Shown here piece after piece: positions 1 through 64,000 of a DNA stretch of 64,000 nt (the first letter of the stretch is position 1; the number at the start of each line of letters is the position of its first letter). The stretch lies in NCBI GenBank assembly GCA_039000515.1, contig JBCFYV010011135.1:29541876-29605875 (forward strand). The letters run 5' to 3'. The stretch comes from Timema cristinae. Lineage: Eukaryota; Arthropoda; Insecta; Phasmatodea; Timematidae. The translations under genes and the position numbers were made by a program. The notes under the pieces are model-generated. The model did no database searches. It saw nothing but the letters and a program-made list of their open reading frames with translations, and was not told the origin of the DNA.

Positions 1-257
1 AGCATAGATGATATATTTATCTAAGGCTAAAATTTAAGCACTAAACAATTTTAACATTTTACCTCTGGGATGAAAACAATATAAGTGAGCGATGCAATAA
101 CTGTGAATTCACGTGCTAACAGTAAAACGAGAACAGTGCTGATATTTGGTCATGTGACAGCTCTAATCCAAATCACAAGAAATCCACGTGGCCAACATAG
201 CCCACATCCTCTAGTGAAGATAATTTCAATTTTTCCTGTGCTTTTACAGAAAGCCCG

Positions 258-314
258 CCAATAAGACCCAATCAGCGCATGCGCAAACTTTCAAACATGC
301 GTTATGTATAAATA
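258..314 (+). promoter_or_regulatory. CCAAT / NRF1-like / TATA promoter block
   Basis: Two CCAAT boxes (258-262, 268-272), the palindrome GCGCATGCGC (275-284), which is the NRF1 consensus, and TATAAATA (307-314) lie within 57 bp, in the order and spacing of an animal core promoter. A start near 337 would be expected. Confidence 0.5.
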
Positions 315-329
315 CAGCACATTCTCACG

Positions 330-518
330 ATGACGTATCTCAAAAGTGATGATTTAAAAGAAAGACTTATCAATTTAGTAAAGATTGTAATATTTATGTT
401 TTTATGTTTGACGTTTCAATGGATCATGGGTAAACAGAAATTTCCAACTTTCCGCGAGTGTGTAAACAGCTGCATTACTAAGAGGTGCGGATTCACTGTA
501 CCGTCTTCAAATTTCAGC
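330..518 (+). CDS. Possible first exon of a PGAP3/Per1-like gene
   Basis: An open frame directly after the promoter block encodes a hydrophobic stretch (IVIFMFLCLTFQW) followed by FPTFRECVNSCITKRC. This resembles the post-signal-peptide start of PGAP3 (YRDCVxxCxxxxC), a GPI-lipid remodelling protein of the Golgi. If TATA fixes the start near 337, the first ATG (330) is upstream of it and the in-frame ATG at 396 would begin a short signal peptide. A donor candidate is C|GTATAT at 519; without splicing the frame stops at 537-539. No later exon was recognised, so this may be an isolated fragment or chance. Confidence 0.3.
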
Positions 519-609
519 GTATATGTGAATTCACTTTAAGTATTTTGAAAAATGTTATGGTGAAAACATATAGAAAGTACCAGTAAATAGGGAAAATGTT
601 ATAATGAGT

Positions 610-2640
610 TAAAGAATTAACGAGACTGGGGTGTTAAAAACTATGAAAGTATTATTAAAGAATGGCAAAGCTAGAAGATATATATATGATCACAATTGAA
701 ATGCTTAAGCGAGGGGATATGGTACTAATTACCAGATTGTGTGAGCTATTCAATGTTTGTGCTGTGATTTCAAATTTTCTTAATGATTGGAAGAATGCTG
801 TTACTGTACAAATGCAAAGGCAGTAAGAGTGAATGTAAAAATATATGGCAATTAGTTTGTTGAGTATTCCAGGAAAAGTTTTTGGGAGATTCTTTATTAA
901 GAGGTGCTTGAAAAAATTGCTGTGTTCAATTTGGCTTCATGCCAGGTAGAGGTTATATGGACAGGATAATATCATCGCAACAACTGATTGAGAATTAAAG
1001 AAGGGCTTTAAGGAAAAAAGTGTATTAAGCATTGATTGTTTTAGAGAATGTGTACGATGGATGAATAGGAGTATACTATGAAATAGAGTACAGTAATATG
1101 TATAGTTGATAATTACAATCATGGAAGTGGATGGTAAGAGTAAAGCGTAAACTCATTCACGGTAGGAATTACTTGAAGTCTTTTTCCTACAATTGCACTA
1201 TATAATAGATTTATGGTAGAGAAAAGGCTTTAAGAAGTCAATTCCTACGTGAACAGACAATACGTTAGGGTTGACGGAGATTTCAGAAAATGGTTTGACA
1301 TTGAACAGGGTGTTAGACAAATTTGTGTTGTGTTTCCACAGTTGTTTAATTTATTTGTGGATAAACGTATGAGAGATGCTTGTAAGGACCCGGTTGGTAT
1401 AAAAATGGACAATGTAAATGTATAGTGCTGCTATATGCAGATTATGAAGTATTAATGGCTGAGAATGAAAGTGACTTGCAGAATTCATTAAATCGTTTGG
1501 CAGTATGAATCTTTGTATAACTGTCTCCAAAACTAAGGTTATAGTTTTTTTTCCAGGATGGGTTAAGAAATGATTGTCATTTTACTGTAAATGGAAAACT
1601 GTTAAAAAGAGAACGATTTTGTGTATCTGGATAGAATATCAGTGGTGGATTTAAAAATTTGCAGGCCTAGGCACAATTATAATATAGGTTCCGCTCCCCC
1701 TCCCCCATTTTTTTAAATGGGATTTAGGAGTTTTTGGTGGAAAGAGGTCTTTGGGATGGGGGTGGGGGATGGAAGTTAGTATTCTAGCAAAAATTTCAAC
1801 GAAATAAAATCTGACAAGTACATTCCCTACAGTAGCTTGAGTTAACAGTATGAATAAAGGAAGACTGGCGTCAGTTACAAATTAATTGCAAAGTACAGTT
1901 ATTTAAAAAGAAATATTGTCTTTCTTACTTTAACGTGAACTATTTCAATAATGTTAGTCAATAAATTTTAAAAGTAATTATTAAAAACAAAATGCTAAAA
2001 TAATAATAATGCTATCCAAAATGTGCTGCCCCCTAAAGCCGCCGCCCCTAGGCCCGTGTCTAGGGGGCCTATAGTGTAAATCCACTTCTGTAGAATATTC
2101 TGCACCTACAGAAGGATAGATGGTGAAACTGAAAGAAGGGTAAATGCATCTTTGAGAGTATTTGTAAATATGTGGACTATTACAAATAGTGAGGTAGCGT
2201 CAAAAGAGGCAAATATATCAGTATATGAAACTGCGTCAACGATAACCTTGTTTTATAGGTGTGGAGCATGAGTTTTCCGGGGGAAAACAAGAGCAAGATG
2301 AATGCGGTTTGAATGAGTTATCTAATAGATATATGTGGAAAAACTATTACGGACAGAATCAGTAATGAATGGGTGCTGAAGGAGTCATGTGTATAAATTG
2401 AATTTAATAGTTCAATTTAAAAGAAACGTCTTACGTTGGTTTGGGCATGTTGAGAGAATGAGTGTTGATCGAGTGAAGAATAAAATATGAAATATAAGTA
2501 GAATATGTGTATCAAAAGGAATGGAGGAAGGGATAGGCCATGTAAGATGTGGTTAAATGATGTAAATGAATGTGTGAAAATAGAAACATTAAGGCCAGTA
2601 TGCAAAATTTTGACTAAGTGGATGCTTTGTTAGGATTAGC
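610..2640 (+). pseudogene. Decayed non-LTR retrotransposon (LINE) reverse transcriptase
   Basis: Frame-shifting RT landmarks in order: KNGKA, then ITIEMLKRGDMVLITRLCE, QFGFMPGRGYMDRIISSQQL (930-990), GVRQICVVFPQLFNLFVDKR (~1310-1370, family GVRQGCVLSPxLFNLY), and near the end RWFGHVERMSVDRV (~2435-2480). Stops and frameshifts throughout. The YADD region is lost at ~1430. Interrupted by a hAT-type MITE at 1640-2090. Confidence 0.8.
1640..2090. mobile_element. hAT-type non-autonomous transposon
   Basis: Ends CAGTGGTGGATTTA and TAAATCCACTTCTG are imperfect terminal inverted repeats of the hAT type. They are flanked by a perfect 8-bp duplication TAGAATAT (1632-1639 and 2091-2098), the hAT length. 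Removing it rejoins the LINE reading (VYL-RIFCTYRRIDGETERR). No transposase. Confidence 0.85.
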
Positions 2641-4044
2641 GTGGGTTTGCTTGCATCACCGTAGGTTAAAAGGTGGAGTAAAAGTGTGTTTGGGACCACA
2701 CTATTGGTCCACTTAGCATTCACTATATGTTCTTGCATACCGCCCTAGTAGTTTTAAGAATAAAAGACATGTATGACTCTGTGTATGGATGTTGTTGAAG
2801 TGACGGGAGTACCTGCAAAGATAGGGAATATGGAAGGGTGGCGAAAGTAAGCATTGATTAAGTACGGAGGTTTTTTTTTATCTAACTACATGCATAGTTT
2901 CTTGCCTACTGCATAAGGGAACGGCGTAATTAGGTATGTATGGTTATACATTTTACATTATTACGAAAGAAAAAAAATTGATTAAAAATAAATGTATTTA
3001 TTAAATTTTAAAATAATTAAGACAATCCAATAATCTGCTTACCTTTGGTCCTTTGTCTTTGTATGTTGTCTGAAAATAAATTTTAAAAAAGATTTAAAGA
3101 TCAAACGTTTAAGTTTTATTACAATCAAATATTATATATGGCGAATGAAAAATTGTTAAATAAAATACTTTCCGAAATCTGTCTGGTAATTTGATGCAAA
3201 GATTATTAGTTCACGCTCATAAATAACATTTAACAAACATAAAAACACTGAAGTTAAACTCATAGTATCAAAGAATTGCTAAATGTAGAAAGTATCTAAC
3301 TGATTGAAGACATACAATTTATAGCAACCCTAATTATGTATTTAAACTTATTTAAATTGGTATCAGTTTGATTCCCTATCAAAAATAATTCTATGCTATA
3401 GGTTTTTATTTAGGGGGACTTTACCTGAGCCTTCCCCCTCTTCCAAAAAAGGAAATTTAGATTGCATTCTAGATATTAACCCATGCTTTTCTTTCATATG
3501 ATTACCTACTATATTTGTTATGAACTAAAGTCAGAGGAGTGTTATTTTTTGGTAAATTGACTTTATGAAAATGACTGCCATCTTGTTGACACAAATAATT
3601 TACGTTGACTCGGATACTGTAATTGCAACGTGTAGCTATATTATTTAATAATCACCCCATCAGTGGACACGCGGATTAAGGTATCACGTTTGGCTTGGTT
3701 TTCCCGGCGAAGGGGAAGGTCAAGGTTTCAGTTTTAACAAAGTTTAATGAATGCGTTTATTTCGTAGATATTTTTCCATTCTGTCTTCACAAACAATTTT
3801 TTTTATTTATTTAAATTCTATCTCTGTCCTGTACCCATTAATGTAATTGGTTGTAGGGCTGAGGTCAAATGTAAGAAAGGTAATTTTTAAATCATTATTA
3901 AGCCTTCAAAATCAAATCAAACTTGATATATAATATTTGGTTGATTGTATGTAAATAAATAGTTTTGTTTGCACCAACTTCCTTAAGTTTTAACAGTAGT
4001 AGATATTTCAACTAGTTTTTATTACTCAACCTGGCTTTTTTTAC
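2641..4044. other. AT-rich intergenic sequence, no gene seen
   Basis: No coding similarity or clear repeat boundary recognised. The first ~100 bp probably belong to the 3' end of the LINE before it. Confidence 0.5.
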
Positions 4045-4215
4045 GTTTAATTTTAGTGCTGGATTAGGGATAGGGAAGATATAATTTAGACTAAGTATAC
4101 CTGCATTTCCATGGAACAGCACTATATTTAAGGAAAAAAATTACACCCAAAACAGGGTTTGAACCCCGACCTCCTAGTCACCAGAAAACGAGCCTGACAT
4201 CCTACTATTTGTCTC
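4045..4215 (-). repeat. Degenerate SINE (family A)
   Basis: Reverse-complement remnants of the family A body (GGATTAGGGATAGGGAAGAT and CAGGGTTTGAACCCCGACC, the latter the box B region). Boundaries approximate. Confidence 0.5.
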
Positions 4216-4920
4216 CACTAATGCAAATCCAACGTCCTACTGATAATCTATTTTTTTTATCAGAATTTATCCGAAAAAGTAATTAATGTCTGACTTGCTG
4301 TTCTCACCATACTTATATCACGAAAGCAAAAGTTTAACCTAAGCGTTATCGAAAACTATTCGTATCAACTAAAATATTTTTCAGTGAAATTCCCTCCTTT
4401 TAAAAGCGTGGACGACCTAGAAGGTGTGCCTGGGATCCTATGCACGTGATTGGTCGAGGTGTAAGGTGTGAGGTGATCTGGTCATTTGGTTTATTGCCAC
4501 GCGCTTGTCAGAACCAGTTTCTGGGACGTAAACAAGTAAACAACTTTCATCAGAACAAACAGGTATGCAGGAAAGATGCCAGTAAGGATGGGAGGGAGTA
4601 GAGTGGTCCCTTGAAATCACATATAATACGACCTTTAGTTTAAATGAAAATCAATATTTCGAAGGCTGGAAGTTTTAATATTCTACCATACAGTTGGCAA
4701 ATAATGAGATGGGGGGGGGGGGGGGTAAAGAATAGTTCGCATATATATTTAACATATGATATTTAGTTTTTAGTTTTGAATATTAAATAAAAAGTTGTCA
4801 AAAATAATTTAGTCATACATCAACTAAAGTAAAAAAAATCTTATCTGACAGATAGGAAAGTCAATGTATCTACATTCACGTACTAATCTTTCACGCAATT
4901 TGATATTTATCTGTTATATT
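4216..4920. other. Intergenic AT-rich sequence with poly-G tract
   Basis: No gene recognised. Contains a run of about 15 G at 4711-4725. Confidence 0.5.
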
Positions 4921-5068
4921 TTTAGACATTATCGATACATTTTAACACTAATAATACAGTAGAGTTTTTGCCAATATTGATCGCAAAAATTTGTTTATAT
5001 TTTATAATAGGTCCTTCTACTCCTTCATATTAACTGAGATATATATAAATTTGTTGGTATCAACTGAG

Positions 5069-5126
<58 letters not shown>

Positions 5127-5274
5127 CTCAGTTGATACCAACAAATTTATATATATCTCAGTTAATATGAAGGAGTAGAAGGACCTATTATAAAATATAA
5201 ACAAATTTTTGCGATCAATATTGGCAAAAACTCTACTGTATTATTAGTGTTAAAATGTATCGATAATGTCTAAA
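4921..5274. repeat. Perfect 354-bp palindrome with (TA)n core
   Basis: Arms starting TTTAGACATTATCGATACAT and ending in its exact reverse complement pair around a centre at 5097/5098. All spot-checked blocks matched (ATCTCAGTTG and ATCTCAGTTA segments, the AAGGAGTAGAAGGACC block). The middle ~50 bp is alternating TA. A related, less perfect copy lies at 6085-6255. Confidence 0.85.
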
Positions 5275-5309
5275 TATATATATATATATATATATATATA
5301 CTTATAAAA

Positions 5310-6074
5310 TAACATGTCCTGATTGATTGACTGACTGACTGATTCATCATCGCCGAGCGCAAACTATCAAGGCTACAAGCATGAAATTCAGACTGTATAT
5401 TCATTTTGTTATGTAGGCACCCACTAAGAAAGGATTTTAGAAAATTCCACCCCAAAGGGTCAAAATAGGAGATGATAATATGTATGATAATATGTATGAA
5501 AGTCCGTCATTTTGAAAGTTACATAAATAAAATTTTGTATTTCGGTTATTGACGTAAAACAAATAAATACGTGTTTCAGGAATTTTGGAAATTTTATTTA
5601 ATAAGGGATGAAAAGGGGGTGAAAGTTTGTATCGGACTGACTGATTCATCATCGCCGAGCGCAAACTATCAAGGCTACAAGCATGAAATTCGGACTGAAT
5701 ATTCATTTTGTTATGTAGGCACCCACTAAGAAAGGATTTTAGAAAATTCCATCCCAAAGGGGTCAAAATAGGGGATGATAATATGTATGAAAGTCCGTCA
5801 TTTTGAAAGTTACATAAACAAAATTTTGTATTTCGGTTATTGACGTAAAACAAATAAATACGTGTTTCAGGAATTTCGGAAATTTTATTTTAATAAGGGA
5901 TGAAAAAGGGGGTGAAAGTTTCTATCGGGCTTGCATTATTTTTGATCTGAGGTCAAGTTATGGTCATCAACGTAACGTAATGTTTTAAATTAATCTGTAA
6001 ATACATATGTATATTTTCGTATTCGTATATAATCAACTTCCACGCGAGCAAAGCCGCGGGCAACAGCTATCTAG
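5310..6074 (+). mobile_element. Helitron-like element with internal duplication
   Basis: Begins with GACTGACTGATTCATCATCG, typical of 5' regions of animal Helitron-like repeats. Ends with a GC hairpin (CGCGAGCAAAGCCGCG, 6042-6057), GGCAACAG and CTAG at 6071-6074, the Helitron 3' signature, followed by T. A 302-bp unit is tandemly duplicated (about 5331-5632 and 5633-5935). No Rep/helicase gene. The exact 5' end is masked by TA repeats. Confidence 0.65.
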
Positions 6075-6084
6075 TATATATATA

Positions 6085-6255
6085 TATACTTGTTTGTATT
6101 AACTGAGATATTCTAATATATATATATAAATAAATAATTTTATATAAATAGTTTGTATTAACTGAGTTATTATATAAAAAATATATATATATATACATAT
6201 ATTATATATCTCAGTTATTACAAACAAATTTTAATATGAAGGAGTAGAAGGGATA
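6085..6255. repeat. Imperfect palindromic TA-rich element
   Basis: Shares TTGTATTAACTGAGATATT, ATATCTCAGTTA and AATATGAAGGAGTAGAAGG with the 354-bp palindrome, in inverted arrangement around TA repeats. A decayed member of the same family. Confidence 0.6.
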
Positions 6256-7389
6256 TATATATATATATATATGAGCTACAATAACAATACTTGCAGCCAT
6301 ATACTATTAAGACATCAATTAAAAAGACAGCCATCTATTTTCAAGACATCAACTAAAAAATTAAGATGTGCCATAATGAGTCGTAAATTAGCTAAGGTCC
6401 TCTTTAGATAGGAAGAATCTTTTTGTGAATATTATAGAGGCACTACTTTTCAATAACAGAATGAAAAATGTAATATTTATTCTTAATTTCAATCATATAG
6501 GGGCTTATAGACAATCATTCATAGTCATAGACATTAAATCTAAGAATATTCGTCAATAGCCAAAAAGTATGGCTACCACAATAAATTTCAAACATGAAAA
6601 TGAATATAGAAGTTAATTGCTAATTAGTTTCGTATGATTGCATATTGGTTTTTAATTGGCTATAATCGAATCTCCGCATTGTCATTGTATATGGCATTTA
6701 GTTGGCATTTTCATCTCCTCGCAGACTTATCGACTGATATAAGTCCAATAATATCTATACGTCACTTTATGCATAAGGCATAAATAGTTTAAGCTAAAAC
6801 AAATTTTTGCAACGCAAACTGTACATTATTTACTATGTGTCAAGTATAATTCTAACATTAAAAATAATGTATTTCAACTTCTAGCGCACTATACACTCTT
6901 AGTTACGCGCGTTATGCGTGAAAATAAACCCAGCCTAAAATTTAATCATACCGATTTACTAAATCGATTGTATTTTTCTCATTAACTGTCCACTCTATAG
7001 TATTTACTATTCGCTCTTAATAATCATACGTTACGCATGATTTACCAAAATTATATTATAAAATATTTTTATTTTAGTAATCACTGATATAAATGAACTA
7101 GCTTCGTATGTTATTGTTGCGCATCATAATGTGTTGGGGCCTGAGCTATCTTATAACAATTCAACCAAGTCATTAAATAAGAGTTATTATTCCTAAATGC
7201 AGCAAAACAAGCGCGTGGCAACAGTTTTTTTTCCAAGGTTAGCCAGTCTTCTTTTCAACTGTTCACCTTGAGGGACATAAGTAAATCTTATGCAGGGTTT
7301 ACGATTTGAAAACTAATTCGTTCACTCACACTATTTTTCCTTAAACGTTTATAATATAATTATATAATATTAAATATATTTATTACATG
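6256..7389. other. AT-rich intergenic sequence, no gene seen
   Basis: No coding or repeat signature recognised apart from TA runs at its start. Confidence 0.5.
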
Positions 7390-8380
7390 ATCGGTATCAA
7401 CTGGAGTGTCGAAGGCTGATTGCAAATCTGTACTGGACAGCCAATGCAGATGAGGCTGGATGATGAAACCAATAGTGTAAATTTAGGAAGAGGATTGAGG
7501 CAGGGATGCTGTTTTTTACCCAGTCTGTTCAACTTGTATAGAGACTGGCTGGTCATAGAGGCCCTGAAGAGATGGGACAGTTTCAGGATGGATTAATAAG
7601 TCAAACACAATGCAATACGCAGTGGCATTGCTGGCCAAAAATAAATAAGAGTTGTAGGAAATTATAGACCAGCTTGTGGAAATAGGGAAAAGATATGGCA
7701 TGGAGATCAACATTGAATAGTCAAAAGTGAGGTTGATTTAAAAAAAATTAAGATCCGTTGATAATTAAAACTGTAAACAAGGAGTTGAAAAACATAGCAC
7801 ATTTCAAGTAAGTACCCTGGAAGTCTGCTAACAAGGGATGCTTGCTGCAACAAGGAAATTAATTCGAGGATCACCATGCCCAAGGAAACTTTCCGTAAGA
7901 ATAGTATACTGCTGATCAGCAATTTGGGATTTATAACTGAGGAAGAAACTGATGAAACGATATATTTGAAGCATCGTTCTGTATGGAATAGAAACTTTGA
8001 CTATAAGGAATATAGAAAAGAAAAACTTGAATAGCCTTGAATTGTGGTTTTGGAGAAGTCTTTAGAGGGTCGAGGGATAAACAGGGTGATAAATGAAGAA
8101 TTCTTTAAAGAATGGGGGAGAAGACAATAATTTTGGATGTGAACTTTAGGTGCAAAGCAAACTGAATCAGACAGATCCATTAGAAGGAACTGTGCTCTGT
8201 ACGACGTCATAGAAGAAAAGGTTGATGGGAAAGAGGAACTTAGAAAGGAGAAGGATTTAAATATTGGATGACTTGAAGAAAAAAAAAAATTCTATATGCA
8301 CAAGGAGGAGGCAAAAGACAGAGAGCTTTGGCGGTTTAACTTCACTGACAAAAGGAATGGAGTGATTATAAGACAGAACA
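7390..8380 (+). pseudogene. Decayed LINE reverse transcriptase, second copy
   Basis: RRLIANLYWTAN (7400s), GRGLRQGCCFLPSLFNLY (~7490-7545), MQYAVALLAKNK (YADD reduced to YAVA), IIDQLVEIGKRYGMEINIE, YPGSLLTRDACCNKEINSRI, RSVWNRNFDYKEYRKEKLE and NRVINEEFFKEWGRRQ follow the order of RTE-like endonuclease-RT proteins. Multiple stops and frameshifts. Confidence 0.8.
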
Positions 8381-9686
8381 CTTTATACCTACTATTATAT
8401 ATTCACATACTATATACAATAATTATTATTATATGTTTATACATACAGGGAAATTATATATTTATATTTTTAATATTATTCACATTATGATATTATGATT
8501 TGTCCATTTCCTATACTTGAAACTTCATTGGGACTCACGAAATATAATAAACTGTCTACATATTGTTTTTAAATTTGTTTTAATTTTATTTTAAAAATCG
8601 AATATAACTTTAGCTTTGGCAGTACTGTCAAAATGTTATGATCAGCCAGCCAATCGGCTACCCGCCCGCCCGCCATATTATTGTTTGTTTTGACTTTTAG
8701 TACATACCGGTAAACCAAACAAATAGTTTTCATTGATAATTTTCAATTAAAATGTCAAATTGGCTATATTTTTGTTTTTGGTTTGAAGAAATTATTACTA
8801 TATTGTTTTAATAGGTCAGAAAATATTAAAATACATACATTTGATTAGTTGTTTGTTAATTCAATCCATACATTTTTTTATGCACGCCAAGATGCACTTC
8901 GTCCAAGAGCGTTATTTTCACAATTAACTTGTTTAAAAATTAACATAAAGTTCAGTGTTAAACAGAACGGGTAGTAATACGCCGTGCTAAATAAAAAAAT
9001 ATATATATACCGGTATATAAGTTCAATTTAAAATTTGAGTTGCACATTAGTATAATTATTACTCTATAAGTGATGCTGAAATAAAGCTAAGGTTTTAAAC
9101 AATTAACAAAAGTTTCTTTAGATTGTATGTTTGTTTTATTTTATATGAGGTAGGATTACAGGGGATACAAGCTAAGGCCAATATTTTTGCAATTTTTATG
9201 GTAAAACTTTTTTTTGGGGTGAAAAGAAATCAAATACTTATTGCTCCAGTAAAAACATTAGAGGTTAATTTTCTCCACATGGTGGCCAGTAGCATACACA
9301 GGATTGTCAAGTGGGGTTGGTATGAGGGGGGTGGGGGCTCAAGAGGGGTTCGAACTGTGTAGATCCTGGGGCATCCCCAAACTATGATATGGGGTGCTCG
9401 AGCTCCCCCCTGGGGTACACTCTAATGCTAATATCTTTCAAGAGTGTCCTGGAATTAAATAACTTTTTCTTTTCATTTAAAAGTTCTCATCTAATATCGC
9501 TATGCTCATGGCAGATATTCAACAACTGTTGAATATTGTGTGTGGAAAATTAAACTCTATATTTATACTGGAGCAATATTTTATTTATTTTGATTTTTTT
9601 AATAAAAACTGCTTCTTTATTGTGTTCCTTTCATCTCGACTCTAAACATTCCAATAAAAATAATCTCTATATTTCTTGTGATTTAG
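8381..9686. other. Upstream region of the ASCC3-like gene
   Basis: AT-rich, with a GC island around 8650-8680 (CCCGCCCGCCCGCC) and a SINE-tail fragment. Promoter and any 5' UTR exon of the ASCC3-like gene are expected here, but no unambiguous TATA or initiator could be assigned. Confidence 0.4.
8948..9000 (+). repeat. SINE tail fragment
   Basis: AACGGGTAGTAATACGCCGTGCTAA followed by an A/T tail, the shared 3' tail of families A and B. Confidence 0.6.
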
Positions 9687-9697
9687 CAGAACCGCCG

Positions 9698-9843
9698 ATG
9701 ATGGCAAAAGAGCCCCGACACTCAATTCCCAACACCCTATCAGATTCGTTATACTTGTATGGCTTTGGATGTGAACCCAACATTTTGTCATTCAACGAGA
9801 ATGTTTTGGATTACTTTGAATGGACAACTCGGAAATACATGTT
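9698..9843 (+). CDS. ASCC3-like exon 1 (initiator, N-terminal arm)
   Basis: Opens with Met-Met and ends at a TT|GTAAGT donor in phase 2. An acceptor-like TTTAG ends at 9686, only 11 nt before the ATG, so an upstream non-coding 5' UTR exon is likely. Encodes about 48 residues ending WTTRKYML, the least conserved part of the protein. The following exon aligns close to the ASCC3 N-terminus, which supports this as the true start. Confidence 0.7.
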
Positions 9844-10754
9844 GTAAGTTTTGTTGTACACAACATTATGACTTTATTCTTGTCATACACATGTTTCCCG
9901 GTAAGGGTGTACAAAGCTTCGAAACAACACAGCATTGATTTCGCTTCGAAAAAAATTTCAACTTTAAGCTCTGCTGATAAAAATATTAACAGCTAAAATA
10001 CTAAATTTATGTTCAATTACTGCCATTATGAGTTGTTTTGTACATTACAAATTTATTCAAATTGAAAAAAAAAAATCTGAAGTAAATGAATTACATGTTG
10101 TTATAGAAGCCTTATTCATCAGATTGAAACAAAATACAAACAACTGTGCAATAAAACATTTTTCAAACAATTTTAATGCATATAGGAATTTAAATAGCCA
10201 CAATATAATATTTTTTCAAGCGTGAAGCAACTAACAAAAAAATATTCAAACTTCAATTTGACTTTGAAAATATTTCAAATATTCCTATTTGATTTGAGTT
10301 TGTTTCAAATCGAAAGAGTGGACTTTGCACACCCCTACTCTACGGTAAACAGTCTTAGTAACCGGAGACTTTAGTAGTCTACATTAAAAGCACATGTATT
10401 CGGTAACAAACCCGACTGAGGCGGTGTGTCATGCCCATATCAACAGTCAATGTTGATACTAAAGAGGTCAACCATGAACAACACTCAAGGGTGACCTGGT
10501 GGTCTAGGGGTATGGTGTCAGACTTCTATGCTGGCGGCCGGGGTTCAATCCTTGGTCCAGGCACAGATATATCTGATTACCAAACCCTTCCTTCCCCTCT
10601 GACAAGACATCTTGTGAATGTGTGGAACGCCAGTCCTCCACCGTGGTTCGGATTCCACGTTAAACTGTAGGTCCTCCATTTCATCTCACAATCACCCTAC
10701 CATTACTCATTAGCGTAAGTGCGTATAACCCGAACGGGTAGTAAGACGCGGTGC

Positions 10755-10790
<36 letters not shown>

Positions 10791-13700
10791 CAACAACACT
10801 CAACATAAGCATGTAATAGTATACAGCTCAAACCAGATGTCTTAGGAGCCTCTTTCATTTTCATGTGGCGATATCAACATTTGTTGAATATCTGTGAAGG
10901 ATATTCTGGAATTTAATGACAACTTTTCCTCTTCATTATAAAAGTTTCTCATCTAATGCCGCTGTGATCATGACAAATATTCATCAACTGTTGATATCAC
11001 CGTGTGAAGATGATTAAACTAAACATATTGATTGATGCGATATTTTATTTGTTTTTGATATTAAAAGATGGCAAAAATACTCAACTTAACTCACACATCC
11101 AATCCATTCTATATTACCTGCCTCGGTGGTGTAGTTGGCTAACACGCTTGTTGTGTTGAGCTCGACTGCTGAGGATGGGGAGATCGAGGTTCAAATCTCG
11201 GTCGGGTGAACTGGGAGTGTTTTTTCCTTAAATGGTTTTCCACTCTCCCTGCATACAAATGCGGGTTTGCTTCCTCTAATTCAACCGTCCCAATTCCTAA
11301 TCCATTAGCGTAATTAGTACTTAAAGCGTATAACCCGAACTGGTAGTAAGACGCGGTGCTAGATAATAAAAACATTCTATATTAATGATGGAGAGCTGTA
11401 TGTTTCAGTGGTGAGTCTTGGGCGACCATTAAAGAGACCTTGGAATCGGAAGCTATATCAACAGCGACTATGAAACCATTGGTAAAGAAATACTATGACT
11501 TGGCGGGAGAAATTACTGGTTAGTACTTTTCATTATTTCTCATTATCTTGCGGTAATATATATATTGATAGAAGGTAAAGAAAGGAAAGATGGAAGGAAT
11601 CATATAAAAGGAACAAACACAATACAACTTTCGCAACGAAAATAATAACATAGTTACCCGCCTCGTTGGCGTAGTTGGCTAACGCGCTTGTCGTGTTGAG
11701 CTCGACTGCTGAGGATGGGGAGAATGAGGTTCGAATCTCGTTCGGGTGAACTGGGGGTGGTTTTTCCTGAATGGTTTTCCACTCTACCTCCACACAAATG
11801 CGGGTTCACTTCCTCTAATTCAACTTTCCCAATTCCTAATCCATTAGCGTAATTAGTACTTATAGCGTATAACCCGAACTGGTAGTAAGACGCGGTGCTA
11901 AAATAAAAATAACATAGTTCACACTTTACATTACTGCCACTGGACAAAGAGGTGAGGGCTGCCTCTAGAAGAAAATTGATCATTACCACCCAATCCCCCC
12001 TGACCTAGGTTTCATTCTATTGGAACTCATCAGAAGGGGAAACAAAAGAAAAAAAGAAAATTGTAAAAAATGATAGAAAACTTGAATAGGATAAACACAG
12101 TAAATGGACATTGGATGTGAATATAAATAATACATCTTTAAGGAAAACCTCTTTTTGCTTTATAAGGTAGTTTGTAATATATATTCGTAAGAATGTTTAG
12201 GAAAGGTGAACTATCGCTAACTGTTTATATTATTCTATTACCACATTTAACAAATGGTGATAGGGGAGGAGGGTTATTTAGCTAAACTAAATTATTAGGT
12301 GGAAGAAGATACCTTAAAGTAAATCCACAGTATTTATCTCTCAATTGTTAGTAGTGTAAAGTTATAGTTGTTTTTTTTAAATTGTAAAAGCCACATCGTG
12401 TTTGTCTCTTCGATTTATTCCCTCTCCTATCTCTTGTATTGCATTCCATGTCACCTTGTGGTGACTATAGACATGGCTGATTTTTTTTTTTTTTTTTTTT
12501 TTATGTGAGATTTGTATTTCCCTTTTCAAAATGATGAATTAACGGCTGACTGGCTACGAGGGGAAGTTTAGGTGTTGTGTCAATTCTAGTTTTAAGTCGG
12601 TTTGTAAGTCTTGTATCATTGTTGATTACAATCATAAGTTGGTGTTTCATAAACTGTCGTTAATATTGTCTTTATTACTGTATAAATATGATTTCAGGAC
12701 ACAGTGAACATATTACTCAGGACGAAACTGCAGCGTTTCTTTTCCGTTTGTATTTTAAAGAGCCCGGTTCCTTCCCCCGGACACGCATCTTACAGTTTGT
12801 ACTCGGGGAGGTCCCGGCAAGCACCGTCCATAAAGTTTTTCAGGTAATTATTGTCATAAAAATATTATTCTTTTGTTTTTTTAATCTCACTTTCTAATGA
12901 TTATATTAAAAAATCGAAATGGTCTAGCGATCAAAGTTGCTACGGATCCAGAGACCCCGGGCTCAATCGCCGGCTATTCCATAATTTTTCTGTTAAGCGG
13001 TTGATCTGGAACAACCTGGTCTGACAAAGCCTTGCAAGGACAAATGAGCTATTTGAATAAATAAGTGGCAGCTCTGGTTTAGAAAACTGATATTTACTGT
13101 TGGCCACATGACACCTGCTAGCCACTAATGTTGACCCCATCGTCGCTAACTCAGTCAATATAGTAAAATGGTTTTTAGCTTCCTCTGTCCTTCCACTACT
13201 CTTAACCCTTTATTCTCTACTCGCTCACTTGCTGTTATCTGCTCTTCTCGTCTCTTTCTTGTTTTCTCTTGAGGTCTATTTCCTCCATACCTCATCTTCA
13301 TCATTCTCCTTGCGTTTCTTTGTTTTTACATTTTCGTCACATTGTAATCGATATCGTAGTATAGTGGTCATCTAGGCCCCCGGCTGATGACATAGAGGTC
13401 CTGGGTTCAATTCTCCGGTGGTATCGGGGGATTGTTCTCGAAAAGGGAATAATTATCAGGGTCACCAGTTTTTGGTTAATTAGGCTTAAGTTAGGTTAAG
13501 ATCTTAATTGGCTTCATCTCGTCATATTCAATATCATCATTAGCTCACCTCATTGGGACATGGAAAGAGTCGGCAATGAAAGGATGTACTGTTAGTACAT
13601 TCGGGCGTCCTCTGGGCGACAGTACAGTGTTACCGGATAATCTTTCCGCAAACTGAACCATAGCTTCATATAGACCAGACCTGTAATTATTATTTATTAT

Positions 13701-16379
13701 GTCGTATTGTCTCAAAACCCAAGTAATTATATAAAGATGTCACAATATCTGTTTTTCTTTATTATATTCTAATTTAACATCAATTGTTGATTCTGAATAT
13801 CAATTTCTCAACATTTAAAATTTCAATCCTTTATTATACATTCTATCTCACAGTTAAATTTATCATTTATTTATATAAGCCTAGTCTACCATAATTTAGT
13901 TAAGTGATTCAAAAATGAGGTGGCCCAATGGCTAGATAATTTTATAATAAAGGAAATTGATAAAACTAAAGAAAGAGGAAAAATAAACTACTAAGAATAA
14001 GAATAAATTTGATGAAGAAAGCCCACCTAGGGAAAGAGGAAAGATGTGGGAAGAATCCAATGCACAAAGGTGACATCTTCTTCCTTTCTTCTGTCTTCTA
14101 TAGTAGAAGTAGTCACACACACATTTTACACACAAATATAATAATATTTCGGCATTGTTGCCTTTATCAAACACAAAGAAGAAGAGAGTACAAATAACAA
14201 ATAACACAATAACACAATAATAATTTAGTTAAGAAAATTCCTAAAACGAATTTATAAAAATAATCAGCTCAAATGAAACAGATTTACATATCCACAAGAG
14301 CCTTAGAACACTAAGTTAATGTTTTTTAATTAATTTAAAATTCGACAGTGCTAAAGTGAAGTGCCAAAAAAAACATCATAATATTGTGTATGTGTTTAAA
14401 TGCCAGAACTTTTCACTTAGCATTTTGGTGAAATCTAATTATTGAGGTAATCTTAACATTAAGATTGATTCACGATTCTTTCGATATCATTAAGAATCGA
14501 CGAAGAAAGCATACGCTTGTACATTTATACTCCATTCGCGGTAGGAATTACTCTCTGAAAGGTCTTTTTTCCTAACAATATCCTACTATATAATAGATTT
14601 CTGGTAGGGAAAAAGGCCTTTTCTACCGTGAACGGAGTATAGATGTATTGCCTTGTATTATGCGTGAAGAATGGCCCTGAGAATAGGATAACTCTTGAAT
14701 AACTCGGTGGTAAGATGATTGACACACTTAGTCAAGGATCCTGGGTTCGATTCACATTCCCAGATGTCATTTTTTTTTTAAATTCACAAATATTAGGAAT
14801 TTAGTTTGACAGATATTTTTATAACAATTGTCCTGTTCTAGAATATAGATAAGATAGCATCGTGTCTGCCGGATTATACCGTCGAGCGGTTACATCAATA
14901 TGATGTCCCTGGAAAGATTTTCGACGCTGACAACTGGATGAGTACTGACGAACTGACTTATGAGACGATTGATATCTCCAAGCTGGACGATGATTTGTTG
15001 GAGTTTGCGCCAGAGACTGATGATGAGTATGAAGCCGCGGTATCGAACGTTCTCGTCGCCTTGACCACCACACCCAATAAAAGTATATATATATTTTTTT
15101 GCATAGCATCCCTTAGGGTTATACCTCTATGTACAAACTACACTAATGTGTTAGGGATTAGGAAGGTTGAATTTAGAATAAGTGTAACCACATTTATGTG
15201 GAAGGAGCATGGAAAACCGTTTAGGAAAAACCACCCTTAGTAGACCCTACCGGGATTCAAACACCGATATTCTTGTCATCGGCAGTCCAGTTTATTGCAA
15301 GCGTGACTCTTTAGATTGTTTGACTAGCGAAGTGGGGTTTCACATTTTTAATCTAAATATTGACTAAAAGTAGATCCACATTAAAAAAATATATCTATTT
15401 ACTATATTTATATATATATATATTTATTGCAACTTAAAAGTAGTGAGGAGCTACTTGAATAAAGAAGTAGCGGCTCTGGACTAGTAAACTGAGATTAACG
15501 GATGGAGGTTTAGTTGTGTTGACCACATGACACACTTTATCACCAATGTTGGTGTTATCTTCGCCAACAGAAGGCAGCCACTCGGTCAATATAGCTTGTA
15601 TGCTGGCTGATACCATGTTTTTTTTTTTTTGTAGCTTATAAATAGACCTAATAAATGTGAATATTTTTCCCCTACAGCGGGGCATATCTCTGACACCAGC
15701 TCACCCTTCAGTTGTGCTCACAACATTGATGATATTGCTGAAGAGCTTCATTTCACTTTCTCGACGGACACTCGGAAAGAAGATATTGCTCCAATATCTA
15801 CGATGACCTTAGATGTATGTATTGAAACTATAACCAGGTCTAATACACTATTTTACGAATATAAATCTCTTAATTCGAATCTCCAATTTTTCTTTTAATC
15901 CCGAATCCGATTTTTGGAAATATTATGAACACAAGAGGAAATACAAATATAATAGAATTATCTTCACTGACAACTGTTTACAGGCTGTGTTTGGGGGGTT
16001 TGAGCAAAATGTCTCCATCTTCCTCTATGCTTACTTCAGTCTTTATACTTTAATTGCTTCTTAACTTTTATTTTTGTTACTTGCACACTTATTGTTATCC
16101 ACTCCTCCCACCTCTTTCTTGGCCTCCCTTGCAGTCTCCATCATTTGTTCTGTTAGGCTTTAAATCACTCCCTTGCACTCGTCTGGCATTTTCCTTCCAA
16201 ATCAGTCTTCTCTCACTTATTTATCTCCTGTTCCTTCTATTCTTCTCTACAATACTGACCAGATACTTGAAAATTTTTTGTTTTTGCCGCACCAGTTGTA
16301 TACCTGTCCTCCTTCCTTGTCGTGATCACCATCCCGCTCTTCCACCATTTCTTCCCGAACCTCCAGCTGCTCCTGTACT

Positions 16380-16469
<90 letters not shown>

Positions 16470-16546
16470 TATTTATTTACTAGAAAAGATGAACCAAACC
16501 CATAATATAACAATCCAAATCTTCTATTCTACCTTTTATTTATATA

Positions 16547-16598
<52 letters not shown>

Positions 16599-19500
16599 AT
16601 ATACAATCCAAATCTTCTATTCTACCTTTTATATATATATATATATATTACAATCCAAATCTTCTATTCTATTGGATTGTTATATTATGGGTTTGGTTCA
16701 TCTTTTCTAGTAAATAAATTATTATAGAAATAATCTATTACTACTCATTCTGTATTTTTCCATTTTGTTTAGTTGTCAGTACTTTCATTGAAAGCTAGGA
16801 ATAGGAAGTATCGATTATTGATTCCAGTAAGAATCCAGGGCATCGAGGTATCCAAGAATTGTGTTTGACTTCGCTAATCTTTAATTAATACACCTCATTT
16901 GCACGTTTCCTTTAGATTCTACCTTTCTCATACTAGTGGGTTACACTAGCCTAATCTAAATGTTTATGGTCTGGATGGGTAACTACATTAGCCCCATGTC
17001 TTCTTTGGTGCTGAATGACAGTCAACATTTAGGTATATACCTAAATTTTGACTGTCAGAAGTGACAGCTGCTAAACACATGTTTTGGAGATCATATGGTT
17101 TGGTGTAGGGATACTTAATTTGGTCTGGTAACTTTTCAAAGCTGTGAGCTGTCAGTCAGCACCAAAGGAGCCATGGGGCTACTATAGATCCTGTGACAAA
17201 GATTTAAAGAAAAAAACTTGAGTAAGATATTTTAAAGTGTTATTATTATTTTTTAGGTTGGGCGTAATATGTTTGGTAAAATGAAAAGTTTTAACGCTGT
17301 TGAATCTCAGCTATTTAGTTTGGTGTATGAATCTTACGAGAATCTCTTGATCGTCACACCTCTCGGAACCAGTAAATTTAACATCATATTATTGGCAGTA
17401 CTTAAGCTGGTGGTGTTTCACCAAGCGCTCAATCCTGAACTTAAAAAACTGTGCAACCCCACGTTTTCTTTCAAGGTAAGTTTGGTCTGATATATTTATT
17501 TTTTTAAAGTGTTTGAAATGCCTTTAAATATTGGAGAACTTAGCTACAGATAAATATATTAGAGAATAGAGGGTGGGGTATAATCCTCGAACCCTTTGAA
17601 TACTGAGGGAAAATAAAGGATTCCAGTTTCACCAATATATTAAAGAGGTTTTATTTTGGGAATTGTAGTTGGCTAACGAGCTTGTCGTGTTGAGCTCGAC
17701 TGCTGAGGACGGGGAGATTGAGGTTCGAATCTCGGTCATGTGAACTGGGGGGGGGGGTTTCCTAAATGGTTTTCCACTCTCCCTCCATGCAAATGTGGGT
17801 TCACTTCCTCTAATTCAACTTTCCCAATTCCTAATCCATTAGCGTAATTAGTACTTAAAGCGTATAACCCGAACGGGTAGTAAGACGCGGTGCTAAATAT
17901 AATATTTTGGGAATTATTATTATTAATTTAGACAATTAATAATAGCTCTGAAAACAAATTATTTTCTAAAAAAACTTGGATGTGTTTAGTCTTAATATAT
18001 TAATATTTAGTTCAAATGCTATTAAATTGATACATTTTATCTAACTTTAATATAACATTACAATTTAGCCTAACTATGTAATAATACACAATAAGACATT
18101 AACCTTTAAAAATTTATGTAGGCCTACTAAAAAAACATTTACTTGAGCACGTAAATAGACAATTATATTTTATAAAACAAAATAGTTATATAATATATTA
18201 GGTTAAGTTATATACTAGGAAAATATTTATATAGGCCTGTAACATTTTGCAACAATATTATCCTAAATTTGATCTTTTAATTAAACTCTAAAAAATATTT
18301 ACTTCAAGGCAGGTTATGTTATTACTTATTTTTAAAAAAAAGCCGTGTATATTCGGATAAATTATATCAAAATCAAACAGTTTTTATGAGTTAAAATGAA
18401 AACAAACATTGTATGAAAATATTTACACAGGCAGTTAGAAGTGTCACGCTTTCTTCAAGTTATTTTGAAGGAATGTTAATTCCTCGACATGAATAGGAGT
18501 CAACGATTCTCGTCTGGCAGTTATAATGTTTCCTGAACTAGAAAAGACCCTTTCACTACACACACTTGTAGCAGGTATTCCCAGGTATTTGAGGGCTACC
18601 TAGGAGACATTAGGGTCTTTTCGAGAACCCTCTTTCCTCCACCAGATATAGGGGTTTGTTGATCAAGGAACCCCTGGTTCATTTAGGTAATCCTTCACTT
18701 CACTATTGTTGTCTATTGCCGGTTGGGTGGTATAATTCATTCACGAGCTAAGTTTACCTGGATGACAGCTCAAAATTTTACTAGAAGTAGTCCCTAATAT
18801 ATCACTACGCCAACAGCTGACATCTATCACTTTGGATGACTAATGAAAACAGATGGTTATATATTAATGTGATAGTTAACCACAGTAATTTAGGCCAATA
18901 TTATTTATATATTTATTTGAGGTCGGACACAAAGTTTATTTATCGTTTTATTCCACTTAAAAAATATTCACACCACTTTCACAAAAACTTCTAACGGACA
19001 TAGCTTCAAAATGGCGACCAACCCATTTAAACCGTGTGGTTGAAAATGGCGGTAAACAAGTTTTTTTATTGTATGTAAAAAAAATATCACAAGAATTATC
19101 TCTTTTCCAATAAGTTAATTTTGAAAGTGTGTGTTAAATATCCTAACTACAACAAATTACTACGTCAGTGTTTATTTTTAGGTTCTTTATTTGGTTTCTT
19201 CAGAAGTTGTGGCGAGTCACATAGCGCACATTCTCGATGAAAACTTATCCCGAGAAAAACTCGTCGCTCGCCATCTGATCTCTTGTGAAGACTTTGACAA
19301 GTCCGATGTTGGGAAGGCACATGTTTGGGTTACCACACCAGAAAAATGGGACAGCCTCACCAGACTAAGAGGTAACTTAATATCGTTAATTCTCCCTCTT
19401 ATTCTTAAGATTTATAAATAAAATTCAATTTTTAGTGAAATTAGGTTGTACAAGTTGTATTAAACTAGCATGGAATACATTAATGTGTAATATAATATAG

Positions 19501-22500
19501 TATATATACACTATATTTGATTGATATTTGAAAGAAATTGGTAATATTAATTACAAGTTATAGTTATGAATGTCTTGAAATTATAACAAACATCTATAAA
19601 TTTGTAGCCATTTGAGTCTAAGCTATACTTAAAACTATGTTTTTAAAAACAAAGGATGATGTGATCATGCATATTTCGTATTTCTGTATTATTTTGAGAA
19701 TTGACAGAACAAGTTATTAAATATGATAAAAATATAAAAATCGTATCTCTCTATTAATCGTATTCCCCTGTTCCTTATCTACTGCTGCAAGTGCTGTGAC
19801 ATTATTTATACGATGCGTTTCGATGCTACAACGGCATCGTCTTCAGGTCTGATGAAAAAGAAGAGACACACCAGAGGATATCATGGTCAAAACACAATGC
19901 GTTAGCCAATGTGGTATAACATGCAAGGGAAGGTTAATAAATTGTAATATTGAAAAAAAGAATAATTATGAAATACATATCTACCAGATATTAAACTATG
20001 TAATTATGATTCAAAAATGAGGTGGCCCAATGGCTAGATAATTTTATAATAAAGGAAATTGATAAAACTAAAGAAAGAGGAAAAATAAACTTGTTTCTAA
20101 CAGTTTAATTCAAAATTCAAGATGGAGTAATCCATTGTTTGTGTTATTTGTACTCTCTTCTTCTTTGTGTTTGATAAAGGCAACAATGCCGAAATATTAT
20201 TATATTTGTGTTTAAAATGTGTGTGTGACTACTTCTACTATAGAAGACAGAAGAAAGGAAGAAGATGTCACCTTTGTGCATTGGATTCTTCCCACATCTT
20301 TCCTCTTTCCCTTGAAGGGCTTTCTTCATCAAATTTATTCTTATTCTTAGTAGTTTATTTTTCCTCTTTCTTTAGTTTTATCAATTTCCTTTATTATAAA
20401 ACTATGTAATTAAGTATTCCTTGTTGTCTGATTAAGGAGTTTCCTTAATTAATATTACCAATTTATTTCAAATATTAATCAAAATATTATGCATGTATAT
20501 TATACAATATTATATCACACATATATGCGTTCCTTACTAAACAATTACACATTTTTCAAAAATTATTCTTAAGAGCCCGTCTCATGGCCTGTTGGCCGTG
20601 AAATTAGACACTCATTTATGGGTTGAAACAAAAAAAATTATCAACGCGGGGCTTTCTGCATATTTTTTTTAGTATCGTGTCTTAATATTCGTTCAGGTTA
20701 TATTCATAAGTAATAATTATGCTAATGGGCTAGAAATTGAGAAGGTCAAATTTAGATGAAGTGAACCCACATTTGTGTTGAGGAAGAGTGGAAAACCATT
20801 TAAGAGACCCTCCCCAGTTCACCCGACCGAGATTTGATCCTCGATCTCCCGGTCCTCGGCAGTTTAGCTCAACACAAAACTAGTGCGTCAGCTAACTACA
20901 TCACCAAGGCGGGTGCTTATGTACTAAATACGCTGTTGGTTTTAAGGATTAGGAAAGTTATATTTAGAAGAATATTACCCATATTTGTATGGAGAGATAG
21001 TGGAAAACCATTTTGGAAGAAAAAACCTCAGTCCACTCAAGCAGGATTCGAACCCCGATCTCCCTATAATGGGAAGTCTTAGACCATGCAGCCACCAAAG
21101 TGGGTCATTCTTTTCTCAGTAACAAAAATTAGGATCCACACTAAACTGGTTCATCAGTCTAGTAAAAGTAGCGAGTTAATCATCAGGTGGCTTAACTCTC
21201 CCTGTTCCCGCCTCAGTGGCGTAGTCAGCTGACGCGTTAGTTCCGTGATGAGCAAGACTGTCGAGAACGGGGAGATGAAGGTCCGAATCTTGGTCGGGTG
21301 AACTGCGGGTAGGTTTTCCTAAATGTTTTTACACTCTCCTTCCACACAAATCCTGGTTCACTTCCTCTTAATTCAACCTTCCCAATTCTTAACCTATCAG
21401 CGTGATTGGTACTTAAGCATATACCATGAATGGGTAGTAAGACGCTGTGCTAAATAATAAATAACATTCCAAATTCTGTGGCACAGTAAATAATATTGTC
21501 CGCCACTTGAATTGTTCACGTCAGTTATCTGCCACTGAGCACTAGCGCTGCGGCTTCAGTTTGAGTTGTAGAATTCACAGTTTGTGTTCAACTTTAGTTT
21601 AGTGCTTTATTTTGTTACTAATCATGAGTATAATTAAAATAAACAAGTTGTTGGTAGGGAGTGTTTCAAATTACCTGGAGTTCTTTGGTCCTGTAATCTT
21701 CGTATAGTTGAGATCTGCTCTATATCGATAGTCAAGAATAGTCCCTCATAGGGGTCACTGCACAGTGAACATGGCTATGGACCTAGGGGTACCGGGTTCG
21801 ATTTCTGGCCGGTACCATGGGTATTATTCCCAAAAGCAGAATTACCCTACCAGGGTTTGGTTAGTTAGGCCTAAGTTATCGCCCTCATACTCACTATCAC
21901 CCTCATCTCGTCAAGACATATAAAGAGCCTCCACGGAAAGGATGTACATTAGTACATTAGTACATCCCCTGGGCAACGGTACATTAGTACAGGGCTAATC
22001 TTTCTGCAAACTAATTTACAGATTGATTTAGTTCAGACGTCCATTATTATAATAACTGATCTTTCTGGTGTACCTTGAAAATTACATAATCTGTTTTAAT
22101 CATGAAATTTTGAGGCCTACAATTTTCTGGTAAGTTCGTAGGCCTGCCCCTTCTATCCTCTTTTCACTTTTATTAAATATTGAATTATAGCACAGTTTTT
22201 TCCGTTGTTTTAGATAAAGAAGTGCTCTTACAAACCATTCAACTTGTTGTTGTTGATGACATGAGCTGTTTGGAAGATAAGTCTAGCGTATCTTTGGATG
22301 CTATTCTGGCTAGAACTAGGCTACAGGTAGGAAATTATTAATGGGCTCTCTTTTATTTTTGTTTTACTTTACCGACCTTAAAATGGTTTTTATAAAAAAT
22401 AGTTTCATCTGTAGCGTAACTTATCAGATAAGAGCATACTTTTACCTTTCTGGGTAAACCAATTTTAACTTTAAATATTTATGTTGGTGAATCTTATCCG

Positions 22501-25500
22501 ACATCTTGGCTCACTCGGTAGCGTATTTGTCTTCTGAGCTAAGAGCCCGGTTCGATTCCCGGCTTGGCTGAAAATGTATCATTGAGGAAATGTGAGTTTA
22601 ACCTTTCACAGTGATGCATTAACGGCTGGAGGTCTGGATGTTGTGCCGTCCTAGTCTTAAGTTAGATTATAAGGCATTTAAAGTAGGCCTAACAAGCGGG
22701 TAGTGGAAAAATATATGGCTCTAATAAAAAACTGATCAAGGCCACAGGCTGGAAACAGAAGTGGATGTAAATTGGTGAAGCTTCATGATTATTGAATAAA
22801 TGAGTCTGGAATTTATCTTAAGAATCGAAGTCAAGCTTTAAAAATAATTGAAGCAAGTTCAAGGTTTTTGAAGCTTCGTTCGTCCCTAATATTGACTATG
22901 TTTCTATTTAGGTCAGCGAGCCAAACCAGGAGATGTTGAAAATGTTGGGCTTCGTGACGCCTATCTTGCCGCCTCCACTTGGGCGCTCGGTAACCTGCGA
23001 GAGTTCTTGGACGTCAGAGTGGAAGATGACACGTCCCTGTTCATGTCAGGGACCGTGAGGCTGGTCGGCGTCAAAGGCGAAACCGTTACTGACATCCAGG
23101 ACCGGGCATTTGATCGTTGCTACGCTTACATCAGATCGGTTTTGTTGCGGAGGGGGAGTAAGGTGTGTCTAGTGCTGTAACCATCGGTTCCTGTTCCTCA
23201 CAATCTATAGTTCAAGCATAGCTCCCAACCTTCTCAAAATCCTCTTCCGTGGCCGCATTGTCTAAGGCGTCACACTCACAAAAGACTGGACTGCCGATGT
23301 CGGGGAGATCATGGTCTGATGGTGGTGTTTCCGTCTCCCTTCATGCAAATGTGGTTACACTTCTTTTAAAATAACCTCCCTCGCCCTAAAACCAATAGTG
23401 CGATTAGTACATAGGTATGTAGCCCAGATGGGTAGTATGAGGCGGTGCTAAAAGAAACAAACGAGAACACAAAACAGAACAAAGTACATAATATGCCCTA
23501 TAGGTTACAGCACTTCCTTTCACTTCTAGGTAAGCCTGTGCAAATTCGAGATTTTTCAGTTTTGAATTGAATTTGAATCTGGATACTTTGTTCGAACAAA
23601 ATCTCATGCTTAAAAGAAATTTCAAATTGAATCCAGATCCTGAATCATGCTTAAACAAATTTCTAGTTGAATTTTGATTGAATTTTATACTTTTTTTTTT
23701 TTTTTTGCCTCCATCATATTTGACGCTTAAAAAAATATTGATTGAATATTTAATTTTAAAATTAAGTTTAAACTATGATAGTGCTTTAAATAAAATTTGT
23801 GTTGAATATGCTAATACGTTAAGTTTATTAATCCATTCCAAAAATAGAATATTAAAAAAAATAATTAATAACTCTTTAAGCATTTTAGGTTCACTAATTT
23901 TTTTTTTATCAATAGCCCTAACCTCAAAAGGTAAAACATCAAAGTTCAAATAAAGATCACACTTATTTTTTAATCGTAGTGCAAAGGTTGATATCTAATT
24001 AAAAGACGGATCTAGCTACTTTTTAAAATACCTGTTACAAACAACAGTCTCGCATGTGATTCCTTAACTATATGTAAAGTAATATTGATTTTTAGAAGTA
24101 TTTCAAGTTGAATTTTTTTTTAATAGATCCATAAACCCAAAAATTTATTTTTCAGAATGCATTTTTTTAAAAAATGATCACACATATTCTGATATATAAA
24201 TAAACTTAATACTGTTGCACAAATGATGTATTTTTAAATCAGAAAAAAGGAACTATTTAAGGATCTTATTTTCTATTAAATAATCCCTTACATTTAAATT
24301 AAATGAACAAACTTAGAATATTTTCGAGCTAAAGCCGAAAATTCCAAGTACTCAAATTTATGGATTGTTGTAAAATTCAAATTGAATTTTTTGATTATTT
24401 GCAGATTTTATTCTAAATTTCTTTTGCACAGGTGATAATATTTACTGCAAACAAAGAACTTTGCGATACGTTGGCCGAGTCACTCGGTGAACGCGCGCGT
24501 TGCACTAAGAGTGCGCGTCTCTTTACCCCTGTTTATGACAGTAAACTGAAGAATCGGCTCCATGGTTTGAGCGACGAGGATTTGCGGAAAGGTTTCTTGA
24601 ACGGCTTCTTACGGGTCCACGCCGAGATGGCGCCGGAGGAAAGGTGAGCGCCGCGCGTATCTCGGTTGTCCAAACTTGTTTTATACATTTAAAGAGGAGG
24701 GGGTGTTTCGTGTAAGACTAATGAGATGTTATGTCGTTGTGTAATTAGAGTGTTTACTAAACTTTCACCGGTTGTGTCCCCTCTCAGGTAAGGGTCCTAA
24801 CCCTCGAATCCTTAAGGATATTCGAGATTCAAGGAGTCAAAACTCAAATCGTTAAAAAAAAAATCAATTTTTCAATGAAATTGGTTTTAGAACTCCTAAT
24901 ATTGATTATGGGTGATACAAAATCAATTATAATTATAGGAAGATCCAACAACCAGACCACAGAGCACTAATTTAACATTTTTCGAGTATAAGAATGTTAT
25001 AATGGATGTATTACAAGAAAATGTAAATGTATGACACCCTAGCTCAGTCGCAAGTGTGTCTTTCTACTGAATTAAGAGGTCCCAGGTTCGATTCCTAGCA
25101 TGACCGAAAATTTATCATTGAAAGAAATATGGGCTTACCCTTTCACAGTGATGAATTAATGGCCGCAGGACTGGATGTTGTGCCTGTCCTAATATTAAGT
25201 TAGATTATAAGACATATGAAGCTACACAGGCGGGAAACTGTGATGGATGTAAGTAAAGTTAACGTTTAGTTACTCTTTGTATTTTCTATTCCATCTTGAT
25301 AATTTTTTCCAAATATTTGCACTTGGTCTTCTTTCTCTCTGTTGACAGGGAATTGGTCATGGCATCTTTTAACGATGGTTTAGCGCAGGTTCTGATAGCG
25401 ACACCGGACCTGATCTGGGAGAAAGAAATGTCTCAAGTCCACTCCCTTGTTTTCTATGTGAGCATGGAAAGGGCCTTTAACAAAATACAAACAAATCTTT

Positions 25501-28500
25501 ATCTTACAATATTATTATTGGTATTTAATAGCTATTTATAATCTATATCAAAAGTGACAGCTGAAGATCACATGACTTGACGTATGAATACATGAAAGTG
25601 TATCTAATAACTCTTCTAGCTGTCAAATAAGGTTATTCCAATGAATATTGGACTCTAGTAACATAAAAGATTTCACTTCATATTGAAAAAAGTACAGAAA
25701 GATTGGCAATTTTTTATAAAAAAGAAAATTTCATCAACCTAAATTTAAATTTTACTGTTGTGAATAATGGGAATTCCTCCCTGAAACGGTGGCAACCTTG
25801 ATAAACATATTAGGCACAAAAATATACTTGTTTTTCAGGATTTTGCACAGGTCTATGAAAGTGTAACTAAAATAATTTTGTTTTTAATATTCAGAAACAC
25901 AAATCTTAAATATTTCTATTTTCATATTAGGATGTTGGTAACAGCGAGGAATGTACAGCCCTCGACATGATGAAGTCTCTCAACAGGAATATATTCCGCA
26001 CAACCTTTGGTATCAGTAACACCGTCATCCTGACCAATCATGCCAAGTTTGACAAATATAGTTCCTTTATCAAAGAACCACCGCCTCTTGCAAACGACAT
26101 TCTCTCTACTCTTCCAGATCTCCTCAACACAGAGGTGAGAACACGCCTGATACATTGCTGCCAACCCTTCCTAGCCTTCTGTAATAAGTTAGAAAAGATT
26201 AAATTTGCTTGATGCTGATACTAGAACAATCAGTCGACCCAATAATCAGATGATTATAGTACATTGGCTGACCTGATGCAGACACTTATGGCACAATCGG
26301 CCGACCTGATAATCAGGTGATTATGGCACAATCGGCTGATCCATTAATCGAACGATTATAGCACAATCGGCTGACCTGATAATCAGGTGATTATGACACA
26401 ATTGGCCGACCTGATAATCAGTGATTATGACACAATCGGCCGACCTGATAATCAGGTGATTATGGCACAATCGGCTGATCCATTAATCGAACGATTATAG
26501 CACAATCGGGTGACCTGATAATCAGGTGATTATGACACAATGGCGACTGATAATCAGGTGATTATGGCACAATCGGCGACCATGATAACAGTGATTATGG
26601 CACAATTGGCTATCATAATCAATGATTATCACAATCGCGACTGAAATCAGTGATTATGACACAATTGGCTGATCCATAATCGACGATATAGCAATGGCTG
26701 ATCATTAAACGATGATTAACACAATCGCGACTAAATCACATATAGCCAATCGTGATCCATTAATCAGACGATTATGGCACAATTGTGACCTGATGATCAA
26801 ACGATTTGGGACATGCACTATAATTAGACAATTTGGACAGTTGTCCAACGCGATAGACGATTATGGCACCACTGCACTGAATTGATGATTATGACTTAAG
26901 TTACTGTTGATCATATCGCAAGTTTGGACAGTCGGTCGATGATTATGTCATTGGTTTGTTTTTGTTCCAGATAGTTGGTATTGCGAGCTTGAAGAGTGCG
27001 CGTAAATGGCTGACGTCCACATATTGGTACACGTGTGTCAAGGCCACTTCTCAAACAGTCAAAGGTGACGACCTTGAAGAAGTAGAAGACGTCGCAAATT
27101 CTGTGATTTTGGATACTTTACAACTTCTTCTGAGCTCGGGGCTGGTCAAGTACGCAAGCCTTGATGACATCTCGTCTACAGGTTTGTGGTATGGGTTGTT
27201 TTAATTATCACAATGTTAGAACTAGAGTTGGGTTGAATCCCATTCTCCAATTTACCTTTGAATCCAAATTTTGGAAAAAATTAAGATCACAACAGGAAAT
27301 ATAAATATAATAAAGAATACAAATAGAAACTAAATGTTAACATTCTTTCTTATAATGCATTCATTATAACATTCTTAAATTCAGTAAAGTGTTGAATTAC
27401 TGGTCTGGGTTTTGGTTGTTGAGTTTATCCTGTAATTATAATGGTTTCTGAACCACCAATAAGCAGTTTAAGAGCTCTAAAACAAATTTCTTTGGGTAAA
27501 TTAAAAAAAAAAATCTGGATTTGAGTGTCAAATCTTAAATTTTCTTGAATCCTTGAATCTCTGTTAAGGATCTACATTGGTGTTGGACTGAATGACCGGT
27601 GACTTAAGATCATTCTTTGGGTCTCGGGTATACCGAGTGTGGTTTTCAACTCTCCTTCCACACAAATGTGGGTACACCTCTAAATTCAACCTTCTTCATT
27701 CCTAACCCATTAAGGGCCGGTCTTACAACTACTGGATAAATATCGCTATTGGGAGGTTAAAGTTGACGACCATATAAAGGTGATCAGCCACTAAATTTTA
27801 TGTGTATTATGAACTGAATTTATCTGCTGGATAGCTATCTGAAGGGATAAATATATTTTTATTCAAGAAACGCAAGGTTGGTACTGTTTTTACTGGTACG
27901 CGCATGCGTATAAGCCCTACTGCTATCGCTACCACCTGACAAGTGGCGACAACGCTCAACATTTGTTAAATAATGGCTGCCTAAACGAGTGTGAGGGAAC
28001 AGATGGCGTCACGTGGGTGCAGAAGCTAAGATGTCTCGCAAATACTAATTTTGGTGTCTGCCAAAATGTGGGGAATAGTTTGGTACGGCGTTTACAAAAT
28101 TTCATTTATTGTACTCAAATTTAAATAATTTGTTCTTATATAACTAAAACTCTACAAATATCTTGTGAGATTTTATAAAAGTGTGAATCAAATGTTCTAA
28201 CTGTATATATAGTTAGAGACTGGGTCTGTGCTTACTAAACATGTGAACCTAGATTTTAACCTAAAAACAGATTCTCATAGGTGAAACCTCATGAAAAACA
28301 ACGCATCACTATGGCAATGCCAATTTTAATTTTCAGATAAACATTATCAGGTACTTAAACCTCCTGATAAAAATATTATGGATAAATTCAATCTGGCGGT
28401 CGTAAGATGCACTTTTAACTTATCGACCAGATAAAAATATTTAACAACCAGGTTAATATTCATCCAGGGATTATAAAACCGGCCCTAACCTAGCCAATAG

Positions 28501-31500
28501 GCGGGTTTTTGCAACATCAAGTCTCCTGGCCGTTAATTTATAGCTGTGATAGGGTGAACCCACATTTCACCAACAATACATTTTTTGGCCATGCTGGGAA
28601 TTGAACCCATGACCTTAGCTCAGTAGACATTAAGTCAGGAATTTGGTAAATTAGAAGAAAAAAAATCCGGAAAATGTTGTTTTACTCAAAATATGAACTA
28701 TAATTATCATTAATTTTAAAACTTATTATTACTTATAAAAAAATCTTAGTAAAAACCTTTGATGAAAAAAAAAGGGGGGGGGGGGGCTAGAACTGTGTGA
28801 CATACATCAGGGGAAATCGAGATAAAATAAGAGAATTTCATTGATCAAGTTGAGTAGACACCATTTCAAGACACCATAAAGTTTGTAAGATTATTATTAC
28901 CCATTTGGGTTAAACGCACTTACGCTAATGTGTAATGGTAGGGTGATTGTGAGATGAAATGGAGGACCTACAGTTTAACGTGGAATCCAAACCACGGTGG
29001 TAGGCCTGGCATTTCACATATTCACAAGTTGTGATTAATACACGTCTTGTCAAAGGTGAGGGAAGGGTTTGGTGATCAGATAAATCTGTGCCGGGACCGA
29101 GGATTGAACCCCGGACCCTCATCTCAGAAGTCCGACATCTTACCCCTAGACCACCAGGTCACCCAAAGTTTGTAAGAATAAATAGGCCTTGATATAATAT
29201 TCTATTTATTTTTATTCATATCTAAACAGTTTTTTAAGTACCTACTAACTGTCATATATTTCAAGTTATGACTGCTATCCATTTTAATTTACATCTGTTA
29301 AAATCCATTGACATCATAGCTTTACTCGTTTGTATCTAACCTAAGGAGTTATGCCATTTTGAAAATGGTGTACAATTCTCAGCTCATTGGTTAATACCAC
29401 CATATTGTTTGGGAAGAGTTGCCAAATTGAGCTCTGGTATCATCTGGGTCATAAACACTCGTAAGCAGCTGAGATACCAACGGCGCAAATACACTCTGAT
29501 TGTAAACTTTGATATAAGGTCGATCCCATAGTCACCCAAGTTAATATGTATACAGCCTGAACGGTTGGTAACACTTGGTGGTAGAAGTAGCTTCATCTTC
29601 GGCTTAGCTCTGCTTTGGATGTTTAGAGTGTGGCTTTGCATTTATAAAAAAGGAAAAATGACGCCAAACACCATTTTAAATTAATAGAAGCATGGCAGCT
29701 TTGAACATTTATCTGGTATTAATTGATTAAAATGGAAGAAAAATAAATAAAAACTGGGAAAAGGAGAAAAATGTGCAGAAAAATAGTTTAAAATGTGATC
29801 CATGCACAACCCTATTATATTTTACAGATGTACATGAACACCTTTTTAAAAATTTATGTATAATCAAATGTGATGTGAGAGTTAATTTAATCTGCCAGGG
29901 AGACTTTTTTTTTATATAACTTTTTATTGTTTCAGAATTGGGCTCCATAGCATGCTCACATAGTTTGAGCTATGAAAATGTTGTATTTCTCGATAATATT
30001 TCGAAGGAGGCTCACACTATTGGAATAAACGATATGGGATTTATTTTCGACGTGATCTGCAGGTCTCCAGAGTTTTCAAAACAAGAGGTATAACTCATTT
30101 TATTTTACATAATGAAACCCGTCTCGATGGCATAGTTGGCTGACGCGCTAGTCTGATGTTGAGCTAGACTGCCGAGGACGGTGAGATTGAGGTTTGAATC
30201 TCGGTCGGGTGAACTGGGGCTGGTATTTCCACTTTCCTTCCACACGAATGTGGGTTCCCTTCCTCTAAATTTAACCTTCCCAATTCCTAGCTTAATTAGT
30301 ACTTGAGTCTCTTCCGACTGGGTAGTAAGACACGCTGCTATAATTTTTTTTACATGATGAATTTCTTAATCTGTATTTGAATCTCAATGACAAAAATTAC
30401 CCACTTGAGTGGCTGTTTATGACAAGGAGATCAAGGTTCGAATCCCGGCCGGGTCTTTTGAGCCCCCCCTCCCCCTCTCTCCCCCCAACATACGGTTTTC
30501 CACTTTTTTTCCATGCAAATGCCGGTTGATTACCTCTAAAAATGGTTCCTTCTTCATCCTTACCCCATTAGGGTAATTATCATATATTCATGCAACCTGA
30601 ACAATTTGTAAGATGTAATTTTATTTTATTTTTTTTTTACTTTAAAGAAAATCGCTTTTACTTTTTGAGGTACATTTTATCATATTTAGAAGAAGGTATA
30701 GGAAAGATGGATAAAAACATATAAAAAGGAAAAACACAATCTGGTCTTACAGTTAAAAGAAGAACACAGTTCACACTTCTGCCACTACCTCTGTGTCTAG
30801 TGACATAAGTGTATTTATTACTTACCTTCTTCCAAATATAACAAAATGTACATCAAAAGGTCTAAAGATTGTTTAATAAGGAGGTGGCCCAATGGCTAAA
30901 TAATTTAATAATAATGGATATTGATAAATATAAATGAAAAATAAACTACTAAGTGTGAATTTAATTAAGAAACCCCACACATGTGGGAAGAATCCATATC
31001 TAAGGAGATTACTAATATAATTATTGACTTGATTCTTTTTACTATTTTTACCTGGTACTACCTCTCTGAAATAATAATTTATGTTAGATTAAAAATATAA
31101 ATATCAAGAATTAGAGATGGACCGAATCCACTATTTCTTGAATCCGAATCTACATTTTATTTTCGAATCTCGAATATCAAATCCATATCCTAGCAAATTG
31201 TTAGAAATTTTAATGATCTGCAAATAGACCTACATCACACATTATAGGCCTAAGCAAAAAGTAGGTGTCCCTAAATATAGTGCATATTTAATACCTTTTA
31301 ACATAATATTTACTTGGAAAAGAAAAAAACTAGTAATTTTTTTATATACATAATACATTATTTTATTATATTTCAAAATATTTAAATGAATAAAATATTT
31401 TTATCGACTGAGCGGGTGCATCATTGTAATAAAAATTGTTTCCGCTGTCACTTTGAACAGCGGTAATTAAAACAACTTTTTGAGCTGTCGTCCACGTAAA

Positions 31501-31514
31501 CTAAGGTCGTGAAT

Positions 31515-31604
<90 letters not shown>

Positions 31605-34600
31605 GGTGGAAGGACAGGAAGTTGAAGGCATTTACTAAACTCACCAGCCACAGGCTGGAAACGATGATGATGGTGATGATAAGAACCAATTGTTTTCTTT
31701 TGTCTTGATTGCTGTGTAGTTCCGCGACGAGACGGCGCTGTTTAGAGAGGCGCTCTCCTGGAACGTAGGTTCCTGTCATCTGGAAATACTGAGTCCTAGA
31801 GAGAGCGCCGCAGGAACACTCAACTTCCTACTACAGATGTTTCTATCACAAGACACTTCAATCAAAAGACTGAGTTCACGTTATGCGCACATTGTTGAGG
31901 TAATTACTCGTATCTCGGTCGGGTGAACTGGGGGTGGTTTTTCCTAAATGGTTTTCCACTCTACCTCCACGCAAATGCGCGCTCACTTCCTCTAATTAAA
32001 CCTTCCCAATTCCTAAATCCATTAGCGTGATTAGTACTTAAAGCGTATAACCCGAACGGGTAGTAAGACGCGGTGGTAAAATTGCTCGTATCATTATATC
32101 GAGAGTTTATAGGTTAGTTTATCAATGACTCAAATAAAAAACATTGAAATGCCAGCCAGAGTGCTTAAAGTTGTGGATATTTTCTATTTTAGAAAAAAAT
32201 TGCAACTTATCTGTTAGATTTACCGTATGTTTACAAATACATAATGACTAAAAATATACATATTTATAATATTTAGAGCTGGTTCGAATACACTCTTTTA
32301 TGAATCAAAATCTTGGAAAAATTCATAAACATAACAGGGAATAGTTAATATAAATAGTAAATAAATTAGGAATAGACCCTACTAATCCTTATTGACATTC
32401 GAGATTCAATAATATTTCGGATTCAAGGCTGAATCTTTTTTTTTTTAGAGCGAAATTTGTTTTAAAGCTCTAATACTGTTTATTGGTTGATTCAGAACCA
32501 ATTATAATTATAGGATGAACTTAACAACAAGGCCCCAGACCAGTAAATTACCACTTAACTGAATGTATGAATGTTATAATGAATGAATTATAAGAAAGAA
32601 TGTTAACATTTTGGCTGAGCTACTATTGGTTTTCTGTACTATTATATTATATTTATATTTCCACTTGCATTCATAATTTTTTCTAAGATTCGGATTCGTA
32701 AAATAGTGGATTTGACACAACTCTAAAATAAATGTCCATTCAAGATTTCTTATCTATTCATTATAAAATATATACAATCAGTCAAGTGTTAAATTACTGG
32801 TATGGGGTCTTGTTGTTAAGTTCACCCTATTATCATATTGGTTATGAACCATCAATAACCAATATTAGAGCTATAAAACAAATTTCACCCGAAATATTGA
32901 AAACAGAATATATTTTTAAGGTTTTTATTCCTGAATATATTTTCTTAAATAATTACATATAAAACACCGTTTTCAAAAGAAATTAACTAATAAAAATAAT
33001 TTCTATCAAAAGTGTAATAGAATTAACTATTTTATCAATTGTATTATTTGATATTTATTCAAATTTTTGGTAGTTGATTTGATTTAAAAAAATGCTATTC
33101 ATGTACACTTCTATATAATTTATTATGTTATTTTTTATTGTTTTATTACTTTTAGCGGTGTTATTTTTTAAGTGTTGATTATTACTCACTCCGGTTATAC
33201 GTCTATCTACTAATTACTCTAGTGTGTTAGGAATGAGGAAGATTGAATTTAGAGGTGTACCTGCATTTGCGTGGATAGAGTGGGAAACCATTAAAACCCC
33301 CTCTAATACACCTGGTCAAGATCAGACTAAATATCCTCGTCATCGGTAGTCCAGTCTATTGTGAGACTGGTGCCTTAGACCATGCAGCCACCAAAGCGGG
33401 TTTTAATAATAATATAGCTTTAACAAGTCTTAACATACTAGTTTAGAAATCAATATATTTTAAATCTTAAAAGATTATTCTAAAGGGTAATTTTAAAATT
33501 TCCCGTCCCAAAATAAAAAAGTCATTACCGTCCATCCCTAATTATTATATTAAGTTATGATCTTAATAAAATAATATTTGTAATATATAGTGACGGTAAA
33601 AGTTGAAAATTGGCCCTGGAAAATTTTGAAAAGTCAGGAAATTTTAAAATATGATTTGGTTGGACACCCTGATTTTTGAAAACTTTCTAGTCCATTTGAA
33701 AACAACCACTGAAATTTGACTCGAACTTTAAATTTCAAATGATCATACACTTCCTTAAAGGACAAACCACGTTATTTATCCAAAACTTTGCCCTGTTTAT
33801 ATGTTTTAGACTGCACAGCGCCTTGCGCGGGCGCTATTCGAAATCCATTTGAGTAAAAAGGATTCCTTGATGGCGGGTTGCTGCTTGCAAATAGCCAAAG
33901 TTTTGGAATGCGGCCAATTTGGGTCGACCAAGGAACCCCATCAACCAGTGCTCATAGTGGAAGCTGTCGTGCGCCAATTGGCGTCAAGCTGTTTAGTATA
34001 ACGACTTATGTCACGCCTGATTTCAGGTACTTGAATATTTATGCTACCCACCTTGGTGGTCGCATGGTATAACACGCTATCTTCGCGTTAGACTAGACTG
34101 CCAAAGATGGGGAGATTGAGGTTCAATCCCAGTCGGGTGCGCTGAGGGTGGTTTTCCACTCACCCTCCACACTAATGTGAGTGTACTTCCTCTTAAGTTA
34201 AAACCTTCCTAATCAGTACTTAGGCGTACAATCCAAATGAGTAGAAGGCGCGTTGCTATAAATATATATATATATATATGTTCAGTCTTTGAGAAGTATA
34301 TTACTGTTTTGGCCCAAATATAGTACAGTCTCACACATAAGACGACCCTAATATTTTGAAGGTGTTTAACATGAATATACCTCGAGGTAAAGATTTAACA
34401 AATTTGACACAGTTTTATCAGGTACTCTAAATGCTTGTCTTGACGCTCAGACACTCTTAAAAAAACTTTTAAATATGAAAAACAGCATATATTCTTCCAT
34501 CAACTAACATCGACTTACTGTGCTGCCTTCACAGTTTCACTAAAGGGTGGAAATTCTCTCTCTCTTTGTATATACATATATATAAAAGACGCACACAAAG

Positions 34601-35073
34601 TTCATTTTAGTATTTTACACACTAAATAAAACAAAATTAAATTGGATCTTTTCTCAGAATTGTACCTTTTATATTCGAATAATGGTCTATCAACTTATAT
34701 ATAACGAGAATTACGGATATTAAAACTATACATATTTTTACTAAGCAGCAGGCGGCATCCTTATATTCGTTTTGTTTTTTGCTTGAAATTACCAGAAAAA
34801 AAGATTACCAACTACACTATAACAATAATTTTCTCTTAATGTTCCTCTATCCAATAAAAGTTCTCATTCTTGAGAATTTATTTCCATCAACCAAAGAAGT
34901 CTTAGAAGTAAATTATGTGTTTGATTTGGGTTTTTAATAAAATTCATATTATGACCAGAGGCAAATATTTTAAATTTAAGAATGATAAACTTAATCACAA
35001 TTTTTTTGAATATATAGTGATCTAGAATATATGTTTATTAATTAGAAAATAACATATGTTGTTGTTTTTGTTG

Positions 35074-35104
<31 letters not shown>

Positions 35105-38100
35105 ATTATTATTATTATTATTACTACTAGCACCGCTTCTTACTACGCGTTCGGGTTATACGCACTTACGCTAATGTGTAATGGTAGGGTGATTGTGAGA
35201 TGAAATGGAGGACCTACAGTTTAACGTGGGATCCGAACCACGGTGGAGGCCTGGCATTCCCCACATTCACAAGATATCTTGTCAGAGGTGAAGGAAGGGT
35301 TTGGTAACATATGTTGTTGCTCAGCTGTTTTAATTTGGTGCTGCAATGCATCATGGGTCGACAAACATGTGAATCAAGCTTTACTCTGATAAACCTCTTA
35401 AACGTGAATTAATTTTGAATATATATATTTTTTTTAAGTTGGCAAGAGGGCGTACACAGTGATTCTGAGGAATGCTTTTGGCTTTGGATCGAGGATTCCG
35501 CAGACAAACACATCTACAACCATACTTATTTTCAACTTTCGAGGCAACAGGTGATAAACATAAAATTGTTTTTGTACATAATTCTCTACAACTTTTTATT
35601 CTAGAAATAAAATGATTTTAAACAGCAAGAATATAATATCTAGGCACAACCATGATGATTTTCATGTTTAATTCAGGGAATAATTAAAGTATTTTAAATT
35701 AAACAAAATAGAATTTGTATTTAAAATTCAAAAACTATTACAATTTTTTTTCATTCTCTGCTCTTTTAAAAACTCCATCCACCTTGGATGGTAGCAGTCT
35801 TACCTTGACTGATTACACTATGACCCTATCTTATAAGCTACACCATAGTGGAACAAAGCTAGGTAGCAGCAAGCTCTCCCTTTCCATTCTCTTGGCGTGC
35901 TCTGAACACATTCTTGCTTCCTCTATTTTATATTAGAGTTTGGTTGAATCCACTATTTTACGAATCTGAATCTCCGATTTACCTTCGAATCCCGAATCCG
36001 AATCCTGGAAAAAATAAGAAATATAAGAGAAAATATAAATATAAGATAGTAATATAAAATACAAATAGTAACTAAATGTTGAAATTCACTGTAGCGTTCA
36101 TAAATTCGGTTAAGTGTTAAAATTACTGTTCTGGGGCCTGATTGTTATGTTTGTCCTGTAATTATAATTGGTCCATTACACAACGGTGTTGGTTAAGGTG
36201 GAACAGAAGAGCCGACTGGAGCTCTGTCTGGTGGTGACCTTGGAACCCCCTCTGCCAGAACACTGCGATGTGTGGGTGCTCTCTGACCGCTGGGTCGGCT
36301 GCATCCACGGTAGCAATCTCTCTCTCGATCATATCATCCTACCGTTCCGAGAGACGCTTATCACAGGTATAGATGCTCTTTCAATAAATATCATCATCAT
36401 CATCATCTCCAGCCCGGGTCAGTTTTTTATCCAAGCCATATATTTCCCACTACCGGCTTGCTAGACCTTTCGTAGCTTCATATGTCTTATAGTCTAATTT
36501 AAGACGAGGACAGGCATAACATCCAGTCCCCTGGCTGCTAATTTATCACATTGAAGGGTAAACCCATATTTTCGGCTATGCCGTGAATCAAACCCGGTAC
36601 TCTTAGCTCAGTAGGTAGACACGTTACCAACTGAGCTCTGGTGTCGGACAAACACATACAATTCACAGGATTTTTTTTTTATAAATGTTATGATCATACA
36701 TAACCTGATTTTTAATACAAATCTTATATAAACTTTACACTCTATATATATTTATTTATATATATATATATATATAGTACAGACAAAATAACTAATTAAT
36801 AAACAGTTTTGTCATGAAATAATATCATAAAATTTACTCAATTTAATTAAATTCAGACCTGCTTTGCTGGGTGAATGGTTTAAGGCCTTACTGTTGCAAT
36901 AGACTAGACTGCTGATGACGAAGATCATGATTTGAAGCTCAGTCGGGTGTAACGAGGGTGGTTTTTCCTAAATGGCTTTCCACTTTCATTCCATACAAAT
37001 ATGTGTACACTTATATAATATTAAACTTTCTTCATCTCTCATACATTTAAGCATAATTAGTACTTACGCATATTAACTGAACAGGTGGTAAGATGCTGTG
37101 TTAACTAAACAAATTTAAATTTACATATTTCGAGCTAAATTTTTTTTTTTATCAGAACAAGTATCAAAACTTGACTCAAACCTGCACATATTTAATGAAA
37201 CACTTATTATTATTTGTATCAATATAGAGTTGAACAATACAAAATGCCTGCCGAGAACTGCTTTGAAGGATGCTCAGTTGGAGAAACTCTACTCGCACGG
37301 CCATTTTGACTCGGTGATCTCCCGGGCCTTTCATGCCCTCTACAGCGGCGAGGACAACGTTCTGGTCGCCGCACCGACCAACCACCACAAAGCGCAAGCG
37401 GCGGAACTGGCCATCTTCGCCGCGGTAAAGCGCCGGCCAGACACCAAGGTATGGGTCGCTCTTCATTTGTCGTGTTAATATTTGGAAGAAGGATAGAAAC
37501 AAATGAAAGGGACGAACACAATATGGCTTTTTACAACGAAAAGAAGAACACAGTTCACTCTTTACACTGCTGCCACTGGACAAAGAGGTAATGGCTGCCT
37601 CTTGATAAAAAATGTATTGTTACCCGCCCATTCTCCTGACCTAGGTTGCATTCTATTGAAATTTATTGAAAGGGAGTGTGAAACACGCAACGCAACTTCC
37701 TAAAAGTTTTTTTGGAACTTATATAAGGGCATTGGGCGGTAACGATACATTTCCTTCAAGAGGCAGCCATTACCTCAGTGTCCAGTGGCAGCAGTGTAAA
37801 GTGTGAACTGTGTTCTTCTTTCGTTGTAAAAGCCATATTGTGTTTGTTCACTTTATGCATTTCTATTCACCTTTCCTGAAGCTTTTCTTACAAATATAAT
37901 CAAACTGGAATTTGAGATCAAAGAATTGAGATAAGGAAAATGTTGATATTAAGATTAGTTATATGGATACTATTAAGAAATAGAGGTATAGAGTTTGTCA
38001 TATCAAGCAATATTACTTTGTATCACAAGTAGCATTACATAGGAATTGTGCATAAGAAACAAAAACATTGATGATGATTGAACATGATTGAGGCGAAATT

Positions 38101-41100
38101 TGGGAATAGAGAGGATTTAATGAAAAGTGGACAGAAGGGAGAGTTGTTCTATTAGTGTGTAAGAGACTGGCTGTGGAGAAGGGAAGTGTCCTTTAAGTGT
38201 AAGGAAGTGTTGTACAGGGTGTACTTTGTATCCATTGTCACACATGTAGCAGAAACATGGACATTGAATGCAAGAGAGACTAGGAAAGTGGAGGATATGG
38301 GAGTGAAGTTAGCTGTCACGAGGAGAAACAAGATTAGGAATGACGTTATCCGGGAAAGAGTTGAGGTACAGGGAGTAAATGAGATAGTAGAGGAAGCAAG
38401 GCTGAGATGGTATGGTCATGTAATGAGGATGGAAAAGTAGAGGATGCCAAAGAACATGCTGGAGATGAAGTATGTGTGGAAAAGACCACAAGGGAGGCTA
38501 AGAAAGAGATGGGAGGAGAAGATAAAACATGCTTCATTGTCCGAATGGTCTAAAGTGTAACTCTTGTGTTGGACTGGCCTGCTGATGACGAGATTGGGGT
38601 TCGAAACCCAGTCGAGTCTACTGAGGGTGGTTTTCCCTAAATAGTTTCCCACTTACCTTCCACGCAAATGCTGATAGATTACTTCTAAAATGCTACTACC
38701 CTCATCCCAATCCCTTGATAATAATTATCTTATATGCATACAGGTAGTAAGACGCGATGATAACAAACAGAAAGTGTTTGTGAGAAAAGAAGATTAGACG
38801 AGAGTAAAGGAGAGGAAGAATGGTGGAAGGGAAGAGAAAGACGCTGCCACAGGCTAAAAACAGTTGAGGATGAATATTTCTAAACCAAGAACCTGTGTAG
38901 CTTATACTAATAAGTATCTTCTCTTTCTTAAATTCAGTCCCACCAATTGGGCTTTTCAGGTAATGTTTGTGAGCCCCGAGGGCCCCGAAGTGGTCGAGAG
39001 ACTGGAGGACTGGCGGTACCGTCTTGGTGACACTCTCCGCCTCACCGTACAAGCGCTATCAGAGAAGATTACAGCCAACGCGAGAGTCTTCGCCGATAAC
39101 CAAGTCATCCTAGGGACGAGTCGACATTGGTGGCCCACAAGCTGCCTGCCAGAAGTCAGGAGAAGCATCGAGCTCGGCACGGTCGGTGCTCTTTACTGTT
39201 TCTTAGGCAGGGCTACCATATGCCAGGGAAAATAAGAGGAAATTTCATGTCCTTAAAACATAGAAACTTTCTCACAAAAAAAAAAAATATATATATATAT
39301 ATATAAAGTCGGATCCACTACTATAAGAATTCGATTTGAATATAAATTTTGGGGAAAAATGATGTTAATAATAACAATAACGATGATGATGATAGAATAA
39401 TAGAGAATAGAAATATTAATTAAATGCTAACAATTTTTTGCCATTTTTTTTAACCATCGCCTTGGTGCCATTTTTGCTTTTTTAAGGCCGGTTTAATATT
39501 CATATATAACACACAACTAAGTCTAAGACGACATTGGCTCCGAACTTGGCAGTATTTTTTCTCTGCTGTACACGATCGACAGCGCACAACACTACAAAGT
39601 GATCACATTGCTTACAGCTACGGCGGTACACCGAAGAACGGTTTCACCGAGATCTTGAGTAGATTTTCCAGAAAACCACGCCATCTCGTTAAAAAGTGAT
39701 ATTGACTTTTACAATATGTATTTATCACACACACACCTCATCTGGTAAAAATCATATTGCTTGAAGACCAAAAATATGTGCGAAAAAAAACAAAAATATA
39801 TATCGAAAGGGATAAAGTATCCCATAAAGATCTCCTTTCCGACACTAATGTTGTTAAATGGTCCAAATTAACCGTTGCGAATCAAGATAAACCCGTATTT
39901 AAAATATTGGATAGTTTAATAAAAATATGAAAGTAATAGAGCACAATTAAAAGTAAAACTATTAACACACATTTATACACACTTGCTATTATAGCATTTT
40001 CCTCAAGAAGTAGTTGTATGATGCTATAATAGCAACAAAATATTGAAATATGTTTAAATATCTATTTATTGCAAATTGTTTTTGCTCGATGCCCTTTATT
40101 TCATACAAATATGCTTATCTTAGTATTTTCTGTTCATTTTAGGCATAATCAAAATAAGCATCAATCTCACTCTATCTAATAAGAAAATTAAATAGTCAAC
40201 ATTCCCTAGATTTACATAAATTAACCTACCAGCTGTCATACAGACTCCACCCCAACTGCCATTATTGTTTACAAAAAAAAACAACTTATTCGTTTTTGTG
40301 CTCCGTCTTGGTCAGAACCACTTGATTGGTAACACAACACTCGATACCAAGATCCAGGTGACCTGGTGGTCTAGAGGTAAGGTGTCGGATTTCTGTGCTG
40401 GGGTCCGGGATTCAATCCTCGGTCCCGGCACAGATTTATCTGATTACCAAACCCTTCCTTCACCTCTGACAAGACATCTTGTGAATGTGGGGAATACCAG
40501 TCCTCCGCCGTGGTTCGGATTCCACGTTAAACTGTAGGTCCTTCATTTCATCTCACAATCCCCCTACCATTACACATTAGCTTAAGTGTGTATAAACGAA
40601 ACGGGTAGTAAGACGCGGTGCTAATAATAATAATAATAGATACCAAGATTTGACCAAGTTAATCGCGAAAGCTCACCCATACAGTTTGTTTCATTATAAA
40701 CTGTTGTAATTGTTGCACCATATGCTGTGCACTATTTACCATTAGCTGTGTTATACATGAATATACATCTACCCAGCCTTAGTATGAATTTTTATGTGTT
40801 TTGGTGGTTTTAAAAAAAAAAATCTTACTTCAGTGTATTTATGGGTCCGACATCTTATCCCAGTCGGTAACGTGTCTGTCTACTGAGCTAAGGGTCCTGG
40901 GTTCGAATCTTGGCACGGCTGAAAACTTATCATCGGTGAAATGTGGGTTTACCCTTTCACAGTGATAATTTAATGACCGGGGACTGTATGTAGTGTCTGT
41001 CCTAGTCTTAATATAGATTATAAGGCATACAACAGGCGTAGCAATCCGGTAGTGGAAAATATATGGATTGATTTAAAAAAATTGGCCCAGGCTGGAAACA

Positions 41101-44100
41101 CAGATGGATGTAACATAATATTAGTGTATTGACCCGACTGTAAAAATATTACCATTTTGATAGTAAAAATATTATTCATGCTTCAAACCATAAACTCTAT
41201 TTACTTCTAGCTTTTTATTCTTTGTGCACTGCTAGTTGGTAGCATTTATTGTAAACTGTTTCGCAGGTCTCCCTTATCATCTTGAATGACGTAGAGATGA
41301 TGGATGTACACATGGAGGCCTTGCTATCTCATCTGGGGACTCGCCCCCTGGACAGCCTTCGCCTCGTCGCCCTAAGTGGGGCCACTTTGATCAACACCCA
41401 GGACCTTGCCACTTTCCTGCGCATCCCAAAGAGCCACCTTTTCAATTTCAAGGGGGCGGTGTCCAAGAATTCTCCAAAGGCCGTCATCCGAACGAGGAGG
41501 TACGCGGAAATGTCCCAGTCGGCTCGGGCGACTGCGATGGTTCGCGACGTCTGGAAGGCCCTTTCCCATCACACACAGTCGGGGCACTCGGCGGTGGTGT
41601 TTGTCCCTTCCACGCGTCTGGCGGGGTTCACGGCATACCACCTTCAAAGGTGTTTGAGTAGGTGCGGCTCGGGGCTCTGGGTTAGGTGCCAGAAGGAGGC
41701 GGTTGAAGAGTTGGCAGGATCTATCGAAGATCCGCTGGCCGCGGTGTGTATTAGCTACGGAATGGGCATCGTTCATTCCGGTATGTCCGCGCAAGACTGC
41801 AGGGATATCCGGCATGCCTTCCACAACCAGATACTGCAGGTTAGGCTTCTGTTTAAGTTTCCTTGGTAAAACCTTGTACTATTTGGTAGTTTGTCTTGCA
41901 CCGTCCAATTTTCATATAAAGGACTTTTAATAAAATACAAACACATGGTTTTCCCCTCTACCTCCACACAAATGTGGGTAAACATTTTATAAATATAATA
42001 CCATAAGCGTAGTTAGTACAGAGGGGATAACCCAAATGGTTATTAAGACGAGGTGCTAAAAAAAAACTAATTTGATGACATTTTACTCTTATTCGAATTA
42101 CAACTACTCGAGGTTAGCACGATTGAAACATACTAAGATAATGTGGATTAATATAGGGTTTTAATATACACTAGACTAAATTAGAACACACTAAATTCTC
42201 TCAACTTTGAAAACAAATTTCTACAAATAAATAATTTGTAGCCGAAATGCTCGGTGACAGGCAACTGACTCTACAAAGTTGAGGGGGTGACAGTTCAATG
42301 GAGACCATGGGTCGCCCGATGATTCACTCTTATACTCATAGGGGTGTACCAAGTCCACTTTTTCAATTCAAACCGAAATCGAATCGAGCATATGAAATAT
42401 TCTCTAAGCCGAATCGAAGTTTAAATATTTTATTGTATTTGTTTTATGGTTGAAAAAATATATTGTGTTTTTTATTCTACCTTAGGAACTAAAATTACTT
42501 GTAAAATGTCTTATCGCACAATTGTTTGTATTATTTCGTGTTACTCTGATGAATTAAGCTATTATCACAACATCCAATTAAATTTCTACATATTTCTTAC
42601 CTTATTAAAATTAATGTGCTATGTATAAAACAGCTCAGAATGACAGTAATAGAACATAAGATGGGTAATTTTAACTGTCAATATTTTTATTAGCTAAGCT
42701 TTGAATTCAAAGCTTATATTTGATTTGAAGTTTCGAAGTTTCACACATCCCATATTAGACAACTGAACCAGTTTAAAACAAATCATTTACTAGACATTTC
42801 CTTCGAAACACAAGCTGTGCGATGGAACTCAGCTGTTATTTTCTTACTATATCTATCAAGCGTGACGGGTGCACATCACATGACTTGACTCGTGATGATT
42901 ATATGCAAAATAGATTTACTAACTTTTCTAGCTTTCAAATATTATTATTTAGCACCGTGTCTTACTACCCGTTCAGGTTATACGCTTTAAGTACTAATTA
43001 CGTTAATGAATTTAGGAATTGGGAAGGTTGAATTAGAGGAAGTGAACCCGCATTTACGTGGAGGGTGAGTGGAAAACCATTTAGGAAACCCCCCTTACCC
43101 CCGCCATTTCACCTGACTGAGATTCGAACCTCGATCTCCCCGTCCTCAGCAGTCGAGCTCAACACGACAAGCGCGTCAGCCAACTACGCCACCGAGGCGG
43201 GTCATTGGACTGTAGTAACTTTTATATCTGTCAGCTTAGGTTCTTCCTATGAACAATGAAGTGTAGTAACACAATTTTAAGTGATAAAAGGGAAAATTGT
43301 AAAGAATGATAGAACACTTAGATAAAAACATGTAAAAAGAATTACAGAAAGGACAAACACAGGAAATGGACATATGATGTGAATATATATTATATATCTC
43401 TATAACAAAAACCTCTTTTCATTTTTTGAGGTTCTCTTTGTTAAGTATTGAAATCGTACAAGAACTCAGGATTGACGAACATTGTTTTTATTATATTCCT
43501 ATCATTTCGTTTTAATCTATTTGAGGTAAGGGGCTCTTTCTAAATTAAAAGAGATTATATTAGCACATGAAAAAACTAACTTAGATCTAGAACAGACACA
43601 ACATCCAGTCCCCGGCCATTAATTTATCAATCAATGTGAAAGGTGAAACTCACATTTCACCAATGATACGTCTTTTGATCGTGTCAAGAATTTAACCCAG
43701 GGCCCTTTGCTCAATAGACAGACACGCTACCGACTGAGCTGAGATGTGCTTATGTTCCTCTGCCTCTTTTCTGTACCTCCCTCGACACTTGAAAATATAC
43801 ACATCAAACAGAGGAAAGAGGTTTTCCTTACGTATATTTATTACAGGATTTTAAAGGACTAAAGGACTTTATTTTTTTATTTTCTTAGACAGGACTAGTA
43901 AAATATTTAAGCCCAAACACTGCCTCAGTACCAGCGGTATGTTTCAAACCATGAAATAACGGTTTTCGGTTTTAGGTAGTGATTGTCACAGCCGAGGTTT
44001 CTCAAACGCTACGGTTCCGCAGCAACGTGGTCGTCGTGGAAGGGACAGAACGCTACAACCCCGACACGCGACAGTACGAGGACCTTTCCGTCTCGGCCAT

Positions 44101-47100
44101 GTTGAGGATGATACAGACTTGCTCTGCCGCTTGTCACGACTGCAGCCCGTGTACCCCGGAGGTATTATGATTCTCAATTAACTATGGGTGATATGTGATG
44201 CTCAAAGGAAGGTGGAGTTACACCGGAGTCACGCCAGAGACTGCTTGGGATCTACCTTAAGAGCAACTCAACCTTCCTAGGTCTCTGCCCCAACTTTACC
44301 ATCGAATCATCTTGCATACAGTCTTATATTCTTTTAAGTCACTAGGCAAGTAATTGTCTTTAAAATTTTATATTTAGGGACATATTTGTAAGAAGGTACA
44401 GGAAAGCTGTTATTTATGTTTTGATATTACAAAAAACATAAAAAAAGGGTGCTGGCAGGAAGGAAATAAATTCACCTAATGTTGAGGTTAGGGGCTTGTC
44501 TGGATTTGGTGGTGTACTGAGAGGCCAGTTTCCATATTCTTAGCTGTGAAGGGTTGCATAGATGCCACTTTGAAAAAAGTAAAATCAAATTACATATTAC
44601 ATTTTCAAAGCCGGAAAGAAGTCATATCTATTTTTTGAAAGTAATTCGTACCCATAGTTAATTAATCATGTTGCAGAAACATGGATGTGTGAGATATGGG
44701 TTGGGGAGGGGTTGGCAGGGTATGGCACGCGCGCGCGCTAGCTGTACCGCCTGAAACTGAATTAGAATTGAATTTTTCTCTATGCAACATCTCGAGATAT
44801 CAATAATTGAACCATCCATAAAATATGGTATATGGCCCTAACCTTATTTTTAAAAATGTGTTTCCCTCAAGGTGTGGATCCTAGCCCACAAGACCAAACT
44901 GGCAAAATACCAGGACTGCCTGCGGGGGCATGTCACCTTGGAGTCGGGTCTCATCGACGTGCTTCCAGGGTATCTCCTGTCTCTCTTAGACGCTGGGACC
45001 CTAGAGAAACCAGATGACGAGGCCGCCAGGACGTGCCTCCACGACACGTACCTAGCACTCAGGCTCTCTTCTAACCCCTCCTACTTCCTGTGCAAAGCCG
45101 AGGGAGGCGGCCACGTCTCCTCGTTTCTCGCTATGTGGGCAGACGCAGCGGTGAAGACGTTGGCCAACGCGGGCTGTGTTAAGGTCGATCAGGTCGGTAA
45201 AATTCCATCTTTTTTTTAAATTTTATTTTTTTAACTAAAATGAAATTTTAGAAGGGCCCTTATAAAGTGTATAGGAAGTGTTTTACTGGGCGTACCTTGT
45301 ACCCATAATTACACATGCAGCAGCAAAATGGACATTGAATGTATGAAAGACTAGGAGAGTGGAGGCCATGGGAATGATGTTTGTGAGAGCTTGTTAGTTG
45401 TCACGAGGAGAGAAAAGATAAAGGATGAAGTTATCCGGGGAAAGAGTAGGAGTACATGAGATAGTAGAGGAAGCAAGACTGAGATGTGTAATGGTCATGT
45501 AATGCAATTTCTAATCCATTAGCGTAATTAGTACTTAAAGCGTATAACCCGAACGGGTAGTAAGACGCGGTGCTAAATAATAATAATAACTTATCTGTGA
45601 AGACATTCTAAAATGGTCAAAAAACTACCTTTTCAATACAGTTTTTATCCAAATATCATTTAATATTTGAATAATGTTCAGTATTAGGAACTTCTATTAA
45701 CTCTTTATCTCCATTAATGTTTAACCAGAAATGATCCACGTGCAATAGTGTTGGTGTAAAGCTACTATTTCTAGCCGAGACTGTATCAAGAGTTGATTGG
45801 CGTGTGATGCCGCTTTAATCAACATCTCTATTCTTATGGTAGATTCAGGACTCGATGCTAAAACAAATATTTAGTGTCATAAAATAGTGAATATGATTGA
45901 TCTGAAATCACATAAATGGATTGATAGTTTAAATATTGATTAATTGAGAATAAAAAATGTGTGTGTTTTTTTGTTTTTGTTTTCCCCCAGGGTTTGATTC
46001 AGATCACTGATCTCGGCAGATCGATGTTGAGCAACCAGCTATGCCACATCACAGTGAACACGCTCGACCGGAAACTGGGGGCCGACATGACCTTGGAGCA
46101 GGTGGTCCGAGTTCTGGTCCTGGCTAGGGAGTTTGAGGAGCTGCTTCCTTTCAGGCAGACCGAGAGACTGTTCGCCAGGTACAGTCTTTTATATCATCAT
46201 CATCATCAGCTTGTGGCCAGGTCAGTTTAGTAAAATGAGTTTGTAGTATCTGCGAAGTTTTGTAGGCTCGTCATTTTTGAGCTTTCACTTGATGTACTTA
46301 ATAATCAATTTTTAAAACTCAATAGTAAGCATAGATAAGCTATTTAACTTAGATAATATCAGCACTTCTACTTATAAGTCATTCGGTTACTTAACAAATT
46401 GTTAAAAATTAATTTCAATTTTCACATTAATAACGTAATAGAGCTTTAAAACCACTTTCGACCTGTAAATTTATTCAATATTGTCGTCCATTTTGAATTG
46501 TACTTGATAGACGTTGTTTACTTTTGTTTCCATGACAAAGCAATGAAAATTATTTTATTTTTACCTGGTCCCTTTCTAAAATAATAATTTAAGTTAAATT
46601 AAAATTGTAATATTAAGAATATAGTATTGTATTAAATGTTTTCAAATTTGAAGGTATTTAATTCTCATATTAATTAAGATGTTTAACTACAAATCTAGCT
46701 CTAGTTTAGTTACTGTTTGATTATAGAATTATTTTGGTTAACCTGTTTAAAATCAATGTTGATCTTATTTATTGCAATACATAATTTACCAAACTTACCA
46801 AATGTATATTAATTATATTATAATTATATATTTGCATCCAATATCCTTTTCCTGTGTTTGTCCTCTCTGTTATACCTTTTACATGTTCCTATTTGTGTGT
46901 CCTATCATTCTCTACAATTTTCCATTTTCTCCCCATTTGTGTTCCTCTGCCCCCTCACCCCCCCCCCCAACTCTCTTTTAGGAAGTTGGTTGTGCGTTTC
47001 ACACTCCTCCTATATTCGAATGGAATGAAATCTAGGACAGAGGATTGGGCAGTGACGATCGAGTTTCTTTAGAGTCAGCCATTAACGTTTTGTCCGTTCG

Positions 47101-50100
47101 TTAAATCTTACTTGTGTTCGTCCCTTTTATATGTTTTGTATCCACCTTTCCTGTACGTTCTTACAAATATAACACATTTATATTTTTTTTAATTTACTGT
47201 TCATATTGTTTGCTAGAAATTTATTTATATTTATTTTAATTTTAAAGTATCATCAACTTTTATAATCATTAAAAATTGAATTGAAGTAACTTTCTCAACA
47301 AAATAATTTTTAAGAAAGCCCTCAAAACGTGCATGTGCAACTGCGCATAGAGGAATGGAAATGGAACAGAAAACGTGATCATGTAAAATTACACTAAGGA
47401 ATAATAAATGAAATACGAAACATTCAAATTTCTGATTGTTTAGTGTTTTTAAGTTTTCTTATAGGGTAAATTAGGTTACTGAAGAATATTTTGGGGAAAT
47501 ATCAACTTATTAAAACGTCAGTTTTATTAACTTTAATCAAGACAGTGTGGAAACTCTCTACAATAATGCAAACTGATAGTTGAAGAAGCCAAAATGAAAG
47601 GATGGTTAGGTTAGGAATAGATACAAACAAATAAAATTCTCTATTTCTTCTTAAACTTTTACACTTCCCACTTTTTCAAACTTCCACAGTCACACATTGT
47701 TTTAAATTTTTGGGAATATTTATTTCTCATATGAAGAGACATTAATGAAAAAGTAATATTCCTGAAAATTCAAACATATGTACAACCGTTAAAGTTTTGA
47801 AGAAGTGGGAAGTGTAAAAGTTTAAGAAGACAGAAGAGAGAAGTGTGTTTGTTCCTAACTATCCTTTCAGGTTGACTTCCTTCACTATCACTTAATTTAC
47901 ATCACTGTACAGTGTTTATACACTGTCTTATTGTACATTTACAAGCCATCATGCAATTATTCATTTTATTAACTTTGTTTTATAATTGTTAGTGTAATTA
48001 TATTGTCCTTGGTGACCTGGTGGTCTAGGGGTAAGGTGTCAATTTCCGTGCTGGAGGTCCGGGGTTCAATCCTCGGTCCCGGCACAGATTTATCTGATTA
48101 CCAAACCTTCCTTCACCTCTGACAAGATGTGTATTAATCACAACTTGTGAATGTGTGGAATGTCAGGCCTCCACCGTGGTTCGGATCCCCCGTTAAACTG
48201 TAGGTCCTTCATTTCATATCACAATCACCCTACTATTACACATTAGCGTAAGTGGTATAACCCGAATGGGTAGTAAGACGCGGTGCTAATAATAATAATA
48301 ATAATATATTGTCCTTAAAGACATGAGTGTTGAAATTATTTTCGATAATTTTTTTATTAGATTTTTATTTAACTTTTTTATTCAACTATTTACGCTTTAT
48401 AAAAATGAGTGTCATTCATATTTTAAGAACTTGTGTTTTAGTATACTTTTTAACATTTTAAAATCATAAATATACTCTTAACTCAGGAGCTTTTATAAAT
48501 ACTCGACTTGAATGAAAAAACCCAAGCTCACAGACCCCTGGTTAAAAGCATTGTTTTCTTTCAGTAGTCATAGTAAGGAGCTACCTTGGAGACTACCCGA
48601 CGAACGTGAGCTACCTCAGACTGCCCGTAAGGCCCTACTTCTTCTCCAAGTCTACTTGCTTCGTCTCCGAATGCCCGAGTCAGTCTTCACCTGTGCGGAA
48701 ATGAGATTCATGCTAGTCACGGCGAACTCTGTGTTGCAGGTACTCATCGGGCGACCGGCCCGCTCTTTCAATTCATAGCAGGGAAAATCAAATTGATGCA
48801 GGGGGGCCAGCGACTTGGGAAGGCTGGAAAATGGGGAAAAGTCAGGGAATTTGATCTATTTTCTGGAATTTACACATATTCGCTAAAATTAATACACAAC
48901 TTACAACAATACATTTGTATTATATTTGTAAGAAGATACAGGAAAGGTGGATATAAACATATGAAAGGGACGAACACAAATGGCTCTTATAGTGAAAAGA
49001 AGAACACAGTTCACACTTTACACCGCTGTCCCCTGGACAAAGAGATAATAGCTGCCTCTTGAAGAAAGTTGCTTATCACCTCCCAATCCCTCATACCTAG
49101 GTTTCATTATATCGGTAGCTGATCAGGAAGGAGTGTGAAAAGCGCTATGCAACATCCTAAAAGTAGAAATCTTAACGACATAAAAGGGAGAAAAAATAAA
49201 TTGGTAAAGGACAATATAAAGTGTGAACTGTGTTCTTATTTTCATTGTAAAAACCATATTGTGTTTGTTTTCTGTCTTCTATCCACCTTTCCTATACCTT
49301 CTTCAAAATATAATGCAATCAGACTGAGTTTCGAAATTTGAAGGTATATTGGAGATTCGGATTTGTAAAATGGTGTGTTCGACCCAACTCTAGTTTTTAA
49401 GACATATTTGAGGTTGTAGGCGATGTAAATTATGTAACACTCCATTAGTCTACTAACTGAGCAACTCATTAGAAATACTTGATCAAGTACGGTACCAAAT
49501 TCTGGTGGCGTGTTTAACACACATATTAATTTGTTCAACGTCTTTCATTCGGAGGAATAGCCTTTTAAATATTCCTACCCTGGGTATAATGTGGGTCTCC
49601 CCTTTCCCAGTGATGAATTAAAGGGCGGGGGGCTGTGTGTTGTCTCTTCTAGATTTAAGTTAGTTTATAAGTTGTGTGCTGATATAATCAGTTGGTTGAA
49701 AAAAAAAGGCACATTAAGTACCTTGAATAAAATATACAGTTGGGGTCTAATCCACAATTTTATGAATACAGATCTCCAATTTACCTTCGAATCTCAAATC
49801 CTAATCAGAATTTTGGAAATAAAGTTAAATGTAAGAGGAAACATAAAATAATATAAAATATAAATATAATTCTTTCATATATAAATCCATTATAACATTC
49901 ATACATTGAGTTAAGTGTTAAATTACTGGTCTGGGGTCTGGTTGTTTAAGTTTGTGCTTAACCACCAATAAGAGGTATTGGAGCTTCAAACAAATCTTTT
50001 TTTTTTTTTTTTTTTTTTTCTTTTTTTTTTCCTAAGTCTCGAATCCTAAATATTGTTAAGGGTCCGAGGATCCATCCCTAAACATAAAATAAATTGTATC

Positions 50101-53035
50101 TTAGATTTTCCTTGAATATCATCAGGATTGAAAGCGCTCGTAGCTAGTTTTAAAATGTTGGTACATGTTTACTTAACACTTGCAGGTGATGGTGTTATTT
50201 GTCAAAAGAACAAATTACTGAACACGCTCCTTCAAACCCTGCGGTTCCAGCAGAACATGGCCGCCGAGGTGTGGGGCGACGACAGCTTCTCAGAACTCCC
50301 TCAACTCACCCCCTCGCACATCAGCGTCCTTAGAAAACAGGACAAGTGTCCCATCACCTGTCTGACCGACATGGTCAAACACTTCGTGGGGAACTTGAGC
50401 GAGCTCACCTCGGTGCTCGGCCCGTGTCTTTCAAACAAACAAATTGGCGAGGTTTGATAATTATCTGATTATATATCTACTTATAGATTAAATATAGTAA
50501 GAAAAAGTCAGGAAGGAACTTATAGACACTAAAAAAACCTAGTTGTTTGCAGCCAACATTGATAACATTTTACCATATAATTACTAAATCCAGCAAAGGA
50601 AGTAACAATCAATGGAAAGGAACTCGAAAAGGTGGAAGATTTCTACTATCTAGGAAGTAAGATTACTACTAACAGTAAAATACAGGAGGAAATAAGACAT
50701 TTCTACACAACGTGGTTAAGGATATAATCTGGCGATGGAATATAGGGAAAGAAAACTTTGTTATTCAAGGAATATTATCATCGAAGATTGACATACGGCT
50801 CTGAAACCTGGGATATAGTAGATTGCAGACAGCAGAGAATGTAACAAGAAGAGGCCAGGAATGAAATAATTAGAAATTGTTTAAAAGTAATACCATTAGG
50901 TGAGACACTGAAGAGAAAAGTTGCTGTGGTAAGGTCATGTGATGAGAATGAGGAAGGACAGAATGCCTAAGAGAGCCTAACAGAACAAAGATAAGGTTAG
51001 AAGACCACGAAGGAAGGACATGGAAGCTAAGGGAGCGACTGGGGACATGTGTCTGAGGGAGAAGTTTGTAGAGATGGACAGGAATGGAAGATGATGTGTC
51101 GGACGACCCGCAGAAATGTCTGAGGATGATGGTGATAATTATTATTATTTTATTAGTAGAGGTCTGCGGAGCTTAGTTAATATCAATAGTGTTTCAAATT
51201 TTATATATATTTTTTTTTATTGATAACTCAAATCAAACCAAAGGTTTTAGGTTGTTGCAAAATCCTACAATGTGTGTAAAATATGTGAATATATTTTAAT
51301 AAAAATTCCTGCGAGGCAAAATAAATATTTGTTCCAGTCAACAAACAATAAAATAACCGGCGGAAGTAAAGAAAGTGGACTTTATTCGACGTTAAATTAT
51401 GATAGGAATAGCTTACCTCATCCAATTTGAGGTTCGTCGACAATGGGGGCCTATCTTGTGGGTTGCTGGGTTGGAGTAGAAGGGAATGGTAAACAACAGA
51501 CTAACTCACTCAGGGATATTCTTCGAACTCATGTTGTGGTTTCTTGATTAAAGAGGCCACTTTAGGGCCTGTAACACCCGAATCACACGCAAACAAAGAT
51601 TTGTGCACCCATTATGGCAGACACCCTATTTGAACCGAAAACAGTCATGTATTAATCACAACTTGTGAATGTGTGGATACGATCTCACGTAAACTGTAGG
51701 TCCTCCATTTCATCTCACAATCACCCTAACATTACACATTAGTGTAAGTGCGTATAACCCGAACGGGTAGTAAGACGCGGTGCTAATAATAATAATAATA
51801 ATAATATTACTACTACTACTAATAATAATATAATAATAATTTGTTTCTACTGGCTCTAACCCAAGGAATCTCATTTGATCCAGGTGTACGCAAAGCTATG
51901 CGCCCTGCCTCGGATGAAAATCGACCTTAGACTTAGACAAGGCAACAAAAGGTGGTTCCGACTCGGAAAGAGGCCATTAGCGATGAGTCCCCTGGGGGGG
52001 TACACCTTGGAGATCTCTTATTGGTCGTCTCACAGCTGGACCTTGCTAGTTAGCGGCACGGATGAACTGCTAGTGTTCAGGACATTGAATCCCGGAGCCT
52101 TAAGGAAGGAAATTCATCTCACTGCTCCGAAAGTTCCAGGTTTGTGGTAGTAATCAAAGGGAAAAAAGGTCGCCAAACGACTGTATTACATTGAAAGGAG
52201 GTGGTAGTGAAATTCATTTTCCATACAGGGGCTCGTTGTTTTTTTTAATTCACATATTTATAAAAGATGGGATATCACCTCCCTCGAATTCTATGGTATT
52301 AGAGAGATTTGTCATCGGTCATCATCACGAACAGTTCCCAGTCATTGGACTCTCCATCGCCTCCTTTCCTCCCACCACCTCTCCTCTCTCCTCCACACTC
52401 CTCCATACTCCCTTCGGCCATCTGTCCTTTGAGTAGCCTTTCCCTCTCTATTTGAGCTTTATAAAAATCTTAAAAAAAGTATCTCGAATACAATTTTGAA
52501 GATCTTTTAGCCGTGATCAACCTCTAGCCATAGTTCAATCTGTGTTTTACTCTCACCTGATTTACCCCGAAAATTACATAATTGTGAACTTTGGGGCCTA
52601 CAATTTTCTGATAAGTGACACCTTAGCTCAGTCGGTAGCATGTCTGTCTATTGAGCTAAGGGTCTCCAGTTCGATCACCGGCATGGCCGAAAAAAGTATC
52701 ATTGGTGGATTATGGGTTTAGCCTTTCACGGTGATAAATTAATGGCCGGGATACTGGATGTTGTGCCTGTCCTAGTTATATTATAAGACAGATGAAGCTA
52801 CGACAGGCCGGAAACAGTAGTGGATGTAAAGTTAATCATAAAAAGACTAATATTGACATCTCCAGTAAAAACTCCCCTCCAGCGGAACCACACTCCATTA
52901 TGTCCGGTCATGAGTGTAAAAGTGTTTGTTTTATTGTTGGTAGGTATCGCCACCATCTCTGTGCACCTGTTGGCCAAGCAACACGTGGGGCTGGATCGTC
53001 TCGTCACATTCAAGTTGGATGTCCTCCCAAATTGA
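9698..53035 (+). CDS. ASCC3-like tandem Ski2 pseudohelicase (28 coding exons, spliced)
   Basis: Spliced gene of 1,848 codons; human ASCC3 is about 2,200. Order seen: N-terminal arm (aa 1-260), RecA1 of cassette 1 (aa ~261-434), RecA2 (~435-691), winged helix and Sec63 (~692-1023), cassette 2 RecA1/RecA2 (~1024-1424), winged helix and Sec63 to a C-terminal FN3-like end. ASCC3 rather than SNRNP200 is favoured by the N-terminal block AAFLF, the Sec63 stretch [11 protein letters not shown] (ASCC3 has WVEDPTNDHIY) and the tail GLD-x-V near the stop. ASCC3 normally unwinds nucleic acid in the ASC-1 complex (alkylation repair, ribosome quality control). Catalytic motifs are lost here: Walker A is PLGTSKF and PTNHHKA, DExH is DDMS and NDVE, and the motif VI GRAGR becomes NRNIF and QTCSA. 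Exons are visibly more GC-rich than introns. Start chosen at tandem ATGs at 9698/9701 in a GCCG context. Function is inferred: an inactive scaffold or ASC-1 regulator; a recent pseudogene remains possible. Confidence 0.87.
10489..10791 (+). repeat. SINE family B, full length (tRNA-Glu-like head)
   Basis: Head GACCTGGTGGTCTAGGGGTA (box A) and GGGGTTCAATCC (box B) resemble tRNA-Glu. The body and the GTAGTAAGACGCGGTGCTAA tail with (TAA)n follow. Flanked by the 12-bp duplication AACAACACTCAA (10477-10488, 10792-10803). Lies in intron 1. Confidence 0.9.
11117..11372 (+). repeat. SINE family A, full length
   Basis: Head CCTCGGTGGTGTAGTTGGCT (box A) and GAGGTTCAAATCTCGG (box B), tail GTAGTAAGACGCGGTGCTAG. 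Flanked by CATTCTATATTA (11105-11116, 11373-11384). Ends about 36 nt before exon 2. Confidence 0.9.
11409..11518 (+). CDS. ASCC3-like exon 2
   Basis: Acceptor TGTTTCAG, donor G|GTTAGT, phase 2 to 1. Encodes [15 protein letters not shown] followed by [11 protein letters not shown], matching the ASCC3 N-terminal helix LGLTWKKIIKFLNEKLE. This segment belongs to the arm that contacts ASCC2 in ASCC3. Confidence 0.82.
11555..12440 (+). mobile_element. Inverted-repeat element E, interrupted by a SINE
   Basis: Left arm 11560-11655 (GGAACAAACACAATAC...), internal CCACTGGACAAAGAGGTGAGG (11938-11958), and a decayed right arm ending near 12440. The family consensus seen in better copies has long terminal inverted repeats starting TTATATTTGTAAGAAGGTA. 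A family A SINE splits the left arm. Confidence 0.65.
11656..11907 (+). repeat. SINE family A, full length, nested in element E
   Basis: Complete head, body and GTAGTAAGACGCGGTGCTAA tail. Flanked by AATAACATAGTT (11644-11655, 11908-11919), which lies inside element E. Confidence 0.9.
12460..12640 (+). repeat. SINE family C fragment
   Basis: Body remnants TTTCAAAATGATGAATTAACGG and GTCAATTCTAGTTTTAAGTC match family C copies elsewhere. A poly-T run at 12481-12502 precedes it. Immediately upstream of exon 3. Confidence 0.5.
12698..12843 (+). CDS. ASCC3-like exon 3
   Basis: Acceptor GATTTCAG, donor CAG|GTAATT, phase 1 to 0. Encodes [18 protein letters not shown], closely matching ASCC3 REAIESGAAFLFMTFHLKD. 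This is the strongest N-terminal evidence for ASCC3 rather than SNRNP200. Confidence 0.87.
13349..13690 (+). repeat. SINE family D (tRNA-Asp-like head)
   Basis: GTAGTATAGTGGTCATCTAG (box A) and GGTCCTGGGTTCAATTC (box B) resemble tRNA-Asp. The body shares CTCTGGGCGACAGTACAGTG and TCTTTCCGCAAACT with a second copy at 21745. Confidence 0.7.
13905..14220 (+). mobile_element. Retroposon H, copy 1
   Basis: Starts TGATTCAAAAATGAGGTGGCCCAATGG (tRNA box A-like TGGCCCAATGG) and ends in an (ACAATAAC)n-like tail. Flanked by the perfect 13-bp duplication TAATTTAGTTAAG (13892-13904, 14221-14233), so it moved by target-primed retroposition. Nearly identical to an inverted copy at 20140-20398. Confidence 0.75.
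14842..15082 (+). CDS. ASCC3-like exon 4 (acidic N-terminal region)
   Basis: Acceptor TGTTCTAG, donor AAAA|GTATAT, phase 0 to 1. About 80 residues with an acidic stretch ([17 protein letters not shown]), equivalent to the ASCC3 segment around FDMHDLDHFDELP. A minus-strand SINE remnant begins about 20 nt after the donor. Confidence 0.83.
15104..15340 (-). repeat. SINE family A (Leu/Ser-type head variant)
   Basis: Reverse complement of body (TTAGGGATTAGGAAGGTTGA) and of the box B region (CGGGATTCAAACACCGATAT). Degenerate copy in intron 4. Confidence 0.65.
15678..15814 (+). CDS. ASCC3-like exon 5 (short N-terminal linker)
   Basis: Acceptor CCCCTACAG, donor GAT|GTATGT, phase 1 to 0. Encodes [13 protein letters not shown] and a Thr/Ser-rich end. 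The next exon already enters RecA1, so roughly 200 residues of linker present in ASCC3 are missing here, or lie in an exon I did not recognise. Confidence 0.75.
15834..15965 (+). repeat. Dispersed repeat F fragment
   Basis: TCTAATACACTATTTTACGAAT and TTTTAATCCCGAATCCGATT match repeat F (complete copy at 32274). Ends before internal sequence. Confidence 0.55.
16381..16471. repeat. (CT)n and (TA)n microsatellite
   Basis: About 40 bp of CT followed by about 50 bp of TA repeats in intron 5. Confidence 0.9.
16472..16718. repeat. Inverted repeat with 47-bp perfect arms
   Basis: TTTATTTACTAGAAAAGATG at 16472 is matched by its reverse complement ending at 16718. Arms 16472-16518 and 16672-16718. 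The interior carries direct repeats of CAATCCAAATCTTCTATTCT and TA runs. Confidence 0.85.
17257..17475 (+). CDS. ASCC3-like exon 6: cassette 1 Q-like motif and Walker A
   Basis: Acceptor TTTTTTAG, donor AAG|GTAAGT, phase 0 at both ends. [12 protein letters not shown] aligns with ASCC3 [28 protein letters not shown] aligns with ENMLICAPTGAGKTNI. The Walker lysine (aa ~300) survives; the second Gly is Ser and the Mg-coordinating Thr is Phe. Confidence 0.9.
17665..17903 (+). repeat. SINE family A, 5'-truncated
   Basis: Starts inside box A (GTAGTTGGCTAACGAGCTTG) and is otherwise complete to the tail. Flanked by ATTTTGGGAATT (17653-17664, 17904-17915). Confidence 0.9.
18444..18735 (-). pseudogene. 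hAT transposase C-terminal (dimerisation) fragment
   Basis: On the minus strand: [64 protein letters not shown] and [15 protein letters not shown] (stop at 18444-18446). This matches the hAT/ZBED dimerisation domain (KYLxIPATSVxSERVFS). Two in-frame stops. Lies in intron 6. Confidence 0.85.
19182..19371 (+). CDS. ASCC3-like exon 7: cassette 1 motifs Ia-Ic
   Basis: Acceptor TATTTTTAG, donor G|GTAACT, phase 0 to 1. [13 protein letters not shown] replaces the motif Ia context VYVAPMKALAAE and the TGD motif is absent. [12 protein letters not shown] is a perfect family-type TTPEKWD motif, the only fully intact signature in this cassette. Confidence 0.92.
20007..20398. mobile_element. Retroposon H, head-to-head inverted copy
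   Basis: The 5' ~85 nt of H in plus orientation (20007-20092) is followed by ~50 nt of unrelated sequence, then a nearly complete minus-strand copy (20140-20398). The whole block is flanked by AAACTATGTAATTA (19993-20006, 20399-20412), so it is one insertion event. Its arms could form a hairpin of about 50-60 bp. Confidence 0.75.
20668..20914 (-). repeat. SINE family A
   Basis: Reverse-complement copy from TTAGTATCGTGTCTTAATAT (tail) to CACCAAGGCGGGT (head). Lies in intron 7. Confidence 0.75.
20918..21108 (-). repeat. SINE family A, Leu/Ser-type head
   Basis: Ends with CATGCAGCCACCAAAGTGGG, the reverse complement of a GGTGGCTGCATGGTCTAAG head. Directly adjacent to another minus-strand copy. 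Confidence 0.7.
21208..21468 (+). repeat. SINE family A
   Basis: CCCGCCTCAGTGGCGTAGTC head, box B GAAGGTCCGAATCTTGG, tail GTAGTAAGACGCTGTGCTAA. Confidence 0.8.
21745..22050 (+). repeat. SINE family D (tRNA-Asp-like), second copy
   Basis: CGGGTTCGATTTCTGGCCGG box B region, then TAGTTAGGCCTAAGTTA and TAATCTTTCTGCAAACT as in the 13349 copy. Confidence 0.65.
22214..22326 (+). CDS. ASCC3-like exon 8: cassette 1 motif II (DDMS)
   Basis: Acceptor TTGTTTTAG, donor CAG|GTAGGA, phase 1 to 0. [19 protein letters not shown] aligns with RLLILDEVHLLHEDRGPVL. DEVH becomes DDMS, losing the catalytic Glu and the His. The following helix ILARTRLQ matches IVARTLRQ. Confidence 0.88.
22497..22755 (+). repeat. 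SINE family C (tRNA-Lys-like head)
   Basis: TTGGCTCACTCGGTAGCGTA (box A) and CGGTTCGATTCCCGGC (box B), then the body ATGTGAGTTTAACCTTTCAC. Ends with a GATGTAAATTGG-type tail. Confidence 0.75.
22917..23162 (+). CDS. ASCC3-like exon 9: cassette 1 motif III to RecA2 entry
   Basis: Acceptor TAGGTCAG|C, donor AAG|GTGTGT, phase 0. The upstream TTTAG acceptor puts the exon in a frame that stops, so the one 5 nt downstream was chosen. [18 protein letters not shown] replaces the LGLSATLPN motif [17 protein letters not shown] corresponds to FRPVPLGQTFLGIK. Confidence 0.82.
23245..23455 (+). repeat. SINE family A, Leu/Ser-type head
   Basis: CCGTGGCCGCATTGTCTAAG head, tail GGTAGTATGAGGCGGTGCTA. Begins about 80 nt after the exon 9 donor. 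Confidence 0.7.
24432..24643 (+). CDS. ASCC3-like exon 10: cassette 1 motif IV and RecA2
   Basis: Acceptor TTTTGCACAG, donor AG|GTGAGC, phase 0 to 2. [18 protein letters not shown] aligns with VMVFVHARNATVRTAMSL (motif IV). [13 protein letters not shown] corresponds to FSIHHAGMLRQDR, with HHAGM changed to VHAEM. Confidence 0.9.
24812..25018 (-). repeat. Dispersed repeat F fragment
   Basis: CCTCGAATCCTTAAGGATATTC and CAATTATAATTATAGGAAG match repeat F in reverse orientation. Confidence 0.55.
25035..25250 (+). repeat. SINE family C
   Basis: CACCCTAGCTCAGTCGCAAG head and GGTTCGATTCCTAGC box B, then the family C body. Ends about 100 nt upstream of exon 11. Confidence 0.75.
25349..25457 (+). CDS. 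ASCC3-like exon 11: cassette 1 motif V
   Basis: Acceptor TTGACAG, donor TAT|GTGAGC, phase 2 to 0. [19 protein letters not shown] aligns with NLVENLFSNGHIKVLVCTA. The AWGVNLPAH segment is IWEKEMSQV, so motif V is changed too. The segment after it is several residues shorter than in ASCC3. Confidence 0.9.
25931..26134 (+). CDS. ASCC3-like exon 12: cassette 1 motif VI lost
   Basis: Acceptor TTCATATTAG, donor GAG|GTGAGA, phase 0. [18 protein letters not shown] aligns residue for residue with ILDVMQIFGRAGRPQFDK, so QIFGRAGR becomes [20 protein letters not shown] and LPDLLNTE match ASCC3 IIITTHDKLSHY and LADNLNAE. Confidence 0.92.
26225..26940. repeat. 35-bp intronic satellite with palindromic core
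   Basis: About 18-20 tandem units of ~35 bp, alternating ACCTGATAATCAGGTGATTA and ATCCATTAATCGAACGATTA types, each ending GCACAATCGGCT. The first type has a near-palindromic core ACCTGAT-A-ATCAGGT. Units become indel-rich from ~26,540. Fills intron 12. Confidence 0.85.
26971..27181 (+). CDS. ASCC3-like exon 13: cassette 1 winged helix
   Basis: Acceptor TTGTTCCAG, donor G|GTTTGT, phase 0 to 1. [19 protein letters not shown] matches the winged-helix start IALGTVTNVEEAVKWISYTY. It continues with [13 protein letters not shown], equivalent to RKLDKAQMIRFE. The intron before it holds a 35-bp satellite. Confidence 0.9.
27222..27580 (+). repeat. Dispersed repeat F
   Basis: TAGAGTTGGGTTGAATCCCAT start, then AATTCAGTAAAGTGTTGAATT and the GGTTTCTGAACCACCAATAA block. 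Near-complete copy in intron 13. Confidence 0.65.
27605..27712 (+). repeat. SINE family A fragment
   Basis: GAGTGTGGTTTTCAACTCTC and AAATGTGGGTACACCTCTAA are family A body. The copy is interrupted at the Harbinger-like insertion. Confidence 0.6.
27714..28485. mobile_element. PIF/Harbinger-like non-autonomous element
   Basis: Ends GGGCCGGTCTTACAACTACT and ATCCAGGGATTATAAAACCGGCCC (read outward GGGCCGGTTTTATAATCCCT) are inverted repeats. They are flanked by TAA (27711-27713, 28486-28488), the Harbinger-type 3-bp target. No transposase. Confidence 0.7.
28510..28640 (-). repeat. SINE family C
   Basis: Reverse complement of body and box B (GGGAATTGAACCCATGACC) and of AGCTCAGTAGACA. Confidence 0.65.
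28891..29164 (-). repeat. SINE family B, full length
   Basis: Minus-strand copy ending GACCACCAGGTCACCC. Flanked by AAAGTTTGTAAGA (28878-28890, 29165-29177). Confidence 0.9.
29936..30087 (+). CDS. ASCC3-like exon 14: start of Sec63 unit 1
   Basis: Acceptor ATTGTTTCAG, donor GAG|GTATAA, phase 1 to 0. [19 protein letters not shown] aligns with [33 protein letters not shown] aligns with FAIVSKAEEFDQIK. A SINE begins about 29 nt after the donor. Confidence 0.9.
30117..30347 (+). repeat. SINE family A
   Basis: CCCGTCTCGATGGCATAGTTGG head and full body. Flanked by near-identical TTTACATAATGA and TTTACATGATGA. Sits just after the exon 14 donor. Confidence 0.85.
30395..30620 (+). repeat. SINE family A, degenerate
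   Basis: GAGATCAAGGTTCGAATCCC box B, then CATGCAAATGCCGGTTGATTA. Body diverged, with C-rich runs. Confidence 0.6.
30683..30843. mobile_element. Inverted-repeat element E, internally deleted
   Basis: AGAAGAAGGTATAGGAAAGA at the left and TACCTTCTTCCAAATATAAC at the right are the inverted ends. Internal CAGTTCACACTTCTGCCACT matches full copies. Confidence 0.65.
30878..31010 (+). mobile_element. Retroposon H, truncated old copy
   Basis: GAGGTGGCCCAATGGCTAAAT and TGTGGGAAGAATCCATATC match H with many substitutions. Confidence 0.6.
31103..31200 (+). repeat. Dispersed repeat F fragment
   Basis: TTAGAGATGGACCGAATCCACT then TCTTGAATCCGAATCTAC, the 5' end of repeat F. Confidence 0.55.
31520..31604. 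repeat. (TG)n(GA)n microsatellite
   Basis: About 30 bp of TG followed by about 50 bp of GA repeats in intron 14, 116 nt upstream of exon 15. Confidence 0.95.
31720..31899 (+). CDS. ASCC3-like exon 15: Sec63 unit 1 helical bundle
   Basis: Acceptor TGCTGTGTAG, donor GAG|GTAATT, phase 0. [17 protein letters not shown] corresponds to VREEEIEELDTLLSNFC, and [19 protein letters not shown] to KINILLQTYISRGEMDSF. A 5'-truncated SINE is inserted 14 nt after the exon end. Confidence 0.9.
31914..32080 (+). repeat. SINE family A, 5'-truncated, 14 nt from the exon 15 donor
   Basis: Starts CTCGGTCGGGTGAACTGGGG and runs to the tail. Flanked by ATTACTCGTAT (31903-31913) and ATTGCTCGTAT (32081-32091). Confidence 0.88.
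32274..32728. mobile_element. Dispersed repeat F, complete, with inverted ends
   Basis: Starts TTAGAGCTGGTTCGAATACACT and ends with GATTCGGATTCGTAAAATAG and TGACACAACTCTA, the inverse of the start consensus TAGAGTTGGGTTGAATCCACT. This makes F a MITE-like inverted-repeat element of about 450 bp. Confidence 0.65.
33188..33403 (-). repeat. SINE family A, Leu/Ser-type head
   Basis: Ends CATGCAGCCACCAAAGCGGG on the plus strand; body AATGAGGAAGATTGAATTTA. Confidence 0.7.
33810..33982 (+). CDS. ASCC3-like exon 16: Sec63 unit 1, shortened
   Basis: Acceptor [29 protein letters not shown] matches the ASCC3 helix AARIVRALFEIALRKRW. After CGQFGS the helix-loop-helix portion is largely missing. The donor is inferred at GC|GTCAAG because it restores phase with exon 17 (phase 2); a second candidate at TTA|GTATAA would not. 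Confidence 0.75.
34043..34258 (+). repeat. SINE family A, Leu/Ser-type head
   Basis: CCACCTTGGTGGTCGCATGG head, GAGGTTCAATCCCAGTCGGG box B, tail AGTAGAAGGCGCGTTGCTAT. Lies in intron 16. Confidence 0.7.
35065..35305 (-). repeat. SINE family B, head truncated
   Basis: (TTA)n tail first, then the minus-strand body, ending before the tRNA head. Flanked by the 14-bp duplication AACATATGTTGTTG (35051-35064, 35306-35319). Confidence 0.9.
35439..35550 (+). CDS. ASCC3-like exon 17: Sec63 unit 1 FN3-like
   Basis: Acceptor TTTTTTTAAG, donor CAG|GTGATA, phase 2 to 0. [19 protein letters not shown] with [10 protein letters not shown] aligns with WNDQVHGTVGEPWWIWVED and DHIYHSEYF. This match is diagnostic of ASCC3. 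Confidence 0.88.
35932..36172 (+). repeat. Dispersed repeat F abutting exon 18
   Basis: TAGAGTTTGGTTGAATCCAC start to CTGTAATTATAATTGGT. Ends about 26 nt before the exon 18 acceptor. Confidence 0.65.
36198..36366 (+). CDS. ASCC3-like exon 18: end of Sec63 unit 1
   Basis: Acceptor GGTTAAG, donor G|GTATAG, phase 0 to 1. [20 protein letters not shown] aligns without gaps to [30 protein letters not shown] matches FQHLILPERH. A dispersed repeat ends about 26 nt upstream of the acceptor. Confidence 0.9.
36378..36652 (-). repeat. SINE family C
   Basis: Reverse complement running from the ATC-rich tail through AACATCCAGTCCCCTGGCTG to CAACTGAGCTCTGGTGTCGG (head). Begins 12 nt after the exon 18 donor. 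Confidence 0.75.
36862..37105 (+). repeat. SINE family A, degenerate
   Basis: CCTGCTTTGCTGGGTGAATG head and GGTGGTAAGATGCTGTGTTA tail. Ends about 120 nt before exon 19. Confidence 0.6.
37228..37448 (+). CDS. ASCC3-like exon 19: cassette 2 Walker A (PTNHHKA)
   Basis: Acceptor TCAATATAG, donor AAG|GTATGG, phase 1 to 0. [16 protein letters not shown] matches PLPITALGCKAYEALY. The Q-like motif FNPVQTQIF becomes [29 protein letters not shown] aligns with NVLLGAPTGSGKTVAAELAI: both P-loop glycines and the Thr are lost, Lys (aa ~1078) is kept. Confidence 0.93.
37478..37902. mobile_element. Inverted-repeat element E, full length
   Basis: Left arm AGAAGGATAGAAACAAATGA through CACTGGACAAAGAGGTAATGG is repeated inverted at 37752-37902 (CCATTACCTCAGTGTCCAGTG ... 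CTTACAAATATAA). Arms of about 150 bp with a ~110-bp centre. Starts 30 nt after the exon 19 donor. No protein. Confidence 0.8.
38140..38862 (+). pseudogene. LINE 3' coding end interrupted by a SINE
   Basis: [59 protein letters not shown] and RWEEKIKHA precede the [24 protein letters not shown] follows it (38790s-38850s). Single stop after MEK. Same LINE region that gave rise to the 62-bp satellite. Confidence 0.8.
38545..38772 (+). repeat. SINE family A nested in the LINE
   Basis: GTCCGAATGGTCTAAAGTGT head, GGGGTTCGAAACCCAGTCGA box B, tail AGGTAGTAAGACGCGATGAT. Confidence 0.7.
38960..39181 (+). CDS. ASCC3-like exon 20: cassette 2 motifs Ia-Ic lost
   Basis: Acceptor GCTTTTCAG, donor ACG|GTCGGT, phase 0. 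[20 protein letters not shown] corresponds to AVYIAPLKALVRERMDDWKV. TGD is replaced by ALS and TTPEKWD by TSRHWWP, so cassette 2 loses the motif that cassette 1 keeps. Confidence 0.87.
40354..40638 (+). repeat. SINE family B, full length
   Basis: AGGTGACCTGGTGGTCTAGA head to (TAA)n. Flanked by GATACCAAGAT (40343-40353, 40639-40649). Confidence 0.9.
40845..41115 (+). repeat. SINE family C
   Basis: CATCTTATCCCAGTCGGTAACG head, CTGGGTTCGAATCTTGGC box B, and body to GATGGATGTAA. Confidence 0.78.
41267..41839 (+). CDS. ASCC3-like exon 21: cassette 2 motifs II-IV
   Basis: Largest exon (191 codons), phase 0. Acceptor GTTTCGCAG, donor [19 protein letters not shown] replaces LIIDEIHLL (motif II). 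[19 protein letters not shown] aligns with [36 protein letters not shown] aligns with [31 protein letters not shown] corresponds to GIGMHHAGLHERD. The domain order is intact. Confidence 0.95.
41944..42058 (+). repeat. SINE family A 3' fragment
   Basis: TGGTTTTCCCCTCTACCTCC to TATTAAGACGAGGTGCTAAA. Confidence 0.7.
42948..43202 (-). repeat. SINE family A, full length
   Basis: TTTAGCACCGTGTCTTACTA (tail) to CACCGAGGCGGGT (head), well preserved. Confidence 0.85.
43570..43748 (-). repeat. SINE family C
   Basis: ACACAACATCCAGTCCCCGG to CTACCGACTGAGCTGAGATG on the plus strand. Intron 21. Confidence 0.7.
43976..44161 (+). CDS. ASCC3-like exon 22: cassette 2 motifs V-VI lost
   Basis: Acceptor CGGTTTTAG, donor GAG|GTATTA, phase 0. 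[20 protein letters not shown] aligns with [36 protein letters not shown] replaces LQMMGRAGRPQFDDQG, removing both motif VI arginines. The region is unusually cysteine-rich (four Cys within 11 residues). Confidence 0.93.
44872..45192 (+). CDS. ASCC3-like exon 23: cassette 2 winged helix
   Basis: Acceptor TTCCCTCAAG, donor CAG|GTCGGT, phase 0. [17 protein letters not shown] matches [37 protein letters not shown] aligns with IMNPSYYNLGDVSHDSVNKF, a strong family-specific match. Confidence 0.93.
45245..45507 (+). pseudogene. LINE 3' coding fragment, frame-broken
   Basis: Nucleotides such as GAGATAGTAGAGGAAGCAAG and ATGGTCATGTAATG match the LINE segment at 38200-38430, with several frameshifts. 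Immediately followed by a SINE tail. Confidence 0.7.
45508..45592 (+). repeat. SINE shared 3' tail fused to a LINE fragment
   Basis: TTCTAATCCATTAGCGTAAT to GTAGTAAGACGCGGTGCTAA(ATAAT)n, joined directly to LINE sequence. No target duplication seen. Confidence 0.75.
45991..46178 (+). CDS. ASCC3-like exon 24: start of Sec63 unit 2
   Basis: Acceptor TTTTCCCCCAG, donor AG|GTACAG, phase 0 to 2. [20 protein letters not shown] corresponds to [36 protein letters not shown] aligns with LSDAEEYTDLPVRHNE. Confidence 0.92.
46978..47175 (-). mobile_element. Inverted-repeat element E, half copy
   Basis: AATGAAATCTAGGACAGAGGATTGGG, CCATTAACGTTTTGTCC and CCACCTTTCCTGTACGTTCTTAC match the right half of E. 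Confidence 0.6.
47597..47875. repeat. Fold-back repeat in intron 24
   Basis: Left AAACTTTTACACTTCCCACTTTTTC (47650s) and right GAAGTGGGAAGTGTAAAAGTTT (47800s) are inverted, extended outward by GAATAGATACAAACAAA and TTTGTTCCTAACTATCC. Confidence 0.65.
48011..48305 (+). repeat. SINE family B, full length
   Basis: GGTGACCTGGTGGTCTAGGG head to (TAA)n. Flanked by ATATTGTCCTT (48000-48010, 48306-48316). Confidence 0.9.
48565..48739 (+). CDS. ASCC3-like exon 25: Sec63 unit 2 helical bundle
   Basis: Acceptor TTTCTTTCAG; the first base completes a Ser codon begun in exon 24. [20 protein letters not shown] aligns with HTKAHLLLQAHLSRAMLPC. The CAG|GTACTC donor leaves phase 0. The downstream junction is problematic (see exon 26). 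Confidence 0.85.
48928..49318. mobile_element. Inverted-repeat element E, full length
   Basis: TTGTAAGAAGATACAGGAAAG at left; CCTTTCCTATACCTTCTTCA at right. Internal CCTGGACAAAGAGATAATAG. Confidence 0.75.
49338..49395 (-). repeat. Dispersed repeat F end
   Basis: GGAGATTCGGATTTGTAAAATGG to CGACCCAACTCTA, the inverted end of F. Confidence 0.55.
49575..49705 (+). repeat. SINE family C fragment
   Basis: AATGTGGGTCTCCCCTTTCC and TGATGAATTAAAGGGCGGGG. Confidence 0.55.
49738..50078 (+). repeat. Dispersed repeat F
   Basis: TACAGTTGGGGTCTAATCCAC start, CTTCGAATCTCAAATCC, then a ~40-bp T run at 49998-50030. Ends shortly before exon 26. Confidence 0.6.
50209..50451 (+). CDS. ASCC3-like exon 26: Sec63 unit 2, uncertain acceptor
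   Basis: [20 protein letters not shown] aligns with [40 protein letters not shown] matches LPELIHACGGKDHVFSSMVE. The strongest acceptor (TTGCAG ending at 50185) would need phase 1 input, but exon 25 supplies phase 0 and would read into a stop. The weaker acceptor CAAAAG ending at 50208 restores frame and was used. Donor GAG|GTTTGA, phase 0. Confidence 0.7.
50585..51130 (+). pseudogene. LINE 3' coding fragment (third type)
   Basis: [20 protein letters not shown] then [20 protein letters not shown] and [20 protein letters not shown] follow the C-terminal order of RTE-like RT proteins (FKYLGS ... LTYGSETW). Frameshifts downstream. Intron 26. Confidence 0.78.
51648..51812 (+). repeat. SINE family B, 5'-truncated
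   Basis: TGTATTAATCACAACTTGTG to GTAGTAAGACGCGGTGCTAA(TAA)n. Ends 70 nt before exon 27. Confidence 0.8.
51884..52139 (+). CDS. ASCC3-like exon 27: C-terminal FN3-like domain
   Basis: Acceptor TTGATCCAG, donor G|GTTTGT, phase 0 to 1. [17 protein letters not shown] aligns with AWNFLSHLPVINVGISV, and [19 protein letters not shown] with [38 protein letters not shown] corresponds to DEGWFLILGEVDKRELIALK. The ASCC3 insertion between these blocks is short here. Confidence 0.87.
52613..52832 (+). repeat. SINE family C in the last coding intron
   Basis: GTGACACCTTAGCTCAGTCGG head, CCAGTTCGATCACCGGC box B, tail AGTAGTGGATGTAA. Confidence 0.8.
52944..53035 (+). CDS. ASCC3-like exon 28 with stop codon
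   Basis: Acceptor TTGTTGGTAG, completes a Gly codon. [20 protein letters not shown] aligns with RYIYTLYFMSDCYLGLDQQY, and [12 protein letters not shown] ends where the family FN3-like strand ends. The longer ASCC3 tail is absent. TGA at 53033-53035. Confidence 0.85.
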
Positions 53036-54510
53036 ACAAATGAACCTTCTCTAATCAGGTAAGTAAAAATAACTAGGGGTATGCAGGATTCCCGGGAAAA
53101 GATATCTCTCGTTCCCAGGACGATTGTCCGGGACAGAAATAGTACAATCTCGGAAATTTCAGGCATTGTTCTTTCATTCCTGAGGTATAGAAAACATTGG
53201 CTAATTCAACACATTCTTATGTTTGCTATTATTATTTGATATGTCATAGGTAATTATTTAAGTAATTTTGGTTGGTTGATTTATTTTATATCTCACTTAT
53301 ATTCATTGAACAAATTAAATATGATTTATTCTAATCCATGCTAACGGAAAGTTGGTGAATTTTTGAGTTAGTATATGGAAGAAAAGAATCTTTTATAACA
53401 CCTCAAAAATTCACAAACTTTGATTTGACCCATATCTGCTTATAATTACCACAAATTTCTATTTATAATATATTAATTTAATATGGTTATACAAGCTTCT
53501 GTCGTCGTCCCCCCCCCCCCCCCCCCCCCAAATCAGGCAAAAGGAAATAATCAGTGACTTGAATCTTTTTTGCAATGAGATATCCTAAAATTGAATACAA
53601 TTAATTTTTCAAGTCAAACTTTTTGACGTACATTTGAAAATTACAAGTACCTACTCAGAATTTTTTGAGTTTTGTAAAAATTGTCAATTTATTATCAACT
53701 ACTCAAACTCAAATTTTCGAGTAATTGCGCATTAATGACCAGCTTCAGTGGCCGCATCATCTAAGGTGTTACGCAGTATTCTAGACAAGATGAGATCAGG
53801 GTTTGAACCCGTAGGGTGTAATGAGTTTGGTTTTTTCCCCTAATTGATTTTCCACTCTTCTTCCATGCAAATGCTGGTATACTTCCTCTAAATTCAACCT
53901 TTGTAATTTCTAATGCATTAATGTAATTAGTACATAGGCCTATATTACATATTATCACTAACAATCCATTGTGTTTAATTATAAATGTTTTATTTCCAGG
54001 AGTAAGAAGACTGAATTCGTCAAGTTCTTGTAACTTAAACTGGCTCTTTACAACCAAGTAAATATAGTTCCAAACAACGAATCTCAATTTAAATATCTTT
54101 TATAGCTGACAATACTAAGCCTATTTTTGTATTTTTGATAAAGAACAAATTTTACTGTTGCGTGATAATTTAACCAAACAAGAATGAATTGTTTAATCAC
54201 TTGTGAGTTCTTATGTTAAACATATTTGATTTTTTTTTGACAGACAATTATTGTTATCCATGAAGTGTTTTTTTTAACCTATAATATTTTGTTTTATGTA
54301 AATTAGTGTTAAGGTGTTGTATTTGATATTAATTAGTAAATTTGTGACACGCCCACTATTTCATTCCGAAGGTGAATTTATTTTGTTAGTCGTTTTATGA
54401 TGGAAAAAATATATTGTGATTATCTAGATAACTTAAATTACTAAAATCACTTAGAAAAGGTTCCTCTTTTCATTGTTCAATTCAATAAAGGCATTTGACA
54501 CCATTTTTCC
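53036..54510 (+). other. Probable spliced 3' UTR and polyadenylation site of the ASCC3-like gene
   Basis: A consensus donor CAG|GTAAGT lies at 53058/53059, 23 nt after the stop. A good acceptor TTTATTTCCAG ends at 53999, followed by non-coding sequence to AATAAA at 54484-54489 and a GT-rich stretch. This implies a 3' UTR intron (53059-53999) carrying a SINE and a poly-C tract (53511-53529). The junction is under 50 nt from the stop, so it should not trigger nonsense-mediated decay. Inferred from signals only. Confidence 0.5.
53741..53942 (+). repeat. SINE family A in the 3' UTR intron
   Basis: AGCTTCAGTGGCCGCATCATC head, AGGGTTTGAACCCGTAGGG box B. Tail truncated at TAGTACATAGG. Confidence 0.65.
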
Positions 54511-54627
54511 TTTGTTCAAATGTGTGTTTAATAATTGATTCTAATTTTTATAAGTTAGGTCTTACAACATGTAATTCAATTACTTCCAATTTCTTCTTAT
54601 GGTTATTAATTTGTATATTGTGATTTG

Positions 54628-54795
54628 TATTTGTAAGAAGGTACAAGAAAGGTGGATAGAAAACATATAAAAGGAACAAACAAAATATGGTTTTTACAAT
54701 GAAAAGACGAACACGGTTCACACTTTACACTGCTGTCATTGGACACTGAGGTAATGGCTGCCTCTTGAAGAAACTAGATCGTCTTTTATTATAAA
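54628..54795 (+). mobile_element. Inverted-repeat element E, left half
   Basis: TTGTAAGAAGGTACAAGAAAGG to GGCTGCCTCTTGAAGAAAC, then non-E sequence. Confidence 0.7.
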
Positions 54796-55134
54796 CTAAG
54801 ACAGTGTATAAACACTGTACAGTGATGTAAAGTATGTCCTATTATACATTTCTAAGCCATTAGGTAGTAATTAATTTTATTATGATTGAAAGTATTTGAG
54901 TATTTTAGCTATGAATAATTTTATTATCGAAGTTGATAATTTGTTTGAAAAGAAAGTCAAAGTTTCAAAGCGTTGGATTTTCTTAGTCACAATTTAAAGC
55001 TATTAGTTGTTTTTTTCTTGTATATATTATTATTTATAATTAGTATAGCTTTATAAATGAATATAATGCACTAAAATATTCCATTAGCGAAAGTGTTTTT
55101 GAAAATTTGGTCAGTATTTTTGTTTGAAAAATGC

Positions 55135-55257
55135 CTCTTGCTGGCTTTGTTTAGTAAAATGCTTCCATCTTCCGCCGTTCTTCCACCATTCTTCCTCCTT
55201 TAATCTCTTCCCTACATACTTCATATCCATTGATCTTCTTGGAATCCTCTCCCCTTC
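55135..55257 (-). pseudogene. LINE C-terminal coding end flanking the satellite
   Basis: Minus strand reads RMERGRIPRRSMDMKYVGKR, LKEEEWWKNGGRWK and TKQSQ, the continuation of the LINE ORF after the RWYGHVMRM block that is amplified next to it. Confidence 0.7.
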
Positions 55258-57345
55258 CATCCTAATAACATGTCCATACCATCTCAGTCTTGCTTCCTCT
55301 ACTATCTCATGTACTCCAACATCCTCATTACATGTTCATACCATCAGTCTTGCTTCCTCTACTATCTCATGTACTCCAACATCCTCATTACATGTCCATA
55401 CCATCTCAGTCTTGCTTCCTCTACTATCTTATGTACTCCAACATCCTCATTACATACCCATACCATCTCAGTCTTGCTTCCTCTATTATCTCATGTACTC
55501 CAACATCCTCATTACATGTCCATACCATCTCAGTCTTGCTTCCTCTACTATCTCATGTACTCCAACATCCTCATTACATGTTCATACCATCAGTCATGCT
55601 TCCTCTACTATCTCATGTACTCCAACATCCTCATTACATGTCCATACCATCTCAGTCTTGCTTCCTCTACTATCTCATGTACTCCAACATCCTCATTACA
55701 TGTTCATACCATCTCAGTCTTGCTTCCTCTACTATCTCATGTACTCCAACATCCTCATTACATGTTCATACCATCAGTCTTGCTTCCTCTACTATCTCAT
55801 GTACTCCAACATCCTCATTACATGTTCATACCATCTCAGTCTAGCTTCCTCTACTATCTTATGTACTCCAACATCCTCATTACATGTTCATACCATCTCA
55901 GTCTAGCTTCCTCTACTATCTTATGTACTCCAACATCCTCATTACATGTTCATACCATCTCAGTCTTGCTTCCTCTATTATCTCATGTACTCCAACATCC
56001 TCATTACATGTCCATACCATCTCAGTCTTGCTTCCTCTACTATCTCATGTACTCCAACATCCTCATTACATGTTCATACCATCTCAGTCTAGCTTCCTCT
56101 ACTATCTTATGTACTCCAACATCCTCATTACATGTTCATACCATCTCAGTCTTGCTTCCTCTATTATCTCATGTACTCCAACATCCTCATTACGTGTCCA
56201 TACCATCTCAGTCTTGCTTCCTCTATTATCTCATGTACTCCAACATCCTCATTACATGTCCATACCATCTCAGTCTTGCTTCCTCTACTATCTCATGTAC
56301 TCCAACATCCTCATTACATGTCCATACCATCAGTCTTGCTTCCTCTACTATCTCATGTACTCCAACATCCTCATTACATGTCCATACCATCTCAGCCTTG
56401 CTTCCTCTATTATCTCATGTACTCCAACATCCTCATTACATGTTCATACCATCAGTCTTGCTTCCTCTACTATCTCATGTACTCCAACATCCTCATTACA
56501 TGTTCATACCATCAGTCTTGCTTCCTCTACTATCTCATGTACTCCAACATCCTCATTACATGTTCATACCATCTCAGTCTTGCTTCCTCTATTATCTCAT
56601 GTACTCCAACATCCTCATTACATGTTCATACCATCAGTCTTGCTTCCTCTACTATCTCATGTACTCCAACATCCTCATTACATGTCCATACCATCTCAGC
56701 CTTGCTTCCTCTACTATCTCATGTACTCCAACATCCTCATTACATGTTCATACCATCAATCTTGCTTCCTCTACTATCTCATGTACTCCAACATCCTCAT
56801 TACATGTCCATACCATCTCAGCCTTGCTTCCTCTATTATCTCATGTACTCCAACATCCTCATTACATGTCCATACCATCTCAGTCTTGCTTCCTCTACTA
56901 TCTCATGTACTCCAACATCCTCATTACATGTTCATACCATCTCAGTCTAGCTTCCTCTACTATCTTATGTACTCCAACATCCTCATTACATGTCCATACC
57001 ATCTCAGTCTTGCTTCCTCTACTATCTCATGTACTCCAATATCCTCATTACATGTCCATACCATCAGTCTAGCTTCCTCTACTATCTCATGTACTCCAAC
57101 ATCCTCATTACATGTTCATACCATCTCAGTCTAGCTTCCTCTACTATCTCATGTACTCCAACATCCTCATTACATGTCCATACCATCTCAGTCTTGCTTC
57201 CTCTACTATCTCATGTACTCCAACATCCTCATTACATGTTCATACCATCTCAGTCTAGCTTCCTCTACTATCTCATGTACTCCAACATCCTCATTACATG
57301 TCCATACCATCTCAGTCTTGTTTCCTCTATTATCTCATGTACCCC
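55258..57345 (-). repeat. 62-bp minisatellite derived from LINE coding sequence
   Basis: About 34 tandem units of 62 bp, with a 60-bp variant lacking two bases at CCATCTCAG/CCATCAG. The minus strand of each unit encodes [17 protein letters not shown], the C-terminal LINE block also seen at 38,370-38,430 and 45,440-45,490. Units are very similar; variants (TCTTGC/TCTAGC, GTCC/GTTC) recur in blocks, suggesting higher-order duplication. Because 62 is not a multiple of 3, all plus frames stay open over long distances; these are not genes. Confidence 0.93.
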
Positions 57346-58389
57346 AACCTACTATTCTATATGTGTGTGTTTTTTATCTCTCTTAAAATTGAAATAATTC
57401 ATTTCACAAACTCTTACAAATAATGAGTACAAATCTTTAGTTTAATTGTGAAAATTTGTAAAAAAAAAATTTAAAGCACCACATAAATAATTGGACTTTG
57501 TATTAGTGTGTATGGATGGACGAGGGAACATGAACAGATACAATATGTTTTCATAATAAAATGAGAAATATTGGTTCATAATTTACAATGTTGTTACTGG
57601 ACAGAAAGTTAATAATGGCCGCCTACCAAAGAGCTTAATCATGACCACACAATATGTCAACTTAGATTTAGTTTTATGTAATCTACAAAGCTTACTAAAC
57701 TTTCCATGACGGGAATGATAAAAATGTTGAGAATGACACTGAAAGTATTTTGTGTATTTAATTTGTCAACTCAAAACTTTGTGGAATTTTTTTAATGTTG
57801 ATATTTATTTATCCGCATCCCACTTTTCTTTATCTTCTTCCATGTGGAAAAGATTGTACTTAAGTAATGTAATGAGATATGATACCATAGTATATGTCAA
57901 ATGTCAGCCATCTTGTCACTTATTTTAAATGTAAACTAATATAGATAATAAAATCACAAATCAAAACTCTACAACATTACAAATGTCTTTAATTTGTTTA
58001 TATCTAAATAATGGTAAATTATTTTATCGACCATGCCAATTATTTGGTTTATTTTATCTTAATTCTTCTGTCTTTAATAAGTTTTTCAAAATGAATCATT
58101 TCATTAAATGAGTAGTTCACTAAGTTAGTTAAAATATACTGCATAACAGTTCCAGTCTGGGATTAGTTCAAAGGGATACAATTCACAGAAATGAATAGTT
58201 CATTCTAGTTAATAGTTTGCGAACTATATAATTAGAGATGGGCAGAACAGTTAAAAGTTATTTTTTTAGCAGCATATCTAATTAATTGTGGAGTAAGTTG
58301 ACCCACATTTGCGTGTAAAAGTCGTTTTATTTAGTGAAATTAAGCTATTTAGTTTAAAAGTCTGTTAAAAACATATTCGAGTTGGTCAG
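57346..58389. other. AT-rich intergenic, no gene seen
   Basis: A degenerate piece of element E may lie at 57,555-57,650 (GTTACTGGACAGAAAGTTAA). Nothing else recognised. Confidence 0.45.
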
Positions 58390-58605
58390 AACGGGTGAAA
58401 TTAATTTAGTTCAAGATAATGAGTAGTTCTTTTGATCTAGTCAAGGTAATGAGTAGTTCTTTTGATCTAGTCAAGGTAATGAGTAGTTCTTTTTATCTAG
58501 TTCAAGGTAATGCATATTCTTTTATCTAGTTCAATGTAATGTGTAGTTCTTTTATCTAGTTCAAGGTAATGAGTAGTTCTTTTATCTAGTTCTATAGTTC
58601 GCGAA
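58390..58605. repeat. ~30-bp tandem repeat
   Basis: About six units of GTAGTTCTTTTATCTAGTTC followed by AAGGTAATGA. Confidence 0.85.
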
Positions 58606-58894
58606 ACAGACCCATGCTGGGAACAGTTCAAATGGTTTCAAATGATTTAAGTTAATCATTGAAAGAAACTTTATCTCTCTTCATAACACATTTTAATTTT
58701 AAACTAAACGTATTAAAAACAAAAAATTGTAAAATTGATTTTAAACTACCTTTAAATAGCATATTAAAAGGAATGAAAATATTAAAATACAATTTAATTT
58801 GAATAATATTGCCTTATTTTATTAACCAAAATCAACTATTTAAGATTAGATCTTATCACAACAGATTTTTCATTATTTTCTTAAAGGTACCACA

Positions 58895-59335
58895 AATAGG
58901 GCTAGTAGAGCCATCCATGAAGCAATAAATGTACTCAGGAAAACATTATTGACAGAGCCAACTGTGATACAATGAATGTACTATTTGGATAAAGCTTAAT
59001 ACATTTTAAAAATACCTCCTGGTATCCTCTAGTCTCCTGATACCTCAGAACGAAATTTCACTATTTTCAAGGCCTGTGACTAAAGAAGGCTAGCAGAGCC
59101 ATCTATGAAGCAATGAATGTACTGTTTGAAACATTTTCAGGTAAACATTATAGACAGAGCCATCTGTGATTACAATGAATGTACTATTTGGACAAAGCTA
59201 AATACTTTGTAAAATACCTCCTGGTATCCATCTAGTCTCCTAGTACCTCAGAACGAAATTTCACTATTTTCGAAGCGTGTGACCAAGTAAGGCTAGCAGA
59301 GCCATCTATGAAATATCGAATGTACTACGTTGAAT
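58895..59335. repeat. ~190-bp tandem duplication
   Basis: GGCTAGCAGAGCCATCTATG recurs at ~58,900, 59,089 and 59,290. CTCAGAACGAAATTTCACTA recurs at 59,044 and 59,240. About 2.2 copies. Confidence 0.8.
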
Positions 59336-59655
59336 GTATAGAGCAATTAGCCGCTAATAGTTGCATCTACTTTCAGATCTTTAAGCATTTGCTAGTTATA
59401 AGACAGCTTTAAAAAAAAACGCGTGTGTTCTCATAGACGTATTTTTATTACTATTATATTTTGATAAAAAAGTTTAATCTTAAACGGATAAAGGAATTTT
59501 GCACATTCTTGTGTTTTCCTATTTTGTACATTATATTTATTTTTTATGGTTTAAACATAATTAAACCGAATGTTAGCGGGGTTATGCTATTGAAATAAAT
59601 AAAAAATTATATATATTTTTTTAAATAATGGACATATTTATTTAGTAAGTAGTAA
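59336..59655. other. AT-rich intergenic, no gene seen
   Basis: No recognisable feature. Confidence 0.45.
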
Positions 59656-59659
59656 TAAA

Positions 59660-60182
59660 TGGTCAAATCAAGAATAAATAAATTCATACAATAATTACTG
59701 GGATAAATTTGAAATAAAATCAATATCTTCTTTATGTTCATAGTGTATTTTATTAAATTTTGTACGAAAGTTATTGCATTAAGATCTTCGTGTCAACAAA
59801 TATAAATGAATAAATATAAATGAAAATAGTATTTATATCTTAATTAGCCATCGAGACGGTGTTTGATATAATCAGAAGTGCACAAAGTTTTAACTAAAAA
59901 GCAGCACATGTACGGTAAACATCTAATACCCTTTTTGAATTAGACCTAAAATCACTGATTAAAATAGATTTTTATTTCTTACAAAAAAAATTATATAATA
60001 ATATATATTATATATTTCTTACAAAAAATTATATAATTATATGATACTATACATATTATTATATATCAATATCTTTCATAAAAAATTAATAAAATACACT
60101 ATCAACATAAAGGAGATATTGATTTTATTTCAAATTTATCCTAGTAATTATAGTATGAATTTATTTATTCTTAAATTTACTT
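59660..60182. repeat. Fold-back repeat, ~90-bp imperfect arms
   Basis: AAATTTGAAATAAAATCAAT (59,710s) is matched by ATTGATTTTATTTCAAATTT (60,118s), extended outward by AATAAATAAATTCATA and TATGAATTTATTTATT. Confidence 0.75.
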
Positions 60183-60867
60183 GAAACATGTTTTTATTAA
60201 ATCCGTTCAAGTGTTAGTGGTTTGCAAATTTTGCTTTTAATTATTTCTTTAAATATTAAAATTAGCACAGCAAACTTAAGGCGATATAAATAAAAGGGAA
60301 TAAGGAGCGTGTTACGTTGGTAGAATTGTACAAGAGGCATGGATAAGGATTACTCGTAGGAAATTGGTGGTTTTTAGAATAGACACTCCATGTAGAGCAG
60401 GTGGTACATGAATTGGAGCGCTGAAGTGACTGTCTGCTGAACTAAATCTAACCTCTTGGAACAAGACAATGTCAAGTACGAGTCATTTTATTTATATGTG
60501 TTTTACTTATCCAAAAATAAAAATAAAAATATCATGGGGAAAATAAGCTACCATCTAGTAAATGTTGGTGTGCTATATTCAAATGTATTTCAAGGTCTAA
60601 GGATTATGAGGGTGAATTTTAAGGATACAGAGAATAAAATAAAAAACTATCAAAAGTTTAAATACTTTTTTAATCCATATCATAAAATACAGTGTTTAAT
60701 TTAATTAATCAATATGATACAGAGAAAAAATTAATTTAAGCAGAATCATAAAGTTACACAAATATTAAAATTTGAACATTTACAAGTACATACCATTTTT
60801 TTCAAATGAAATAAAAATTACCGAATTTTTAGTATTATTACACTATTTAATCTTTAAATATGAGTGT
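60183..60867. other. AT-rich intergenic, no gene seen
   Basis: Short open frames only, lysine/isoleucine-rich, without family resemblance. Confidence 0.45.
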
Positions 60868-61070
60868 CACCTTAGCTCAGGCAATATTTAATGAGTCAAT
60901 GTCTACTGAGCTAATGTTCCTTGGTTTGATTCCTGGCAGAACCAAAAAAGTTATCTTAGGTGAAATGCGGGTTTCCCCTTTCACAGCGATAATCTATGTT
61001 TTATATTCAAGTTAGTTTATAAGTTGTGTGCTGATATACTCACTCGATTCAGAAAGTGCACATTAAATAG
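60868..61070 (+). repeat. SINE family C
   Basis: TGTCACCTTAGCTCAGGCAA head and CTTGGTTTGATTCCTGGCAG box B. Followed at once by an inverted copy. Confidence 0.7.
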
Positions 61071-61325
61071 CCACAATATTTATTTATTTGTGGTATTTAA
61101 CGTGCACTCTCTAAACCAACTGATTATATTACCACACAGCTTATAAACTACCTTACTATCTATAACAGACACAACATTCAGCTTCCAACTGTTAATTCAT
61201 CATTGTGAAAGGGGAGACGCACAATTCAACAACAATAAATTTTTCAGCCCTGCCAGGAATCGAACTAAGGACCCTTAACTAAGTACACAGACGCCTTAGC
61301 CTGAGCTAAGGAGTCTGACAAATTA
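61071..61325 (-). repeat. SINE family C, inverted partner
   Basis: ACACAACATTCAGCTTCCAAC to CCTGAGCTAAGGAGTCTGAC on the plus strand. With the preceding copy it forms an inverted pair. Confidence 0.7.
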
Positions 61326-63040
61326 AATGACAATTTAAATATGTGTCATACTCTAATTGTGGTGAAATAATCTTAATATTATCGTATCCATGTGCTTACA
61401 AGAAGTAAACCAGAATCAGAGGCTAAAAAAAAAAGTCTAGTGTAATTTTATTAATATTGTTTTGATTTGATGCATTAGTTTTGAGGTACTAATTTTTCTT
61501 GAAAAGTAATGTTGGAAATGTCTACCAAATATTTTAATAGATATTCAAAATGATTATTACAAATAATTGGTTCATGCCATTATTATGATTTATTTGTGTT
61601 AGGAACATACCAAAAACGCACAATACTTTCGAAGATAAATACAAATTTGTCAGCCAACGCTTAACCTAACTTATGTTTGTAGCATTCTCCATTGGTGATT
61701 GTGACAAAGGCTATGGAGAAATTTATAAATATACATTTTAAAAGCTCTTAAACTTAATATTTAATAAAATAAACTCATAAAAGTAATAATTGCGTATTTT
61801 AAATTTCAATGTTCACTGTTTTAAAGCAACAAACTCATAAACACAATAAGGATGTATTTTAAATTCCAATTTTCACGTTTTTAAAGCAACTTATATAAAA
61901 AATAGCTAATGAAAATTAATTGAGATTTTAAATATCAAAAATTAAAGAAAACATCGTATTTCATCGACAGTAACCATTGTCTTAGGACAAGGTAAGTAAC
62001 GCATTTTAAGCTAGGGCTTAACTTAGGATTTTTTTCAAAATTCCCTTTTGGATAAATTATGGAATCTTTTCAAAAAGTTTATTCAGACTTATAATTTGAA
62101 TCGCTGTAATGTGATGGGGGTATTTTCCTTTATTAGCGGGCTAATGTGTAGCCACATTTCAATTAAAATTATTTCTATTGGGGAAACTAAATTTTCCTTC
62201 AATCTTTAAAGCAACTTCTGTTTCGCCACTTGGCGGCTAGCGTTTCATTGCGCTCTCACGTAAGCTATGACCATCTAGCTTATGAGTATATGGCATCGTT
62301 TACCGAGTAAATAATTGTTTGGTAAAATAAATAAAGGACACGAGAAGGCAGGGTACTTAAAAATCTAGTATTGTACTTTATAGCTTTGGTTGCTTATAAT
62401 ACATTGTCACGAGATGGCAGAGCTCTTAAAGATTAATGTTTTATTAGATAATCTTTGAAACCGTATTAAAGTGCATATTGTTGTCACAAGGTAGCAGGTT
62501 ATTTAAGATTTGGATTATATCGAAACTTAATTTTTGGGAAGTACTATTGGTTGTTAACTTTTCAGAAATAAATTTTTAATTATTCTACTTGAAAGCCTTG
62601 AGGTGGCATTCCTCTAGTCATAATGTACACATTGTTATTGTTTAAAATTGATTATTGTTTCTTGAAAAAGCCATTGTTCTCTTGTAATTCTTTGCCTATT
62701 ATTTATCACGGGGGGAGAGGGGGTGTTACACTGGATGCACATCTGTCAGTAAAATTTTCGAGCTGTCATCTGTTTTCATCTGCACGCCATTGTAGAAGAG
62801 AGAAGGAAACTTTTGGGTTACTCCTTCTCTTTTAAACATATATAAGGCAATGTACTAATTTAAATAAAATACAAGATATATCAATGTATGATTAGTTAAA
62901 CGAAATAAATGTGATATATGTAAATGTATGATTAGTTAAATGAAATCAAAGTGTTAATAAAAAGTTTGAAGAGCATAACTAAGTTCAACGATCATTACTT
63001 ATTTCTTTAAATAAGTCGATTTAGGCAAAAATAGTAATAC
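61326..63040. other. AT-rich intergenic, no gene seen
   Basis: Only weak internal similarity (CACGAGAAGGCAGGGTACTTAA at ~62,340 and CACGAGATGGCAGAGCTCTTAA at ~62,407). No coding family recognised. Confidence 0.45.
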
Positions 63041-63700
63041 TTACCACAAGCCTATAATCTAAATTATCGTTTGAACATAAAACTTCTCCACAAAGTTGGT
63101 CATTCAAACAAAAGTAATAAAGTTTTTTGCGACCTTATTTCACTTTAGTTGGCCGTATAACCCAAATGGGTATTAAGTCGCGGTGCTAATAATAATAATA
63201 ATAATAATAATAATGACAACAACATAATACTTATCAAACATTATGGTTTCTGAAAGCAATATACAAGATGAAAGCCATCTTTAAATATATTGTAATTAGT
63301 AATAATTATTAGGATTAATAGGCCATGAAACTAAATCACACACGCATTGACATAGTGTAAACAATGTACTTAATATAATGTATGACAGAAACAACTGAAC
63401 AGTAATCAGACCAACGAACTGCTTTAAGTAAGATGGGAGTAAGATATAGAGATAGCCAACATAACACAAACTTTGCAGAGTTGCCAATACAACCATATTA
63501 ATAATAATAATTCCTACAAGCCCTATAACCTAAATTATAGTTTGAATTTAAAACTACTACACAAAGTTTGTCATTCAAATGAATGTAATTAGGTATAAAG
63601 TTTTAAACTACTTGTTTTCATTTTAGTTATCAAACATTAAATATAATATTGTTTCTGAAACACATTACCTATATACTCTAATAACCCATTTTAAATGCAT
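63041..63700 (+). repeat. Direct duplication, one copy with a SINE tail inserted
   Basis: ACAAGCCTATAATCTAAATTAT (63,047) and ACAAGCCCTATAACCTAAATTAT (63,516) start two copies. Both continue through CACAAAGTTGGTCATTC / CACAAAGTTTGTCATTC to TTATCAAACATTA. Confidence 0.75.
63151..63232 (+). repeat. SINE tail insertion
   Basis: GTATAACCCAAATGGGTATTAAG to (TAA)n and ACAACAACATAATAC. Absent from the neighbouring duplicate. Confidence 0.8.
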
Positions 63701-63839
63701 TGTATCAATGTTGGAATGTAAACAACATGGGCGTTAGCTACATATTTTGATATATTAAAGATGTTATTCTTATTTGTACAATATTATCTTTAAAACTGAC
63801 TTGTATAGTATCCTTTAATGTAAATTTGTCTTCAGTCAC

Positions 63840-63845
<6 letters not shown>

Positions 63846-63886
<41 letters not shown>
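63846..63886. repeat. (AT)n microsatellite
   Basis: About 40 bp of alternating AT near the window end. Confidence 0.95.
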
Positions 63887-63891
<5 letters not shown>

Positions 63892-64000
63892 TACACTTTT
63901 ATTCACCAGATACACCTTTTGAACAAGAATATTGAAAGAAACCGTTAAACCTGCCCCCTCGCTTGCAAGCAGACGACAAACTTTAGTGTCACGATTTGGG

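Follow-up and report, generated by a model that had tools for sequence, protein, structure and literature searches.

Can a whole tandem helicase persist in a genome after the motifs of both its motors have degenerated? The question is raised by a 64,000-nucleotide stretch of Timema DNA (the window), in which a sequence-only reading had described a full-length ASCC3 paralog with two catalytically dead helicase cassettes and had proposed that it serves as a scaffold or dominant regulator of the ASC-1 complex, or as a nucleic acid clamp. Our analysis indicates that the locus is probably a coding gene for a tandem pseudohelicase that arose from ASCC3 in Timema, in which both cassettes are degenerate and the protein framework has been kept beside a motif-intact copy on another contig (C1).

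Gene structure

The starting point was a comparison of the window's open frames with another contig of the same genome (assembly size, 1.29 Gb), which yielded a collinear ASCC3-like chain among repeats. The gene was modeled with a home-made spliced aligner, guided first by the canonical ASCC3 of C1 and finally by a predicted T. cristinae protein, P0001. The P0001-guided alignment comprised 29 blocks from 9698 to 53032, followed by the TGA; with one repeat-like block (17669 to 17722) set aside, 28 exons remained (Table 1), and the 28-exon collinear protein of the sequence-only reading was thereby re-derived. All 27 introns have GT-AG borders, which is weak evidence, as the aligner requires AG and favors GT. 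The description of the exons as GC rich relative to their surroundings also held: GC content was 0.506 in exons and 0.341 in introns, and each exon exceeded the intron that follows it (27/27). The canonical ASCC3 gave values of 0.530 and 0.335, again with 27/27. The linker encoded by canonical exons 6 to 9 (containing PNYGCQV and YPHVYDS) mostly had no counterpart between window exons 5 and 6.

TABLE 1 Exons of the ASCC3-like gene in the window and the features that they carry
Exon	Position	Strand	Features
1	9698..9843	+	start ATG; N-terminal arm, ASCC2-binding helix not recognizable
2	11409..11518	+	ASCC3 N-terminal plug-like region; both flanking introns match canonical ASCC3 in position and phase
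3	12698..12843	+	ASCC3 N-terminal plug-like region
4	14842..15082	+	spliced alignment
5	15678..15814	+	joins exon 6 in phase (0 to 0)
6	17257..17475	+	cassette 1 RecA1; degenerate motif I TPLGTSKF 17356-17379
7	19182..19371	+	intact motif Ib TTPEKWD, 19332-19352; motifs Ia and Ic lost
8	22214..22326	+	motif II DDMS 22255-22266 (canonical DEVH)
9	22912..23162	+	motif III lost; frame broken by one base against the T. cristinae protein
10	24432..24643	+	cassette 1 RecA2; motifs IV (VIIFTANK) and IVa (RVHAEM) altered
11	25349..25457	+	motif V altered (DLIWEKEM)
12	25931..26134	+	motif VI altered, 25973-26005
13	26971..27181	+	cassette 1 winged-helix region; Pfam PF23445 on P0001 698-740
14	29936..30087	+	start of cassette 1 Sec63 module; Pfam PF02889 on P0001 782-1045
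15	31720..31917	+	Sec63 module; donor after 31899 also possible
16	33810..34026	+	Sec63 module; frame broken by one base against the T. cristinae protein
17	35439..35550	+	Ig-like domain of cassette 1
18	36198..36366	+	Ig-like domain and inter-cassette linker
19	37228..37448	+	cassette 2 RecA1; degenerate motif I APTNHHKA 37371-37394; 221 bp, the canonical exon length
20	38960..39181	+	cassette 2 motifs Ia, Ic, and Ib altered
21	41267..41839	+	motif II NDVE 41285-41296; III ALSGAT and IV VVFVPST partly kept; IVa VHSGM
22	43976..44161	+	cassette 2 motifs V and VI altered; motif VI 44105-44137
23	44872..45192	+	cassette 2 winged-helix region
24	45991..46178	+	second Sec63 module
25	48565..48739	+	second Sec63 module
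26	50186..50451	+	second Sec63 module; frame broken by one base against the T. cristinae protein
27	51884..52139	+	C-terminal Ig-like domain
28	52944..53035	+	C terminus, stop TGA 53033-53035

The block that was set aside is an 18-residue in-frame segment of the T. cristinae model and is identical in the window; as similar peptides were found in repeats elsewhere, it may be an exonized piece of a transposon. A 24-base in-frame micro-exon candidate (25839 to 25862; DFAQVYES), which has AG/GT borders, is absent from the T. cristinae model. It was dropped in favor of that model, as was a junction at 48692/50186 between exons 25 and 26. A donor-like site (CAG/GTAAGT) lies ~25 bases past the TGA of exon 28.

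Other copies in the genome and the T. cristinae ortholog

The window gene lies on scaffold C7570. A canonical ASCC3 was found at C1:16315953-16352422, with intact motifs in both cassettes (PTGAGKT, DEVH, and QIFGRAGRPQF; PTGSGKT, DEIH, and QMMGRAGRPQY) and with human ASCC3 (8alz_B) as its best PDB match. The C1 model used 28 of 29 exon rows, with a last row of 12 bases omitted and the start and stop codons not placed. This motif-intact copy rules out the window gene as the only ASCC3 of the organism and bears out its description as a paralog. A gene on C12, SNRNP200 type by its inferred name, was 81% identical to a millipede protein, likewise named BRR2 type by inference, over 1,418 aligned codons, the part of the gene that was fetched first. 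When the whole genome was searched with the cassette 2 region of the window protein, 13 candidates were scored, and all 11 matches lay at the window, C1, and C12 loci.

A protein search returned a T. cristinae "SEC63 domain-containing protein" (A0A7R9CVY4; P0001) with 100% query coverage at the top of 28 proteins, followed by a bee ASCC3 at 26%. P0001 differed from the window protein at 29 of 1,894 aligned residues (98.5% identical), with 5 more residues unaligned or at frame breaks, a match that assigns the window to a Timema. A second protein search, with residues 1040 to 1500, returned P0001 and 36 others at 22 to 29% identity (37 proteins). In a fragment search with a 392-residue piece, aimed at other species, none of 6,305 candidates passed. 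No third species with the gene appeared in the protein collection searched, in which, by our estimate, relatives below ~45 to 50% identity could be missed, and viral contigs searched with a canonical fragment yielded no relative.

The T. cristinae record also bears on the reading of the locus as an assembly chimera or contamination. The assembly is indel prone and contains duplicate contigs, which such a reading could draw on, but the same full-length protein stands in the T. cristinae record (unless both assemblies share the error), and translated repeat pieces of the window recur at the C1 and C12 loci. We regard an artifact of this kind as extremely unlikely.

Descent from ASCC3

Identity to the window protein was 26.2% for the canonical Timema ASCC3, 25.5% for the bee, 25.1% for the nematode, and 24.7% for the human guide protein. 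The BRR2-type proteins P0006 (24.0%) and P0034 (23.2%) fell below the ASCC3s by a small margin. A multiple alignment was built from the window, canonical, and human guide sequences and 12 of the 64 returned proteins (P0001 to P0004, P0006, P0008, P0029, P0033 to P0035, P0040, and P0046), with P0001 omitted from the tree. The window protein was placed beside insect ASCC3 with 51% support, on a branch of 2.9 substitutions per site, against 0.21 for the canonical Timema ASCC3.

Introns were compared in the P0001-guided model. There, 19 of 28 introns match canonical ASCC3 introns in both position and phase, each with a residue distance of zero; the earlier reading had nearly all junctions keeping phase. 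The frame is not perfectly open, with three one-base breaks that are discussed below. Where the SNRNP200-type gene could also be compared, 11 of 18 introns are common with ASCC3 and 1 of 18 is common with SNRNP200. This intron sharing rules out a BRR2 paralog, a point on which sequence identity and Pfam are weaker. A processed retrocopy is likewise ruled out by the introns common to canonical ASCC3, and these shared introns point to a DNA-level duplicate.

Pfam detected DEAD (two stretches), Helicase_C, SNRNP200_wHTH (one stretch), and Sec63 (two stretches) on P0001; together with the collinear spliced alignment, these matches give tandem RecA1-RecA2-WH-Sec63 cassettes. The BRR2-type families PF18149 (PWI) and PF21188 were not found in P0001 at an E value of 0.01, a weak result, as the bee ASCC3 (P0002) shows PF18149 below the cutoff. 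Judging from the compared genes, an intron-bearing ASCC3 was duplicated at the DNA level; the C1 copy kept its motifs, and the window copy lost most of them.

Degenerate helicase motifs in both cassettes

To describe the two cassettes, we compared eleven motifs per cassette with canonical ASCC3. In cassette 1, where SKF stands for the GKT of motif I and DDMS for the DExH of motif II, motif I lacks its last glycine and its threonine, and the motif II glutamate has become an aspartate. Motifs Ia (LVSSEV), Ic (HLISC), and III keep no invariant residue, and motif VI keeps 1 of 10, an arginine. In cassette 2, the corresponding triplet and tetrad are HKA and NDVE, the motif II aspartate is missing, and motifs Ia and Ic read VSPEGP and ALSEK. 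Motif VI, QxxGRxGR in the active form, reads KSLNRNIF in cassette 1 and RMIQTCSA in cassette 2. The motifs quoted in the sequence-only reading were recovered in both cassettes, including the loss of motif III in cassette 1 and the alteration of motif VI in both, but its account of wholesale replacement was too broad: motif Ib of cassette 1 is intact, and in cassette 2, motif III keeps 2 of its 3 invariant residues and motif IV keeps 3 of its 4. The T. cristinae protein shows the same motif states except for one residue each in motif V of cassette 1 and motif Ib of cassette 2; a third difference is the residue at the frame break in motif III of cassette 1.

In human ASCC3, aspartate-to-alanine changes in motif II of both cassettes are reported to leave negligible DNA-stimulated ATPase activity (PMC10076317). 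As cassette 1 of the window protein keeps the motif II aspartate but not the glutamate and has lost the motif I threonine, we infer from its motifs that hydrolysis has been lost, and the same reading of motifs extends catalytic death to both cassettes. The human C-terminal cassette has been described both as inactive or largely dispensable (PMC7608686) and as an ATPase (PMC10076317); given this dispute, the loss in cassette 2 is less striking than that in cassette 1.

The motif I lysine is present in both cassettes, and cassette 1 also retains the first aspartate of motif II, motif Ib (TTPEKWD), and a single arginine of motif VI. Weak ATP binding by cassette 1 is therefore possible. These residues would suit a residually active or regulated helicase that works as a slow switch and not as a motor, with ATP bound by cassette 1 and nucleic acid contacted through the intact motif Ib. 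The substitutions in motifs I and II, the emptied motifs Ia, Ic, and III, the near-complete loss of motif VI, and the missing motif II aspartate of cassette 2 all speak against such a protein, which we consider improbable.

Frame breaks and assembly indels

Three exons of the window gene (9, 16, and 26) contain one-base frame breaks, all of which the predicted T. cristinae protein spans. No stop codon was present in the window exons as read in the P0001-guided alignment. The canonical ASCC3, which lies within C1:16290001-16370000, has eight one-base frame breaks, of which the one in exon 8 may be a splice-phase artifact, and no stop.

For an estimate of assembly error, we used a SEC63-like gene (named from its translation) with one long open frame, which is present on three contigs (C7598, C133, and C341). 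Contigs C7598 and C341 differ by one mismatch and eight one-base indels in 8.7 kb, and the C133 copy is ~0.45% diverged (38 mismatches in 8,505 alignment columns between two haplotype contigs of this individual). These contigs are uncollapsed haplotypes with assembly indels. The SEC63 indel rate predicts 2.6 breaks for the window gene, where 3 were observed; 2.9 for the canonical ASCC3, which has 8 (P = 0.011); and 2.0 for the 1,418 codons of the SNRNP200-type part, which have none. The window breaks are thus unremarkable, and we did not accept them as proof of a pseudogene, since duplicate contigs of SEC63 show a similar rate of one-base indels.

Long-term constraint and recent change

Neutral simulation over 1,475 of ~1,880 codons (leaving out the three frame-break exons and exons 17, 27, and 28) produced a mean of 64 stops and a minimum of 49 at decay to 30% identity and a mean of 46 and a minimum of 35 at decay to 46% identity (20 runs each). 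The same 1,475 window codons contain none. We then counted residues invariant among five ASCC3 sequences (canonical, human guide, P0002, P0003, and P0033). The window protein keeps 190 of 417 such residues outside the motifs and 31 of 108 inside them (P = 0.0015 by Fisher's test), with 18 further nonmotif columns being gaps or unknown. The difference was also seen when only the RecA domains were considered (102/241 outside versus 31/108 inside; P = 0.017) and in a block permutation that respected motif lengths (P = 0.034). At noninvariant sites of the helicase region, 207 of 1,036 residues were identical. Neutral decay from a working copy would lead to equal loss inside and outside the motifs; as the loss was unequal, the frame appears to have been constrained more than the motor, and long-term neutral drift is disfavored by these counts. 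The earlier claim that the pattern is not one of drift is upheld for the long term only.

Recent substitutions give a different picture. Of the 29 differences between the window protein and P0001, 26 align to canonical ASCC3, and 7 of these fall at sites common with it, against an expected 27%, so there is no depletion. The 29 differences in 1,894 codons correspond by our estimate to ~0.7% neutral nucleotide divergence, to be set against the 0.45% between the two haplotype contigs of this individual. No figure for neutral divergence in Timema was found in the passages of the literature consulted; the Timema phylogeny is given an age of 30 million years (PMC8865771). Present-day neutrality is possible for a T. 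cristinae individual; for another species of Timema, constraint would be likely. Nanopore-based assemblies have been described for two Timema species (PMC11957559 and PMC11691646).

The absence of depletion, the three frame breaks, and the very long branch (2.9 versus 0.21) would fit a gene that was long kept as a coding pseudohelicase and is now drifting in this species. On the other hand, the T. cristinae protein crosses all three break sites, the number of breaks is close to that expected from the C7598/C341 duplicates, the canonical ASCC3 itself has eight breaks, and no exon contains a stop. Ongoing decay is an unlikely alternative to the coding pseudohelicase.

Candidate partner surfaces and nucleic acid contacts

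What the pseudohelicase might bind was considered in light of work on human ASCC3. There, stable binding of ASCC2 is reported to need the N-terminal arm, and a plug-like domain (residues 59 to 142) is thought to be autoinhibitory (PMC7608686), while the C-terminal cassette is bound by TRIP4, the zinc finger of which rests on RecA1 (PMC10076317). Exons 2 and 3 of the window gene encode a recognizable plug-like region; the ASCC2-binding helix is not recognizable in the protein, with R5 aligning to R and R11 to Y. Six DNA-cross-linked residues were identified in human ASCC3 (PMC10076317). Four of them (M546, Y988, Y1821, and Y1822), which are M, F, or Y in the canonical Timema ASCC3, are replaced in the window protein by I, H, S, and N. 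Neither of the other two (C2101 and Y2135) is conserved even in the canonical Timema protein.

These replacements disfavor the clamp without ATPase activity that the sequence-only reading had offered as one function. The overall fold is retained (DEAD, Helicase_C, and Sec63 on P0001) and motif Ib of cassette 1 is intact, which count in favor of a clamp, but neither the conserved cross-linked residues nor most nucleic acid motif residues have been kept, and we judge a clamp to be very improbable.

The best-kept domain is RecA1 of cassette 2, with 67 of 193 residues identical, against 356 of 1,357 elsewhere in the helicase region; the excess (P = 0.016, uncorrected) does not survive correction for seven domains. 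Between the human and canonical Timema proteins, cassette 2 RecA1 (73%) ranks below cassette 1 RecA1 (76.5%) and cassette 2 RecA2 (81%) and above the remaining domains. For PF06221, the zinc-finger family of TRIP4, the genome yielded a single match (G000:C7570:36165113-36165229), which shares its scaffold with the window gene at a distance of ~6.6 Mb.

Proposed mechanism and its meaning

By sequence, the window copy has lost the motifs for ATP hydrolysis and nucleic acid threading in both cassettes and has kept the dual RecA/winged-helix/Sec63/Ig frame. In our proposal, it would act by way of its protein-binding faces, either scaffolding partners of the ASC-1 complex or competing for them. We propose the RecA1 face of cassette 2, where the TRIP4 zinc finger docks in human ASCC3, as the docking side because RecA1 is the best kept, whereas the ASCC2 helix is not recognizable and the linker before cassette 1 and the DNA contact residues are not kept. 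TRIP4 or ALKBH3 could then be held away from, or brought to, the active helicase. This mechanism is put forward tentatively, as one possibility. More speculative still is its specific form, in which the Timema two-cassette pseudohelicase would compete with active ASCC3 for TRIP4/ALKBH3 and so tune ribosome rescue or alkylation repair. If true, ASCC3, a core quality-control helicase, would have a built-in dominant negative that acts in trans.

An entire tandem helicase that is maintained with its two motors disabled beside a motif-intact paralog would naturally separate ASCC3 as a scaffold from ASCC3 as a motor. The two Timema genes are a ready pair for testing which ASCC3 surfaces matter without ATP hydrolysis. 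Furthermore, Timema includes sexual and parthenogenetic sister species, in which the fate of such a gene can be followed.

Comparison with known systems

Both pseudohelicases and the pairing of an inactive Ski2-like cassette with an active one are already known. Like ASCC3 (Slh1 in yeast), the window protein has a collinear tandem Ski2-like architecture and an N-terminal region, and its gene shares 19 of 28 introns with the Timema ASCC3, to which human 8alz is the closest solved structure. Unlike ASCC3, it has lost most motif residues in each cassette and is missing the greater part of the linker that precedes cassette 1; its ASCC2-binding helix is not recognizable, and its identity to ASCC3s is ~25%, whereas the canonical Timema and human guide proteins are 57% identical.

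In SNRNP200/Brr2, the C-terminal cassette is described as an inactive Ski2-like cassette that acts as an intramolecular cofactor beside an active one (PMC10076317). One cassette is dead there, whereas both are degenerate in the window protein, with 31 of 108 motif residues left. Of the 52 motif residues of the C-terminal cassette, 34 remain in the BRR2-type protein P0034 and 33 in P0006, against 15 in the window protein. The pseudohelicase Utp25 is reported to have a helicase fold with dispensable motifs (PMC9539457), but it is a single DEAD-box-like core, whereas the window protein is tandem Ski2-like and so far found only in Timema. PriA of Deinococcus radiodurans, a helicase-family protein called a pseudohelicase in the title of its report (PMC4504706), is bacterial and of a lineage unrelated to the window protein. 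Among the titles and abstracts listed on ASCC3, paralogs, inactive helicases, and pseudohelicases, none described an inactive ASCC3 paralog, and we claim nothing wider.

Repeats in and near the gene

An intron of the gene contains a tandem array (26226 to 26693) of 35-, 70-, and 139-base units with a palindromic look (TGATAATCAGGTGATTAT). Downstream of the gene, a minisatellite at 55258 to 57348 consists of ~34 copies of a 62-base unit with 94% matches. It keeps long spurious open frames (612 amino acids at 55234 to 57072), and the strong GC skew of the 54- to 58-kb region is located at this repeat.
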